64,000 bases of DNA, from the NCBI GenBank assembly GCA_030141605.1, contig JAQGDQ010000189.1, positions 355,217 through 419,216 on the forward strand. Reading direction: 5' to 3'. Within the stretch, counting starts at the first letter, position 1. Every line of letters begins with the position of its first letter. Both the position numbers and the translations under genes were made by a program. Positions 1-64,000 of this stretch are shown piece by piece. The notes below the pieces were generated by a model that saw only the letters and a program-made list of their open reading frames with translations, had not been told where the DNA came from and did not search any database. Source of the stretch: Tubiluchus corallicola (lineage: Eukaryota; Priapulida; Priapulimorpha; Priapulimorphida; Tubiluchidae).

Positions 1-339
1 GGGTGCTCAGAACAAGTAATTCTTGAGTACCCCACAGGTCATTTGCAGCTTGGCATCTTGTGTAAAACGATAAAGAATGTAAGATTTTTAAAAAATTATG
101 TAATGTAATATGTGTTATGTTAGTTTTTTAATGTCAAATGTATAAATAGTGTAAATGTAATGAGTGAAATTTATGTAATGTTTCTGTTAATTATGTCATG
201 TCAAATGTATATATAGTGTAAAATATGTCATGTAAAATTTAATGTAGTAATGTTTTCTAAAAATATTTTAATATGGTGTTTGTAAATATGCTCATTTATT
301 GTATATAATTAGACCTTAGTTTTGCACTTTAGTTTTTTT

Positions 340-462
340 AGTATGCACTGGACGCATTTGTCTTGAACAATGTTGTTATCTTAATATTGCGCTGAGGCTT
401 ATTCAATTTTATTATAATGAGTGAATTTTAATGACAAATAAAGAATTAATAATAATAAAAAT
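340..462 (+). mobile_element. LINE 3' tail remnant
   Basis: Shares gacgcatttgt and the terminal aatgacaaataaagaatt word, ending in an AAT microsatellite, with the LINE end at 5160-5275. Bases 1-339 upstream are AT-rich and probably belong to the same degenerate element. Confidence 0.45.
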
Positions 463-3462
463 AAAAATTAGACGAAAATGTTTAAATTGATCTTCAATTT
501 TCGCAACCTTTTTCAAGTACTTCAAGAATTTTAGAAGATAATGCAATTACGTCATGCATCTTACATTGAGAAAGTCTCTAACAGCCTATGAGTGATGAGG
601 AGGAACTGCATGTCCCAAACAACACAGTACTTTTCGGCACTATGTCACGGAGCTTCTAAGTATTTTTTGCTCTCAAAGTGTGCGAGTTTTTAATTTATTA
701 GTCTGAAGGTTTTTTGCATCAAAAGGATGATCACAAAAAGGATATGATTAGTATTTTGTCGATCTTCGCTATAGTTCCTCGCTAAAGGTAAATAAAAGCA
801 AAGAACGAATGATTAAAACATCATGATGCAATTACTTATTTACAACAATTGTACAATGTTAGATGACATGTCGAAAAAAGATAATAAATGTGTTAGACGC
901 CATATTGAGTTACATTCATAATTGTTAGTACTAATTTCTCCATTTATCTATGCACAGTTTCGTATTACATAAGTACACTCTAAAACATGTTAGAAATTGT
1001 TATATCCTGGGAAAAACCTGTTCCAACCATTTCACTCGCCAGACAGGTTTTTCCCAAGGATCAACTTCCTGTCTACACACTTATATTACCATGTGCATTT
1101 AGATAATCACGTAGTTAATGAGGCGAAGAAAGCACTGATTCACTTGGCTTTAAAGGTATTCATTACAATTGACGTCTAACATAATGTCAATCATTTTCGT
1201 TGACTGCCCAATCAGCGTGCAAGTTATTTCACGCACCCCTGCAGCAGCTACGTTCGTGACATTTAGCTACAGCTCCGTCTAACACTGTTATGAAAAATCC
1301 TCAATTTTTCATTAGTTAGCGGGAGAAATATTGGCCTGGTTCTAAATTTTATTATTGTCAATTGAAATTGTAAGTGAATTGGTGGAAATATATAGTCTAG
1401 TTTCATTTACAGGAAGAAATGCACAACGCTTACGTCTATGAATTGCTAACCATTTTGCAATGAAGAAAATACGCAGTTTAGTTTAGCTTATGGTTTTGCG
1501 TGTTTAGATAAAAAACAACTATTTGATTAACTTTAAATGAGGACAAAACAAAATGTTTTCTTTTCTGATCAGTTTTTATGAGATTTTCACAGTCAAAATT
1601 AATTCAAATGTGTCAAAACTTATATTATACATCAATGTAATATTAGCTATTTTACGCTATTTTTCTGGTTATAATCAAGGTTAAAAGATACCATTGGGGC
1701 TTATGTAACTCGGGCATTCAATATAAGGGTTGTCTATGCAATGGAACAATCAAATTTATTTCATTTCCGTAGCTTGACAAACGGAAAAATACAAAAACTT
1801 AATAAAACTTGCAGACGAGCACGTGATCAATTAAATGTAGAAAAATACATCGCAGGCTTGATGTTCGTATGTTTAAAAGACAAGCGAGACTTAATATTTT
1901 TGTTGCTCATTTACTGTAAAGCAAGGCCAACTGGCTTAGTTTCTTTATTATACTTATGTCTCTGTATTTTGTTATGCTATGAAACTTCGTCTCTACATTC
2001 TGTTTAAATTGAACAGTCATTTTTTTGGCTACTTGAAGTGTTACTTTCGTGTTAAAATCGCTGCTGCTCTGAAAATTTGTGTTTATGTAAAAGAGCAATC
2101 AGTTAATCTGCTGAGTAGACATTAGTTGTGACTGTTATGTTGTTTAGTTTAGTTTAGTTTAGCTTAGTTTAGCTTAGACAGTTGTTGTACTGTGTGAGCT
2201 GTTTTCCCGAATGCTGCTGAGTTTGCTTACGATGCAGCGCAGGCGGAGCGATAGACCAATATGTTTGACATCAATTAAGCTAAAGAGGTTTACGTTTCTA
2301 CTATACATGAAATACTTCTTAACTAGCTTTAAGTAAAATGATATAAAATGACTGTCCAAACGGAAACATGTTTCCGGAACTGAACTTTTTTGAAAAACCA
2401 CATTGTTAATAGTGAGAGAACACCATGGTTCAGTTGGTGACTGAATGACCTCATATAACAGGCTGATTTTGCACCCAATTTTTAACATAACTATCATCAC
2501 CATAGCAACGAAGTTTCAGTCTAAAAATAACTAAAAAGAATTGCCAAAGGCCACTTTTGGATCATGTAAGAGCTTCCGGAAATATAAGAAAAATTTTAAA
2601 GGAAAATTAGAAATGAAAGTGTACAGAGACTTTTGAGAGCCTAGTGCATTTTTTCATTTTTGAAAAATCTGAAACTCTCAGTAGGGGCGTTTACGACACC
2701 CTAGGCTGATAGTTCTGCCCCGCCCATCTCTATTGTGAATTTATTGTTGTTTATGTAATCAGCATATTAAACAATTACTTGTGGTACATTAGAAACACCA
2801 CCAACCTAGTTTCTACGTGTCATAATTAATTACATAAATTTCCATAGTACTTATGTTCAAGCACGCAGCGTAACTGCTTGTTGTGTAATACCTTGCATCT
2901 GTTCATTATGTGGCACTTATAATAAAGCTGCGCTCAGTAAATGCCTGTGGTGTGTTATAAAATGCGCCCTTCACAAGAATATGAATGTGAAGTACACACA
3001 TCTTCCGAGGAAAATAAGAATTTTTTTCTAAAATGTGATCCCCTCAAACTTTGGCACCCTAGGGTATAGCCTAGTTACCCTATTGGTTAATACACCCCAA
3101 ACTCTCAATGGACTTTATAAACACAAATAGGGAATCCTACCAATAAGTATATCGTGCCTAGGCAGTATTATTAATAACAACCTCATCTCTTTAATAACCA
3201 GGAGAATGTTGAATTATTCATTAGGCACAAGCCTCGGTGAGGCTGTTAATGATTTGGTCAGCAAAGCGTGAAGGTTAAAGTTACTATGGCACACGATTGC
3301 AATAAAGATAAGTACAATATATTGAAGCATAGCAAACATAACAGCGGGAAGATATAATGTATCTTTATAACACTTAAATATTTGTATGTTTTTATCAAAA
3401 ATTATTAGCAACATCATAACCATTCAGTATTATTAACTATTATTATATACTTAACGTATATA
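463..3462. other. No gene seen
   Basis: AT-rich unique-looking sequence. Open frames (for example 1741-2007) have no recognisable family or splice context. There is a short (TTTAG) tract near 2143-2175. Confidence 0.4.
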
Positions 3463-4028
3463 TTAAAGGAAGACGGAATGATTTTTCATATACTACCCCA
3501 TTTTCAAGTACAATAAAAAAGTATACATCTTAAGACAATTAATTCTGCAAAAGCATTTCTGATAATCAAATAATAGGTTAGAAACTTAATTAATGGCGGG
3601 CGAGCTCAACTATTCATGACATCATAAACTAACATAATTTTTAACAGCAAAAACATTCCATAAGTGTATTAACGTTTTTGCGAAAGTGAAAATTAAAGCA
3701 CAGTGCTACTGTAAGATACTCAGTGTGTTGTATTAAAAGTAGGCAAGTTTTAAGATAAAAATACAAATTTCAAATTTACCGCTGTGCTCAACGTGAGCTG
3801 TCGAACGTGTGCAGTTCGTCACAAACTAACAAATCTGAACTCAGAGGAAAAACACCTGTTTTTGTGCAATCCGTTTCCCGTCTAACTAGCGAACGGCGAA
3901 ATGCGAACAGTGAAGAACTAGTTACGCGAACGTGAAATTGTATTTGTGTGGTAATAATTCTTTCAAGTGAGTCATTTTTGAAAAAATAGGATGTTTCCTT
4001 TCAACATTTTAAAAAGCAGATTGTTTAG
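3463..4028 (+). mobile_element. TTAA-flanked MITE family A, copy 1
   Basis: Starts TTAAAGGAAGACGGAATGAT and carries the family words ctaccccattttcaag, gaagaactagttacgcgaac and gtggtaataattctttcaag. The 3' end decays near 4028. Confidence 0.8.
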
Positions 4029-4799
4029 CCGTTTCTGTAAATACGTTAATTTTGTAAATAACCCCGAGTTTCAAAGTTTTGTTAATTTCCAGTAATCTTA
4101 TAATATTGTAGCTCATTTTTTTCGTAATATTAGCTGTAGATGGCGCTATTGCCAACATTCAGTCGATCACATACGTTGCATATGATTGACTAGTATACTG
4201 CCTGCTGTATGCAGTTTACATTTTTATGTACAATATACTTTTACTTTGGGTATACGTACGTTCTAAATGTGCAAATAACGATTTTATCCATCTATTTCTA
4301 TCTATAGTATACTATCTACTAGTCTACTATCACTATTACCACAATATTTATCACTATCACTACTAATCTACTATCACCTAATATACTATCTATAGTATCT
4401 ATCTATCTCTATCTGTTGTAAGCAACTGTATGAGCAAACTATATTTTCTATTTTAAATTTATTTGTTTAAAAGTATATGGCATAATATAAAAAAATAAAA
4501 TACTTAGCTATACAAAAATTTACGATAGAAACTAAGAAAATATTTACATCATCAAAATTAATGACAAAACGTTTTCAATCATCTGTGCCCTGCTGTACAA
4601 TTAGTGTACAAGCGATAAAATTCATTGCTGATATAACGAATTTCAAAATGAAGCAGCCCGGAAGAAAGTAACGCGTGTAAATAAATGTAAATAAAACCAT
4701 GAAATGCGTATACACATTTCCTCGCCACCTGAGACACGTGAAAGAGTAATCATTGACAAACATCGTGCAAGCTTATTTTAGTTTCATCAAAATAGCCAA

Positions 4800-5269
4800 A
4801 CAGAGTACCAAGGCTTTCATTATCGGTTAATTATGGTTTTTACAGTCAAAAGTATTACCGAAAATTACTACGGAACGAACTCTGTAATCAAGCAAGCACT
4901 TCTACTTTGGAATTCTCTACCATTACAGGTTAAACAAATCAAGTCCCTATCAGCATTTAAAATAAAATTAAAATCACTAATATTAACCAGATATGAAATA
5001 CCATCACACCAGTACCACAACATACACACTAACTCAGAATTCATAGATCCACGGCCATATTAATTAAATCATAGTTTTTCCATTTTTTGTGCATAGTTGT
5101 AAATATGTTTGATTTTATTCGTCGTTACTTTCCATTACTGCACAGTAGTTTAGATTGCACTGACGCATTTGTGTTTAGCAGTGTAAGTTTTTATTAACTA
5201 ACACTGATTGATCATCTCTGTAAAGTTTTTATCAGTGATTATCAATGTATTTTAATGGCAAATAAAGAT

Positions 5270-5278
<9 letters not shown>
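4800..5278 (+). mobile_element. LINE 3' fragment (reverse-transcriptase C-terminal end)
   Basis: The frame from 4833 encodes IKQALLLWNSLPLQVKQIKS followed by LSAFKIKLKSLI. The words LWNSLP..VK and LSAFK.KLK are hallmarks of the C-terminus of non-LTR retrotransposon ORF2. It ends with an aatggcaaataaagattatt tail followed by (TA)n. A 5'-truncated dead copy. Confidence 0.75.
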
Positions 5279-5307
<29 letters not shown>

Positions 5308-5310
<3 letters not shown>

Positions 5311-5799
5311 TTGCTTGGTTGGCATCCTTCTGTCTCGGAAGACAATGGAGTGTGCGCCAAGAGAATCAGTTATTGATCACATTGATGGAGCTGCAGTGTC
5401 GACTGTGGCTGAGCAGTGCGATCCTTGAACGTCTCCAGGGCTGTATGGAGATTCAGACTACAGGAACCCCCTCTCTTCCTCCCTGGTGTAGTTCAAAGGA
5501 AAGCGGAGCGACACGTTTGGCACCAGGTTGGCCGCAGGAGCTGCCGGAGTCAGTGAGCATGCTGCACTGGTCCGCCTTCGGGGCTCCACTCCTGATTTGG
5601 AAGGTTTACTCCTCTACACATGGCCGTTGGGTCACTTGACCTCCTCCGCCCTCTAGCCGTTGGCTGCTTGTGCAGCTCCTCCGCCTAGTGTCTAGATACA
5701 GTGTGGGCATCCCGCAAGCCTACAGCACCTGGTATTCCTAGGCGGTCACCCATTCAAGTACTAACCAGGCTCTACGTTGTTTAACTTCGGTGATCAGAC
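5308..5799 (-). mobile_element. 5S rRNA-derived SINE (SINE3-like) copy
   Basis: Read on the minus strand, 5799 to 5716 matches the 3' two thirds of 5S rRNA: GTCTGATCACCGAAGTTAAA, then CCTGGTTAGTACTTGAATGG, GTGACCGCCTAGGAATACCA and GGTGCTGTAGGCTT. The box C region (TGAATGGGTGACCGCC) is well kept, while box A is degenerate. The first ~36 nt of 5S are missing. A roughly 400-bp non-5S body follows, and the copy ends in a (TA)n tail at 5270-5307. This 5S head, body and simple tail order is that of SINE3 elements. Confidence 0.7.
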
Positions 5800-6757
5800 T
5801 ATATATATATATATAGTTATAATAGATGAAAGGAAAAAAGTGGGCATAATAATCAAATAAGCGTGAACAAGGCTAAAATAGCACTATTCTTAATACAAAA
5901 TGCAAAAAAATGCAGGCTGTAATTTAATCACTAAACAAAGATGTCTGCAAACATGCCCCACTGTAGATAAAACGCATTTAAGCTTGTTCACTTCAGTCCA
6001 TTCCATTCCACGGCCAACCACCCGTTACTACATCCGCCCCTAGTGATTTTTAACAAGAAACAGCCAAAGCACCGCCCTGTTTTGCCTTTCGCAGTTCTTG
6101 TTTACACAAAACCTAAACAATTACGCGTTTCGTAAACAACAATTTTCCCTTAAGAACTCTACACCACATAACCTAGTAATGTTTGTCCCAGACTGTCCCC
6201 TGTAGCTAAAGGCCCCGCCCACACGGTTTTCTATGCCATTATAAATTACACTGATCGCGGTCGGGGGTGTGCATCCTGCAAAATGAACAGCAAGCCTGTA
6301 ACTCACTGCTATACAAAAAAATCGTTTGTCAGACGACAGCAGACGAAATAAAAATGTGAATTAAATCCGAGTCAAACGGGAGTCGAGTTTTTCTATAGGA
6401 CATTCTTGTGCAGAAAGAGAGAGCACAATCTTGTCAATTTGTAAGCATGGTTGCGCCTCATTTGCCCTGCCATAATTTACGACACCCCAGGGCAGGCAGG
6501 TCCCAAAGGTACGAGAAAAAACTGCTCGCTTGGTATGCTTCGAACACTAGGTGTTTGTTTTGATTGTAAATGATAGTTCTGACGCAAGCTGACAGGACAC
6601 AACATGCGCGGGAGAAAAACAAGAATTTTTTCTGACTTTGTTGGTCGCGCCGGTTTATAATAGTTCTTTGATCTTTGGTAATTCCAGAAGATTCCCTAGA
6701 CATCTGCCATACTTATGGAATCCAACAGTTCACAGTAACGCGTAATGCAAAGCTGAT
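5800..6757. other. No gene seen
   Basis: Begins with a short (TA)n tract, then unique-looking sequence. Contains a weak minus-strand terminal-exon candidate at 6239-6275 (see rejected items). Confidence 0.35.
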
Positions 6758-7262
6758 TTAAAGGACGAGAAAAGGGGCACCAGAAGTAGGATTCAGAAAA
6801 ATCACCTTAAAAAATTATATTACTTTATAGCAATTTATGCATATATCGTGTTCGCACTGAAAGGAATTTTCGTTTGTTTTCATTTTAAATCTCCCGCAAT
6901 ACTGTTCCGTAGTCGCCATTACATGACGTCATGCACCAAACGTAAATCAAGGGAAGAAAAGGCATGGTTAAATTATGTCTCAAAAGACTTTCCGTGCAAA
7001 TCTATATTACTTAGATTTTCGCTTACCTGCTAGAAAGACTTATGTAACTAGAAAAGAAAATTATTAATTATTTAAATGTTTTCACCAAATGGTAAAATAT
7101 CGCTGACTCACCCTACAGGGTGCATCACTCACTAACCAAAAAACATATTTTCAATCTTATTGACAAGATGCAGTAATTTTAAATTTTTTTTAGTTAGTGA
7201 CTTGTGCGCTACGAATGCTCTGATTATTTTTTCAAACTTTACAATGTTACCTAAACTTGTTA
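6758..7262 (-). mobile_element. TTAA MITE family B, copy 1 (truncated)
   Basis: Begins TTAAAGGACGAGAAAAGGGG. Shares atttaaatctcccgcaata, acttatgtaactagaaaaga and gctctgattattttttcaaa with the copies at 29942 and 57305. It ends inside the family sequence next to the CAG/CAA tract. Confidence 0.75.
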
Positions 7263-7334
7263 TCCTGTGAAGTTTCACGGCGATCAAATTAAATCCATTA
7301 CGAATCACGGAGCCTTAGGCTTTCGTCCACCTCC

Positions 7335-7356
7335 CGAACAACAACAGCAACACCAC

Positions 7357-7397
<41 letters not shown>

Positions 7398-7398
7398 G

Positions 7399-7432
<34 letters not shown>

Positions 7433-7556
7433 CAGCAACAGCAACAGTAGCGGCAGCAGCAACAACAGCAACAGCAGCAGTAGCAACAGAAGCAGTGACT
7501 GGAATGGCGTCGGCGACGACGACGACGACAACAGCAACAACAACAACATCCAAATG
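7335..7556 (+). repeat. CAG/CAA (with ACA/GAC) trinucleotide tract
   Basis: Interrupted CAG/CAA repeat that reads as polyglutamine in one frame of an open 7267-7557 frame, then alanine/threonine. No exon context was found, so it is called a microsatellite. Confidence 0.8.
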
Positions 7557-7786
7557 AGTGCACATTTGGAACAAGTCAAAAAGTTCATAGGTGAGAGGCT
7601 CGACAGAAAAAACTGGAGTTATAAGTAGCTGTTATACAATCAGGAATATCCAATGCAAAATAATGCGAGAAGTACATGTAGAAAACCATAAGCAAATTGT
7701 GTGCCTATATGGACCAATGACGAAAAGTTATGAGAACATCTCACACTTGCGGCGAGACCGCAATCCGCTTAATTGAAAAAAATCTT

Positions 7787-8370
7787 TTAAAGGAAGATAC
7801 TACCCTCCATTTTCGTGTAAGATAAAAAAATGTACATTTTAACACAATCAGTTCTCCAAAAGCGTTTCTGGTAATTACGTCATAGCTTAAAAACTAAATT
7901 TACTTAGACAAGCCCAACTATTGATGACATCACAAATTAACATAATTTGCAACAGCAAAAATATTCCACAAGAGTGTTACACGTGTCTGTGAAAGCGAAA
8001 ATTGAAGTACTGTGCTACTGTGAGATATTCAGTGTTTTGTACTAAAACTAGGCAAATTTTAAAATAAAAAGTCAAATTTAAAATTTACCGCTGTGCTCAC
8101 ACATAGGCTGTCGAACGTGTGCAGTACATCACAAATGAACACATCTGATCTGCGTTCTCGAAATGCGGGCGCTAGTACCCGTCTAACTAGCGAATGGCGA
8201 AACGCACGTAACAGTGAAAAACTAGTGGCGCGAACGTGAAATTGTATTTGTGTGGTAATAATTCATTCAACGTAAGTCATTTTTGAAAAAAATAGGACGT
8301 TTTCATTCAATATTTTAAAGAGTAGATTGTTTTGATCTACGGTTTAAGATTGGGTCCAGTTTTGCTTTAA
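7787..8370 (+). mobile_element. TTAA-flanked MITE family A, copy 2
   Basis: Full-length 584-bp copy, TTAAAGGAAGATACTACC at the left and CCAGTTTTGCTTTAA at the right. The ends are inverted repeats of about 12 bp (TTAAAGSAARAC) flanked by TTAA, as expected for piggyBac- or Kolobok-type non-autonomous elements. No coding capacity. Confidence 0.82.
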
Positions 8371-8389
8371 GTATGAAATAGCAGACAAA

Positions 8390-8938
8390 GGTATCTTAGC
8401 CAAGTTCAGATTCAAAATTGCTAAAAATATAGGCATCATTACTCACATCAAACACAGTCTTTCGAAAGAACACTTACTAATCTTGTATACTAGTCTGGTT
8501 TTACCTTATCTCAATTACTGCAGCATAATTTGGGGCCCCACATATCCATCTCATCTAAACTGAAATGCTTAATAACGTTGCAACGAAAACTTTTAACAAA
8601 TAATAGTCTTTCCATCTTTTACATCATCTCATATATGAGCTTCATTCATTACACCATTCCATTTTAAGCACTAATGTTTTTTATCACACGATTCACTTTA
8701 AATTTTCAGATTATTTCCATTACTTTTTTTTCTTTCACAGTGTGGGACAATCTAACAAGCCCTGCTTTTTGATTGCCCGCAACACATTTACCTTCGTATA
8801 TAGGTGAACAGTGTTTGAGGCTTTTTCCTGTGCGGTATTTCTTATTTGTATTACGTTCATTGTAGGCCCTTTCACTAGATATTGTACATGAAACTATTGT
8901 AAATGTGTAATGTGAAATAAATGACTTATAACGTTCAG
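8390..8938 (+). mobile_element. LINE ORF2 C-terminal fragment and 3' tail
   Basis: The frame at 8413-8562 encodes KIAKNIGIITHIKHSLSKEH and LYTSLVLPYLNYCSIIWGPT, the thumb region typical of non-LTR reverse transcriptases (SL.LPYLNY...WG). Frameshifts follow, then a 3' tail ending near gtgaaataaatgacttataa. Dead copy. Confidence 0.8.
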
Positions 8939-9476
8939 ATGTAAAATCAGTCTTTCACTCAAAGAAAGAGGGACTAAGAAGCGTCCATAAAAAGAGACAA
9001 ATGTGCCCTATTGCTAACCGGAAACAGAATGGAGCTTAAAGAGAAGCTTTCCCCTGCAGAACGACAAGCAAAGAAAGGCTCGACAAGCCAATATTCTCTT
9101 TGTAGCAGAACTTCACACGCTTGGGGGCCTGGAGTGACTTATGACCCCCCTGCTTTGTGAGCTGTATTTGACTTGTGACAAAACGAAAACTCGATGCATT
9201 TATTCATCAGGCGTCATGATTGATGATGACTTACATTAAACTTGGAAAACTCCTTCTAGCCCGGGTCATACGTGGGAAAGCCAGATGGCCCATGCAGGGA
9301 TACAAAGGATACTGATGCCAAATTGTAGTAAAAACCTGACATGATTTTGAGTCGAGTCGTAGAGGTGAAAAACACAAGAACATGCTTGTCCTATGACAGC
9401 AGAGAAATACAGACGTCTGATTAGCAATCGTAGCGAGAAGTGTAGAAGAAATAGTAAATAGTATGGCTGTTGTCAC
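8939..9476. other. No gene seen
   Basis: Unique-looking sequence. A minus-strand open stretch at 9234-9335 has plausible splice sites but the wrong phase for the SAMD5-like gene. Confidence 0.35.
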
Positions 9477-9890
<414 letters not shown>

Positions 9891-10100
9891 GTGCGTGTCT
9901 CACTTATTACTCTCTTTACCAGATAAACTTCAACAAATGATAAAATATACAAAAAATGTACAGATAAACGTTGCATAACTTGGAACATTTCTCAAGGTCG
10001 TTGTTTACTAAATCATCTAACATTGATAAATTATCTTTTGTTGTTTAAATAAACAAAACCAATGCAGAAAGAAAGAGGATTTTAACCCTTTCACACTTAC

Positions 10101-10273
10101 TTCTGTTTATCTGCAGTTCCATAGATGGCTTCATAATTGCCGTAGTAAGCAGGTATCGTACGAACAGGTGGTCGAGCATACAATGATTCTGCGCATGCGT
10201 CAGACTTCTGGACAAAGCTGCCGCTACTGTCCTTGCTGGCCCTTCTTGAATTTTGGCAAAGGTCGCCACTGGC
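10101..10273 (-). CDS. SAMD5: SAMD5-like exon 3 (probable)
   Basis: A 173-bp open stretch between a ttttgtttggcag acceptor and a perfect GTAAGT donor, entering in phase 0 as required and leaving with two bases of a codon. Encodes 57 residues, A/S/K-rich at first ([20 protein letters not shown]) and then [20 protein letters not shown] recognise no domain in it. Support rests on the strong splice sites, phase match and position after exon 2. Confidence 0.5.
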
Positions 10274-13200
10274 CTGCCAAACAAAAATTCTTTAAATAAT
10301 CAAATTATTACAAAACGCAAAATGATTTATATTACAATGAATTGCGAATCACCAACACAGCTACTGATCAAACATGTGATGCTTAACTTTTGTCTACAAC
10401 TGTGATATTTCTGTATTAGATTCATTATACAAATTGTATGCAACAAACAAAATCGCTCTGACCAACCGCCCAACCAACCATCACATACAATTTGTATAAT
10501 CAGGACTATACAGTTAAGCACTCTGCCGACCTGAATACAGTTGGATGGTTGTACTGGGATTGAAGACTGCTTCACTATCAAAACTAATATTCAAAGATTT
10601 AGATGTTGAGACTGCAGAGAGATTTTTCTAACCACATTTGGAGTGGCCTGTACATTCGCACTCAAACAAATGAACAGCCAAAGTCAATATATTGGATGAA
10701 ATCGCCCACAGTGAGTACTGAACACAGCAATCACTCATCTATTGACTCATCAGCCTCAGTGTTGCTTAACTTCAGCGCTATGACTACTTTACTATTCACT
10801 CGACCCGAACATCCTTGTAGAGGACATACTGACACTCTCATTTCCGCATCCGCCTGCCGTAATTTTCCATTCAGTAAGAGTTTATTGCCAAACGTCACAT
10901 GAAGACGATGAGTTAATAATAAGAATTTTTTGATATTGTTCCTGAAAATCACTCACGGAAGATTTTTCCTGGAAGACGCGTCGCTGACGCAGCTCCTCCA
11001 GACAACGTATCACATTTTGAAAATAAGTTTTCAGTTCGTCAGCGTATCGAACAGCAAGTGCCTCCAGGAATTCACGGGATCCTTCCTGAAAAAAACGAAA
11101 ATGTTTATTTGTCGTTAATATTTAACGCATTTACCCAGTCACGTCGAATGTGGTCCGTTAGTGGTTAGTTATTGAATATGTGTTGGTCACTCAGTTAGTC
11201 ATGCTGTCAGTACACCAGCTATTTACAAAAAAAACAAAATGAGTGAGTTGTTTTGTCTTCAGACAGTCAGTTGCAGCCAGCAAACTATTTAACGACCTTC
11301 TAGTCACCTCGATTTGGCAGCCAATGGGCAGCTAGCTTGCGTGATAGTCGGCTAAGCAGAAAGGCAGCTTTACCACCACATCAGTGAAACTAATAAACAA
11401 ACTACAGCAATGATTCAGGAGCAAGCAACCGAGCAAACAACCAGTGAACCAACCAATGCATTACCAGCCAAGCAACCAAGCAAGTGAGAAAACAAGAAAC
11501 CTGTCAACCGAATCACACAGCTATCAAACAAGCAACAAAATAAGCAAACAACCAACTAACAAAGCAACCACCCAATCAACCAATCAGCCACCCAACCAAA
11601 GAGCAAACCAACCAAGTAACCACCAACCAACAAACCAGCCAGCCAGCCTGCCAGCCAACAAACCAACCAGCCGGCCAGCCATGCAACCATCCAGCAAACC
11701 AGCCAAGTAACCACCAACCAACCAACCAACCAGCCAGCCAGCCAACCATCCAGCAAACCAGCCAAGTAACCACCAACCAACCAACCAGCCAGCCTGCCAG
11801 CCAGCCAACCAACCATCCAGCAAACCAGCCAAGCCACCAACCAACCAACAAACTTACCAGCCAGTCAGCCAACCAACCAACAACCAACCAGCCGCCCAAT
11901 CAACCAACCAGTCAGCCAGCCAAGTAACCACTAACAAGCCAACCAACCAGCTACATTAAATCTATGTAATGTTAGCTGGCAGACTGAACGTAGTTTTCAT
12001 ACAATTAATTGAACACAAAAGACGAGGACACTGGTACATTGCTCTCATCTCCATTCATACAGCAGCAAGCTTTATCTCCATGACAATGATAGTCACGGCG
12101 TCTGTTGCCATGACAATAAACACTGTAGCTTCTCATAACAAATTTTTTAAATTCCTCTAGTGCTTTACAATAATGAATTGTGGAATTACAAATATCCATG
12201 GAGCCAGCAGGTAACTGCATGGCGCCTGTCTGTCTAAATAATCTTTACATAGCGTGCCAGAGCTTCCTGTAGTTTGATGGTGGAAGGGAAGGTAATCACA
12301 GCACGCAAAGCTTCTCTTTCTCGATGTGGCTACATCGTAATTATGTAATTTATAGTAAATATAGCAGAAATGTTTAGTTTTCTGATTAAAGACAAAAACA
12401 CGGGGAAACTTTTGGCTAATGTTTACAACCCCCCCCCCCCCACACACACACACACACGCGCGCAAGAAATTAGTTCGTGAAGCAGATTAGGTTTAGGGTT
12501 AGGATTAGAGTTGGGGTTTGGATTGGGGTTAGGGTTGAGGTTAGGGTTGGGGTTAGGATTAGGATTGGGGTTGGTGTTAAGGTTAGGGTCAGTTTTGGGG
12601 CTAGGATTGAAGTTGGGGTTGAAGTTTTATCACATTCAGTAGAATATAATGACATGTAATACATAGTGACATCAAAATTATTACGTCATACTGTCATAAA
12701 TGAATGTTTCATTCACTATCGTTATCATACAAGAATAATTGTACTGCAGTGGGCTAGAGAAGCAAAGGCTTGTATAAACAACCAACTACCATGTAAATCA
12801 CATACAAAAGAAATTGACGAGTGAACAAAAAAAAAGAACAGGGAGAACAGGTTATATCACACAGATACCTAGGCTATTTGAAGTTGTAAAAATTCCAAAA
12901 TTCCAATCTGGACACATTGACCCAAACATAAATAGCACTGTACCTAAGAACGTCCCAGGAAAGCCTAGGAGAGGCGATAGAAAAACAGCAGAAGTAGCGA
13001 AATCGAGCCAGGGAATGCCAACAAGAACAATGCAGGGAATGCCAACAAGAACAATGTAGGGAATGCCAACAAGAACAATGCAGGGAATGCCAACAAGAAC
13101 AATGCAGTGAATGCCAACATGAACAATGCTGTGAATGCCAACAAGAACAATGCAGTGAATGTCGACAAGAACAATGCAAGGAATGCCAACAAGAACAATG

Positions 13201-15236
13201 GATGGAATTCCAACAAGAACAATGCAGTGAATGTGAACAAGAACAATGCAGGGAATGCCGACAAGAACAATGCAGCGTCTACAAAATATACAGCAAATCA
13301 TTTATAGCATGAAGGAAATTGCCACAAATGTTACAGAGAATGGTAAAAACTCATCAATCTATTCACTACGTAGTGCCTTTTATACAGACGCATCTCGCAA
13401 CGTAAATGTAAACTTTGAAGTTAGTCATTAGTGCTAAACAAACCGAATGTTTCCTGACCAGCAGAGCTGAGCGGCCACTTCGAATTGCTCTCCGAGTTTA
13501 ATGTTGACAGAGAGACGTCTGCTGACAGATCGGTACACACGGAGAGGACCTAAAGCATGGGCTCCTATTTATGCGTGCAAATTCAGTTTCTGTTGAGATA
13601 TGATAGCGAAAGTAAAGTCATCAGTAAATACAGTAAGCAAGTTGCTAAATGCGAGTTCGCCAAGGCGTTACATTAGGTCCTCTTTTAATCGACTTCTATG
13701 TAAATGTAAGATTTGGCTTCTGTTTACTTATGGTGATGAAAACCAGGGCTATCTTTAAGCACAGAGAGTCTTGTCCAAACAAAAGGCGTTTTAATGTATC
13801 AGTATTTCACAGCAGCATTGAGTACGCCTTGCAGTTGAATGGTAGATTCCGACTTGTTCTGCTTATCATCTATAATTAACCAACTGAGTAAGAGACTACT
13901 GCTCCACTAACATAACTCTATGGAAGTGACAAGGTAATCAAAGAAATGTTGCAGTTTGCTAAAGGTGAAATGTGTGGTTTAACATCGAATCCTGTTTCAT
14001 TTGATCTGCAAATTTCTGGTTTTCGATTTGCTGTGTGACAGCGATGCTAGAAAGTAAGTCATGTTCATCTTTGTACAAAATGCAAGTAATGAATGTGCAT
14101 CCAGGAGAAATAGAGGTCTCTGCCAACTTTCATTGGCAAAGACCAGGAGAAATAGAGGTCTATGTCAGCTCTCATTGGCAAAGACCAGGAGAAATAGAGG
14201 TCTCTGTCAGCTCTCATTCTTAACGTAGCTGATAACGCGATCTAAGCGTTTCTATTTCATAAACCCAAGCGTTAGGAAAAGACAGAAATTATTGTTTGGA
14301 CATCAGTACAAGTTCTTTAACGAGAACGAAGGTTTCTGTCAGCTCTCATTAATAACTGAATTAGACGTAATCTAACCGTTTCTACTTTAGGTCTTCTGAA
14401 AAGACAGAAACTGTCCTTTGCGTACTATTTGAAAGCAAATCCGGAAGCAATGTTAAAAACTGTGGGTCAGAACAATCTGTTCATTAAAATATTGAAAGGA
14501 AACAAACTACTTTTTCGAAAACTATTTACGTGAAAGAATTATTACCACACAAACATAATTTCGCCACTAGTTCTTCACTGTTACATACATTTCAGCATTC
14601 GCTAGTTAGACGGGAATTTCGGAAAGCGTTGCACAAAAAAGGTGCTGTACTTCTCAGTTCAGATGTTAGTTTGTGACGAACTACACACGTTCGACAGCTC
14701 ATGCGTGAGCACGATAAATCTGAAACTTGAATTTTGATCTTAAAACTTGCCTAGTTTTAGTACAACACACTGAATATCTAACGGTAGCACTGTACTTCAA
14801 TTTTCACTTTCGCAAACACTGCAACACGCTCGTGGAATATTTTTGCTGTTGAAAATTATGTTACTTTGTGATGTCATCTATAGTTGGGCTCACCCACCGT
14901 TAATTAAGTTTTTAATCTATAATTTAATTATCAGAAACGCTTTTGCAATATAAATTGTCTTAAAATGTATACTTTTATCGGACTTGAAAATGGGGTAGTG
15001 TGTGAAAAATCGTCTTCTTCCCTTAATACAACGAGAAAAATTTGACGAGAAAAATGAGCAAACTAAAGCAGCTACATGCGAATCCTGCCTGCGTTCCTCC
15101 TACTGAGCTCCCCCCCCTACACACACGCACTCACGCTCTCTCTCTCTCTCTCCCTTTGTCTCACTCTTACTCTCTGACTCACTCACTGTCTCTCTCTCTC
15201 TCTTTCTCTCTCTCTCACTCTCTCTCTCTCTCTCTC

Positions 15237-15282
<46 letters not shown>

Positions 15283-18200
15283 TCCCTCCCTCCCTCCCTC
15301 CCCCCTCTCTCTCTCAATCTTTCTCCCTCCCTCACTCTCTCTCTATCAATCTTTTTCCCCTCCCTCACTCCCTCCCAAGCCCGCTCTCTCTTTCTCTCTC
15401 TCTTCTCTCTCTCTCTCTCAATCTTTCTCCCTCCCTCACTCTCTCTCTATCAATCTTTTCCCCTCCCTCACTCCCTCCCAAGCCCCCTCTCTCTCTCTTA
15501 CTCACTCACTCACTGTCTCTGTCTCTCTTTCTCTGTCTCACTCGCTTTCTTTCTCTCACTCACTCACTCACTGTCACACACACACACACACACACACCAT
15601 AAAATGTGGAATTTTCGGGCATATGTGCTAATCCCTTCAATTATCTCCAATCAGCAATACCGAACGAATCCGATTGAAACGACCTGATTTGACAGGTAAA
15701 AATCCCATCGGGGGGAATAATCCAGAACGGCTGATAACGGCTTAGACCCTGTTGCGAAATGACAAGTACAAAAGGCACAGAGATAAGGGAGAAATCCCGA
15801 CATTTTTGTCAAACATTACCAATTTGCTTAAAAGGGAAACAAAGGCCGGAAAGAGACGGTTATTGCACATCGTAACGCCACGGGGGAGTCTAAAAGAGAC
15901 GCTCAAGGTCAGCAAGATTATTGAGTTAAAAAGCGTGTAGTAAGAAAAATGCTGAGTGAATACAGTAATTTAAAGGTGATAATAAAACATCAGGCTGTCT
16001 AACTATAGGTAACTCATAGGTTTACTTGAAAGAGGTTGCAAATCATTTAAATACAGGATAGGTATAACTGATTCAGATCTGTGTGTTTGCAGTTTGGGCA
16101 GTCAAACCCCAGAACATTTAATTTTTCATTGTCCGTTACCATTGGTTAGAAAAGATATAAGAGTAAATCTCGAACGCAGCTTAGAAAACAATGACATTCG
16201 AAACATTTACAGAAAGAGAGACTAATGTAATTAAAATGTATATAGATATTGTAAAAGAACTAACCCAAAATGATCTTATAGTAAATTGGTTATACATTGT
16301 TTATAAATATTGGATATATATTTAGAATAAGTAAATCGTAAATTTATTTAATGTACATAGTGTAAAGACTTATTTAACATTTTTGTACTTTTGTGCCCTG
16401 CAAATAGAGGGCTTATTGTATAATTTTCAATAAAGATTTTTAATAATAATAATATAGGTAACTGTGATGTTACTGAGCAGGCGTATTTTTACAGTTATGG
16501 GTCTAGGGGCTTGCAGGAAAGAACAAGTCACTCAGTATATTGGGTTTATTTTATTGTTATCACATAAACTGTTTATGGTGTGCTAGGAGAAAGAACAAAT
16601 CACTCAGTGTGTTGGGTTTATTTTACTGTTATCACTTAAACTGTTTGTGGTGTGCTAAAGGCAAGAACAAGTCACTCAGTATGTTGGGTTTATTTTACTC
16701 TTATCACTTAAACTGTTTGTGGTGTACTAAAGGAAAGAACTACTCACTCAGTATGTTGGGTTTATTTTACTGTTATCACTTAAACTGTTTGTGGTGTGCT
16801 AAAGGAAAGAACAAGTCACTCAGTATGTTGGGCTTATTTTACTGTTATCACTTAAACTGTTTGTGGTGTGCTAAAGGAAAGAACAAGTCACGCAGTATGT
16901 TGGGTTTATTTTACTGTTATCACTTAAACTGTTTGTGGTGCGCTAAAGGCAAGAACAACTCACTCAGTATGTTGGGTTTATTTTACTGTTATCACTTAAA
17001 CTGTTTGTGGTGTGCTAAAGGAAAGAACAAGTCACTCAGTATGTTGGGTTTGTTTTACTCTTATCAGTTAAACTTAGCAAAATAGAACAAAGAAATTTGC
17101 TAAGACTGTCTATAAAGCATAAATTTAAAATATATTACCTCTGAATAGAATTTTTCAGGCGTGGTGGTTGCTGCCATTAACTTGAAAATCGTGACGTAAC
17201 TGGGAGAGTTCGTGACTTTTCGTAAGCTCGCGCTGCTTAAACTAATTCAAACTTCTGCAGCCTACTTAACGTTTACGCAAAAATACTACAAAATTAGCTA
17301 TTTTTTGTAAAAACTTATTATACTTTTGACGAAGAGTGACAGTGCGCTACTTTTCTTCAAATGACGTGATTGGAAGAAGAATGGGTATTGAAAATGGGAG
17401 CACTCAAGCATGAAGTGATCGACTTTATAATGATTTTACTAATTACACGAGGCGCTTATTGCAATTTTATTACTAAATCCTTCTAACATTTTTCGCGAAC
17501 ACTGATATAAGTTTAACTTTCAAGAAGGGTTGCCTTTTCCTTTAATTATAAGTACATGTCGTTTATTATACAGATTTTTTAGAACACACACCTTCACAGC
17601 TCGTGAGCCTTTGTCTGTAGTAATAATTCTTTTGATAAAAAATGCGACTTATTTTAGAAAAAAGGCATAAACTTTCAAGACAATATTGCAAAAAAAACTA
17701 AAAAAGAAAAATTTAAGCCAACGTAGTTTCCTCTTTTCTGCTAGGGTATAATTGTAATGGACGATGTAGTCATTATTTCCAACCCAACTATTGATGACAT
17801 CACAAACTAACACAACCTACAATCACAAAAATATTCCACGAGCGTGTTGCACGTGTTTGCAAAAGCGAAAATTGAATTACAGTGCAACTGTAAGATATTC
17901 GGGTTGTTGTACTAAAACTAGGTAAGCGTTAAGGTGTGTAGTTCGTCACAAACTAACATCTGAACGAGAAGTACAGCACCTTTTTTGTGCAACACTTTCT
18001 GAAATGCCCATCTAACTAGCGAATGGCGAAAACTATGTAACAGCGAAGAACTAGTGGCGCGAAGGCGAAATTGTGTTTGTGTGCTAATAATTCTTTCTCG
18101 TAAATCTTTTCGAAAAAGTAGTTTGCTTCCACTGAAGATACTATGAATTGATGAGAGTGATTTCAATCCCACCATGAACGAATTACCGATTATTAATTTT

Positions 18201-21200
18201 AATGATCCCACTGCAAAACGCTTGCAATCACCATACAGCCACAGCCAAGCCGTGATGATGATGACAAAGCCCTTATGAGGTGCTGTACAGAACCGACGAT
18301 GACTCATGCAAATTAATGTACTTGAGATTTTGATGATAATGTCTTTATTAAACGTGCTAACCACGGCTGGTTTAATTCACCACAAACAGCACTAGCTAAA
18401 TCAATATAATCCACCATTACAAGTGTGTTAACGACGCGTTGGTTAACACGGACTATTATAAACTGTGTTCTAAATGGCTTCATTGAGGTCCTCTCTGCTA
18501 CAACCGCGGGGGGTGTTTCTTCACGCTTGAGTGACTCGCGTTTTTATCTAGACGAGGATCAATGCTGACGACAGAACTCACCAATTTATACAAATCTTTG
18601 ATCGCTTTGAGATAATATCAGTAGTTAGACGTTTGGTCGTCAAGATGAATCAGGCCACCTTTGGGTGTGGTTGGAGGGTGGGGTGGGGGTCTTTTAGTGT
18701 GCTAAAAGAAGCGGTTAGCCTGCAGAAAAGCAAAAACAGCAAAAGAGTCAATGAAACAAGGTGTTTTATTATAGAAAATGGTTTTCTGGGATACGGGGGC
18801 ATTCGTCAACTTACGTATCCTTGCAAGTGGAACCCCTGCTGCTAGCAAATCCATGCAAAACTATAATATAGTGAAGCTACAAGTTTGTGCATCTAGTATC
18901 CCCAAAGAAAATTGTTTGGTTTATGAAATATTACTAAACTGAAAATGCATCTGTGGTTCAATGTACCCAGCACCCCAAATCTTGGCCCTCTACCCAGCAC
19001 CCCAAATCTTGGCCCTGTACCCAGCACCCCAAATCTTGGCCCTGTACCCAGCACCCCAATCTTGGCCCTGTATCCAGCACCCCAATCTTGGCCCTGTATC
19101 CAGCACCCCCAAATCTTGGCCCTGTACCCAGCACCCCAAATCTTGGCCCTGTACCCAGGACCACAAATCTTGACCCTGTATCCAGCACCACAAATCTTGA
19201 CCCTGTACCCAGCACCACAAATCTTGACCGTGCATCTAGCACCCCAAATCTTGGCCCTGTACCCAGCACCCCCATATCTTGACTCTGTACCCAGCACCAC
19301 AAATCTTGACCCTGTACCCAGCACCCCAAATCTTGGGCTGTACTCAGCACCACAAATCTTGACCCCGTACCCAGCATCCCCAATCTTGGTCCCAATTGTG
19401 CCTCTGCTACGCAAGGTTAGTTGCCTCCATGATAACAGGGTGTACAAAATAAAACAACGCTGCCTCGAGAATTCCGGAAGTTACGTTACTCTAAACTACT
19501 ATTGTGCGAACAGTACAGCACTAACAGCATTGTAACTCGACTTACGTGAAAGAATTATTACCAAACAAACAGAATTTCACGTTCGTGCCACTAGTTCTTC
19601 GCTGCTACATGCATTTCGCGATTCGCTAGTTAGACTGGCATAGCGCCTGCATTTCGGAAACACTTTGCACAAAAAGCAGGAGCTGTACCTCCCAGTTCAG
19701 ATGTGTTAGTTTGTGACGAACTACGCAGTTCGACAACTCATACGTGAACACAGCGGTAAATTTGAATTTTTATCTTAAAACTTGCCTAGTTTTAGTACAA
19801 CACACTGAATATGTTACAGTAGCACTGTACTTCAATTTTCGCTTTCTCAAACACGTGCAACACGTTCGAATATGGAATATTTTTGCTATTGAAAATTATG
19901 TTCGTTTGTGATGTGATCAATAGTTGTGCTCGTCCACCGTTAATTAAGATTTTAATCTATTATTTAATTATCAGAAACGCTTTTGCAGTATTAACTGTGT
20001 TAAAATGTATACTTTTTATTGCACTTGAAATCATGATAGTATATGAAATATCATCCTGTCTTGTTTAACAAGTGAAAAGCCTTCATAATTGCTTTCATTT
20101 TTAACCTTTCAGCAGCTAGGACTGCATCTCGAAAAATCAATTGAACAAATTGTCATGATTGCAATTCGACAGCCACTCGACACACTCGAGCAGACACGAA
20201 CATTATAAAACGGCAGATATGATTTTCGTCTACAGCATAGCAGACACGTCTACGACTCATTCACAACAACACACACGATCTCGTGCTGTGCGCCTGATTT
20301 AATTTCAGATAAACAAACAAAGTTGCCTGTAATCGACGCCATAAACAGAATGAATTCGACACTTCTCTACGACGCAGTCTGTACTGTTGTTCAATTACCC
20401 ACGAGTTTATTATAGTGTATTCATGCATAACCTACATTAGAACCGCAGGTTTTATTAAATTCTGCCAATAAATAGAAATTTTTATGGCAAGTCGCTATCA
20501 TGCATGCAGGAGACTAGAATAGGGAAGCCTACATGATGGTAATATGCATGACAATGTGAGGAAGGACTGGTACTTCGGTGTATTCATGCATAACCTACAT
20601 TAGAACCGCAGGTTTTATTAAATTCTGCTAATAAATAGAAATTTTCATGGCAAGTCGCTATCATGCGTGCAGGAGACTGGAATAGGGAAGCCTATATGAT
20701 AGTAATATGCATAACAATGTGAGGAAGGACTGGTACTTTGGTGTATTCATGCATATCCTACATTAGAACCGCAGGTTTTATTAAATTCTGCCAATAAATA
20801 GAAATTTTTATGGCAAGCCGCTATCATGCATGCAGGAGACTGGAATAGGCAAGCCTATATGATGGTAATATGCATGACAATGTGAGGAAGGACTGGTACT
20901 ATATGCAATTAATTTCACTTCAAAGTAATGTAAATTTTTGTTCAAGAAAGTTCTACAATGGCGAATGATGTTTTTTCGTGATATGCTTTTCCACAGTTCC
21001 AGCTGATTTGATGATGATCGGGAAAAGGTCAAAGGTTACGTGTACCAGACAACGCATTTGCCTCGCAGCCTAAGCTGTTGTAATAGTAACAGTTTTATCA
21101 GCTAGCTAGAACCTCACCTAGTTCATTTTTTCTTGTTTCTCAAGCAAGATCCTGCTAGTAAATCACTCCATGTACAGACTAATGCATATTATGTAAGGTC

Positions 21201-24200
21201 CGCGTAAAAATAGAAGTTATTGAACTGATGTGATAGACTGCTTTGCTTTACCCCATGTCACATGACGATTGTAGTTAAGACGCGTTACTTTTAGTCTTTG
21301 ACCTGCAGCAACTGCGCGTGCGCACAAGGTTATTCGCGTGGTGCATGCTTAGTAAAACACACGCAGGTATAGACATGATTGATGCAATTCTATGAGAGCT
21401 TTTCTTCAGGTTTCTTCAGGTAAAATGAGTCCACTCATTACATCAGATATTGAAGATTTGTTGCATGGAAAAAATGCTGGAAATAAATCCCCCAAAAATG
21501 CTCGCCGCACTCAAGCCATCTGACACTCGAAGCAACAAAGTTAAAGTCAGTTCTCAAACTTCGTTATATGTGTAAATAAAACGGTTTAAGTCCATTTACA
21601 TTGAATGGTACAGAAAATTTCATAGCCACTTAAAGAGCCGCTTAAAAAACTCGCCTCATTAGTAAATGGATGGGTGACTGGGTGACCACTGGCAAAACTG
21701 GCTCTGGACAGTTTCATTTTGCCACGCTGCCCTCCTCCCACTGTTTTTTTGTCCACCAGAGATATATACATACATCTGAAGAAGGCTAACAGATCTCTCC
21801 CTGTTCAGTATCAAACCTCAATTAATCCTTGGCGATGTGTAAGATTCCAGTCTTACCACAACCAATGAGTAAGCTCAGCAGTTTGCTGGTTTGCAGTGTG
21901 GTAAACTCTGGCAAATTGTACAAAACATTCAACTAATGGCACCAAATACCTAGGATATCAACCATATCATTAACTTGGTTAATAAGACAGCACTATTCAA
22001 AATAGGTCTTATAAGACCTATGACTTTTCTGCTACTGTATGAGCACAGACATAACTAAATGATTACAAATTAGGTACTGTTCTATTCAGGAGAATCTCGG
22101 CTATCTAATCATGCTATTTGTTTAAACATTTATAAGCGATTTGGTTGCATAAAATTAAGAAAATCATGAACAAAAGTTGGTGTGACTTGACTTACTTATG
22201 TTGTTGGTTATAAAGTATTTAAGAGTTTCGGTCATTTTGAATCAGATTCCAAATTAGGTAATGTTCTATTCAGAAGAATCTCGGCTATCCAATCATGTTA
22301 TTTGTTTAAAGATTTATAAGTGATTTAATTGGATAAAATTACGTAAAACACGCCCTCTTCAAGCACTCCAACTTAGCCTTGAGTAGCTGAGTCTGATATA
22401 CACTTACGTGATCGTACACACTATTTTATTGATCGTGTCACTGCTTGCTACAGCCCCCCCCCCCCCCCCCAGTTGAGCAAGTTCTGCTGTTCAGGAAAAA
22501 ACTCAATGAGCCAAGGACAAATTAAGGTCGTTTCATTTCTTAACAGGAATTTCTTCTTAAAAATAGAGTAGACTTGAGGTCAACGTTCATCAGAGTGTTG
22601 TGTCTGGATAGTTGAAATTTTGTGCATTAGCTGATTTCACACAAGTGATACTGTACAAACACGGCAGTTACTGAAAGCTTTTTTTCAATTTATTCGTCAA
22701 AGATCGATTTTTAATTTCTTTAAGGTAAGCAAATGCATTTCATTTATCATTTTGCTTGAAAGTCCATCGCGTGAATTAGTAGAAACCTACAAAAATTATC
22801 AAATACAATGTAATCGGTGCTTAGTGAGAGCAGTTTTTCACGAGCTCATGCAAAATACAGCAAACATTTACGGTTTTATAAGTTATAAGTTTATTTATTT
22901 CCACTCAGCATCTAACAGTTATAAAATAAAAATACAGATAATTTCACTGAAGTAAATATAAATATAAATGCAATATAATCCAGAAATTACAAAAGAGATT
23001 CTTATGCAGCATATACGTGTGCAAATTACATTACAGAGTGATTTTGATGCATACAGTTTGAGCCTAAAAGCATAGCTTGACAGGCCAAACTGTACGTGGA
23101 AATCTTAAAGAAGTGATTAATAATTGAAATAATAATAATATATACATAAAAGTGGGGGGAGTAGTGTATGAAAGATGAAATGGAGTGAGAACTAAGAAAA
23201 ACTGTGATCATGATTATAAAGTGTTCAGTAACCTGCTGAGCATAGTCACGTTTTATTAAGATTACTGTGGAAAAAGAATGCAGGCGATTACCATTATCAA
23301 ACTCTGTTACTCTCAATACTTTTGAAATATTTCTTTTCTGGCGGTTTTTTTAAAAGTTTTGAAGGAGTTAAATAGTGTCGGCTCATTCTTGCTTATAATA
23401 TCCGTAAAGAAGAACCTCTTTTCCAAGTTTTGACTGATTTCAGTCGTGCAGCACTGAATCAGAGGCAGTATTATAAAGAAGTTCAAACAAAGTATCATTT
23501 GCTTCATTGTCAAGCCGCTTCAAGTTGCCACACCATCAATCAATCTTCCTTAATCAATGTAACGCTATAAGTGTACAATGTGGGCTGCTAAATAATTTAC
23601 TAGACGCTAATATACAGTTCGATGAATTGCTTGTGTTGTTAAATGCACGGAAAGCCAACTTGATAAACGCTGGGGAAACATGGTTTCTTTGCCTGTTAGT
23701 ATCAAATGAAGCCATTTCAGTTCAAAAGCAACTTCACTGTCAGCGCTTAGCTAGCACTACGAGTTGACCTTGAACTAATTAGATTGGAGCTGGTACAAAT
23801 CTTACACTGGAATACTAAGTGGCGAAAATGGAGACGTTTTCCTGATTCATATGAATGCTATTCTAACAGCTTTGCTGTTGAAAATTATGTTAGTTTGTGA
23901 TGTCATCAATAGTTGGGCACGCCCGCTGTGAACTAAGCTTTATTCGATCTATTATTTAATTATCAGAAACGCTTTTACAGTATGATTGGTGTTAAAATGT
24001 ATACTATTCATCGGACATGAAAATGGGGTAGTATACTTTAATTTTCTTGCGTGATCAAGAGCATAGTTGACAACTCAATTATGAAATCAATAACACTGGA
24101 CCTGTAAAACGGGTGGATGGGGGAGGGAGCTATATATCATAACGTGGCACAGATACCTCCGATAGTTCAGGCCTCATCTTAGAAAACTGACCTTGAAAAT

Positions 24201-27200
24201 GAAATGGGCCTTGGTCTCGCCTTAATAAACTTTCACAAGAATGGTTCTAGGTAAAGCCGTTGAGTGTGGATAGATAGATGGATGGATGGATAAATGAGTG
24301 GATGGGTGGGTGGATGGATGGATGGATGGATGCATGCATGCATGCATGCATGGATAGATGGATGGACGGATTGTAATATAATGTGTATGCAAATAATGAA
24401 TTCTAAATTCTAACAGAGACACACTACGGCCGAGCCTGCCATCTGGACGCTCGTCAAAAGAGGCCTTTCACGTGTTTGATTTTAGTTTACTAGCCAAATT
24501 ACAGAAATAATTTACATCAATTATCACACGTTGCTGAGTAGTGATTTGCCTACTTAACATTTCGGAATTAATTACAGGTGATGCGTGAATTTATGAAATT
24601 TTGATGAGTTTGCGTTTGAAATCATGGCGCCCCGGAGAGCTTCATTAAATGTTGAATCTACGAATGAAAAATCTACAGCAGCAGCAAATAAGAAGAGGGA
24701 GTTTCGAGAAAAAGACAATTATTGCAAAAGAGTGATGTTCGTGCGAACACTTCTAATGGCAGGTAATTTAATGTTTAGAAAACAAGATGAAAGAACAGCA
24801 AAGCGAAGTTTGCTAAAGTACAGTCTACGTCAGACGACAACCTGTAAACGTTTGGAAACAAGATGAAAGAACAGCAAAGCGAAGTTCACTAAAGTACAGT
24901 CTACGTCAGACGACAACCTGTAAACGTTTAGAAACAAGATGAAAGAACAGCAAAGCGAAGTTTGCTAAAGTACAGTCTACGTCAGACGACAACCTGTAAA
25001 CGTTTGGAAACAAGATGAAAGAACAGCAAAGCGAGGTTTGCTAAAGTACAGTCTACGTCAGACGACAACCTGTAAACGTTCAGAAACAAGATGAAAGAAC
25101 AGAAAAGCGAAGTTTGCTAAAGTACAGTCTACGTCAGACGACAACCTGTAAACGTTTGGAAACAAGATGAAAGAACAGCAAAGCGAAGTTTGCTAAAGTA
25201 CAGTCTACGTCAGACGACAACCTGTAAACGTTTGGAAACAAGATGAAAGAACAGCAAAGCGAAGTTTGCTAAAGTGCAGTCTACGTCAGACGACAACCTG
25301 TAAACGTTTGGAAACAAGATGAAAGAACAGCAAAGCGAAGTTTGCTAAAGTGCAGTCTACGTCAGACGACAACCTGTAAACGTTTGGAAACAAGATGAAA
25401 GAACAGCAAAGCGAGGTTTGCTAAAGTACAATCTACGTCAGACGACAACCTGTAAACGTTTGGAACAAGATGAAAGAACAGCAAAGCGAGGTTTGCTAAA
25501 GTACAGTCTACGTCAGACGACAACCTGTAAACGTTTGGAAACAAGATGAAAGAACAGCAAAGCGAGGTTTGCTAAAGTACAATCTACGTCAGACGACAAC
25601 CTGTAAACGTTTGGAAACAAGATGAAAGAACAGCAAAGCGAGGTTTGCTAAAGTACAGTCTACGTCAGACGACAACCTGTAAACGTTTGGAAACAAGATG
25701 AAAGAACAGCAAAGCGAGGTTTGCTAAAGTACAATCTACGTCAGACGACAACCTGTAAACGTGTGGAAACAAGATGAAAGAACAGCAAAGCGAGGTTTGC
25801 TAAAGTACAGTCTACGTCAGACGACAACCTGTAAACGTTTGGAAACAAGATGAAAGAACAGCAAAGCGAAGTTTGCTAAAGTACAATCTACGTCAGACGA
25901 CAACCTGTAAACGTTTGGAAACAAGATGAAAGAACAGCAAAGCGAAGTTTGCTAAAGTACAGTCTACATCAGACGACAACCTGTAAACGTTTGGAAACAA
26001 GATGAAAGAACACCAAAGCGAAGTTCACTAAAGTACAGTCTACGTCAGACGACAACCTGTAAACGTTTAGAAACAAGATGAAAGAACAGCAAAGCGAAGG
26101 TTGCTAAAGTACAGTCTATGTCAGACGACAACCTGTAAACGTTCGGAAACAAGATGAAAGAACAGCAAAGCGAGGTTTACTAAAGTACAGTCTATGTCAG
26201 ACGACAACCTGTAAACGTTCGGAAACAAGATGAAAGAACAGCAAAGCCAGGTTTACTAAAGTACAGTCTATGTCAGACGACAACCTGCAAACGTTTAGCG
26301 TTACCCACGTGGTATTCAAATGGTGCTAAAACAGATTTATCTTCTGATTTCGTTTCTGAATGTCGCGGGGATGGAAAACATCAGGGTGACATTTTCTCCG
26401 AGCAGATTCAATTTTGCTGATCACTATAATTTTATATAAAGTTCACACTCACCCGCAACCGAATGCTTAGTTTAATCTACGGCTAAAGAAGATCGAAATC
26501 GAGCCTTACGAGTGTTTTAATGTTTCAATACCCGTCTTGGGATGTCACACTCTGTCAACTAAAGCCAGCCATTTGTTTATGAGAGGCTTTAGTGTGCTAA
26601 AGCACCATATAACCATACACGGCCTAGCCCTGAACAGCACACATAAGTAATATGAAATCAGAAAGCAAGCAGCAAAAGACGACTCCTACATAAGTCAACA
26701 ATATGAAATCAGAAAGCAAGCAGCAAAAGACGACCCCTACATAAGTCAACAATATGAAATCAGAAAGCAAGCAGCAAAAGACGACCCCTACATAAGTCAA
26801 CAATATGAAATCAGAATGCAAGCAGCAAAGGACGACCCCACATAAGTCAACAATATGAAATCAGAATGCAAGCAGCAAAGGACGACCCCACATAAGTCAA
26901 CAATATGAATTCAGGATGCAAGCAGCAAAGGACGACCCCACATAAGTCAACAATATGAAATCAGAATGCAAGCAGGGAAAGATGTCCCTTAGAGGGACAG
27001 CAAAACTTCTGTAAGTCAAAAGTATGGAATCAACGAAGGATGCTCCTATAGGACACAGCAGAACTTGTAAATCAACAATAGAAAAATGGAATTCAAACAG
27101 CAAAGGACGACAACTACGGGAAACAACAGAATTTTTCAAGTCAACAATAGCAAATCAGAATGCAAGCAGCAAAGACAACCCCTACAAGAAACAGCAGAAG

Positions 27201-30200
27201 TTTTGTAAGTCAACAATAGCAAATCAGAATGCAAGCAGCAAAGAACAACTTCTACAAGAAACAGCAGAAGTTTTGTAAGTCAACAATAGCAAATCAGAAT
27301 GCAAGCAGCAAAGAACAACCCCTACAGGAAACAGCAGAAGTTTTGTAAGTCAACAATAGCAAATCAGTATGCAAGCAGCAAAGAACAACCCCTACAGGAA
27401 ACAGCAGAAGTTTTGTAAGTCAACAATAGCAAATGAAAATGCAAGCAGCAAAGGACGACCCCTTACAGGAAACAGCAGAAGTTCTGTAAGTCAACAATAG
27501 CAAATCGAAATGCAAGCAGCAAAGGACGACCCGTACAGGAAATAGCAGAAGTTTTGTAAGTCAACAATAGCAAATCAGAATGCAAGCAGCAAAGGACGAC
27601 CCCGTACAGGAAACAGCAGAAGTTTTGTAAGTCAACAATAGCAAATCAAAATTCAAGCAGCAAAGCCACTGCACACTGTATACTCAGTGCCATATATCAA
27701 TCCATCGCCACGGAATGATTAATCAGATTAATAAAAGTTTTATCGTAATGGATACCGCGGCGCCAAATTTCTCCATTAGTCTGGCTCTAAACGACATGCA
27801 TAGTTCGTCAAAACGATCGCGAGGTGGCGCGTTAACAATCAGTGACGACAACATCAATGCACCTATTAAAACTGTTAAAGATGTCGCTATAGTGTATTTG
27901 GTATAATCACAGTTAAGGAGATATACTTAAATTTTATCTCTGATTAAGTACAGTTGTGATTGAAATGGCTAAAAAGCCCGATGCATAGAAGCCAATTTGC
28001 AGACAACTTTCATACTGCACATGCTGAAATAAATATTTAGTTGTAGCTGTTGCTGTTGCTGTTGCTACTGCCATTGCTGCTGCCGCTTAAAGGAAGACAG
28101 GATGATTTCTCATATGCTACCCCATTTTCAAGCCCATTTTTACGGTAACTTTAACACAATTAATACTGCAAAAGTGTTTTTGATGATTAAATAATCGATT
28201 AAAAACTTCATTAACAGCGGGTGAGTCAAACTATTGATGACGTCACAAACTAACGTAATTTTCAACAACAAAAACATTCACGGGCGTGTTGCACATGTTT
28301 GCAAAAACGAAAATTGAAGTACAGTGCTACTGTAAGACATTCAATGTGTTGTACTAAAACTAGGCAAGTTTCAAGATAAAAATTCACATTTAAAATCTAC
28401 CGCTGTGCTTATGCATGAGCTGTCGAACGTGTGTAGTTCGTCACAGACTAACACATTTGGACTCAGAGGTACAGCACCTGTTTTTTGTGCAACGTTTTCC
28501 GAAATGCCCATCTAACAAGCGAAAGGTGAAATGCATGTAACAGCGAAGAACTAGTGGCGTGAACGTGAAGTTGTGTTTGTGTGGTAATAATTCTTTCGGG
28601 TAAGTCCTTTTTGAAGAAATAGTACGTTTCCTTTCAATATTTTAAAAAATGGATTGTTCTAAACTACAGTTCAAGATTTTGTCCGGTTTTGCTTTAAACA
28701 TTTACAATATCCAGTTTTCTCAGCAATGCATATCAGATATCAATAAAATTATTTGAGCCAACCAACCGTCTCTGCTGCCTATAACTAACTGAGACAACGG
28801 TTCGAGCCAACTGTTTCAAGGTCAAAATGAAGACTAAATGTCACTAAAAGGTCACTAATGTCTTTCGCATTAATTCTGGAAATTTACAACGTTATCGCTC
28901 GCAGAATAGCCAACAAAACGGTCAACAAGCTTGACCTTTTTTCATCCAAGGTCATTGGAATAGTAGCCCAGTTGCAGACACACCTAGGCCTGTGCCTTTA
29001 AATAAATCTAACCTTGCTGCATATTCAACTTATTTCATAAAAAAATTAGAATGACGTTGTGCTTTGTGTTTGATTTAGTAGGCTCATCAGTTTAGTTAAT
29101 CAAGAAACATAAAAAAGAATAAAGAAGAAAAAAACGCGTCAGTAGCGATGATAACAGTGACAACAAAACAGTGTAGTATCAAAGTGAATGGAGGCAAAAA
29201 TCGGAACGCAAATGCCTAAACTTTCGGGTCATCCTGTAGTTCTGTTTCTTGTTGTGATGGTCCTACTACACTGTTTGTAAACACTACTATATTGGGAAAG
29301 AGAGCTGACAGTTAAGAAATAACAACTCGTATTTGTTTATGCATTCAGTGTGTAGACGCTGATGCCAGGCTAATATTGTTCAGGTTTCAGAGTTGGCAAA
29401 CTGTCTGTGAAATTTCAAATCAAATCAAACCGTCCACAAGAATCAACAGACATTGGTACAGCATGTACTCTTAAACTGTTATCACTGTACGCGATAAATT
29501 ATAGTAATATTGCAAATTTATTTGACGGAGAATAAATGTCGCTTAGAAATTTCATTTACGACTGTATGCATAGATTTTTGAATTAAATAGTATAGCTTTG
29601 TTAGCGGACATATAACCGCATCACTGTGATTATCATATAGGTAAAATATTTGTTTATCACATGCATACAAATGCTTAGTAAATAGTTTTTTCGCTTCATA
29701 GAGTTCACAACTAAATTTGTATATACTGTGTATACCTTGTGCAGCTATGTTGAGTCAAATTGTTAGTATGATCTGGAAATCATTACCCGAGCTCCGCCCG
29801 CTGATAAAACCATCGGGTATGCGTCGAGTTTGTAATTCTCATGTTGAAAATTTGATTTTCAGAAATGAAATATCTATCTATCTCTAAACGTTGTACAGCA
29901 TGGAAGACGTGTTGTGTACTGCCGTGTACATTTGCTATAGCTTAAAGTACAAGAAAACCCTCTACTTACATAAAGCTTTAAAATTTCGTAGTGAAGTTTT
30001 ATGCCACTTACATACTGCCTTTTGCATACAGGGCTTGCGTCGACAGTTACGTTGTAAGCTCCCGCGATGATCGTTAAATGCAGCCATTTTGGTAAGTCAT
30101 TTGAAACAAGTTTAGATAACACTGAGTAAAGTTTGAAAAAATAATCAGAGCATTCGTATCACACACGTCACTGACTAAGTAAAATTTTAAATTACCGTAT

Positions 30201-33200
30201 CATGTCAATAAGATTAAAAATACGCTTTTGGTGGTGCACCCTAGCGGTTAGTCAACGACATTTTACCATTTGGTGAAAACAGTTTAAACAATTAATAATT
30301 TTCTTTTCTAATTACATAAGTCTTTTCAGCAGGTAAGCGGAATGCTAAGTAATATTACAACTTTTCATGGAAAGTTTTTTGGGACATAATTTAACATTTC
30401 CTTTTCTATCCCCGACTTACGTTGTGTAATGGCGCCGTCGGAACAGTATTGCGGGAGATTTAAAATGAAAACAAACAAAAAATCTTTTCTAAGCGATAAT
30501 GATATACGCACAAAATTGCTATAAAGTAATATAAATTTTAAGACGATTTTTTTGAAACCTACTTCAGGTGCCTCTTCTCTTGTCCTTTTAAAATGCTCGA
30601 GTTCTATTTTAGTGGGTGCGAATGACTGACAACTTTCTAGAGTTCTATGACCTGCTTGTAGATAAGGCTATTTATTAACAACAAATTTCTTTCTGCCTGC
30701 ATATTTTCGTAGTGGGTGTATAAAAGCAGGCAAGGATTTTCTTAAATATGCTCTACGTGTTTACTGTTTTCTAAAAGACATTACTAAGTGCACTTCAAGG
30801 TTTCAACAACTTCTTACGGCATTTAGATAACAATTGAGAGCTGCAAAATGTATAATGCTACTTACTGGTCACGTGACGTCGTCAGGAAACTTCGTTAAAA
30901 ATGTGCAAATTTACGGAAAAAACTTTCAACTTCGAAAATATTATAAATTATTAGATTGGATTAGATTAGACTAGATTAGATTAGATTAGATTAGATTAGA
31001 TAGTTTATTTTCACAACACATCACATATTTTCAGCATATAAAACATCTTTTTTCATAATGTTCAAAAGCAATGATGAATGTTGTGGGGAGAAGGGAGGAG
31101 CCTAGCTTTCAATCCTTTCGCACAAGTGTGGAGGTAGACGCCTCGTTAATAATATCAACGTCATCATCACTGCTGGCGTCATCACCACCAACACTCACAA
31201 TCTCATCTGATTTTCAAAACACAGCTAAACACACTACAGTGCAGACAGAATGTACAGTGTTCTAAACTTACTAGTTTGCACTTATTCGCTCGTTCTAACC
31301 GCTTGGAAACGTGGAAATTTCCTGTTCACTAACAAGATTTTACTTGGCTTCACAACGTACAGTGGACCAATTAATAGTTGTAGTGATTCATTGGGTAACA
31401 GTATGCTTCTATGCCACGCGTTTGTACCTATACCGTGTTTATAGCAACGGGTCAGCTGACACTTGAAAACTGGACACAATTTGAATTTTTATACGACAAA
31501 AGTAAGTTACAAAACAATCGTTGGTTTGTGCTTGTGGTAACGCGTTCGCTTTCCGTCTGGGAGGTAGAGAGTTCAATACTGCGGTCGGTCATACAAAAGA
31601 CTTTAAAAATGGTACCTGCTGTTGCCCTGCCTGGTACTCAGGGTAAAGTGGGGCGATAATAGTCTCCGTTATGCAGTTTTAGATTATTTACAATATGTCC
31701 AAAAGTTCTTTGGAGCTTATGTTAATTGCTGATCCAAAAAGCCGACTTTCTACTACTACTACTACTACTACTACTACTATTATTATTATTATTATTACTA
31801 TTATCGTCATCGCTATCGTCATCATCATCATCATTATTATTATTATTATAAATATCCATGATCACACTTATTCTAGTCAGAGATACTTATGTTCATAAAA
31901 TATTCCGGCGAAGGAACCGAAAAACTAATAATTTCCTAACATAAAGCCTAGCATAAATTATAATATGATATGCATGATATTAATGTCGAGCAGCGGTCAA
32001 GATGTAATTGCAACTACCGTCCACGACCAGCTCAGGACGAAGAGGGATATTGTAGAAAAGTACTATGTAGCTTAGTCGGTTAAAACCAATCTCATATTCA
32101 ATCTCAGCTAGGGGTGTCAATGTCAAAGATTTTCTTTATTACTTCATGCCAATTGTTGATCATACCAACTGTATTTTTGTACAACTCTGAGCTCTGGACA
32201 TTAAAACCAAATCATAAAGCTGAAATCGATGCGTTTTAAAGGCAAAATTACAGAAACGTATTGGGTATTAGATGGCCAAAGAAAATTTCAAACAAACATC
32301 TATATGAAAAAATACAAGAAGAACATTGGACAAGAAAGTAAAAAGATGCCGTTTAAGATGGATCGGGTGTATGCTTAGACTACATGAAGACGTTCCAGTG
32401 AAGATAGCTCTTCAACAAGCCATACAACCAGCTAAAAAACCTGCAGGAAAACAAATGTTGACATATTTAGATTTTGCACAGAAAGATTTAAACACTTCAG
32501 CATTGATCCACTTGGGGCATTGCAGCGAGCAGGGAGTCCTGGCATGGGGAGGTGAACAGAATCATGTCCTCATGATTCACTGGATGATCATTATGTTGAA
32601 GATTTTGACGTACAGTTGTTTACAATTTACAAATCGTGGGAGCTTCTTGTTTGTTGAATTATTAGTACCAAACTTTATCAGTGATACCAGCTTTTATAGC
32701 AGACGATGATAATGATGGTGACAATATAGATGATAAGACGACAGTGATAATGATGTGACCTGATGATGATGACGACGACGACCATACTACCAATCATGAT
32801 TATGATGCTTAGATGCTAACTATGACTACAATTATTAATGATGAACATGACTGTTGTAAGAGGAACTTACCGATTTAGAAAAGGGAGGGGCATTAAGGAC
32901 TATCCCTTCCTTCGCCAGTTTATCCCTCAGCAACATTTTTAATTTTAGCTTTGGTATCCTAGTTTTACCACCTTCCCGGTCGGAGAGTTCCGTGTCGGAT
33001 TCACTCACACTGTTTCCACGTGCCCGGAACACACCCGGAAGTAAAGGTACCCCTCTCCATCCCCAGACCGAATCCTCATAATCGTAATATTGCACAGGAA
33101 ACACTTGACGTCTGAGTTCATCCTCCCGGATATGATCACCTTTTTCCAGAGAGAAGTAAACGTGAGCGGCTCCCAACTCTTTCAATTTCTTCACGGCGTT

Positions 33201-33368
33201 TAACATTGCCATTCGGTCAGTTTCATCCGAGACGCCAATTGCGTCCAAATCCGGATCAGAGATGAGTTTACAGATCTCCAATTCGTCATATCCGTTTTCG
33301 ATAAACGGCTGGCTGTACTGGTCAAGTCCTAGAGATTTGAGCCACTCGTCCACAATGTTACGAGGCAT
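10101..33368 (-). CDS. SAMD5: SAMD5/SASH1-family SAM-domain adaptor (three exons seen, 3' end not found)
   Basis: Gene model joining exons 32871-33368, 10957-11085 and 10101-10273, all on the minus strand with AG/GT junctions and matching phases (0, 0, then phase 2 out). The N-terminal SAM domain and the K-L-K-L-K basic helix identify the SAMD5/SASH1 family of cytoplasmic signalling adaptors. The second exon continues exactly as SASH1 does after the same linker. The first intron is 21.8 kb and holds nearly all the minisatellites of the left half of the window. The gene lies 3.8 kb downstream of ARID1 in the same orientation. No stop codon exon could be assigned with confidence; a short candidate at 6239-6275 is recorded under rejected items. 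Confidence 0.72.
10957..11085 (-). CDS. SAMD5: SAMD5-like exon 2: SASH1-type helical segment
   Basis: A 129-bp exon (43 codons, phase 0 to 0) between a tttttttcag acceptor and a GTGAGT donor. Encodes [20 protein letters not shown] then [20 protein letters not shown]. Joined to exon 1 it gives [24 protein letters not shown], which aligns without gaps to the human SASH1 stretch [23 protein letters not shown]. It also resembles the SASH1 N-terminal QQYADYY...MEELRKRRV helix. Vertebrate SAMD5 lacks this segment. Confidence 0.75.
11415..11950 (+). repeat. CCAACCAA/CCAGCCAG tetranucleotide tract
   Basis: About 530 bp of irregular 4-bp units (AACC, CAGC) with scattered caagtaaccaccaacca higher-order blocks. 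Long minus-strand W/G/L frames are artefacts. Confidence 0.92.
12427..12460 (+). repeat. C-tract and (CA)n
   Basis: Run of C followed by cacacacaca then cgcgcg, directly before the telomere-like tract. Confidence 0.9.
12483..12632 (+). repeat. Degenerate telomere-like TTAGGG/TTGGGG tract
   Basis: About 150 bp of G-rich hexamer variants (GGGTTA, GGATTA, GGGTTG). It resembles a decayed interstitial telomeric repeat in the vertebrate/metazoan TTAGGG orientation. Confidence 0.7.
13008..13285 (+). repeat. 24-bp minisatellite
   Basis: About 11 units of GGAATGCCAACAAGAACAAT plus GCAG. The unit length is divisible by three, so long frames stay open on both strands without implying coding. Confidence 0.93.
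13286..14094. other. No gene seen
   Basis: Part of the large SAMD5-like intron. A minus-strand open stretch at about 13449-13555 looks protein-like but has no good splice sites in the needed phase. Confidence 0.35.
14098..14222 (+). repeat. 42-bp tandem repeat, about 3 units
   Basis: Unit begins CAGGAGAAATAGAGGTCTCT and contains ctctcattggcaaagac. A related agctctcatt word recurs at 14340. Confidence 0.85.
14453..15026 (-). mobile_element. TTAA-flanked MITE family A, copy 3
   Basis: Inverse orientation relative to copies 1 and 2. Contains tcgccactagttcttcactg, gatgtcatctatagttgggc and aaaatggggtagtgtgtg. TTAA at both ends, 574 bp. Confidence 0.8.
15131..15597 (+). repeat. CT-rich and (CA)n microsatellite block
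   Basis: CT dinucleotides with two copies of a ctcaatctttctccctccct block (about 110 bp apart), then CACT units and a terminal (CA)n. Abuts MITE copy 3. Confidence 0.92.
16040..16452 (+). mobile_element. LINE ORF2 C-terminal fragment and tail
   Basis: The frame at 16052-16170 encodes [20 protein letters not shown] then [14 protein letters not shown], the CxC...TPEHLIF.CP zinc-binding-like motif at the C-terminus of many non-LTR ORF2 proteins. The 3' end is caataaagatttttaataat followed by AAT repeats. Confidence 0.78.
16525..17075 (+). repeat. 72-bp minisatellite, about 7.5 units
   Basis: Unit contains aagaacaagtcactcagtat, gttgggtttattttactgtt and atcacttaaactgtttgtgg. The 72-bp period keeps a 181-codon frame open. 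Units differ by 1-4 substitutions. Confidence 0.94.
17076..17774. other. No gene seen
   Basis: AT-rich intronic sequence without recognisable repeats. Confidence 0.35.
17775..18130 (+). mobile_element. MITE family A, copy 4 (partial)
   Basis: Internal and 3' part of family A, from caactattgatgacatcaca to ctaataattctttctcgtaa. The 5' third is missing. Confidence 0.75.
18131..18957. other. No gene seen
   Basis: Intronic sequence of the SAMD5-like gene with mixed composition. No convincing frame. Confidence 0.35.
18962..19392 (+). repeat. 27-bp minisatellite, about 16 units
   Basis: Unit TACCCAGCACCCCAAATCTT plus GGCCCTG, with a CACAAATCTTGACC subfamily in the middle (19155-19230 and 19285-19320). 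Occasional 1-bp changes shift the frame between units. Confidence 0.94.
19540..20068 (-). mobile_element. MITE family A, copy 5
   Basis: Inverse orientation. Contains cttacgtgaaagaattatta, ccactagttcttcgctgcta and gatgtgatcaatagttgtgc. Right end tcatcctgtcttgtttaa carries TTAA; the left end is truncated. Confidence 0.78.
20410..20905 (+). repeat. Tandem triplication of a 163-bp unit
   Basis: Three copies starting GTGTATTCATGCATAACCTA at about 20415, 20578 and 20741, each ending gtgaggaaggactggtact. Units are about 95% alike by eye, so the event is recent. Confidence 0.93.
20906..22059. other. No gene seen
   Basis: Unique-looking intronic DNA of the SAMD5-like gene. Confidence 0.35.
22060..22345 (+). 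repeat. Direct duplication of about 95 bp
   Basis: aaattaggtactgttctatt ... tcggctatctaatcatg at 22066-22160 recurs with about 10% difference at 22250-22345. Confidence 0.8.
22346..23867. other. No gene seen
   Basis: Intronic DNA with a poly-C run at 22455-22470. Open frames such as 23507-23767 have no family resemblance. Confidence 0.35.
23868..24040 (-). mobile_element. MITE family A, copy 6 (fragment)
   Basis: Only the terminal third is present: gtgatgtcatcaatagttgg to acatgaaaatggggtagtat. Confidence 0.72.
24268..24372 (+). repeat. (GGAT)n microsatellite with GCAT core
   Basis: gatggatggatgg units flanking an internal gcatgcatgcatgcatg run. Confidence 0.93.
24624..26420 (+). CDS. Hypothetical two-exon reading frame spanning a minisatellite
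   Basis: ATG at 24624 opens [20 protein letters not shown] ... FVRTLLMA, which ends at a GCAG/GTAATT donor (exon 24624-24762, phase 1). After the entire 76-bp minisatellite, an AG at 26297-26298 would open exon 26299-26420 in the matching frame ([17 protein letters not shown] ... IQFC, stop TGA at 26418). The total is about 86 residues. It lies inside the large intron of the SAMD5-like gene, on the opposite strand. No family is recognised and the acceptor lacks a good pyrimidine tract, so this may be chance. Confidence 0.18.
24772..26299 (+). repeat. 76-bp minisatellite, about 20 units
   Basis: Unit GTTTGGAAACAAGATGAAAG, AACAGCAAAGCGAAGTTTGC, TAAAGTACAGTCTACGTCAG, ACGACAACCTGTAAAC. Very homogeneous. 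Between about 25390 and 25890 the units alternate tacaatctacg and tacagtctacg, i.e. a 152-bp higher-order dimer. Confidence 0.96.
26636..26985 (+). repeat. 51-bp minisatellite, about 7 units
   Basis: Unit AAGTCAACAATATGAAATCA, GAAAGCAAGCAGCAAAAGAC, GACCCCTACAT. Grades into the related 70-bp array that follows. Confidence 0.93.
26986..27665 (+). repeat. 70-bp minisatellite derived from the 51-bp unit
   Basis: About 9 units of GTCAACAATAGCAAATCAGA, ATGCAAGCAGCAAAGAACAA, CCCCTACAGGAAACAGCAGA, AGTTTTGTAA. It equals the 51-bp unit plus about 19 bp (gaaacagcagaagttttgt). Confidence 0.93.
28087..28697 (+). mobile_element. TTAA-flanked MITE family A, copy 7 (best full-length copy)
   Basis: A 611-bp copy with TTAAAGGAAGACAGGATGAT at the left and GTCCGGTTTTGCTTTAA at the right. 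Clear TTAA on both sides and end-inverted TTAAAG[G/C]AA[G/A]AC. Good reference sequence for the family. Confidence 0.85.
28698..29941. other. No gene seen
   Basis: Unique-looking intronic DNA. Confidence 0.35.
29942..30591 (+). mobile_element. TTAA MITE family B, copy 2 (full length)
   Basis: A 650-bp copy with TTAAAGTACAAGAAAACCC at the left and TTCTCTTGTCCTTTTAA at the right, i.e. inverted ends TTAAAGKACAAGARAA with flanking TTAA. Contains no reading frame. Confidence 0.8.
30592..32177. other. No gene seen; simple repeats
   Basis: Contains (ATTAG)n at 30955-31003 and (TAC)n/(ATT)n at 31750-31850. No supported coding. Confidence 0.4.
32178..32570 (+). mobile_element. LINE reverse-transcriptase remnant
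   Basis: Two frames joined by a shift encode [33 protein letters not shown] and [20 protein letters not shown]. The E.WTL, LGI.W and R.RWIG..LR motifs are those of the C-terminal region of non-LTR reverse transcriptases. Contains stop codons, so dead. Confidence 0.8.
32571..32870. other. GAT/GAC-rich simple sequence next to SAMD5-like donor
   Basis: gatgatgatgacgacgacga tract near 32760 in the 5' end of the large intron. Confidence 0.6.
32871..33368 (-). CDS. SAMD5: SAMD5-like exon 1: SAM domain and basic helix
   Basis: Starts at ATG 33368 ([20 protein letters not shown]) and runs 166 codons to a perfect GTAAGT donor, phase 0. Residues 3-66 form a complete SAM domain, with the [20 protein letters not shown] and DAIGV core closely matching human SAMD5 ([26 protein letters not shown]). 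A disordered S/E/D-rich linker follows ([16 protein letters not shown]), then [20 protein letters not shown] and LNAPPFSKS, equivalent to KLKLKIMIRDKL..DGIHLSKPPYS in SAMD5. The start matches the family start position. Confidence 0.94.
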
Positions 33369-34800
33369 GATCGCTGTCTCTGATCAAAACGACTTCCATT
33401 CAAGAATCAGATTGAAAAACAGCTGCGCTCAAAACTTTTAACTTGCGTCATTTCATCATGTCGTGACGGAAACCGAATTGCTTAACATCATAATGAGCTC
33501 ATGAACAATTTAATGATTAATCCTGCCGACGCACGTCATGTACTAACACGTTACATTTCAAAATCGTAATGGATTTTGCCATGCAGGAATTAATTGGGCC
33601 TATTATTATTGTGCACACTCTTTTTGTACTGGACTTTGGTAATTCACGTTATCTTAAAAACAGTAAACTTGGAGAAGCTGGCATATTTAGGTCCACTGAC
33701 AATCAGTATTGGTATAGCAGTGTTTGCACGCGAAGATGAATATTTTTAACTCACAGTAAGCTCACCGAAGCAAACTAAACACGGGCGACATTTAATCACC
33801 ACCACCAGCATCCGTCTGCATCAGTAAATGAACGCAACTTGATAAACCGCGCGCTGACTGAGCACGAGTTCTAGCGATGACGTCACCGGGGAACACGCGC
33901 GAGGCACAACACTCATTAAGAGAATTCCCCTGGCCTCGTTTCTGTGAGATAATTACGCCTAGAGTAGAATTACAGAAATACTCTGCAGACGTTTTCTCAT
34001 TTTTAGTAGACGCGGTAGGGCATTGACAAGTATCGATTGACCTCAGACAGACTACAGGTGTATTGACAATCATGGCTAGACTATTCGCGTTAAGTAAATA
34101 ATTACATACTGCCGAAGAGTTCCTAATTAAGGTGCACTGCCATAATCGCATTAAATTGTTTATCTGCGCAGCGTCCTCGCCGATGAAGCCAAAATGTTCG
34201 CCTTCGTTAGTCCCTAATTTAGTGGACAGGCAGATGATCTAATTGTCAAGCAATTATAGTAGTCAACGTCAATTTTAGTCGATTCGTTTGTATACAGTTT
34301 GCTATTTATTGTGAGTAATAAACCTCAATAAATATTAAAACTTCGTTTTTGCAAATATTGCAGTAATAAAGCAAGATTCAAGAACAACTGACTAAATAGG
34401 ACTAAATGGTTGACTATTCAAAAGCGGGTACAGTCTGGCTTCACTTTTTAATTTTCACGGCTAAAGAACAATTTTGTTTCTCATCTTATCGTTTGGTGAA
34501 AAATATCAGCAACTAGAAATCTACAATGTTTACAGGAGGTGTTTTACCGTTCTGTTTGCTATTCATTCATTTCATTAAGCCCGAAAGCCCCACTGAGCTG
34601 TAGTAAACTTCGATGACAGCATGCTGCTGCCATCTAGTGGCGGCTTATTGTATATTTAAACAAATGTGTGTAACGAGAACTGGGTGCAATGAGACGCATT
34701 GCACAGTAATTATTAGTGCTGACTAAATCTCTTTTCGCACACAAGTACCGCACATCGTGTTGATGTTATATAGCCTTTCACAAAAAATAGGCTGGTGATT
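33369..34800. other. Upstream flank of SAMD5-like gene
   Basis: Non-repetitive sequence upstream of the SAMD5-like start codon, where its 5' UTR and promoter should lie. I see no clear TATA box. ORFs here are short and show no family resemblance. Confidence 0.4.
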
Positions 34801-34809
34801 TGAATTGTA

Positions 34810-35262
34810 ACTTCAGATGCCTTGACGTGTGCATGTGCTGCACTCTGGCCTTAACGTATACATGTGCTGCATTATGGCCTTAATGTGCTACACTCTGGTT
34901 TTAACGTGTACAATTGCTGCACTCTGGCCTTAATGCATATATGTGCTACACTCTGGTTTTAACGTGTACAATTGCTGCACTCTGGCCTTAATGCATACAT
35001 GTGCTACACTCTGGTTTTAACGTGTACAATTGCTGCACTCTGGCCTTAATGCATACATGTGCTACACTCTGGTTTTAACGTGTACAATTGCTGCACTCTG
35101 GCCTTAATGCATACATGTGCTACACTGGTTTTAACGTGTACAATTGCTGCACTCTGGCCTTAATGCATACATGTGCTACACTCTGGTTTTAACGTGTACA
35201 ATTGCTGCACTATGGTCTTAACGTGTACATGTGCTACACTACGGCCTTAACGTGTACATGCT
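34810..35262 (+). repeat. 58-bp minisatellite made of two 29-bp halves
   Basis: About 7.5 units of TTAATGCATACATGTGCTAC, ACTCTGGTTTTAACGTGTAC, AATTGCTGCACTCTGGCC. The two halves are related, so the array is a dimer of an older 29-bp unit. Lies between ARID1 and the SAMD5-like start. Confidence 0.93.
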
Positions 35263-35269
35263 GTACCGA

Positions 35270-37204
35270 TGGGACAGTTGTTTGGTGTTTGTGAAAAGTC
35301 GTGACCCTGAAATGTACTGTTCTGTGACTTCATGTGGGTTGGTTTGTCGTTTTAAATGCATGTTGTTGTCTACTTTCTGTTGTTAGAGAGAAAAATCAAA
35401 ATTAATTGTTGAAATTTTGCAGCAGACTGGCAAAAGTTCAAATATCAGTTTTTGAAACCTAATCTTCTTAAGACAGAGTATGGGTGAGCACCCAACGTTC
35501 AAATCGAATTCGATTCGAATGGTTTTTTTTACTCCAAATTCGATTTGGTTGTAAAATTATAGATTCGAATAATTCAGCACTTTGGCCGCATCAATTTTTA
35601 CAATTAAACAGCGAGCAATTAGCGCAATTTAGCTGCAGTTTCCGTGCAAAATTTTAAATGAACTAATAACGCTTTTACTGCAGAGCAAAATCAAATAATA
35701 TGCAAGATCTTTTTAAGACCATTTTTTTACTAGTGGTTCGAAAATTCGAATTTAATTTGGATTCGAAATACTGAAATTTTGTTCGATTTGAATTCGAAAG
35801 TCACAAATTTGATTCTGATTCACTTTGAGGTAGAGAATGCCCACCCTACTAGACAGGCCACCAGTCAAAAAAACCACAGAAAATAATTCACTTCTTGTGC
35901 TGGAGATTGAATACAAAAAAACACAACAGAACGATATTAGACGCCATTTTATACATAACATGTATTATTATGATTATCCATTTTTACTAACACTTTCGAA
36001 ATTAAGTTTACAAAACAAAAAAGTAGCGAACATTTGTATAACATGAAATTTTATGTACATTTATTACCTTAACATCGTAATAGACAAATAATGACGATAT
36101 AGTTTTCGTATAACATGCACAAGTTAAGCCAGTTTGACAATTATACCAAATGTTATTATTACCACTGTAAAAGACTAGGGCTAATAAAGCTACACATACA
36201 TACATACATACATAAGGAGTATATAATATATATATATTCACTATTTCATATAATTACATAATAATTTTCAGTAACTGTATTGAACATTCTGCCGTAGAAG
36301 TGCCACTCCTACTAAAAGACTGTGGAATGCTCAGATATAATCAAAGGCTCAATTTAGAGCTGTCTAACAAGGTTTTCTGAATCAGTAGCCGAACAACCAA
36401 AAATCAAGGATCAGTTTGCCATAAATGTTCCAAAACACGAACTCAAATTTAAGCGAACTAAAACAGCGGGAATAAACCAAGTAAAAATGTATCTTACAGA
36501 TAACTAAGAAACAAGAAGTATTACGACGGTATAAATCAGGATGTGTGCAATTCGGCAGGTACTGAATGTACTCTCTTCTAGTCTCTTTTATACATATATT
36601 AAATTGTACATAAAAACTACATTAATAGACAAATCAGTACCCAAATTCATTACACGGTAGTATCCGGTAAACTGCAGTAAAGGACCCCACTATTACAATA
36701 GTGAACATGCATATATCATTAATAGATAATGTAGATAATAGTAAGTCTATCAAATCACAACAGTAGTACAACAAAGCACTGATATCACAAAGCCCCACGT
36801 CTGGTATTTCAGCCGGTACCGAGTGAACCAGAGAGGATTTGTGACGTCTTTGTACAACAACATCATGTCCGTCTGTTTAGCATGGGAAACTTCCACGGGA
36901 AGTTTGTATATTGTACTAAATATCAAGGCCGGGCAAATTTACAAGGACTATACGATCTAGCAAAGAGCACTTGTCAATCATTGCTACGGTTCTTTGTGTT
37001 AAGTATATAAGTTAAATGCTGCTCGCCAGTAGTATGTTACAAAAGATTTGCAGCAGTCCACGTCCACTCGAGCCCACCACTGTTATATATCACATATTAG
37101 TGTGTCCGTTACGTCACACAGCAGCTTAAGTTTTTTTACACTCGGTTAAGCCAGTTGATCACATTTACAACTGTACAAGCAGTCCGTCCGTCGCAAACCT
37201 ACTG
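35270..37204. other. ARID1 3' UTR and intergenic region
   Basis: Between the ARID1 stop codon and the 58-bp repeat. A minus-strand AATAAA (plus TTTATT) at 36060-36065 is the nearest canonical polyadenylation signal I saw, which would give a 3' UTR of about 1.1 kb. An AT-rich MITE lies at 35475-35852. Sequence at 36280-36510 looks like a decayed mobile-element reading frame but could not be assigned. Confidence 0.35.
35475..35852 (+). mobile_element. AT-rich MITE family C, copy 1
   Basis: Ends AGTATGGGTGAGCA and TGCCCACCCTACT are inverted. Flanked by AGACAG on both sides (probable 6-bp target duplication). The interior has TTCGAATTCGA-type words. Confidence 0.65.
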
Positions 37205-38947
37205 TCACGTCGGCATGTGGGTGATCTCGTACAAGACGTCGGATAGCAGAAGCGCCACCTGTTGGTCAAGTATCTGTGACATCACGAGATGCAGCAGTCT
37301 CTGCTGGTGCTTGACGAACAACGCTTTGTTGTCTGGAATATGCGACAATTGTACGAGCGTGTTCGCAGTCCGTCGCAACATGTCCAGACTTGTGCCCATG
37401 TATTCCGGATTGTCGCGTAGCGCGTTTATGCCGTGAGAGTTCGCAATCTGCAGCGCGTTCACTTCGAACTCTTCCAGAAAGTTGATCAGAGAGGGAATCG
37501 TACTATTCTGACATGCGATGGCACGCGCAGCAGGCGAGTCACTCTGCACTAGGTTGCTTAGCAACACCACCGACATCTCGCGCATCACCTGATCTTTCGT
37601 TTTCGCCAAGTTCGAAGACAGGAAACCAAAGAAGTCTTCTAATCTTGAAAATGGCGGCGTAGCCAAGAGCAAGTCGACATTTCGTTCCTGGATGCTCAGC
37701 TTGCTCAGTGTTTCTAACGCTAGACGCTGCGGCGAGAGAACAGAGTTGGCTGACATTTGAGGCAGTGGATCTTGCGAGTACGATGAAGGACACACGGCCA
37801 AGTGGAGCAAACCATTCAAGATGGGGAGCACGATCTCTTCCGGATGCCACATCAAATGCAATTTACCGGCTAGATTGGAAAATACTACCAGTGCATGTTC
37901 TCGGAGAATGTCTAAACAATCCCAGAACCACTCTGGGTCGGGCTCTAGACTTGTGCAGTACTGAGACAATTCTTCGTCCTCATCCCTTTCAAAATTGTGC
38001 TGTTTCGATGCGCGCTTGCCGTGCCGATGATGTATGGTCAAAAATCTACCTAAAATGTACAATAATCCCGGATGTTTCGACATTTCCGTGTCATTGTCTG
38101 GTATAAAGGAAAGGCTGCGGAAGATGTTCGCGATACACACACAGCGTCTCGCCGCGTGTTCCTGACCATCCGTCACGTTTAATAGTGACGGTAAATCCGG
38201 CCGATATGATTCGTCTTCTAATTTTTTGCACTGAACCGGAAGCCCAGAAGTAACTGCTTCATCACATTCACCGTTATCCTCGGTCATTTTATGTTTAAAC
38301 GAATTTGTTTCCTCTTTTCCTTCTACTTTTACGTTATTTTTAACAGGTGACTCACAGAGTTTCTCTACATCGTCTATCGTGTCGTTTTGTAGACTTGTAT
38401 CTGCTACGGTGTTTTTTGTGCGTTCGTTTGTGTTAGCTTTGTTACCTTCGTCGTTCTTTGCACAGCAGTTCTGCACTTCACTTTTCACACCAGATTTTTT
38501 ACTATCGGAGTCCGCACAGTTTGATTTGTTCACTTTTCTGCACTTTCGTCGTTCTAACGACGGATCCGGAGACGCACACGTTTCCTCCGCACCGACGATG
38601 ACCGTCTCTTCGCTCGTATTCAGTTTATCTGGCTTCACAATGACCTTCCGCCGTTTTGGCATGAAGCCATCAAAGTCATAGAAGTCGCTGAGAACGTGAT
38701 ACGACGTGTCTGCTCCGCCGTATAACCAATGCGATTTGCCACTTTCAAAGCCTTCCCAACAGTCCCAGTCTTTGAGATCATCAGTCAGGCATTCTCCGCA
38801 ATCGGGTTCGATCTTTACGACCCGGCCTTGCCTTGTTACTGTTGTGTAGTTCTTGCCCTTAAGTATGGCTTTGCTCTGATCGTCATTTTTCCTATCCACA
38901 ATGTTCTTCTCCAGCTTTGCAACTTTTTCATATCCAACTTCCAAATC
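37205..38947 (-). CDS. ARID1: ARID1 last coding exon: acidic linker and BAF250_C domain
   Basis: A 1743-bp terminal exon of 580 codons and a stop, entered in phase 0 from a ttttttatggcag acceptor. Residues 1-95 of the exon match the human IGGGDTTEHI region (GGADTSYHV here). Residues 96-250 are a charged, poorly conserved K/E/N-rich linker. From LPSLL (252-256) onward the BAF250_C fold is clear: [77 protein letters not shown] and [14 protein letters not shown]. The exon ends EITHMPT-stop. In-frame ATGs upstream of 38947 are intronic. Confidence 0.97.
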   Translation of the reverse strand, partial: DLEVGYEKVAKLEKNIVDRKNDDQSKAILKGKNYTTVTRQGRVVKIEPDCGECLTDDLKDWDCWEGFESGKSHWLYGGADTSYHVLSDFYDFDGFMPKRRKVIVKPDKLNTSEETVIVGAEETCASPDPSLERRKCRKVNKSNCADSDSKKSGVKSEVQNCCAKNDEGNKANTNERTKNTVADTSLQNDTIDDVEKLCESPVKNNVKVEGKEETNSFKHKMTEDNGECDEAVTSGLPVQCKKLEDESYRPDLPSLLNVTDGQEHAARRCVCIANIFRSLSFIPDNDTEMSKHPGLLYILGRFLTIHHRHGKRASKQHNFERDEDEELSQYCTSLEPDPEWFWDCLDILREHALVVFSNLAGKLHLMWHPEEIVLPILNGLLHLAVCPSSYSQDPLPQMSANSVLSPQRLALETLSKLSIQERNVDLLLATPPFSRLEDFFGFLSSNLAKTKDQVMREMSVVLLSNLVQSDSPAARAIACQNSTIPSLINFLEEFEVNALQIANSHGINALRDNPEYMGTSLDMLRRTANTLVQLSHIPDNKALFVKHQQRLLHLVMSQILDQQVALLLSDVLYEITHMPT

Positions 38948-41900
38948 CTGCCATAAAAAACAACATTTAGACAAAACTGTTAAAGGAAAACTGGATCAAA
39001 TGTTACACTATAGTTCAACATAACCTGACCTATTAAATATTGAAAGAGAGCATTCCTTTTTTTTCCAAGAATAAAAAATTATTACCACAGAAACGTAATT
39101 TTGCATACGCGTCACTAGTTCTTTACCGTTACACGTATTTTACAATTTACTAACTACTAGTGGCTGCACATGTATGAAATGTGTTGCAAAAAACAGGTAC
39201 TGTACCTCTTAGTTCACAAGTGCTCAGTTGGGATGTAGTACACATATTTGAAAGATGGTGAGTGCGCATAGCGGCAAACTTGAAATTTTAATTTTAGACT
39301 TAAAATTCACCGAGTTTTTGTGTACAGTAGCGCTATACTTCAATTTCGCAGGCATGTGCAGCAAGCTCATGGAATGTACTGAAAATAATGCTCAGTTGTG
39401 AGGTCATCACTAATTGAGTTCGCCTGCCGTTAAATAAGTTTTCATCTAAGAATAGAAACGGTTTGTCATTAATACAGCTGTTAAACTGTCAACTGTTTAA
39501 TGTACTTCAAAATGGGGTAGGAAATGAAAAATCATTCTGTTTTATTTTAAGACCAAAACACAGAAAATTAAAATTCATAATCATTTTCTGAAAAGAAGCG
39601 AATTCATGAATTAGTTTCGCATTTTTACTACTGTATTACTGCGCTATTCTTAGGTTAACTACACTTACGTCAAACTGGTGAAATATTCTAATCAGAACGG
39701 CTCTCCAGTGGTCCAGCAAAACTTCCACGAGTCCGGGTAAATGGTGTAAGCTAAAGTAAGTGACGGTGCTGTCATCAAACAGTAATATGGACAGTGTGTC
39801 CAACGCCCACGTACTCTCAGCGATCTGTCCCGATTTAAGCGCCATCATGAGCCGCCAAGCCTCGACAGGTCCTAAAAGATTAAGTTATTTTGCATGAAAA
39901 AACAACGCAGGGTTCCCACAGAATTTTAAAATAAATTTCCCTGAATTTTCCCTGACCAAATATTGATTTTCCATGACCAAGATAAGCAGAAATTGCATTA
40001 CCAATATACATATTCAAACATTTTTGCGTATGGACATTCATACATAATAATAATAATGTGATATATAATGTGTCGGCACGGCTGCAGAGGTGCTAACGAA
40101 GTTACACTAATCACACTAAATAAACTTTCTTAATTCAATTATTATTTTTGGAACAGAAATCGAAACTGGGAGCCTATCATAGCAAAATTTCATTTGAACA
40201 CGAACTGCTGAAAAATATGTTTGGAAAACTATCGGTTTACGGTGATCATTTTTGCAACTCTTTCCAATTTCCCCGACTTTTCGCCCCATTTTCATCCAAT
40301 TCTTGACCAAATAATCTTTTTCCCTGACTTTCCAGGATAGGCTGTATTTTCAAGGATTTTTCCTAAACGCGGGAACCCTGAAATGCTTCGCGCATATTCT
40401 ACATTAATGTCATACAAAATTACAAACACTAAGCTTTAATGGCTTTTGCCACAGTAAATTTTAATGCTACTATAGTTACACTAACGTTACCATAGTTACA
40501 CTAACTTTACCATAGTTACCATAGCTACACTAACGTTACCATAGTTACACTAACTTTACCATAGTTACCATAGCTACACTAACTTTGCCATAGTAAATTT
40601 TGCAAGTTCAATTACCTAGATCACGTGACGTCACTCGTTTCCGCTTCACCAAAACCGGCTGCACAGATTCGACAGTTCCCGGTGGAAACATTTCTCTCGG
40701 AATTCTGGGATACGGTGGCATAGCGGCCATGTTAGCAGGATGCGGCTGAAATCATCAAGTATTTCGTGCAGAAAGGAAGTGACAAAGATTTTCTATGCAC
40801 AATGACACAGCAATAAAACAGGCTCTTGCTGGTATAGAATTTCAATAATGCTTCAAACACTAGTAAGACCACAATGGTAAAGTTTCAGCACTTAATGGAC
40901 AGTGGACAAGTATATGCAGTCATACAGTAACTGAATTGAAAGGCATAAGACTTTTCAGCAGACCTCTTCGGTGTCTACTTCTACAATTATACAGGGATGA
41001 GAATGACAAATTGCAAAAAACTCTGAAACAGGCCGGGGGTTTGGGGGCCACGTAGGCTCCCATGGGGCTGTGGGTTTAGGGGCCGCGTAGGCCCCATCGG
41101 GGCTCAAGGGGGGTGAAGTCCCCTTCGAGCCAGCAACAAATTGCAATTTTGTGACATAGAGAGCCTCTAACTGGACTTAAAATATCAATTACCTTGTTTC
41201 ATGCATAATTGAAAATACCCAACTATCAAGGATACACGATACCTAATTGTCTCAAAAACACCTAAGTATTGGCCGCAAAAACTGTCTGCAATTGACTCAA
41301 ATAACTCCGCACAATTGATTCTATATTTTTATACATAGAGATATACACGTGGTTACACTGATGTAAGTGATGTAAACAAAGTGACGCGCAAACTAGCGGT
41401 CAGCTTGTGAAATAATGTACTGGGTCCGTAAAAATTTCTTCAACGAATTTACGCGATTTACAAAAATGGCACTACTGGTTTTCTAAAAACTCGGAATTCC
41501 GCATATCCACGGAGAATTCTCATCATTGAATTATACCAAAATATTAGGTAAAAGCACAAAACTAAAATTACTGCTGATTACAAGAGTAGGCACCGAAGAG
41601 GCCTGTTGAAAAGTCTTATGCCTTTCAATTTAGTTACTGTATGACAACATATACTTGTGCACTCTGCGATAAATGCTGAAACTTTACCATCGTGGTCTTA
41701 GTAGTATTTAAAGCATTAAAGATACAAAAGAACTCAAATTTAGTCAACTTATGAAGCAAGGACGTACAATGAAATCATTCCGCTTTTTTGTAATCATTGG
41801 CATCTAATTAAAACCCTTTTGTTGCTAATACAATAGCATGCTATTTCTTTTACAAAAAAATTACAGTCTAATATTTTTAAAAACTAATTTACTAATTATT

Positions 41901-44900
41901 AATTTATTAATTTACTATTAATTTTATTATTATTATTATTATATATTATTATTAATTTTATTATTAATTTATTATTTTTAACAACCTAATACAACAGCAT
42001 GCTCTTTCTTTTATAAAAATATTACAATCTAATATTATTAAAAACTAATTTACTAAATTTAAGGAATTAGTGTTAAATTATGCTAACAGTTATATATGTT
42101 ATTTCACATTTCACATTAACTACAATGTGTGGTTATTATGAAGTTGAATGTCTGTAGATATGTTACTGTACTAATATCGCATTACCTGTTTTACTAACAT
42201 CTTTATCTTTGTAAACTGTATATTTTTATACGAAATAAACTCATAATAATAATAATAATAATAATAATAATTAAGTTTATACCTGCATTTTTAACGGCAT
42301 TCCGTAGCCAATCTTATCTCGAGGCGCCGGCGAAGACAGCTGAGCTTTTAGCTGGCTGTTGCTGCTACGAAATGAGGACATGTAGCTGCCTGGAGGACCT
42401 TGTCCGGGTGGATACTGACGCCAGTCTTGAGAGTAATCCGCATTCGGGTGTCCACCGTACTGATCTCGTGGCCAGCCTAAAAGTGACCAATGGTCAAAAT
42501 AACTACGCTGTACAAATCGAACATGTAGCTATAGAAAGTGCTAACTTGTCTCCCTGTTTTGCGATTTAGCTATAGCAAAATCTAGTGCTAACTTGTCTCG
42601 CTGTTTTGCAATTTAGCTACAGCAAAATCTAACACGTCGTCAGAATGCCAGCTTTTTTCCGGTGTATAAAGAGGTCAGGTTGCACTATTAAAGCTAAAAA
42701 GCATGGTAAGACTAACATTAACGAAGTGTGTCTAGATGTTTGCACAATTGCTGTAACATTCAGTCCCAGTGTTGTAAAATCAACACCACCAAATAATGGT
42801 TATCCGCTTTCTATAACAACAAGCAACATCCACAATTACGTAAATCCGCATTAATTTAGCAGTAGACATACCTCCTCGAGGCATCGACTGCCCTTTCCCG
42901 TACATTCCAGGCTGCCACTGTCTGTTGTACGTATCCGAGTCACCAGGAGCGCGCTTTTCAAAGTCGGGGTGCCGTTTGGCATGCCCATATGTATCTCGTC
43001 GGCTCTGTAAAAAACAGACAGCTGCATTAAGAAACCGGAAACGTGCGAATGACGTAGCAGTGCTTGAACACATCCAGATGAAGACAACAAGGGTCAAGGG
43101 GTGAGGAGAGATAGTGGGACTTATACGGACATTACAGGAAAGCACGCATCTTGAATGCGGTCACTAATGAATTAACTAATAACGAAGGCGGCATCTGTCC
43201 ACCACTAGGTGTCTCTAGTGGCGGCTGACAATACTGCTGAGCTGTTGCATCACGTAGATAAACATTTATTATGTCTAGGTCTTGCAAAATGTCAAAAACA
43301 ATTTTTACTTGTTTGTTCTCCCACTGCTGACTTGTCAGTTTAAAGTGTCTTGGCAGTTTTGCAGTATTTTAAGTAGTGCAGAGCAAAGTTACTAGCGAGA
43401 ATCTAACCCATTAAATATTCCAGTGGCTTAACGCAGCGTGAAGCTAACGTGTTTGACACCTGGCACAGTGGGACGAGCCTGTTCCGAAGTTGACTAGCTG
43501 CGATCGTTGTTAATTAGGTGTTGCGCACAAAAACGGGAGGAAGTGAGAGAGGAAGAGGGGTGGGGAAGAGTTTGTGTATGTGGGCACCGTGATATCAAAC
43601 ACAGAGCATAATAAGCAGGCTTAGCAAAGCAAGGTTAACGTACGGGCGACTTGGCAAGATCTTAAGAGCAACAAGCATTGGGGATCAAAACCAAAATAAA
43701 ACTCTTCAAATCACCGGTAAAGTCGATGTCAATGTATGGAAGAGATGTGTGGAAGATGAAGAAGAAGCTATTCAAATCACCGGTAAAGTCGATGTCAACG
43801 TATGGAAGAGATGTGTGGAAGACGATGAAGACGAAGAAGAAGCTCGACGCATTCCAGGAGCAAGTAACTGATCAGGTGATTGTAAACAGGCTACAAATAA
43901 ATGAGTGACAAACTTCACAGATAGAATTGAATTCGACACGTCCAGCAACGAAAAGGTGAGAACGATTGAGACAGCAGTGGACTAGACACCATAAAGAGGA
44001 ACAATGAGAGGAAGACAAAGAACAGCAATGAGAAGGACAGCGGAAGCGGAGAAGAGATGTGTAGATGGAAGAGCTGGAGAGAGGTAAAGCAGTGGCAAAG
44101 AACAGGAGGGTTTGGAGAAGGAGTGTCGTGGCCTTATGCGCCTCAGGCGTGGAGAAAACGAAGTTCAAAATGAATAAGCATTAACAACAGTAAAAAACCA
44201 TTAAGCGACAGACACGATACACTGAACACAAATTACGTCACTCAAGAAAGTTCAAATGACCACACCGTGCAAGAAAAATCACAAGTTTTCTAATCTTCAA
44301 ACATACTCACCTGATAAGAGCCGGGGTAATTTGGATAACCTTCCGGGCGCATGGGATACCGGCTAGAAGGGTAGTCTCGATTGTGCACTGGCACTCCGTT
44401 GTCGTACCTACGGAAGCAAAAAGAGCCGTTTAGCTTCGTCGACGGTTTGATTAAACTGGAATGAAACTAATCATTCAAAACTCTGACGATTAACAAACGT
44501 ACCGTGGAAATTGTGAAAAAACAAGATAAGATAAGAAAAGATATTTGTTGGTGTCAAGCAATTTAATCTAGCATTCTATAATTATTTGTTTTCTTTTCGT
44601 ATTTTTACAAACATGCACTTCCTGAAAGTGTTTAAAACGAAGCCAGCCTTAGTCATGTGACCTAAGCTTTAGTAGTATACGCCACCTATCAATCACTCTT
44701 GTTTTTATACGTAGTTAGATTTTCTGTTGCCGCTATGCTGATCATGCCGTTTGGTGATACTTGCTTTGCTTTGTCTATTTTGTCACAATTTAATAGTCAC
44801 TAGTTGTATTTTCAAGCCAAAGTTGTCACCAGTAAATGTAAGTCACCATATACTTTAATAATTAGTTAATAGTTTATATTGGTTAGAATTGCTTCAAATG

Positions 44901-47900
44901 TCTAGAATCATAAAGTAATAATTTGTGTTTCGGTCTTCTTAAATCTAATTTTTTATTTTGTCTAAATAGTAATAACCTTTAGCATATTCTTAAGCACTTT
45001 TTGTGATCTGTCATTTAAATAAATTGCAGGTCTATCGCACAGTTCAATACTGATTTTTGCCGTTTCTTTGCCTGGACTGGGCACATCCACAATATTTATT
45101 CTGGATAACTTGACTGAGCAAAGCTTGTTTACAACTGACTGGTGCACTGTTTGCGAACAACATTCTGGGCTACTATAAAAAAATACCAAGAAACTTTGCA
45201 GCCAAAAAGACATTGATCGCAAACGCGTCAAGTTGCCTGCAAACTATCGATATATAATTGTTAAATACCTTAAGTTGAACGTTGCAAGTTCTGTAAATGG
45301 TAGTGAAAAACCACAATAACTTTTCGTAAATTTTACTAAAAAGTCAACTGCCGAGGTGTTCACGTGTTCAAATTACAGAGGCTTGAATTCTTCCATATCT
45401 AATCTGCTTGTAACATAATAGTGAAAACTAATAGTTATGACGTAAATGCTATGCATAGTGCGAATGAAATAGCCATCCTACCTTTGATTATCATACTGGT
45501 TGCCGTAACTAGGATACGATGATGGCTTGTTGACATTGATGAACCTGCCGTACTGATCACGGGAGTAGTTATCACTTGGTTTAGTAAGTGGAGCCTGTGG
45601 ACCACCTTGATCACCAGCTAAAAAAACATTAAACTGCTAGTTACAACAAGGTAAAAACTACAACAATGATGTACTATTACCACCTTCAAGTTTTAGTAAA
45701 TACATGACAAACATAATAATTTTAGCAGCATTACTAGAGGCTGAAGTTGCTATTACATCAGCTGACTCACACAGTAAATCAGCTTGGCGGAGGTTGACTT
45801 TTCAGCTGAGTTGGCTTAAAGAAAAAATGAGCTAAGTCAGCTAAAGCTACAAATTTTTGTTAAATAGTTTGTGTTGCTTATACACAGAGAAAAGCTGATG
45901 TACAAATTTAAATAATGCCTAAGAGATCAATTCTTTATTATGATAAAAAAGCAATGGATTTAATGCAAATATAATTTAAATTCAACTCTTGGCGAGGCTT
46001 ATCTTGATTACCGATGAATCGATACCAAAACGCCAAAATTACCCATAAGTGTGACTAATGTCGCCTGTTTGTGTATTTAATTTTGAATTGACCAGCTTTC
46101 TTGTTCAAAATTTCTAACGTTTAGTATCTCTGCCAGCACACGCACAATCTGACCGCGAATCAGCATTGCGTTTGCCATATTTCAACCAGTGATTTGCAGT
46201 GTCACGTGATTATCGCAAGAGCGAAGATCTTCGCAGCCGGCAAAAATGTCGGCTAACTCAACTCCCATCACTGAGCGGTTGGCGCGACTAAAGCTGAGTT
46301 TCTTATCGGCTGGGTCGACTGTGGAAACAAACCGGCTGGAGTTCAGTTGAAACGGCGCGGCTCTTGCCTCTATGGCTAATGCTACACGGCACGGCAAGTT
46401 ACAGAAAGTACATATTGTTACACTTACCATATGAAGACGTAGTGGATGTTTTCTGTCCCATCGCCGAATGTGCAAAAGAGCCTCTATTTTGCATCGAAGG
46501 AGGTCCCATGCTGGACATGGCTGAAGATGCATTGATACTTGATGAACTTGCTAATCCATTATCGAGCGATGGTATAGCAGCGCTTGCACCCGACGGGGTC
46601 CTAAATCGTTGCATACTTGGTGGATCATCAGCGAACGGATCCTGAACACAGATGCTTTCTTTAAGCGGAGTACTGCCTGCTATTGGTACCAAATTGTCCG
46701 GCACGGGCGACTGTGACTGGGAAACGTCTCTAGGAGAACCCGGTACGTTTGTAGGAGCCGATGGAGTAGAAGTGTTCGGTGACATGGCCCAATTCTGTCC
46801 CGCAGAAGCCGCACTTTCGGTTTGCGGCGCCGGAGACATGTTGGCTTGAGAAGACGGAACGTCTTCCAGTCCCGGCGGAATTTGCGGTGCGTTCGGTTGA
46901 GGATAATGAGCGGAAACCTGTTGGGATGACTGGCTGATGGTATTGCTTGACGGCACGTTTGTGGCAGACGAATGCGGAGTGCCGGACAGACTCGAGGGTG
47001 ACATGACCATTTGTGACACGTTTGTTGTGGGAATATTACCAACAGAAGTCGGCAGCCTCTCCGGCAGGGATGGTGACTGAGGAAGCATACCACCCATTGA
47101 TGAGGGAATACTCGGCTGCGCAGACATACTTGTGCTAGACGGTGGCATGGGCATAGCAGACGATGGCAGGTTAGCCATATTTGCTGCCGTATGAGACATG
47201 GACATACTAGAAGGTGGAATATTGACCATACTAGATGGCGGTACCTGAGGTACACCTGTGCGGGACATGTGCGACATGTCATTCACATCACCGTACGGCA
47301 TGCCAGTCGGCTGCTGATACTGAACCATACTGTTCTGCATGTGCTGACCTCTATCTGGATAACCCATACTTTGCATACGATCTGCCGGGTAGTTCATGGA
47401 ATTGGGAGGCGGATGCATTGTGCGACCATAGCTAAGATTACCGGGCATATTACGCTCGTAGCCCATACTATTACTAGGGGGCATGCCGCGATCTCCATAC
47501 GGTGGCATGACTTGCCTGTCGTAGCCCATTCCGCCAGGTGGCATCATGCTGTTACCCACGGCATTCATAGGCATGCCCATGCTATTGCTCATGTGCGGTT
47601 GACCTTGACCGTACATGTGCGGTTGGTTATAGTCCATAGCAGTTCCAGGCGGCGGGTACGGTCCGTAACCATCCATGCTTTGATTGCCGTACGGAAAGGA
47701 GTCTTGGGAGTTTGACGAGCCGGCTAGAAATAAAGAGTTAACGAGTTGAACTTACAGAGACACGGCAGCATTTTAAATGACAATAAAACAAAGAAAAGAT
47801 ACAGACAAGGAAGCCATTGTCCAGGAAGTGAACAGGTAAGAAGCCTTGTTTGAACTCTACTAAACGTCACGTTTCATTGGTGAGAACATTTACCAGATGT

Positions 47901-50900
47901 TAAAAACTGTCTGTTGAAGCCATATTGTAATATTTCTTCTACAGACAAGGAAGCCATTGTCCAGGAAGTGAAAAGGTAAGAAGCCTTGTTTGAACTCTAC
48001 TAAACGTCACGTTTATCAGATGTTAAAAACTGTCTGATGAAGCCATATTGCAATATTTCTTATTCAATAAATATGTGTTTATAAACTAATACGTCTTTTC
48101 ATAGTTTTATTGAGTGCACCGCAGCATCACGTCTTACCTACAACCATTATATGGGTAAAACAGAACCGTCTGCCGCATCAGTTCAGTAACTTCAGTTATT
48201 TTACATGGAGTTAATTATGCATTAGTCTGTGCATTATGCATGAGCTTTCTTATAATTCAATTCAAAATTCAGTTCAAAGCTTTCTCACATGTGTTCCCAC
48301 CAACTAGTGAAACTGATCTGATACTGTAACACAAAAGGTGTTGCACACCACAAGCACTTGCATCACAAGGTGTTAAGAAATTAACACACCACAAATAGTT
48401 ACTGCAACTGTTGCACATAGCAGGATCATGCTTGGAAGCAAGAAAAAATGAAATAGGTAAGATTCTAGCTAGCTGTTAAAACTGTTACTATTACAATAGC
48501 TTAGGCGGTGAGGCGTTGCCAATTGTACAAAAATGAGTTGTCTGGTACACTTAACCTTTGACCTTTTCACGATCATCATCAATCACTGGAACCGTGAAAG
48601 CACTTCCAGTTGTCAAGATTAATATGCGAATGTAAAACTAGGCAGCCAATTTCACTGAACTGTTTAGAAAAGCCAAATCATAATCTTTTCTCAAATTACA
48701 AAACACTAATAACTAATCTTACCTGGAGATGGCGCCGGGTGATGCGACTGATTCTTCTTACTACGAGACGACTGAGATTCTAACTGCGCTAAAACGGTCT
48801 GAGGATCCACTCCGCCGTGGTCAAATTTGCAGCTAAACGGAAGCAAGTGCTTGACGTAATGCTTGCGCACCGTGTAGGCGGCGCTGGCCGACACGCTCAC
48901 ATTGAGCACTTGAGCTATATCCTTCCAAAGTTTTGACTTAGTAACCTAGAGCAGAAAACAGTCTGTTGGTCAAGTTCCAATGTTTTTACTGTAAATTACA
49001 CCAAAGAAAACTTCTCGGTTTAAAGCAAAACCGGATCCAATCAAAACAATCTACTCTTTAAAATATTCATACTATTTTACATACACATACTATTTTTTCA
49101 AAAACGACTTACGTGAAAGAATTATTACCGCACAAACACAATTTCACGTTTTCACCACTAGTTCTTCGCTGCTATATAGTTTTCGCCATTAATCGGACAC
49201 TAGCACCTACATTTTGGAAACATAATGCACAAAAACAGGTGTTGTACCTCTCAGTTCAGATGTGTTAGTTTGTGATGAACTACACACGTTCTAGGAAACA
49301 TATTGCACAAAAACAGGTGTTGTACTTCTCAGTTCAGATGTGTTAGTTTGCGATGAACTACACACGTTCTAGAGCTCGTGCGTGAGCACAGCGGTAAATT
49401 TGAAATTTTATCTCTTAAAACTAGTACGCTTATAGTAAAATTTATGCTTAGTACAAAACACTGATACCTTACAGTAGCACTGTACTTTAATTTCGCTTTG
49501 GCAAACACGTGCAACCCGCTCGTGGAATATTTCTGCTGTTGAAAATTACGTTAGTTTGTGATGTCATCAATAGTTGGACTCGCCCGTCCTTAATTAAGTT
49601 TTTTATCTATTATTTAATTATCAGAAATGCTTTTACACTATTAATTGTACTAAACTGTACACTTTTTATCGGACTTGAAAATCGGGTAGTATAAGAAAAA
49701 TCATCCTGTCTTTCTTCAAAAAAGCATGCAAGCAACTGCTAAGGAGATCACTCACCTCTAGGAAACCACCTCGTTCTCGAACAGCTAAATATAATTTAAA
49801 CAGATCAATCTGATTTTTATTGATCGTTGGACAACTAGTGATTGGTGTTCGTATTTCCTCCATGTAGCCGAACAAGCGGTCCAAAAACGGCTTCCGTTCG
49901 GCCTCGGGTCCCAACTCGTAAAGTTTGGCCAAGCTTTCCGAGCGCTAGAATTAGAAAAGGAAAATAATCATTTCTGCGCAAAGAACGACTTCACAAAGCA
50001 GGTGTTATAAAATTAAATATCAAATTCATATTTGTCGATTAAAATTATTTGACAAAGTTTGTAAAGGATTTCGAAAGGAGATGAGTTAATTAATTACAGA
50101 TTTGTTTAACAAACAAAGTAAACATTTTTGTTTATGATATAAACAAAGTAAATAGCAACTTATAAAACTGTATACATTAATGTTTTATATACATATGTGT
50201 GTGTATAAATATGTTTTAAGAAAAGCGAAACAACTTAGATATTACGAAATTGCTAGTACACAGATAATATACACTGCATAACACTGGGTTAATGAAATGC
50301 TAACTCCAATTTTTCAAAACCATTGCAACGAGTAAACGATCAAACACAAGAACACGTCAACAAAAGAACAAGAAGCCACACAAAAAAAGTACAGGAGTTT
50401 AAGAAAGCATTTAGCCATCGTATGTCCTTCCACTCCACTGACTTCTGTAGCTGACGGTGGCGAACTTCGACGAACGTCTGATAGGCATGCTCTTATCAGA
50501 CCACGCAGGGTTTCTAATCTGGGTTAAAAGATCTGCCTACAAAGACAGCTGACCAATGATAGTTTAAATGTAACCGCCATGCAAACCTAGGACAACTAAG
50601 AGCAGCAAAACTCCATCAATGACAATAAACAGGTTAGTAAAACAACAGCCTATATTATCTCACGTTCGTTTCAAATTCGAACATCAAAAGTACGAAATTT
50701 TCGCTCAAGCAAATGATCACTAAATTAGCTAGTTGTGATAAAGGTTAAAAGCTGCCAGCCAATCAATGCCATGCAAAATGCGTAAATGATGCCTGCCACT
50801 AAAACATCTGAACATTTGGTAATTTCCGTCAAACTGATGACGTCCCGTCAGCAGCTTCTTCGCACACGGGTTCTCTCCAAACGATGCGCAGAATGTTCAG

Positions 50901-52078
50901 ATGTAGATTTAACGGCGCACGGGTTAGGCGAATACCAAACTCGAAGCAATGTTAAGCTATGTAAATACAGCAGCAGCCAAGAAAAAGCGACAATATCAAA
51001 AACTGCGAATCTATACTTTTCGCCGGTAGTACGACTTGGCTCCCCTTGGCTGATCGTCCGACATTCCACCGTAAATCTGGTCAGCATTAGAAGTGAATGA
51101 AAGGTCATTAGTATTACGACAGAAGAGAAAAAAAGGAAAACTAGACAACTACAGCAACTGCTTACTAGTTATTATAAATAACGACTCATAAAAATGTTCG
51201 TTTTCTAGACACAGGGATGAGAATGACAAATTGCAAAAAACTCTGAAACAGGCCGTGGGTTTAGGGGCCGCGTAGGCTCCCGTGGGGGCTCAAGGGGGGT
51301 GAAGTCCCCTTCGAGCAAGCAACAAATTGCAATTTTGTGACCATAGAGAGCCTCTTAAAATAACAGTTACCTTGTTTCATGCATAATTTAAAATATCCAA
51401 CTATCAAGGATACATGATACCTAATTGTCTCAAAAACGCCTAAGTACTGGCCACTCCTATGCAAAAGTATATAAAAACTGTCTGCAATTGACTCAAATAA
51501 CTCCGCACAATTGATTGTATATTTTTATACATAAAGATATACATGTGGTTACACTGATGTACGTGATGTAAACAAAATGACGGCCTGCCAACTAGCGGTC
51601 AGCTTGTGAAATAATGTACTGGGTCCGTAAAAATTTTCTCAACGAATTTAAGCAATTTATAAAAATGGCACTACTGGTCTTCCAAAAACTCTGATTTCCG
51701 CGTATTCGTGGAAAATTCTCATCCCTGTAGACAAATACATTTCTAAGCAAGTGATTATGAATAGATTACAGCAAAGTAGAGAATGGATAATTTGTTGTCA
51801 AACCCAGATTGTTCAATTCTTTATTTTAGGTTTTTCCATCGAACTGTATGACACGAATCGATAAATGATATTTTGAAAGAAATTTATAAGAAGTAGATAC
51901 AGCATGCACGAACAACGCAACAGCTTTAAACTAAGCACCATGCAGCAACAGCGGCAACCTTTGAATGTCGACAACCACGGTCGACAATCTACATTTACAT
52001 TAAAAAGAAAAAACGTCGAAATCAAATGAAAATTCCACAAATTTACATTCAGAACAAAATGAAAATAAAATTAGTGTG

Positions 52079-52116
<38 letters not shown>

Positions 52117-55100
52117 TCAAGCAACTGTTGAAACAACGGAAACAAAACCAAGAAAAACAACTACGAAACCCCACACCCAATATTTGTCAAATTAACATAA
52201 AAAACAGACCAGGGGTTGATGAAAATTTTAGCTATATTGCCAAGCGTATACGCGTGTGGATGCCTTTAGGCTATTTTGGTATTGCATTACGTAACACATG
52301 TGAAATAAACTGAGTAGAATTGAAACTCTCCTGCAGTAATATAATTAACAAAACTGTTGTAATCAACAAGCAAGATTCTACATTTCAGACATGATAAACG
52401 AGAAATAACGAAATCTATAACAGCTACTTTTGTTTACATTTAGGCGTGAGTAGCAACAGATTTGCTTGAAATTTGTTTATCGCTGCTTAGAACGTGTTTA
52501 AAATCATTTCTCAATGCAAAGTTGATACCTCGTTCCAGCTCTTTACCATTTCCGTCACAATAAATGGTTTTAACGCAAGACTTTTGATTGTAAGTCGACT
52601 TCGGAAACGGTTCGTCCCACAATGAAGACGACTGCAAACTAGAGTTGAGAACTGTTAGGCTTTAACCGTTATTAATCGAGGTTGGTTAGCCAATATAAGA
52701 AAATGGTGTAAGAAAATATCTAATATACATGACTTGCAGGAGTAAGCGGTGCAGATCAAATCTAGCATGCACCAGCGAGAATGTCCAACATGGCGGCATC
52801 ATCGTAACATACGCGTGTGAAAAACTTTTTGTAATTTACCATTTAGATGCTTCTTAGGCAGCCAGATTAATTGCAATAACGTTGTAAATAGTAAAATTTT
52901 ATGTAAGTGGGACATTAATAACTGCATATGCCAACTCAGGAAAGATACAAATTTTCATTAATATGGATAAGCTGAAAATTTAGCTAAGTAACGGTTAAAC
53001 GGTTAGTGATTTTCTAAACGGTTACACCAGTTAGCGGTGGCTTAAACAGTCAAATGTTTCGTCCCGATTGCAAATCCCCAAAACTTAAGTTACACACTGA
53101 CTGGTTAGCTAAAATCTCATGCACAGCCCCACAATTTCAAGATTGTGAAAACGTTTAATAATGACCATTCGATGAAACACAAGCACATACACATACACAT
53201 CTCTCACAACAAGTAAGATAAGCTAGCAGCATCTGACATAAACATCTAACGCGACAGGTACGACTATCCACTCTGCCACGAAACAGAAACATCTCATCTA
53301 ACTATTTCTAGCAAGACAGGCAATAATTTATGCAAAAAAAATAAATGAAAAACAGAATTAAAAGAGAAACTAGTTGCTAGTGACAACAAGACTGATGCCA
53401 GTGGCCATAATCTGTCTTCATGAAATCTACAAACATGTACAGACTTTGCACAAAGGCTCCTGGCATGAGGCAAGTGTCGCCATCTATATTTAAAAGAACG
53501 AAAAAAGAAATGCAACGTGATGATTTAAATGCAAACTACCTTCCAGCTGGCGGATGATTTGACGGGTTTGGGAGGAGGCGGCGCGTCCTGCCAGTTGTTC
53601 TCCAAATCTTTAAATATCTTGTCCAGCTTCTGAGGAAGAAAAACATCAAGCATTGTTAGGTGTAAACGCAGAAAAACAAACAAAAAAGCAACTTAAAATG
53701 ACTAATTGATTACAGTACAGTAAATCTTCACAATAACGAACGTCGTTCTCACAAATTTCAAATATAACGGACGATTTCAACTCGCTCCATTTTGAAAGGG
53801 TTTAATAGGGTTTCTCACCTATAACACACAAGTTCTTGCAAACCAAAATTGTCTAGAACTCGGCATACAGTGTTCCCTCGCTACTTCGCGGTTCGTTTAT
53901 CGCGGACTCGCTGTTTCGCGGGTTTTCAAAAATATTAGCATAAAATATTTATCGCGGTATTTTCGCTGTTTCGCGGACTCCGTCTAAAGTATTTTTGCAC
54001 ATGCGTAGCACGTATTGTACAGTAATGTACCGATTTGATGAATTTTGCATAAAAAAAATCACAAAATGTATAAAAATATATTAAAAATATTAATTCTAAC
54101 ACTAAAAGAATATTATAAATCATAAAAAATTACCATTCACAGTAAATAGTGTATTTATTCGGCGGATGAATACACACCAAAAATGATATGTAGTACTTGC
54201 GCCCGCTTGAGATGCTACTTGCCGACATGAGATTGTACACAACACAAGATTGGTTGATTGATGGAAAGCGACCAACCATGTATAACTAAGCCATCTATTG
54301 GATTTAAAAGTAGCTTCAATGTGCTATTACAAAGTCCATAGCAACCACATTTTCGTACGATTGCTAAGTTTTTTGTAGAAACACGACAAAAACAATGGCT
54401 GACTTCAACAGTGATTTTCTCAAGATTATGTTTTCAGTGCACAGCCTGCACCTCAACTTCAACGTGGATTATCTTACCTTAGAAATAACTCTAAGCAATG
54501 AACTTAGGTGGAGATTAACAAAAAAACTTACCGGACTTGCAGGCGTTCGCGGCGTCCATGTTGGACTGTTTGTAATTTGACCCTCCATTTCGTCGTGGTA
54601 GGAAGAAATACTGTGCCCTCCGGGAGAAGGTGCTGGCATGTTAGGAGTTGGGGGATGGGAGGGTGGTCTCATCGGTGGCATGTCCTACAAACAAACAAAC
54701 AATTATTACGTTTTCTATGTACGTCTCTGCGAATTCGCTAGCGACATTCGCTAATGATACGAAAATTAATTTTTCGCAACTAAAATTCTCAGAAACTTGG
54801 TACCTACTAATAGCAGAATATACACATTATTTATTGCCTAATAAAATTAATTATATCAAGGCTGATATATGATTTTATCCAATTTTATTACAAGTCAATT
54901 TTTAATACACGCATTTAAAAACATTTATAGTTAAAAGACAACACAACTTTATTACAACTTTTACATTAAAAAGTTAAAATCATGCCAAACGTTTCGACAG
55001 ACTGCTGCTGTCATCATCAGTGGTAAATTTACAAACATACAACCAGTTTACATAGGCAGCTTATTATGGATTAATTAAGTAGTTAACAGAAACCAAATAG

Positions 55101-58100
55101 GTAATGAATAAGTATCAATGTCTGTACTGCTGCTCTGCTTATTCATTATCTATTTGGCATCAGTTAACTACTTAACTTTTTAATGTAAAAGTTTTAATAG
55201 AGTTCTGTCATTTTTAACTAAAAATTTTATTACGATGTAGCATCAATAGCAAAACCCATCGTGCAATTTGAGCAACAGTGTGACTCTTAGCAAACATTAT
55301 AACTTCCGAGTAAGACCTAACTTGACAATGAACAATTTGATCCAATCACATGCATCGTACCAACTTAAGAAGCCAATCAAATTTGTCCTTCTGGAAATCC
55401 AAGAAATGTTTCGATCATTGTAACCTGCATACTTAAAATTGTAATACAAAACTCAACATACTGCAACTTGTTTCCGAAGACGTTGCATATCATCGCCGGG
55501 CATGCTGGGTTGTTGCACCATGTCCGAAGGTGGCACGTGCATTGGTGGTACCATACTGACCGAAGAGGGAGCCACGGATGCTACCGGACTAGTAATCGCC
55601 TGCGTGGTCACGGTGGTCGCAGCTGAAAGACAGTCAGATACAGTTAAAGTAACATTCAGATAAAGTAATAAGTCCAAACAAAGGAAAGGGTTAAGCTATA
55701 ACCTTGTCTGTGAATGATTGAAAGAAATGAAGCCATAATGCACATGGCTTCAATAACATTGGGACGTATATATATTCAGTATGTTCACGAGGCTTCAGAC
55801 CGGCCACAAAAAATTACTTCTGTCGTACCTCACGAGGAAGGAAAACTGTTTTAAAGCTTTGTGGATGTTTAAAGCTGAATCGTGGTACATTTAAAATCAG
55901 TTGAAATCAAAGTTTGTTTTATTTCCCACTGATAAGCAGTAACATTTTAAGTTTTTTTAATGCACATTTTCATGTTTTGTTTTTTAGTTTAGCATTACTA
56001 AATTACCGTATAATTATTGATTATTGTATAATCTCTTATTTGTATCATGAATGCGTGTGTGTGTATCTGATAATTACGGTTTAAGCGGCAACACTATTCG
56101 GCCGTTAATACACCGATTTGGTGGAAAATTCAATACTTTTTAGCCTCCAATACAAATGAGCAGCATACAAATTGGCAACCCTGGCCGAGAGTTAGCCGTG
56201 GAAAACATGGTCACATCCGGTGTTCCCCAAGGAACGATGTTACAGTAATTATTACGCTTTGCGTTTTAAATTTAAAAAATACGCTTTTATATGACTGGGT
56301 CAAGTATATGAACTATAAAATACCCGGTCAGGTGCGCGATAAAAGATATATAATACGGGCAATTAGACGGAAACAGTAGTATTTTTATTGTCGATCTCAC
56401 ATGAAACGCAAATGCCGATGCACCCTATCTACACAATGTGTAACACCTGTAACCCACGATGCACCCCATCTACACAACGTGTAACACCTGTAACCCTTGT
56501 GAAAATGAGAGGTAAGGAAGGGAGGTAGATGTGATTGCACTGACTGTACATATCTTACCTGCAGAGACGATGCTGTCACTCATGGCTGACGGCGTATGAG
56601 AACGAGAGTGGGGCGACGACATGCCATCCATGCTGTTGTGTAAAGGACTAGCACCCGGTGGTCTCATAGTTGGCGACGTCACCATGCTTGGGCTCATCAC
56701 TCGCCGTCCAGCATTGGGGCTCATGTTGGGACCCAGCCCCGGCGAACCACCCATCATGCTGGGAGGAGGAGGACTCATTCCGCCGCTGTTGAACTTTCCT
56801 CCGGCAAACATTCCGCGCTGTTGCTGAGACTGCAGATACGACCGCTGACTGACGGGATGTGATTTCTCCGCAGCTGCCGCTTTTATGGCCTCCATGGCGG
56901 CCGCTTGAGCCCCTCCAGATGGAAGACTGTTGACATTAGGTGACATATTAGCAGGCATCTCTTGCCTAATACCAGGACCACCGAGACCCATAGGCGGCAT
57001 GCCGTACTGTTGCCCGTACCGTTCACTGGGAGGTGGTGCGCCGCGGTAATTTGCCCCGTACGGAGGCATAGAGTTCATACCGCTGCTACTGTAGTGACCG
57101 GGCTGTGAACTCGGATAATTAGCCGGCTGTCCACCATATCCCGGTCCTCCTAGACTTCCTTGTGGACCACCACGGTTGTAGGCACCTGCGAAAAAAAGGT
57201 CCACAATGATGAGATTGTCAATACACTGAATGCAATCTTCTGTAGGGGAACCACTACGTTATTAAAAAACGTTCAAAGAGTATCCGAAACTACTTTCTTT
57301 TTATTGTAAAGCCTAAAAAATCCTCTACTTACATACTGTGTTTTTGCATACAGGGCTTGCGTGGGCAGTAACACTGCATAAAACTTGTAAATTTAAACTC
57401 CCATGGTGATGACCGTTACAAGCAGCCATTTTGACAATAAGTCGTTTGAAACGAGTTTAGATAACATTGAGTAAAGTTTGAAAAAGTAATCAGAGCATTC
57501 ATAGCGCATACGTCATTAATTAAGAATAATTCTAAATTACTGCATTTTGTCAATGAGATTAAAAATGCATTTTTGGTTAGTGAGAGTGGTGCACCCTGGA
57601 GGAGAGTCAATGACACTTTGCCAAGTGGTGAAAAAATTTTAAATAATTAATAATTTTCTTTCCTAGTTACATAAGTCTTTCTAGCAGGTAAGCGAAAAGC
57701 TAAGTAATATAACTTTGCATGGAAAGTTTCTTGGGACATAATTTAACATTTCCCTTTCTTCCCCTGATTTACATTATGATGTCATGTAATGGCGCAGACG
57801 GAACACTATTGCGGGAGATTTAAAATGAAAACAAACAGAAAGTCCTTTCAACGCAAGAACGATATACAGTATATACTTATGTACAAGTCGATATGCATTT
57901 AAAGACCAAAAATTGCACCATCTTACACATTACCTGTGTATAAGTCGACCCTAAAATATTAAGATCTTCCAGAGTAACTGATGTGGTTCGACACCTTCCC
58001 ATTTGAAGAAAAAATAATTTACTAAAATTAATACCTCTGCGTAGTTGTGTTTTATATACTGGTAATTGTATTGTATATATTGTATGCTGGTAATCAATAT

Positions 58101-61100
58101 TTTGCCAATAAAACACGCAAATACAAGGCTAGTGTAAAACTTCCCGCGGAAGCCAACAGGCGGCAGCACCTGCACAACATTGGCGGTTTCCATGTTCTGA
58201 TCGAGCACTCTGTCGCTAGTTTATTTACCGGTAATATATAAATTTTAACTTAATTTCACATACATTAAAATAAATTACAGTAATATTTGTTAATTTTGTG
58301 AAGTAATGTCAAGATGCGAACATTCTCTGGTGTGAAATATCACAGTATGAGTGTTCATTCAGTCCAGCGTATAATGAAGGATCATTTCTTTACATATTCG
58401 TATTGTAGACGACTCTTTAGCGACATCTCCCAAAAACATATCTTAAGTATAAGTCGACCCCAAAAATTTCACCTTAAAATCGCCTCCCAAAAATTCGACT
58501 TGTACATAAGCATCCACAGCATGCATAAAATCACTATAAAGTAATATAATTTTTTCCGCAGCTTTTCTGAAACCTACTCCAGGTGCCCCCTTTTCTTGTC
58601 CTTAAAGTTGAGAAACATAGAATGTAATGTAGCCTAACAAGAGAAAGCTATCATAACTTGGATGTGACACACAAGTAACACACACGTAAAGCCTTGAACT
58701 TGAATAACTACACAAATCTTTACCATATTGGCTCTGTTGCGATTGACTCCCGGGACCTCCGTACTGGTTCATCTGCGAAGACAACGAACTAGGAGGCGGG
58801 ACTTTGCCAGAACTGTAAGCACTTTGATTACTCATTTGCGGAGACATGATCTGATGATTGTAACCTGAAAAACAGTGAAGTATCAGTAGGGGTAAGCATC
58901 GAACGATCGAATTCAATTTGAACGAGTTTTTTTTGTTCAGATTCGATGCGAACGAGCTTTTTAGTTCGAATTCAATTCAAACGAGTTTTTTTAGTTCGGA
59001 TTCGATTCGAACGAGTTTTTTTAGTTCGAATTTAATTCAAACGAGTTTTTTAGTTCGGATTCGATTTGAACGAGTTTTTTTAGTTCGAATTCGATTCAAA
59101 CATAAAATTACAGATTCGAATAATTCGGAACTTCAACCACATGTGCTCTCTATTACTAAAACATTTGAAACAGCAACGCGGATTAGCACAATTTATTGGC
59201 AGTTTCTGTGCAAAATTTTTAAACAAATTATCAGCGGTTTTACTGCAGAGCAAAATCGAGCAATATGCATGACCTTTGTAAGATCACTTTTGCTGCTGGT
59301 TTGAAAACTCGTTCAAAAATCGAAATACTAAAATTCGACTCTGATTCGAATTCGCTTTGTGGTAGAGAATGTTCCCCAGTGGCATAGCTAACGAGGGAGC
59401 AGCCACTCACTACCCCCCTCCCTCCCTGAGAACATTTTTCAAAACCGGTACCTTTTCAACAACCTACCTGACCACCTTTTCTCTTTGATCACTTTGCTTC
59501 CCATGGTTTTGAATGACAACAAGTATCATGCCCCAAATCTAATTAATATAATACGTTCATGACACACGCTGATACACTTGTAGCTTAGACCAGGGGTGTG
59601 CAAGTTGCGGCCCGCGGGCCACTTGCGGCACGCCAAGAGAATTTGTGCGGCCCGCAAAGAGATTTGTCAACCTAATGAAAGTGCGGCCCGGGTGATTAAT
59701 TGAGTGTATCCAGTTGAAGTCCGTGCCACAATCCCCCAAGATAGTGCGGGTAGTTTTTTCTTCTAGATCGGATGCCATTAACACTTACAAGACGGTTGTA
59801 GTTTAATGTCACTGTACTACACAGACTGTGTGATACACATTACTAATATGCATTGTAATGAAATTACCACTATCTGTCCTGAAAGTAGAAATATATGGTT
59901 TGTAATATAAATTTTAATAACTTTTAAAATAGTTTCTTGAGTGTAGTAGTAATGATGTATGCAGGTCGGATGCAGAAAAATCATTATTAGGCCTTTCTAT
60001 ACTTGGCTCCTTGATCAAACTGCCTGTGGCCCACAGGAATTGCGGGAAAGTTTAATACGGCCCGGCTAGTCAGATAATTTGCACACCCCTGGCTTAGACA
60101 AACACATAATTGCTTCATGTGTCACGGTGCCTTTTTCACGTGCTTGCTCCCCCTTTAACTTTAGAACCTAGCTATGCCCCCCCCCCTCCGAGAACGATTC
60201 ATTAAAAAACATGACTGCAGAAAAAATACGAGTGTAGAGACTACGACAGACCTTGGTTTGGCATGGAGGACTGCGGACTGTCAACTGACGACGGTGGCCG
60301 TGGTGGCATTGGAATGTTTGGACCTGAAACGAAATACAGCCAACTTTAGTACGCCACAAACGCAACAAGACTAATACACTCCTGGTGGTGATTCTTGACA
60401 ATTAAAAACTGTCAGCAATTTACCAAAAGATGTATTTTATCATCTGTACACTGTGCACAAAAAAAAACAATTATACGAACAACCATGGCTGATCACACAG
60501 GAAAGGAAAAATATGCTCAAGTAGTTTAGAACTACTAAGTATAGATGGCAGCACGTGTACATGTTCAGAATAGACAGCACACAGTTGGTGAACTTTGGAA
60601 ACACTAGAAATTAAAGACAATAACCTAAGAGAAAAAGAAGTAAGAAGAAGAGAGATAAGATTAAAAAAATTAAAATATTATGGCGGGAAATACAATTTAT
60701 TTACAAAGATGGCGCAAGAAAATATTTTAGTTTTTCTTTATTGACATGTTGCGTGCACTTGCACGTTTGTTAGGAATACAACAAATGTCAAAATAGTAGT
60801 ACAATAATGAATATGCAAAGACTGTCCAGTACCCAGTTAGTTTCAATTTTCTGTTTATTTAACAAAACTTGCACAACAATTTTATTCCCAACATGCAAAA
60901 GCACAAGGGTCATCATGGTCTTACTTTACGCACATATCACACATGCATGTGTGCACACAGCTCATCATGGCCGTATTTTGCGCACACATCACACATGCAT
61001 GTGTGCACACAGCTCATCACGGCCTTACTTTACGCACACATTGTGCACGCATGTGTGCACAGAGCTCACCACGTCCTTATTTTAAGCACACATCGTGCAT

Positions 61101-62923
61101 ATCACGGCCTTATTTTACACACACATCGTGCATATCGAAAAGGCCTTATTTTACGCACACATAGTGCATATCACAAGGGCCTTATTTTACGCACACATCG
61201 TGCAAGTGTGCACGCCAGCAGTTTACGTGTGCTGGCAACAGCCTGAAGCTGCAGGTTTCCTCTGACATTTTCCAAAGCCAACTAGAGAGAGAAGCTTGCA
61301 TCCCACTCTCTCATTAGCTAGCAGCAGCATTAACCGTCCTGGCTTCCCTTCTGTGCATTAGCCCAATGGCTTCGCAAGCCTGCCAGACTGCATTTATCTT
61401 GCTTTCCATCCATATAGGCCGGCGCGCAAAATGCTACATCAATGTATTATTGAGAAGGTTGCCATGGCGACCAGGAAGCTGCAGTGTTCCTCAGTGACAT
61501 CAGCCTCAGTTTTAATAAGAGAACATCGTCAATATTGAGCGGGAGCCGACGCAGCGTGCCAGCTGCAACTGCAGAGAACACTGTATAATGCAGCTTAGTC
61601 GAGTATGTAGGAAACTATACATAAAATATCAGTCATTTAGCTAGAGAATATAAAAAAGAAGAGAAAATGAAAATAAAGAACCGCGTAAAATAAACAGGAC
61701 AGTGATTTATGCCCAAAAATCCGGGAGATTTCAAAATAAAAAAGCCTTTCGTAATGTTTAAACAAAACGTCAGCCAACCTAACTTAAAATCACAGAATTC
61801 TAACTATAATTACGTTTTAATTGGAAAAAAATCGATCAAATTCAGTCATATTTTAGCGCTAGAAAATGTGGCCCAACCGGCCTGAATTAGAAAAGTATTA
61901 TTCCCTACAGACGGTTGATATTTTAATCAACTTTGTTAAACTGTTATGCAATAAATTAAGTTCAACTTAAAATAGATTAAATTCTGATCAATAAAAAAAA
62001 GAATTTTTGAAAACGAGAACAGGTTTGTACCAGTGTACAGCTATGAAGAGGATTTCACTGAATATTCATTGCAAAATCAGTGACAAATAATGCTTATTAT
62101 TCATTAGTACAATCACGTTAATGAATACTTATTATTCATTGCTAAAATTATTGACGAATAACGGTAACTTTTTATCAAAATCGTTCTTGTAACTTTGTCT
62201 AAACTTATCTACAAAATCATTCATGAATATTAGTCACCATTCATTTATATAGATAAGTTTAACGATGAACGCTAAGTGACATAATGACATACATGTAATT
62301 ATATGTATATGTTGCATATATAAATAATGATATATATATGTGTGTATATATATATATGTGTGTATTTATATATATATATATATATAGTCACTCTTTATAT
62401 ATACATTATTTATTTGTATATATATATATATATATATGTATAACTTAGTAATAACTTACAACTTTTCATGCAAAGATTTGCCGTATTGTTTCCTAGCAAC
62501 CCGCTGGTTCAAGTCATAACCTCACCTACCTCATAAGAATTAAGAAATGGTATGTATGTCAAGATTCAGCTTAGTAATAACTTACAACTTTTCATGCAAA
62601 GATTTGCCATATTGTTTCCTAGCAACCCGCCTGTTCAGTTCATAACCTCACCTACCTTATAAGTATTAAGAAATCGTATTTCGTTCCCGAACTGCTTGCA
62701 CTCGTGCACTTACAGATAAAAATGCTCACCAGGTGGTAGCACACTTACCAGTTGTATTAGCTGGACTCATTGAACGTGAGCTGGTGGATCCGACTGGCGA
62801 CGGAGCAGTTCTCAGAGCGGACACGGAGGGGTGCATCGCCGTCGACCCACCCTGCGACCCTACACTGGCACGCCCACTGTCATCAGACTGGATATCGTTA
62901 CTGTTGGACTCACCAGGGAGATC
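37205..62923 (-). CDS. ARID1: ARID1 / Osa / BAF250 chromatin-remodelling subunit (17 coding exons, 5'-partial)
   Basis: Large nuclear subunit of the canonical BAF (SWI/SNF) complex. The family binds DNA through an ARID domain and stabilises the complex through its C-terminal armadillo-like BAF250_C region. I joined 17 exons at 62749-62923, 60252-60323, 58724-58864, 56559-57185, 55462-55622, 54532-54684, 53540-53629, 49756-49944, 48723-48945, 46428-47723, 45482-45617, 44311-44407, 42872-43004, 42283-42476, 40616-40745, 39669-39871 and 37205-38947. All junctions are AG/GT, phases agree throughout, and the total is 5763 bp, exactly 1920 codons plus stop. Window numbering: disordered M/P/S/G/Q-rich 1-473, ARID about 478-588, disordered 611-1230, conserved LKSG...ESTWALDT block 1273-1340, BAF250_C about 1605-1915. 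Two C-terminal LxxLL motifs known from human ARID1A are kept as LPSLL and LNGLL. A third, LPGLL, is LPGLV here. Human ARID1A has about 2285 residues, so several hundred N-terminal residues should lie beyond 64000. Confidence 0.97.
38980..39550 (-). mobile_element. TTAA-flanked MITE family A, copy 8, in ARID1 intron
   Basis: A diverged 571-bp copy with TTAA at both ends (TTAAAGGAAAACTGG ... CATTCTGTTTTATTTTAA). Its left end is only 33 bp upstream of the acceptor of the last ARID1 exon (38947). Confidence 0.75.
39669..39871 (-). CDS. ARID1: ARID1 exon p: highly conserved C-terminal core helices
   Basis: A 203-bp exon, phase 1 to 0, with a taatcttttag acceptor and a GTAAGT donor. Encodes [20 protein letters not shown], then [11 protein letters not shown] and [20 protein letters not shown]. 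This is the best-conserved stretch outside ARID. In human ARID1A the equivalent LPGLL is listed as an LxxLL motif; here it is LPGLV. Confidence 0.97.
40485..40595 (+). repeat. Short tandem repeat tacactaac-tttaccatagt
   Basis: Irregular repeats of ccatagttacactaacttta in the ARID1 intron, ending about 20 bp from the donor of exon 40616-40745. Confidence 0.85.
40616..40745 (-). CDS. ARID1: ARID1 exon o: start of conserved C-terminal block
   Basis: A 130-bp exon, phase 0 to 1, with a gatgatttcag acceptor and a GTAATT donor. Encodes [20 protein letters not shown] followed by KRVTSRDLG. This aligns well with the human segment [25 protein letters not shown]. Confidence 0.95.
40848..41715. mobile_element. 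Palindromic (fold-back) MITE interrupted at its centre
   Basis: Left arm 40848-40979 (atgcttcaaacactagtaag, accacaatggtaaagtttca, gaattgaaaggcataagact) is inverted as the right arm 41586-41715. The centre is occupied by a second MITE at 40992-41527. Confidence 0.82.
40992..41527 (-). mobile_element. MITE family D, copy 1 (CAGGGATGAGAAT ends)
   Basis: Left end CAGGGATGAGAATGAC, right end ATTCTCATCATTG. Flanked by AATTATA on both sides (7-bp target duplication). hAT-like by its CAGGG start. Inserted in the loop of the fold-back element. Confidence 0.8.
41900..42275 (+). repeat. (ATT)n/(AAT)n tracts around a LINE-like tail
   Basis: ATT-rich tract 41925-41985, then tail-like sequence ending gaaataaactcataataata. 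The final AAT run stops about 8 bp before the ARID1 donor at 42282. Confidence 0.6.
42283..42476 (-). CDS. ARID1: ARID1 exon n
   Basis: A 194-bp exon, phase 1 to 0, with a gtcacttttag acceptor and an unusual GTATAA donor. Encodes [19 protein letters not shown] ... [19 protein letters not shown]. The SSPAP and MKMQ-like words recall human ARID1A just before its conserved C-terminal block. Confidence 0.9.
42872..43004 (-). CDS. ARID1: ARID1 exon m
   Basis: A 133-bp exon, phase 0 to 1, with a gttttttacag acceptor and a GTATGT donor. Encodes [20 protein letters not shown] ... GKGQSMPRG. The TYG.xAKRH word aligns with TYGPPAKRHE of human ARID1A, an anchor in an otherwise fast-evolving region. Confidence 0.92.
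43688..43835 (+). repeat. Direct duplication (about 69 bp)
   Basis: cttcaaatcaccggtaaagt ... ggaagagatgtgtggaaga occurs twice in an ARID1 intron. Confidence 0.85.
44311..44407 (-). CDS. ARID1: ARID1 exon l
   Basis: A 97-bp exon, phase 2 to 0, with a tgcttccgtag acceptor and a GTGAGT donor. Encodes [15 protein letters not shown] ... [10 protein letters not shown], tyrosine/proline-rich, like the region of human ARID1A before the KRP/AKRHE segment. Confidence 0.9.
45482..45617 (-). CDS. ARID1: ARID1 exon k
   Basis: A 136-bp exon, phase 1 to 2, with a gtttttttag acceptor and a GTAGGA donor. Encodes [16 protein letters not shown] then Y/N/S-rich [18 protein letters not shown], disordered but continuous in frame with both neighbours. 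Confidence 0.9.
46428..47723 (-). CDS. ARID1: ARID1 exon j: large disordered central exon
   Basis: A 1296-bp exon, phase 1 to 1, the second largest of the gene, with a ctttatttctag acceptor and a GTAAGT donor. Its roughly 432 residues are G/Y/M/P-rich at first ([27 protein letters not shown]) and then M/P/S-rich with irregular repeats of MPPSS-like and IPSS-like words. It corresponds to the poorly conserved stretch between ARID and the C-terminal module in ARID1A/B and Osa. No folded domain is visible. Confidence 0.95.
47806..48062 (+). repeat. Direct duplication (about 136 bp) in ARID1 intron
   Basis: gacaaggaagccattgtcca ... ttgaactctactaaacgtca is present twice, starting at 47806 and 47943, with a 20-bp deletion in the second copy. 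Confidence 0.85.
48723..48945 (-). CDS. ARID1: ARID1 exon i: C-terminal half of the ARID domain
   Basis: A 223-bp exon, phase 0 to 1, with a ttctgctctag acceptor and a GTAAGA donor. Encodes the DNA-contacting second half of [21 protein letters not shown], then [19 protein letters not shown] and [10 protein letters not shown]. The W-K-D-I-A, S-S/A-A-A-Y and R-K-H-Y signatures of the ARID family are intact. The exon continues into a disordered Q/S-rich tail. Confidence 0.97.
49020..49718 (-). mobile_element. TTAA-flanked MITE family A, copy 9, in ARID1 intron
   Basis: Starts TTAAAGCAAAACCGGATCC; the right TTAA has mutated to TCAA. It is longer than the other copies because of an internal tandem duplication of about 77 bp (ggaaacat-attgcaca... 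twice, 49215-49370). It ends 38 bp from the donor of the ARID-domain exon at 49756. Confidence 0.8.
49756..49944 (-). CDS. ARID1: ARID1 exon h: N-terminal half of the ARID domain
   Basis: A 189-bp exon (63 codons, phase 0 to 0) between a ttctaattctag acceptor and a GTGAGT donor. It encodes helices 1-4 of the ARID fold, starting [20 protein letters not shown] and continuing [20 protein letters not shown], then [11 protein letters not shown]. The RTPIT.CPTI and RERGGF motifs match the ancestral Osa-type ARID better than vertebrate ARID1A. A TTAA MITE ends about 38 bp beyond the donor. Confidence 0.97.
50000..51200. other. ARID1 intron, nothing recognised
   Basis: Part of the 3.6-kb intron before the ARID exons. 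Antisense frames at 50786-51108 have no family resemblance and no phase-compatible splice sites. Confidence 0.4.
51212..51727 (-). mobile_element. MITE family D, copy 2, in ARID1 intron
   Basis: Same sequence as the 40992 copy, with CAGGGATGAGAAT and ATTCTCATCCCTG ends and TAGACA on both sides. Confidence 0.82.
52079..52117 (+). repeat. (ACA)n microsatellite
   Basis: About 12 ACA units in the ARID1 intron between exons g and h. Confidence 0.95.
53540..53629 (-). CDS. ARID1: ARID1 exon g (pre-ARID linker)
   Basis: A 90-bp exon (30 codons, phase 0 to 0) with a tttcttcctcag acceptor and a GTAGTT donor. Encodes [15 protein letters not shown] then [15 protein letters not shown]: a charged amphipathic helix and a proline/basic linker directly before the ARID domain. 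The human protein has a K/S-rich stretch at this place. Confidence 0.88.
53868..54050 (+). mobile_element. Tigger/pogo-like terminal fragment
   Basis: TA followed by CAGTGTTCCCTCGCTACTTC then gcggttcgtttatcgcgg. Such TA-CAGT...CCTCG...CGCGG ends are typical of pogo-type Tc1/mariner elements. The other end was not found. Confidence 0.5.
54532..54684 (-). CDS. ARID1: ARID1 exon f
   Basis: A 153-bp exon (51 codons, phase 0 to 0) between a tttgtttgtag acceptor and a GTAAGT donor. Encodes [16 protein letters not shown] ... TPRTPASP, proline-rich with a central [10 protein letters not shown] segment. Confidence 0.88.
54930..55217. mobile_element. Inverted-repeat element in ARID1 intron
   Basis: Outer arms tacaacttttacattaaaaa (left) and tttttaatgtaaaagtttta (right), inner arms taattaagtagttaacagaa and agttaactacttaa around a 27-bp loop. 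The middle contains tttcgacagactgctgctgt catcatcagtgg. Confidence 0.6.
55462..55622 (-). CDS. ARID1: ARID1 exon e
   Basis: A 161-bp exon, phase 1 to 0, with a gactgtctttcag acceptor and a GTATGT donor. Encodes [13 protein letters not shown] ... [12 protein letters not shown], disordered and ending in a short basic helix. Confidence 0.88.
56559..57185 (-). CDS. ARID1: ARID1 exon d
   Basis: A 627-bp exon, phase 1 to 1, opened by a ttttttcgcag acceptor and closed by GTAAGA. The 209 residues are G/P/Y/M-rich ([15 protein letters not shown]) and then S/P/M-rich ([22 protein letters not shown]), the usual composition upstream of the ARID domain. The only ordered-looking element is an A/K-rich helix, [15 protein letters not shown]. 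Confidence 0.92.
57305..58605 (+). mobile_element. TTAA MITE family B, copy 3, with nested insertion, in ARID1 intron
   Basis: Outer family B sequence at 57305-57865 and 58521-58605, colinear with copy 2, split by a second element. It fills most of the intron between ARID1 exons c and d. Confidence 0.78.
57867..58521. mobile_element. Nested MITE with CTTATGTACAAGTCGA inverted ends
   Basis: Inside family B copy 3. CTTATGTACAAGTCGA at 57876-57891 is perfectly inverted at 58495-58510, and weaker CAGT-like pairing continues outward to a probable TA target, as in Tc1/mariner (Tigger/pogo) elements. The interior repeats aagtcgaccc words. Confidence 0.7.
58724..58864 (-). CDS. ARID1: ARID1 exon c
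   Basis: A 141-bp exon, phase 1 to 1, with a ctgtttttcag acceptor and a GTAAAG donor. Encodes 47 residues rich in Q, S, P and Y ([15 protein letters not shown] ... QSQYG), low-complexity prion-like composition expected for the ARID1 N-terminus. It follows 119 bp after the end of a TTAA MITE copy in the same intron. Confidence 0.88.
58890..59377 (+). mobile_element. AT-rich MITE family C, copy 2, in ARID1 intron
   Basis: Same right part as copy 1 (ggtagagaatg, ttactgcagagcaaaatc). The left part is expanded by four to five tandem units of about 41 bp (aacgagttttttagttcgga). Confidence 0.65.
59377..60176 (+). mobile_element. Outer MITE with GGCATAGCTA inverted ends, interrupted
   Basis: Left AGTGGCATAGCTAACGAGGG, right ACCTAGCTATGCCCC: inverted GGCATAGCTA. 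The hAT MITE at 59591-60091 is inserted inside it. Confidence 0.65.
59591..60091 (+). mobile_element. hAT-type MITE with intact ends and 8-bp target duplication
   Basis: CAGGGGTGTGCAAGTTGCGG at the left, AATTTGCACACCCCTG at the right, flanked by GCTTAGAC on both sides (59583-59590 and 60092-60099). The 8-bp duplication and CAGGG ends are diagnostic of hAT elements. 501 bp, GC-rich (gcggcccg words), non-coding. Confidence 0.92.
60252..60323 (-). CDS. ARID1: ARID1 exon b
   Basis: A 72-bp exon between a tttcgtttcag acceptor and a weak GTCTGT donor, phase 1 to 1. It encodes [13 protein letters not shown]..., resembling the MPPRPPS segment of the human ARID1A N-terminal half. The frame matches both neighbouring exons. 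Confidence 0.82.
60900..61215 (+). repeat. Irregular minisatellite with cacacat-gtgcat units
   Basis: Repeated ccttattttacgcacacatc and acatgcatgtgtgcacacag blocks of about 36-57 bp in the ARID1 intron. Open frames here follow the repeat. Confidence 0.85.
62285..62435 (+). repeat. (TA)n/(TATG)n microsatellite
   Basis: Alternating TA with gtgtg interruptions. Confidence 0.93.
62445..62672 (+). repeat. Direct duplication (about 125 bp) in ARID1 intron
   Basis: ttagtaataacttacaactt ... cataacctcacctacc occurs twice (from about 62445 and 62570), ending 77 bp from the donor of ARID1 exon a. Confidence 0.85.
62749..62923 (-). CDS. ARID1: ARID1 exon a (most 5' exon seen)
   Basis: Begins in phase 0 after a ctctttttcag acceptor and ends one base into a codon at a GTAAGT donor. 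Encodes 58 residues rich in S, G and D ([10 protein letters not shown] ... SMSPANTT), typical of the disordered ARID1 N-terminal half. No further exon was recognised between 62924 and 64000, so the upstream exons lie outside the window. Confidence 0.8.
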
Positions 62924-62976
62924 CTGAAAAAGAGAACACATTTTTGATGCACACGGTATTTCAAAAAGTTTGCATG

Positions 62977-63802
62977 TTAAAGGAAAACAGCACGATTTTT
63001 CACATCCTACCCCATTTTGAAGTACGATAAAAAGTTTTAACACCTACAATAACGTCAAAGCATTTATGACAACTAAATCTATATATTAATTCTACTGGTA
63101 TATATATATATATATAAGATTCGAGCCTACAGCTCGGACGACGGCAGCGATCTATACATCAAACGAAAGGTCTCGATCTAGTGTCGTGCCATTGGGGGTT
63201 TATTTTTCAAATCGGGCCCACCGCGAGGAACGGGGGGATGGCAAAAAACCTTAAAAAATGGCCATTTTCGGCCGTTTTTGCAAAAGTTATACGCCTGAGA
63301 TCTGAAGAACGGGAATAATAAATTAAAGACTTAATTAACGACAGGCAAGCGCAGCTAATGATGTCACAAATGAACACAATTTTCAACAGCCAAACATTTG
63401 GAAAGAAAAAACTGAAGTACAGTGCAATGTGATATACAAAAAACTTTCCAAATTTTAAGTTTAAAAATTAAAATTCCAATTTTACTGCAGTGCTAACGTT
63501 AACAAAATTCTGTGCTAATGCACAACTCTTGAATACGTGCACTACATCATAAGCGAAAACCTATGAACTGAGAGGTACAGCACCAGTTTTTTGTATAACG
63601 CATTTCGGCGATGCAGGCGCTACTGCCCATCTAACTAGTGAATGGGGAAATGCATGTAACAGCGAAGAACTAAAATTGCGCAACTGTGTATATTACCATT
63701 CTGCGCTAAAAATTCTTTCACGTAAGACACTCTAAAAAACAGTATGTTCCTTTTCAATACTTTATAAGGTACAGGTTAACATTGGGTTCAAATTTCCGTT
63801 AA
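62977..63802 (+). mobile_element. TTAA-flanked MITE family A, copy 10, interrupted
   Basis: TTAAAGGAAAACAGCACG at the left and TTCCGTTAA at the right. The family sequence is interrupted at about 63090-63325 by unrelated DNA. The left end lies 54 bp upstream of the most 5' ARID1 exon seen. Confidence 0.78.
63090..63325. mobile_element. Insertion inside MITE copy 10
   Basis: Starts with (TA)n at 63101-63116 and continues with GC-richer sequence unlike the rest of the window (gattcgagcctacagctcgg, cgggcccaccgcgaggaacg, ggccattttcggccgttttt). It sits exactly where family A is broken. I cannot name it. Confidence 0.5.
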
Positions 63803-64000
63803 ACCAGAAGCTGCCTCCTGTCAATCTACCAAGCAATCAGGCAATTAATATGATATCTTACTGATAATTACTATCATTTCTAGGATACGTTTGCATACCA
63901 AGCCCCATACTATAAGTACAAGAGCACAAGCCATTACAGAAACAATCAAAGGTTGTCTAGGGCTAGATTTTGATTTTGTAGGACCCACGGCTACAGATAC

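What the first reader, a model, noticed from the sequence alone, without database searches (positions are those of the whole stretch)
10957..33368. SAM exon of SAMD5 type splices to a SASH1-type helical exon
Exon 32871-33368 encodes a SAMD5-like SAM domain and basic helix, ending in phase 0. Exon 10957-11085 begins in phase 0, and the junction [24 protein letters not shown] aligns without gaps to the SASH1 stretch [23 protein letters not shown]. Vertebrate SAMD5 stops soon after PPYS. This suggests the ancestral protein carried both parts and that vertebrate SAMD5 lost or replaced the second, while SASH1 kept it. The seen sequence gives the exons and splice sites; the evolutionary reading is inference.
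Basis: partly seen in the sequence, partly recalled or inferred. Interest (0 to 1): 0.7.

Follow-up and report, generated by a model that had tools for sequence, protein, structure and literature searches.

The report
SAMD5 and SASH1 as one gene
In this animal's genome the parts that humans carry as two neighbouring genes, SAMD5 and SASH1, appear to be one gene, joined at what looks like the junction found in human tumours as a SAMD5-SASH1 'fusion' RNA, so that 'fusion' may be an old gene showing through.

Summary
Exon 33368-32871 (-) encodes a SAMD5-type SAM domain and basic tail ending in phase 0; exon 11085-10957 (-) is phase 0 at both ends. The genome search found one place for each. Exon 2 matches SASH1's N-terminus better (residues 53-92, 18/40 identical, score 79 against 43). 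Beyond the window, on the same contig and strand, further SASH1 parts follow in order: residues 179-211, SH3, SAM1, a helical bundle, SAM2 and a stop. So the SAMD5-type exon looks like the 5' coding exon of a SASH1 gene of about 105 kb. Its tail plus exon 2 resemble SASH1's C-terminal bundle, with the intron at the same column and phase. Humans have that domain divided between SAMD5 and SASH1, neighbours at 6q24, and a recurrent in-frame tumour transcript joins SAMD5 exon 1 to SASH1 exon 2, apparently the same junction. Best reading: one ancestral gene, split in vertebrates. Limits: no RNA evidence, one genome judged non-vertebrate by divergence, human letters partly recalled, and a 58 kb gap before SH3 bridged by collinearity alone.

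The parts
32871..33368 (-). Exon 1: SAMD5-type coding exon, 166 codons, own ATG, donor |gtaagt, ends in phase 0
   Evidence: one match in the genome at E<=1e-3 with its SAM (6 candidates scored)
33180..33359 (-). SAM domain (residues 4-63) with Tyr27 and Asp40, two Eph-contact residues of human SAMD5 named in the eLife section I read
   Evidence: Pfam SAM_1; gapless to 5zrz_B; positions; PMC5993539 section 10
32871..32942 (-). Exon 1 tail [24 protein letters not shown], read as the first helix of an N-terminal bundle copy
   Evidence: part of a gapless alignment to the C-terminal bundle of the same gene; on its own it is weak (score 34, 7 of 2000 shuffles reach it)
11086..32870 (-). Intron 1 (21.8 kb), phase 0, gt...ag; same column and phase as the intron inside the C-terminal bundle
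   Evidence: its removal in RNA is inferred
10957..11085 (-). Exon 2: counterpart of SASH1 53-92, read as helices 2-3 of the N-terminal bundle copy, phase 0/0
   Evidence: one place found in the genome at E<=10 (2 candidates scored)
10101..10273 (-). Candidate exon 3 (173 nt, starts in phase 0, ttggcag|...|gtaagt); open and in frame with exon 2, no homology found; its end phase does not fit the acceptors seen at the 179-211 exon
   Evidence: no Pfam match

Best explanation
The two exons are the first two coding exons of a SASH1-family scaffold gene whose 5' exon is what vertebrates carry as the separate gene SAMD5. The gene runs on the minus strand from the window's 33368 (contig C1720:388584) to a stop codon about 105 kb away (C1720:283905-283903). 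It encodes, in order: SAMD5-type SAM, helical bundle copy 1 (exon 1 tail plus exon 2), the SASH1 179-211 stretch, SH3, SAM1, helical bundle copy 2, SAM2. Likely working, by inference: the N-terminal SAM docks the scaffold on the SAM domain of Eph receptors through its mid-loop, as human SAMD5 SAM does with EphA5, while SH3, SAM1, SAM2 and the bundles recruit signalling and cytoskeletal partners. In vertebrates the gene was divided inside bundle copy 1: SAMD5 kept the SAM and helix 1, and SASH1 kept helices 2-3 behind a different first exon. The halves stayed neighbours and can still be spliced together in frame, which would explain the recurrent SAMD5-SASH1 transcripts in tumours. Shown here: exons, phases, collinearity, homology. 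Inferred: E1-E2 splicing in RNA, continuity across the 58 kb between 179-211 and SH3, the helical nature of copy 1, polarity, function.
For: (1) Exon 2 aligns without gaps to recalled human SASH1 53-92, 18/40 identical, starting at the splice acceptor; score 79 against 43 for the C-terminal stretch; shuffle control. (2) On the same contig and strand, in SASH1 order: 179-211 (58% identity, E 1.5e-4, C1720:352032-351934), SH3 (60% and 47%, E 7e-10 and 9e-12, 294090-293971 and 292711-292481), SAM1 (47%, E 2e-7, 291432-291277), bundle (62.5% and 56%, E 0.003 and 1e-6, 287063-286992 and 285505-285398), SAM2 in two exons (E 2e-6 and 0.013, 284615-284424 and 284058-283951). Pfam on the joined exons: SH3_2 E 1e-7, SAM_2 E 1e-8 and 1.6e-11. 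With splice sites chosen by homology, phases chain for SH3a-SH3b-SAM1, SAM1 to the next large open exon, and bundle-bundle-SAM2a-SAM2b-stop. (3) Joined exon 1 tail plus exon 2 against the C-terminal bundle of the same gene: gapless, 19/55 identical, score 77, 0 of 2000 shuffles (max 55) when copy 2 is cut at its best donor; 20/57, score 83 when its frame is read two columns on. In both copies the intron falls at the same column in phase 0, as in the second locus on C49 (read by eye). (4) Exon 1 tail scores 93 against shuffle max 42 to the recalled human SAMD5 tail. (5) Human SAMD5 and SASH1 lie 772 kb apart at 6q24; an in-frame SAMD5 exon 1-SASH1 exon 2 transcript occurred in 4 cases with RNA-seq on 5 chordomas, confirmed by RT-PCR, without copy-number aberration in those samples (PMC5352057, passages); in 3 of 48 neuroblastoma transcriptomes (PMC7653769, passages) and 4 grade I meningiomas (PMC6489307, passages).
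Against: No RNA was available. If intron 1 is retained a stop follows 11 codons later, giving a short SAMD5-like protein. Between the 179-211 exon (352 kb) and the SH3 exon (294 kb), tblastn with SASH1 212-546 finds nothing at E<=3, and long cysteine-rich open frames on both strands lie there, so the two halves could be separate genes. Candidate exon 3 leaves 2 bases over, while the acceptors at the 179-211 exon need 2 or 0, so exon 3 and that exon do not join directly; an unseen exon is needed or exon 3 is wrong. Some splice sites I chose were not the best scoring ones (SAM1 and SH3b donors). The tail alone is weakly like bundle helix 1 (7 of 2000 shuffles reach its score). Pfam does not recognise the bundle. 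A second SASH1-like locus (C49) shows no convincing SAMD5, exon 2 or 179-211 exon on its contig (best E for exon 2 0.16). Human SASH1 and SAMD5 letters outside PDB-covered domains are recalled. The organism was never identified; it is judged non-vertebrate from divergence alone.
Confidence: 0.84

Rival explanations
1. Two genes in tandem, as in vertebrates: exon 1 is a stand-alone SAMD5 gene that ends by intron retention or at an unseen exon, and exon 2 belongs to a SASH1 gene with its own first exon inside intron 1.
For: Vertebrate arrangement; retention of intron 1 gives a stop after 11 codons; intron 1 is 21.8 kb, room enough for a promoter.
Against: SASH1 residues 1-60 find nothing at E<=5 in intron 1. 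The recalled SAMD5 second-exon peptide finds only short matches there (10 listed, best E 3.0, longest 13 columns); both are weak tests. Tail plus exon 2 together resemble one domain with the intron at the same column and phase as in the C-terminal copy.
Confidence: 0.1
2. The fused state is derived: SAMD5 and SASH1 were separate neighbours in the common ancestor and were joined in this lineage.
For: Only one genome outside vertebrates could be read; neighbours on one strand can fuse.
Against: The human halves (recalled), put together, give a 61-column alignment with one single-residue gap to the complete bundle near SASH1's C-terminus (score 80, 0 of 2000 shuffles), so they look like pieces of one original domain; a join would have had to hit the homologous column and phase by chance.
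Confidence: 0.08
3. Exon 2 is a chance open frame and the likeness to SASH1 is coincidental.
For: It is short (43 codons) and matches no Pfam family.
Against: E 8.7e-4 in the window with the match starting at the acceptor; 0 of 100 shuffled SASH1 queries reach its score; it sits in order upstream of the other SASH1-like exons.
Confidence: 0.01

Closest known systems
Human SAMD5
   Same: SAM of the same type (36 of 62 residues identical to 5zrz_B), Tyr27 and Asp40 kept, and the KLKLK...RDKL...GI.L..PP[YF]S tail (human tail and start recalled)
   Different: Human SAMD5 ends soon after this tail (recalled); here the exon ends in a phase 0 donor that fits a SASH1-type exon
Human SASH1 (SASH1/SLy adaptor family)
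   Same: Counterparts of residues 53-92 and 179-211, SH3, SAM1, C-terminal helical bundle and SAM2 in the same order
   Different: Here a SAMD5-type SAM and a first helix for the N-terminal bundle stand in front: three SAM domains and two bundle-like regions
SAMD5-SASH1 tumour fusion transcript (PMC5352057, PMC7653769, PMC6489307; passages read)
   Same: SAMD5 exon 1 joined in frame to SASH1 exon 2 (exon numbers from PMC5352057), apparently the same junction as here
   Different: Reported as a fusion of two genes in tumours; here it would be the germline gene arrangement
SAM-like helical bundle before SASH1 SAM2 (PMC10252437, section 5.2 read)
   Same: AlphaFold-predicted bundle at SASH1 1092-1170, said there never to have been reported; its sequence is conserved here at 62.5% and 56% identity
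   Different: A second, N-terminal copy appears here, made from the SAMD5 tail plus exon 2; the passages and section I read do not mention one

Membership tests
SAMD5 | SAM domain closest to SAMD5 SAM | tested here: met
   best of 41 distinct PDB sequences at E<=1 is 5zrz_B, human SAMD5, E 5.2e-18
SAMD5 | Eph-binding mid-loop residues Tyr27 and Asp40 | tested here: met
   same positions; binding itself not tested
SAMD5 | Basic KLKLK tail ending PPYS | tested here: met
   score 93 against shuffle max 42 to the recalled human tail
SAMD5 | Short protein that ends soon after the tail | tested here: inconclusive
   phase 0 donor gtaagt fits exon 2; a short read-through form (11 extra codons) is possible
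SASH1 | N-terminal YAD segment (SASH1 53-92) | tested here: met
   18/40 identical to the recalled human letters, gapless
SASH1 | SH3 followed by SAM1 | tested here: met
   SH3_2 E 1e-7, SAM_2 E 1e-8 on the joined exons
SASH1 | C-terminal bundle and SAM2 | tested here: met
   bundle 62.5% and 56% identity; SAM_2 E 1.6e-11; best PDB match is SASH1 SAM2, 2dl0, E 6e-14
SASH1 | Disordered SPIDER region before SH3 | tested here: inconclusive
   SASH1 212-546 finds nothing at E<=3 in C1720:294130-351930; disordered regions diverge fast
SASH1 | One transcript from exon 2 to SAM2 | not testable with these tools
   no RNA data; collinearity and a partial phase chain only
SAMD5-SASH1 fusion transcript | SAMD5 exon 1 joined in frame to SASH1 exon 2 | tested here: inconclusive
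   exons and phases fit; the human exon 2 boundary is known to me only as 'exon 2' in PMC5352057, without letters; no RNA here

The most novel reading that the evidence does not exclude
SAMD5 and SASH1 are the two halves of one ancestral Eph-coupled scaffold gene that vertebrates cut inside a helical domain. The recurrent human tumour SAMD5-SASH1 'fusion' is then not a rearrangement but residual cis-splicing of the ancestral transcript, which restores the broken N-terminal bundle and attaches an Eph-binding SAM to SASH1.
Probability: 0.6. Interest if true: 0.8.

Novelty: new variant of a known kind. Interest (0 to 1): 0.66.

Why it matters
It gives an evolutionary reason for a recurrent cancer 'fusion' that was reported without copy-number change: the two human genes may be severed halves of one, still in splicing register. 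It predicts that SAMD5 and SASH1 act in one pathway (Eph receptor to SASH1 scaffold), that a cryptic helical domain exists twice in the ancestral protein, and that the SAMD5-SASH1 transcript may occur in normal tissue and should be judged with care as a tumour driver or marker. All of this is directly testable.

Tried and rejected
Pfam on the joined exons: apart from SAM, only a weak MC2 match (E 0.098 and 0.013, below its cut-off), taken as chance. Pfam does not recognise the bundle in the human or the window-side sequences I scanned. Candidate exon 3 has no homology, does not chain directly to the 179-211 exon, and is kept only as a candidate. I searched intron 1 for a vertebrate-type SAMD5 second exon and a SASH1-type first exon and found nothing convincing. 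SASH1 212-546 was not found between the 179-211 and SH3 exons. Relatives of exon 1 in viral and prokaryote contigs: none confirmed. The attempt to name the phylum by a mitochondrial protein did not complete. Literature: 0 papers hold both SAMD5 and 'invertebrate'; of the 30 papers holding two of SASH1, gene fission, amphioxus, SAMD5, none has a title or listed abstract start on a SAMD5/SASH1 split (listing only). These searches cover only the open-licence library; sequence databases may already hold fused gene models.

Full report
Observation. Exon 33368-32871 (-) is an open frame of 166 codons beginning [10 protein letters not shown] and ending NAPPFSKS|gtaagt in phase 0. Exon 11085-10957 (-) is preceded by a pyrimidine-rich ttttttcag and runs [43 protein letters not shown]|gtgagt, phase 0 at both ends. 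Exon 1 holds a SAM domain (Pfam SAM_1 E 1e-11). With exons 1, 2 and candidate 3 joined as query, its closest solved relative is human SAMD5 SAM (5zrz_B, E 5.2e-18; 36 of 62 residues identical), well ahead of SASH1 SAM1 (8j1i_H, 2.2e-6). In the whole assembly (343.5 Mb, 2344 contigs; the window is C1720:355217-419216) exon 1's SAM has one match at E<=1e-3, and the joined tail plus exon 2 query matches only these two exons at E<=10. That search scores only its best first-look candidates (6 and 2), and one search did not list the gene's own C-terminal bundle, so it speaks to close copies, not distant ones. No call named the organism. I take it as non-vertebrate because a vertebrate SASH1 should be much closer to human than 60% in SH3 and 45% in exon 2; that is inference.

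Exon 2 is a SASH1 exon. As a query against the window, SASH1 hits this place with E 8.7e-4. None of 100 shuffled SASH1 queries came near (best 27.3 bits against 34.7).

The rest of the gene. I fetched 100 kb of the same contig beyond the window's low end and searched it, joined to the window, with SASH1. On the same minus strand and in SASH1 order lie: residues 179-211 at C1720:352032-351934 (58% identity, E 1.5e-4), SH3 in two exons (294090-293971 and 292711-292481, E 7e-10 and 9e-12), SAM1 (291432-291277, E 2e-7), helix 1 of the C-terminal bundle (287063-286992, 62.5%, E 0.003), its helices 2-3 (285505-285398, 56%, E 1e-6), and SAM2 in two exons (284615-284424 and 284058-283951, E 2e-6 and 0.013) with a stop at 283905-283903. 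Pfam confirms SH3 and both SAMs on the joined exons. With splice sites chosen by homology, not always the best-scoring ones, phases chain: SH3a-SH3b-SAM1 at 0 and 0; SAM1 ends with one extra base and the next large open exon needs two; bundle-bundle-SAM2a-SAM2b at 0, 0 and 0. Two stretches do not chain yet. Candidate exon 3 leaves two bases, while the acceptors at the 179-211 exon need two or none, so an exon is missing there or exon 3 is wrong. The exons between 179-211 and SH3 were not recognised, so continuity there rests on collinearity with vertebrate SASH1.

Two copies of one helical bundle. A review section I read (PMC10252437, section 5.2) notes that AlphaFold predicts an unreported helical bundle just before SASH1 SAM2 (1092-1170), and warns it could be an artefact. 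In this gene that region is encoded by an exon ending SEEPYTDK| and an exon beginning |[19 protein letters not shown], with a phase 0 intron. The exon 1 tail plus exon 2 (..[27 protein letters not shown]..) aligns to it without gaps: 19 of 55 identical, score 77 where 2000 shuffles reach at most 55, if copy 2 is cut at its best donor; 20 of 57 and 83 (shuffle max 48) if its frame is read two columns further. The intron falls at the same column in the same phase. Exon 2 alone is significant (56, 0 of 2000), the tail alone only weakly so (34, 7 of 2000). A second SASH1-like locus on contig C49 has the same intron in its bundle (EPYTQK|GGACCIPSALV, read by eye). The orthologous human sequences are SAMD5's tail plus SASH1's own N-terminus (recalled; hybrid score 160 to the window's joined exons, with one single-residue gap). 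No structure was predicted here; 'helix' and 'bundle' for copy 1 rest on this likeness.

What this says about vertebrates. Human SAMD5 keeps the SAM and helix 1; human SASH1 keeps helices 2-3 behind a different first exon (recalled). The genes sit 772 kb apart at 6q24 (PMC5352057, passages). That paper reports a recurrent in-frame transcript joining SAMD5 exon 1 to SASH1 exon 2 in four cases, with RNA-seq on five chordomas, confirmed by RT-PCR and without copy-number aberration. Its authors call it an intrachromosomal translocation and propose a role in the tumour; its passages hold no word of read-through. Others report it in 3 of 48 neuroblastoma transcriptomes (PMC7653769, passages) and four grade I meningiomas (PMC6489307, passages); [quoted passage not shown] The junction appears to be the one seen here in the germline. 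I saw no evolutionary explanation in those passages. In the open-licence library no paper holds both SAMD5 and 'invertebrate', and a further search listed nothing on a split of the two (titles and abstract starts).

Function. Human SAMD5 SAM binds EphA5-8 and EphB1-4 SAM domains strongly; in the EphA5 complex its mid-loop is used, the Tyr27Phe change abolishes binding to EphA5, and Asp40 lies at the interface (PMC5993539, passages and section 10). Both residues are kept in exon 1 at the same positions. The likely role of the ancestral protein is therefore an Eph-docked scaffold with SH3, three SAMs and two bundles. This is inference from homology; I did not look for Eph receptors in this genome.

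Limits. There is no RNA evidence and only one genome outside vertebrates. The recalled human letters outside PDB-covered domains need checking. The second locus on C49 shows no convincing SAMD5, exon 2 or 179-211 exon on its contig (best E for exon 2 0.16), so this genome also has a SASH1-like gene apparently without the N-terminal part. SH3 plus SAM1 identities are A-B 93/150, A-human 81/151, B-human 83/150 (C49 exon borders approximate), which does not settle when A and B parted.

Noticed in passing
C1720:318760-340557 (L003-L005), outside the window: Four long uninterrupted frames (651, 1050, 1060 and 1096 codons stop to stop) of a cysteine-rich (9-11%) protein family, on both strands, between the 179-211 exon and the SH3 exon of the SASH1-type gene; the 828 aa of one copy that I scanned match no Pfam family at E<=1. 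They look like a gene cluster nested in a SASH1 intron.
   Followed up: partly
C49:94211-102284 (L021, L022): Second SASH1-like locus with SH3, SAM1, a PRDSGCY motif shared with recalled human SASH1, helical bundle and SAM2, but no convincing SAMD5, exon 2 or 179-211 exon on the contig.
   Followed up: partly
window 37205-38974 (-); perhaps also 46399-47676 and 56470-57204 (-): An ARID1/Osa-type frame (BAF250_C, E 1.5e-103) ends about 3.8 kb upstream of the SAMD5-type exon on the same strand. The other two frames may be further exons, but 46399-47676 has no Pfam match and 56470-57204 was not scanned. Human ARID1B lies on 6q as well (recalled), so this may be old linkage.
   Followed up: no
window 5717-5806 (-) and near C1720:342780, C1720:261917, C49:34921: 5S rRNA-like element (Rfam 39.3 bits against a cut-off of 38). 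A 5S motif pattern finds 5 places in the stretches held; 4, the window's own included, look alike well beyond the motif, probably a 5S-derived dispersed repeat. The fifth, more degenerate, lies in the intron after exon 2 near window 10773.
   Followed up: partly
window 9463-9978, 15042-15602, 18945-19535: Simple-repeat tracts and short tandem arrays in and around the introns give long, probably spurious open frames.
   Followed up: no
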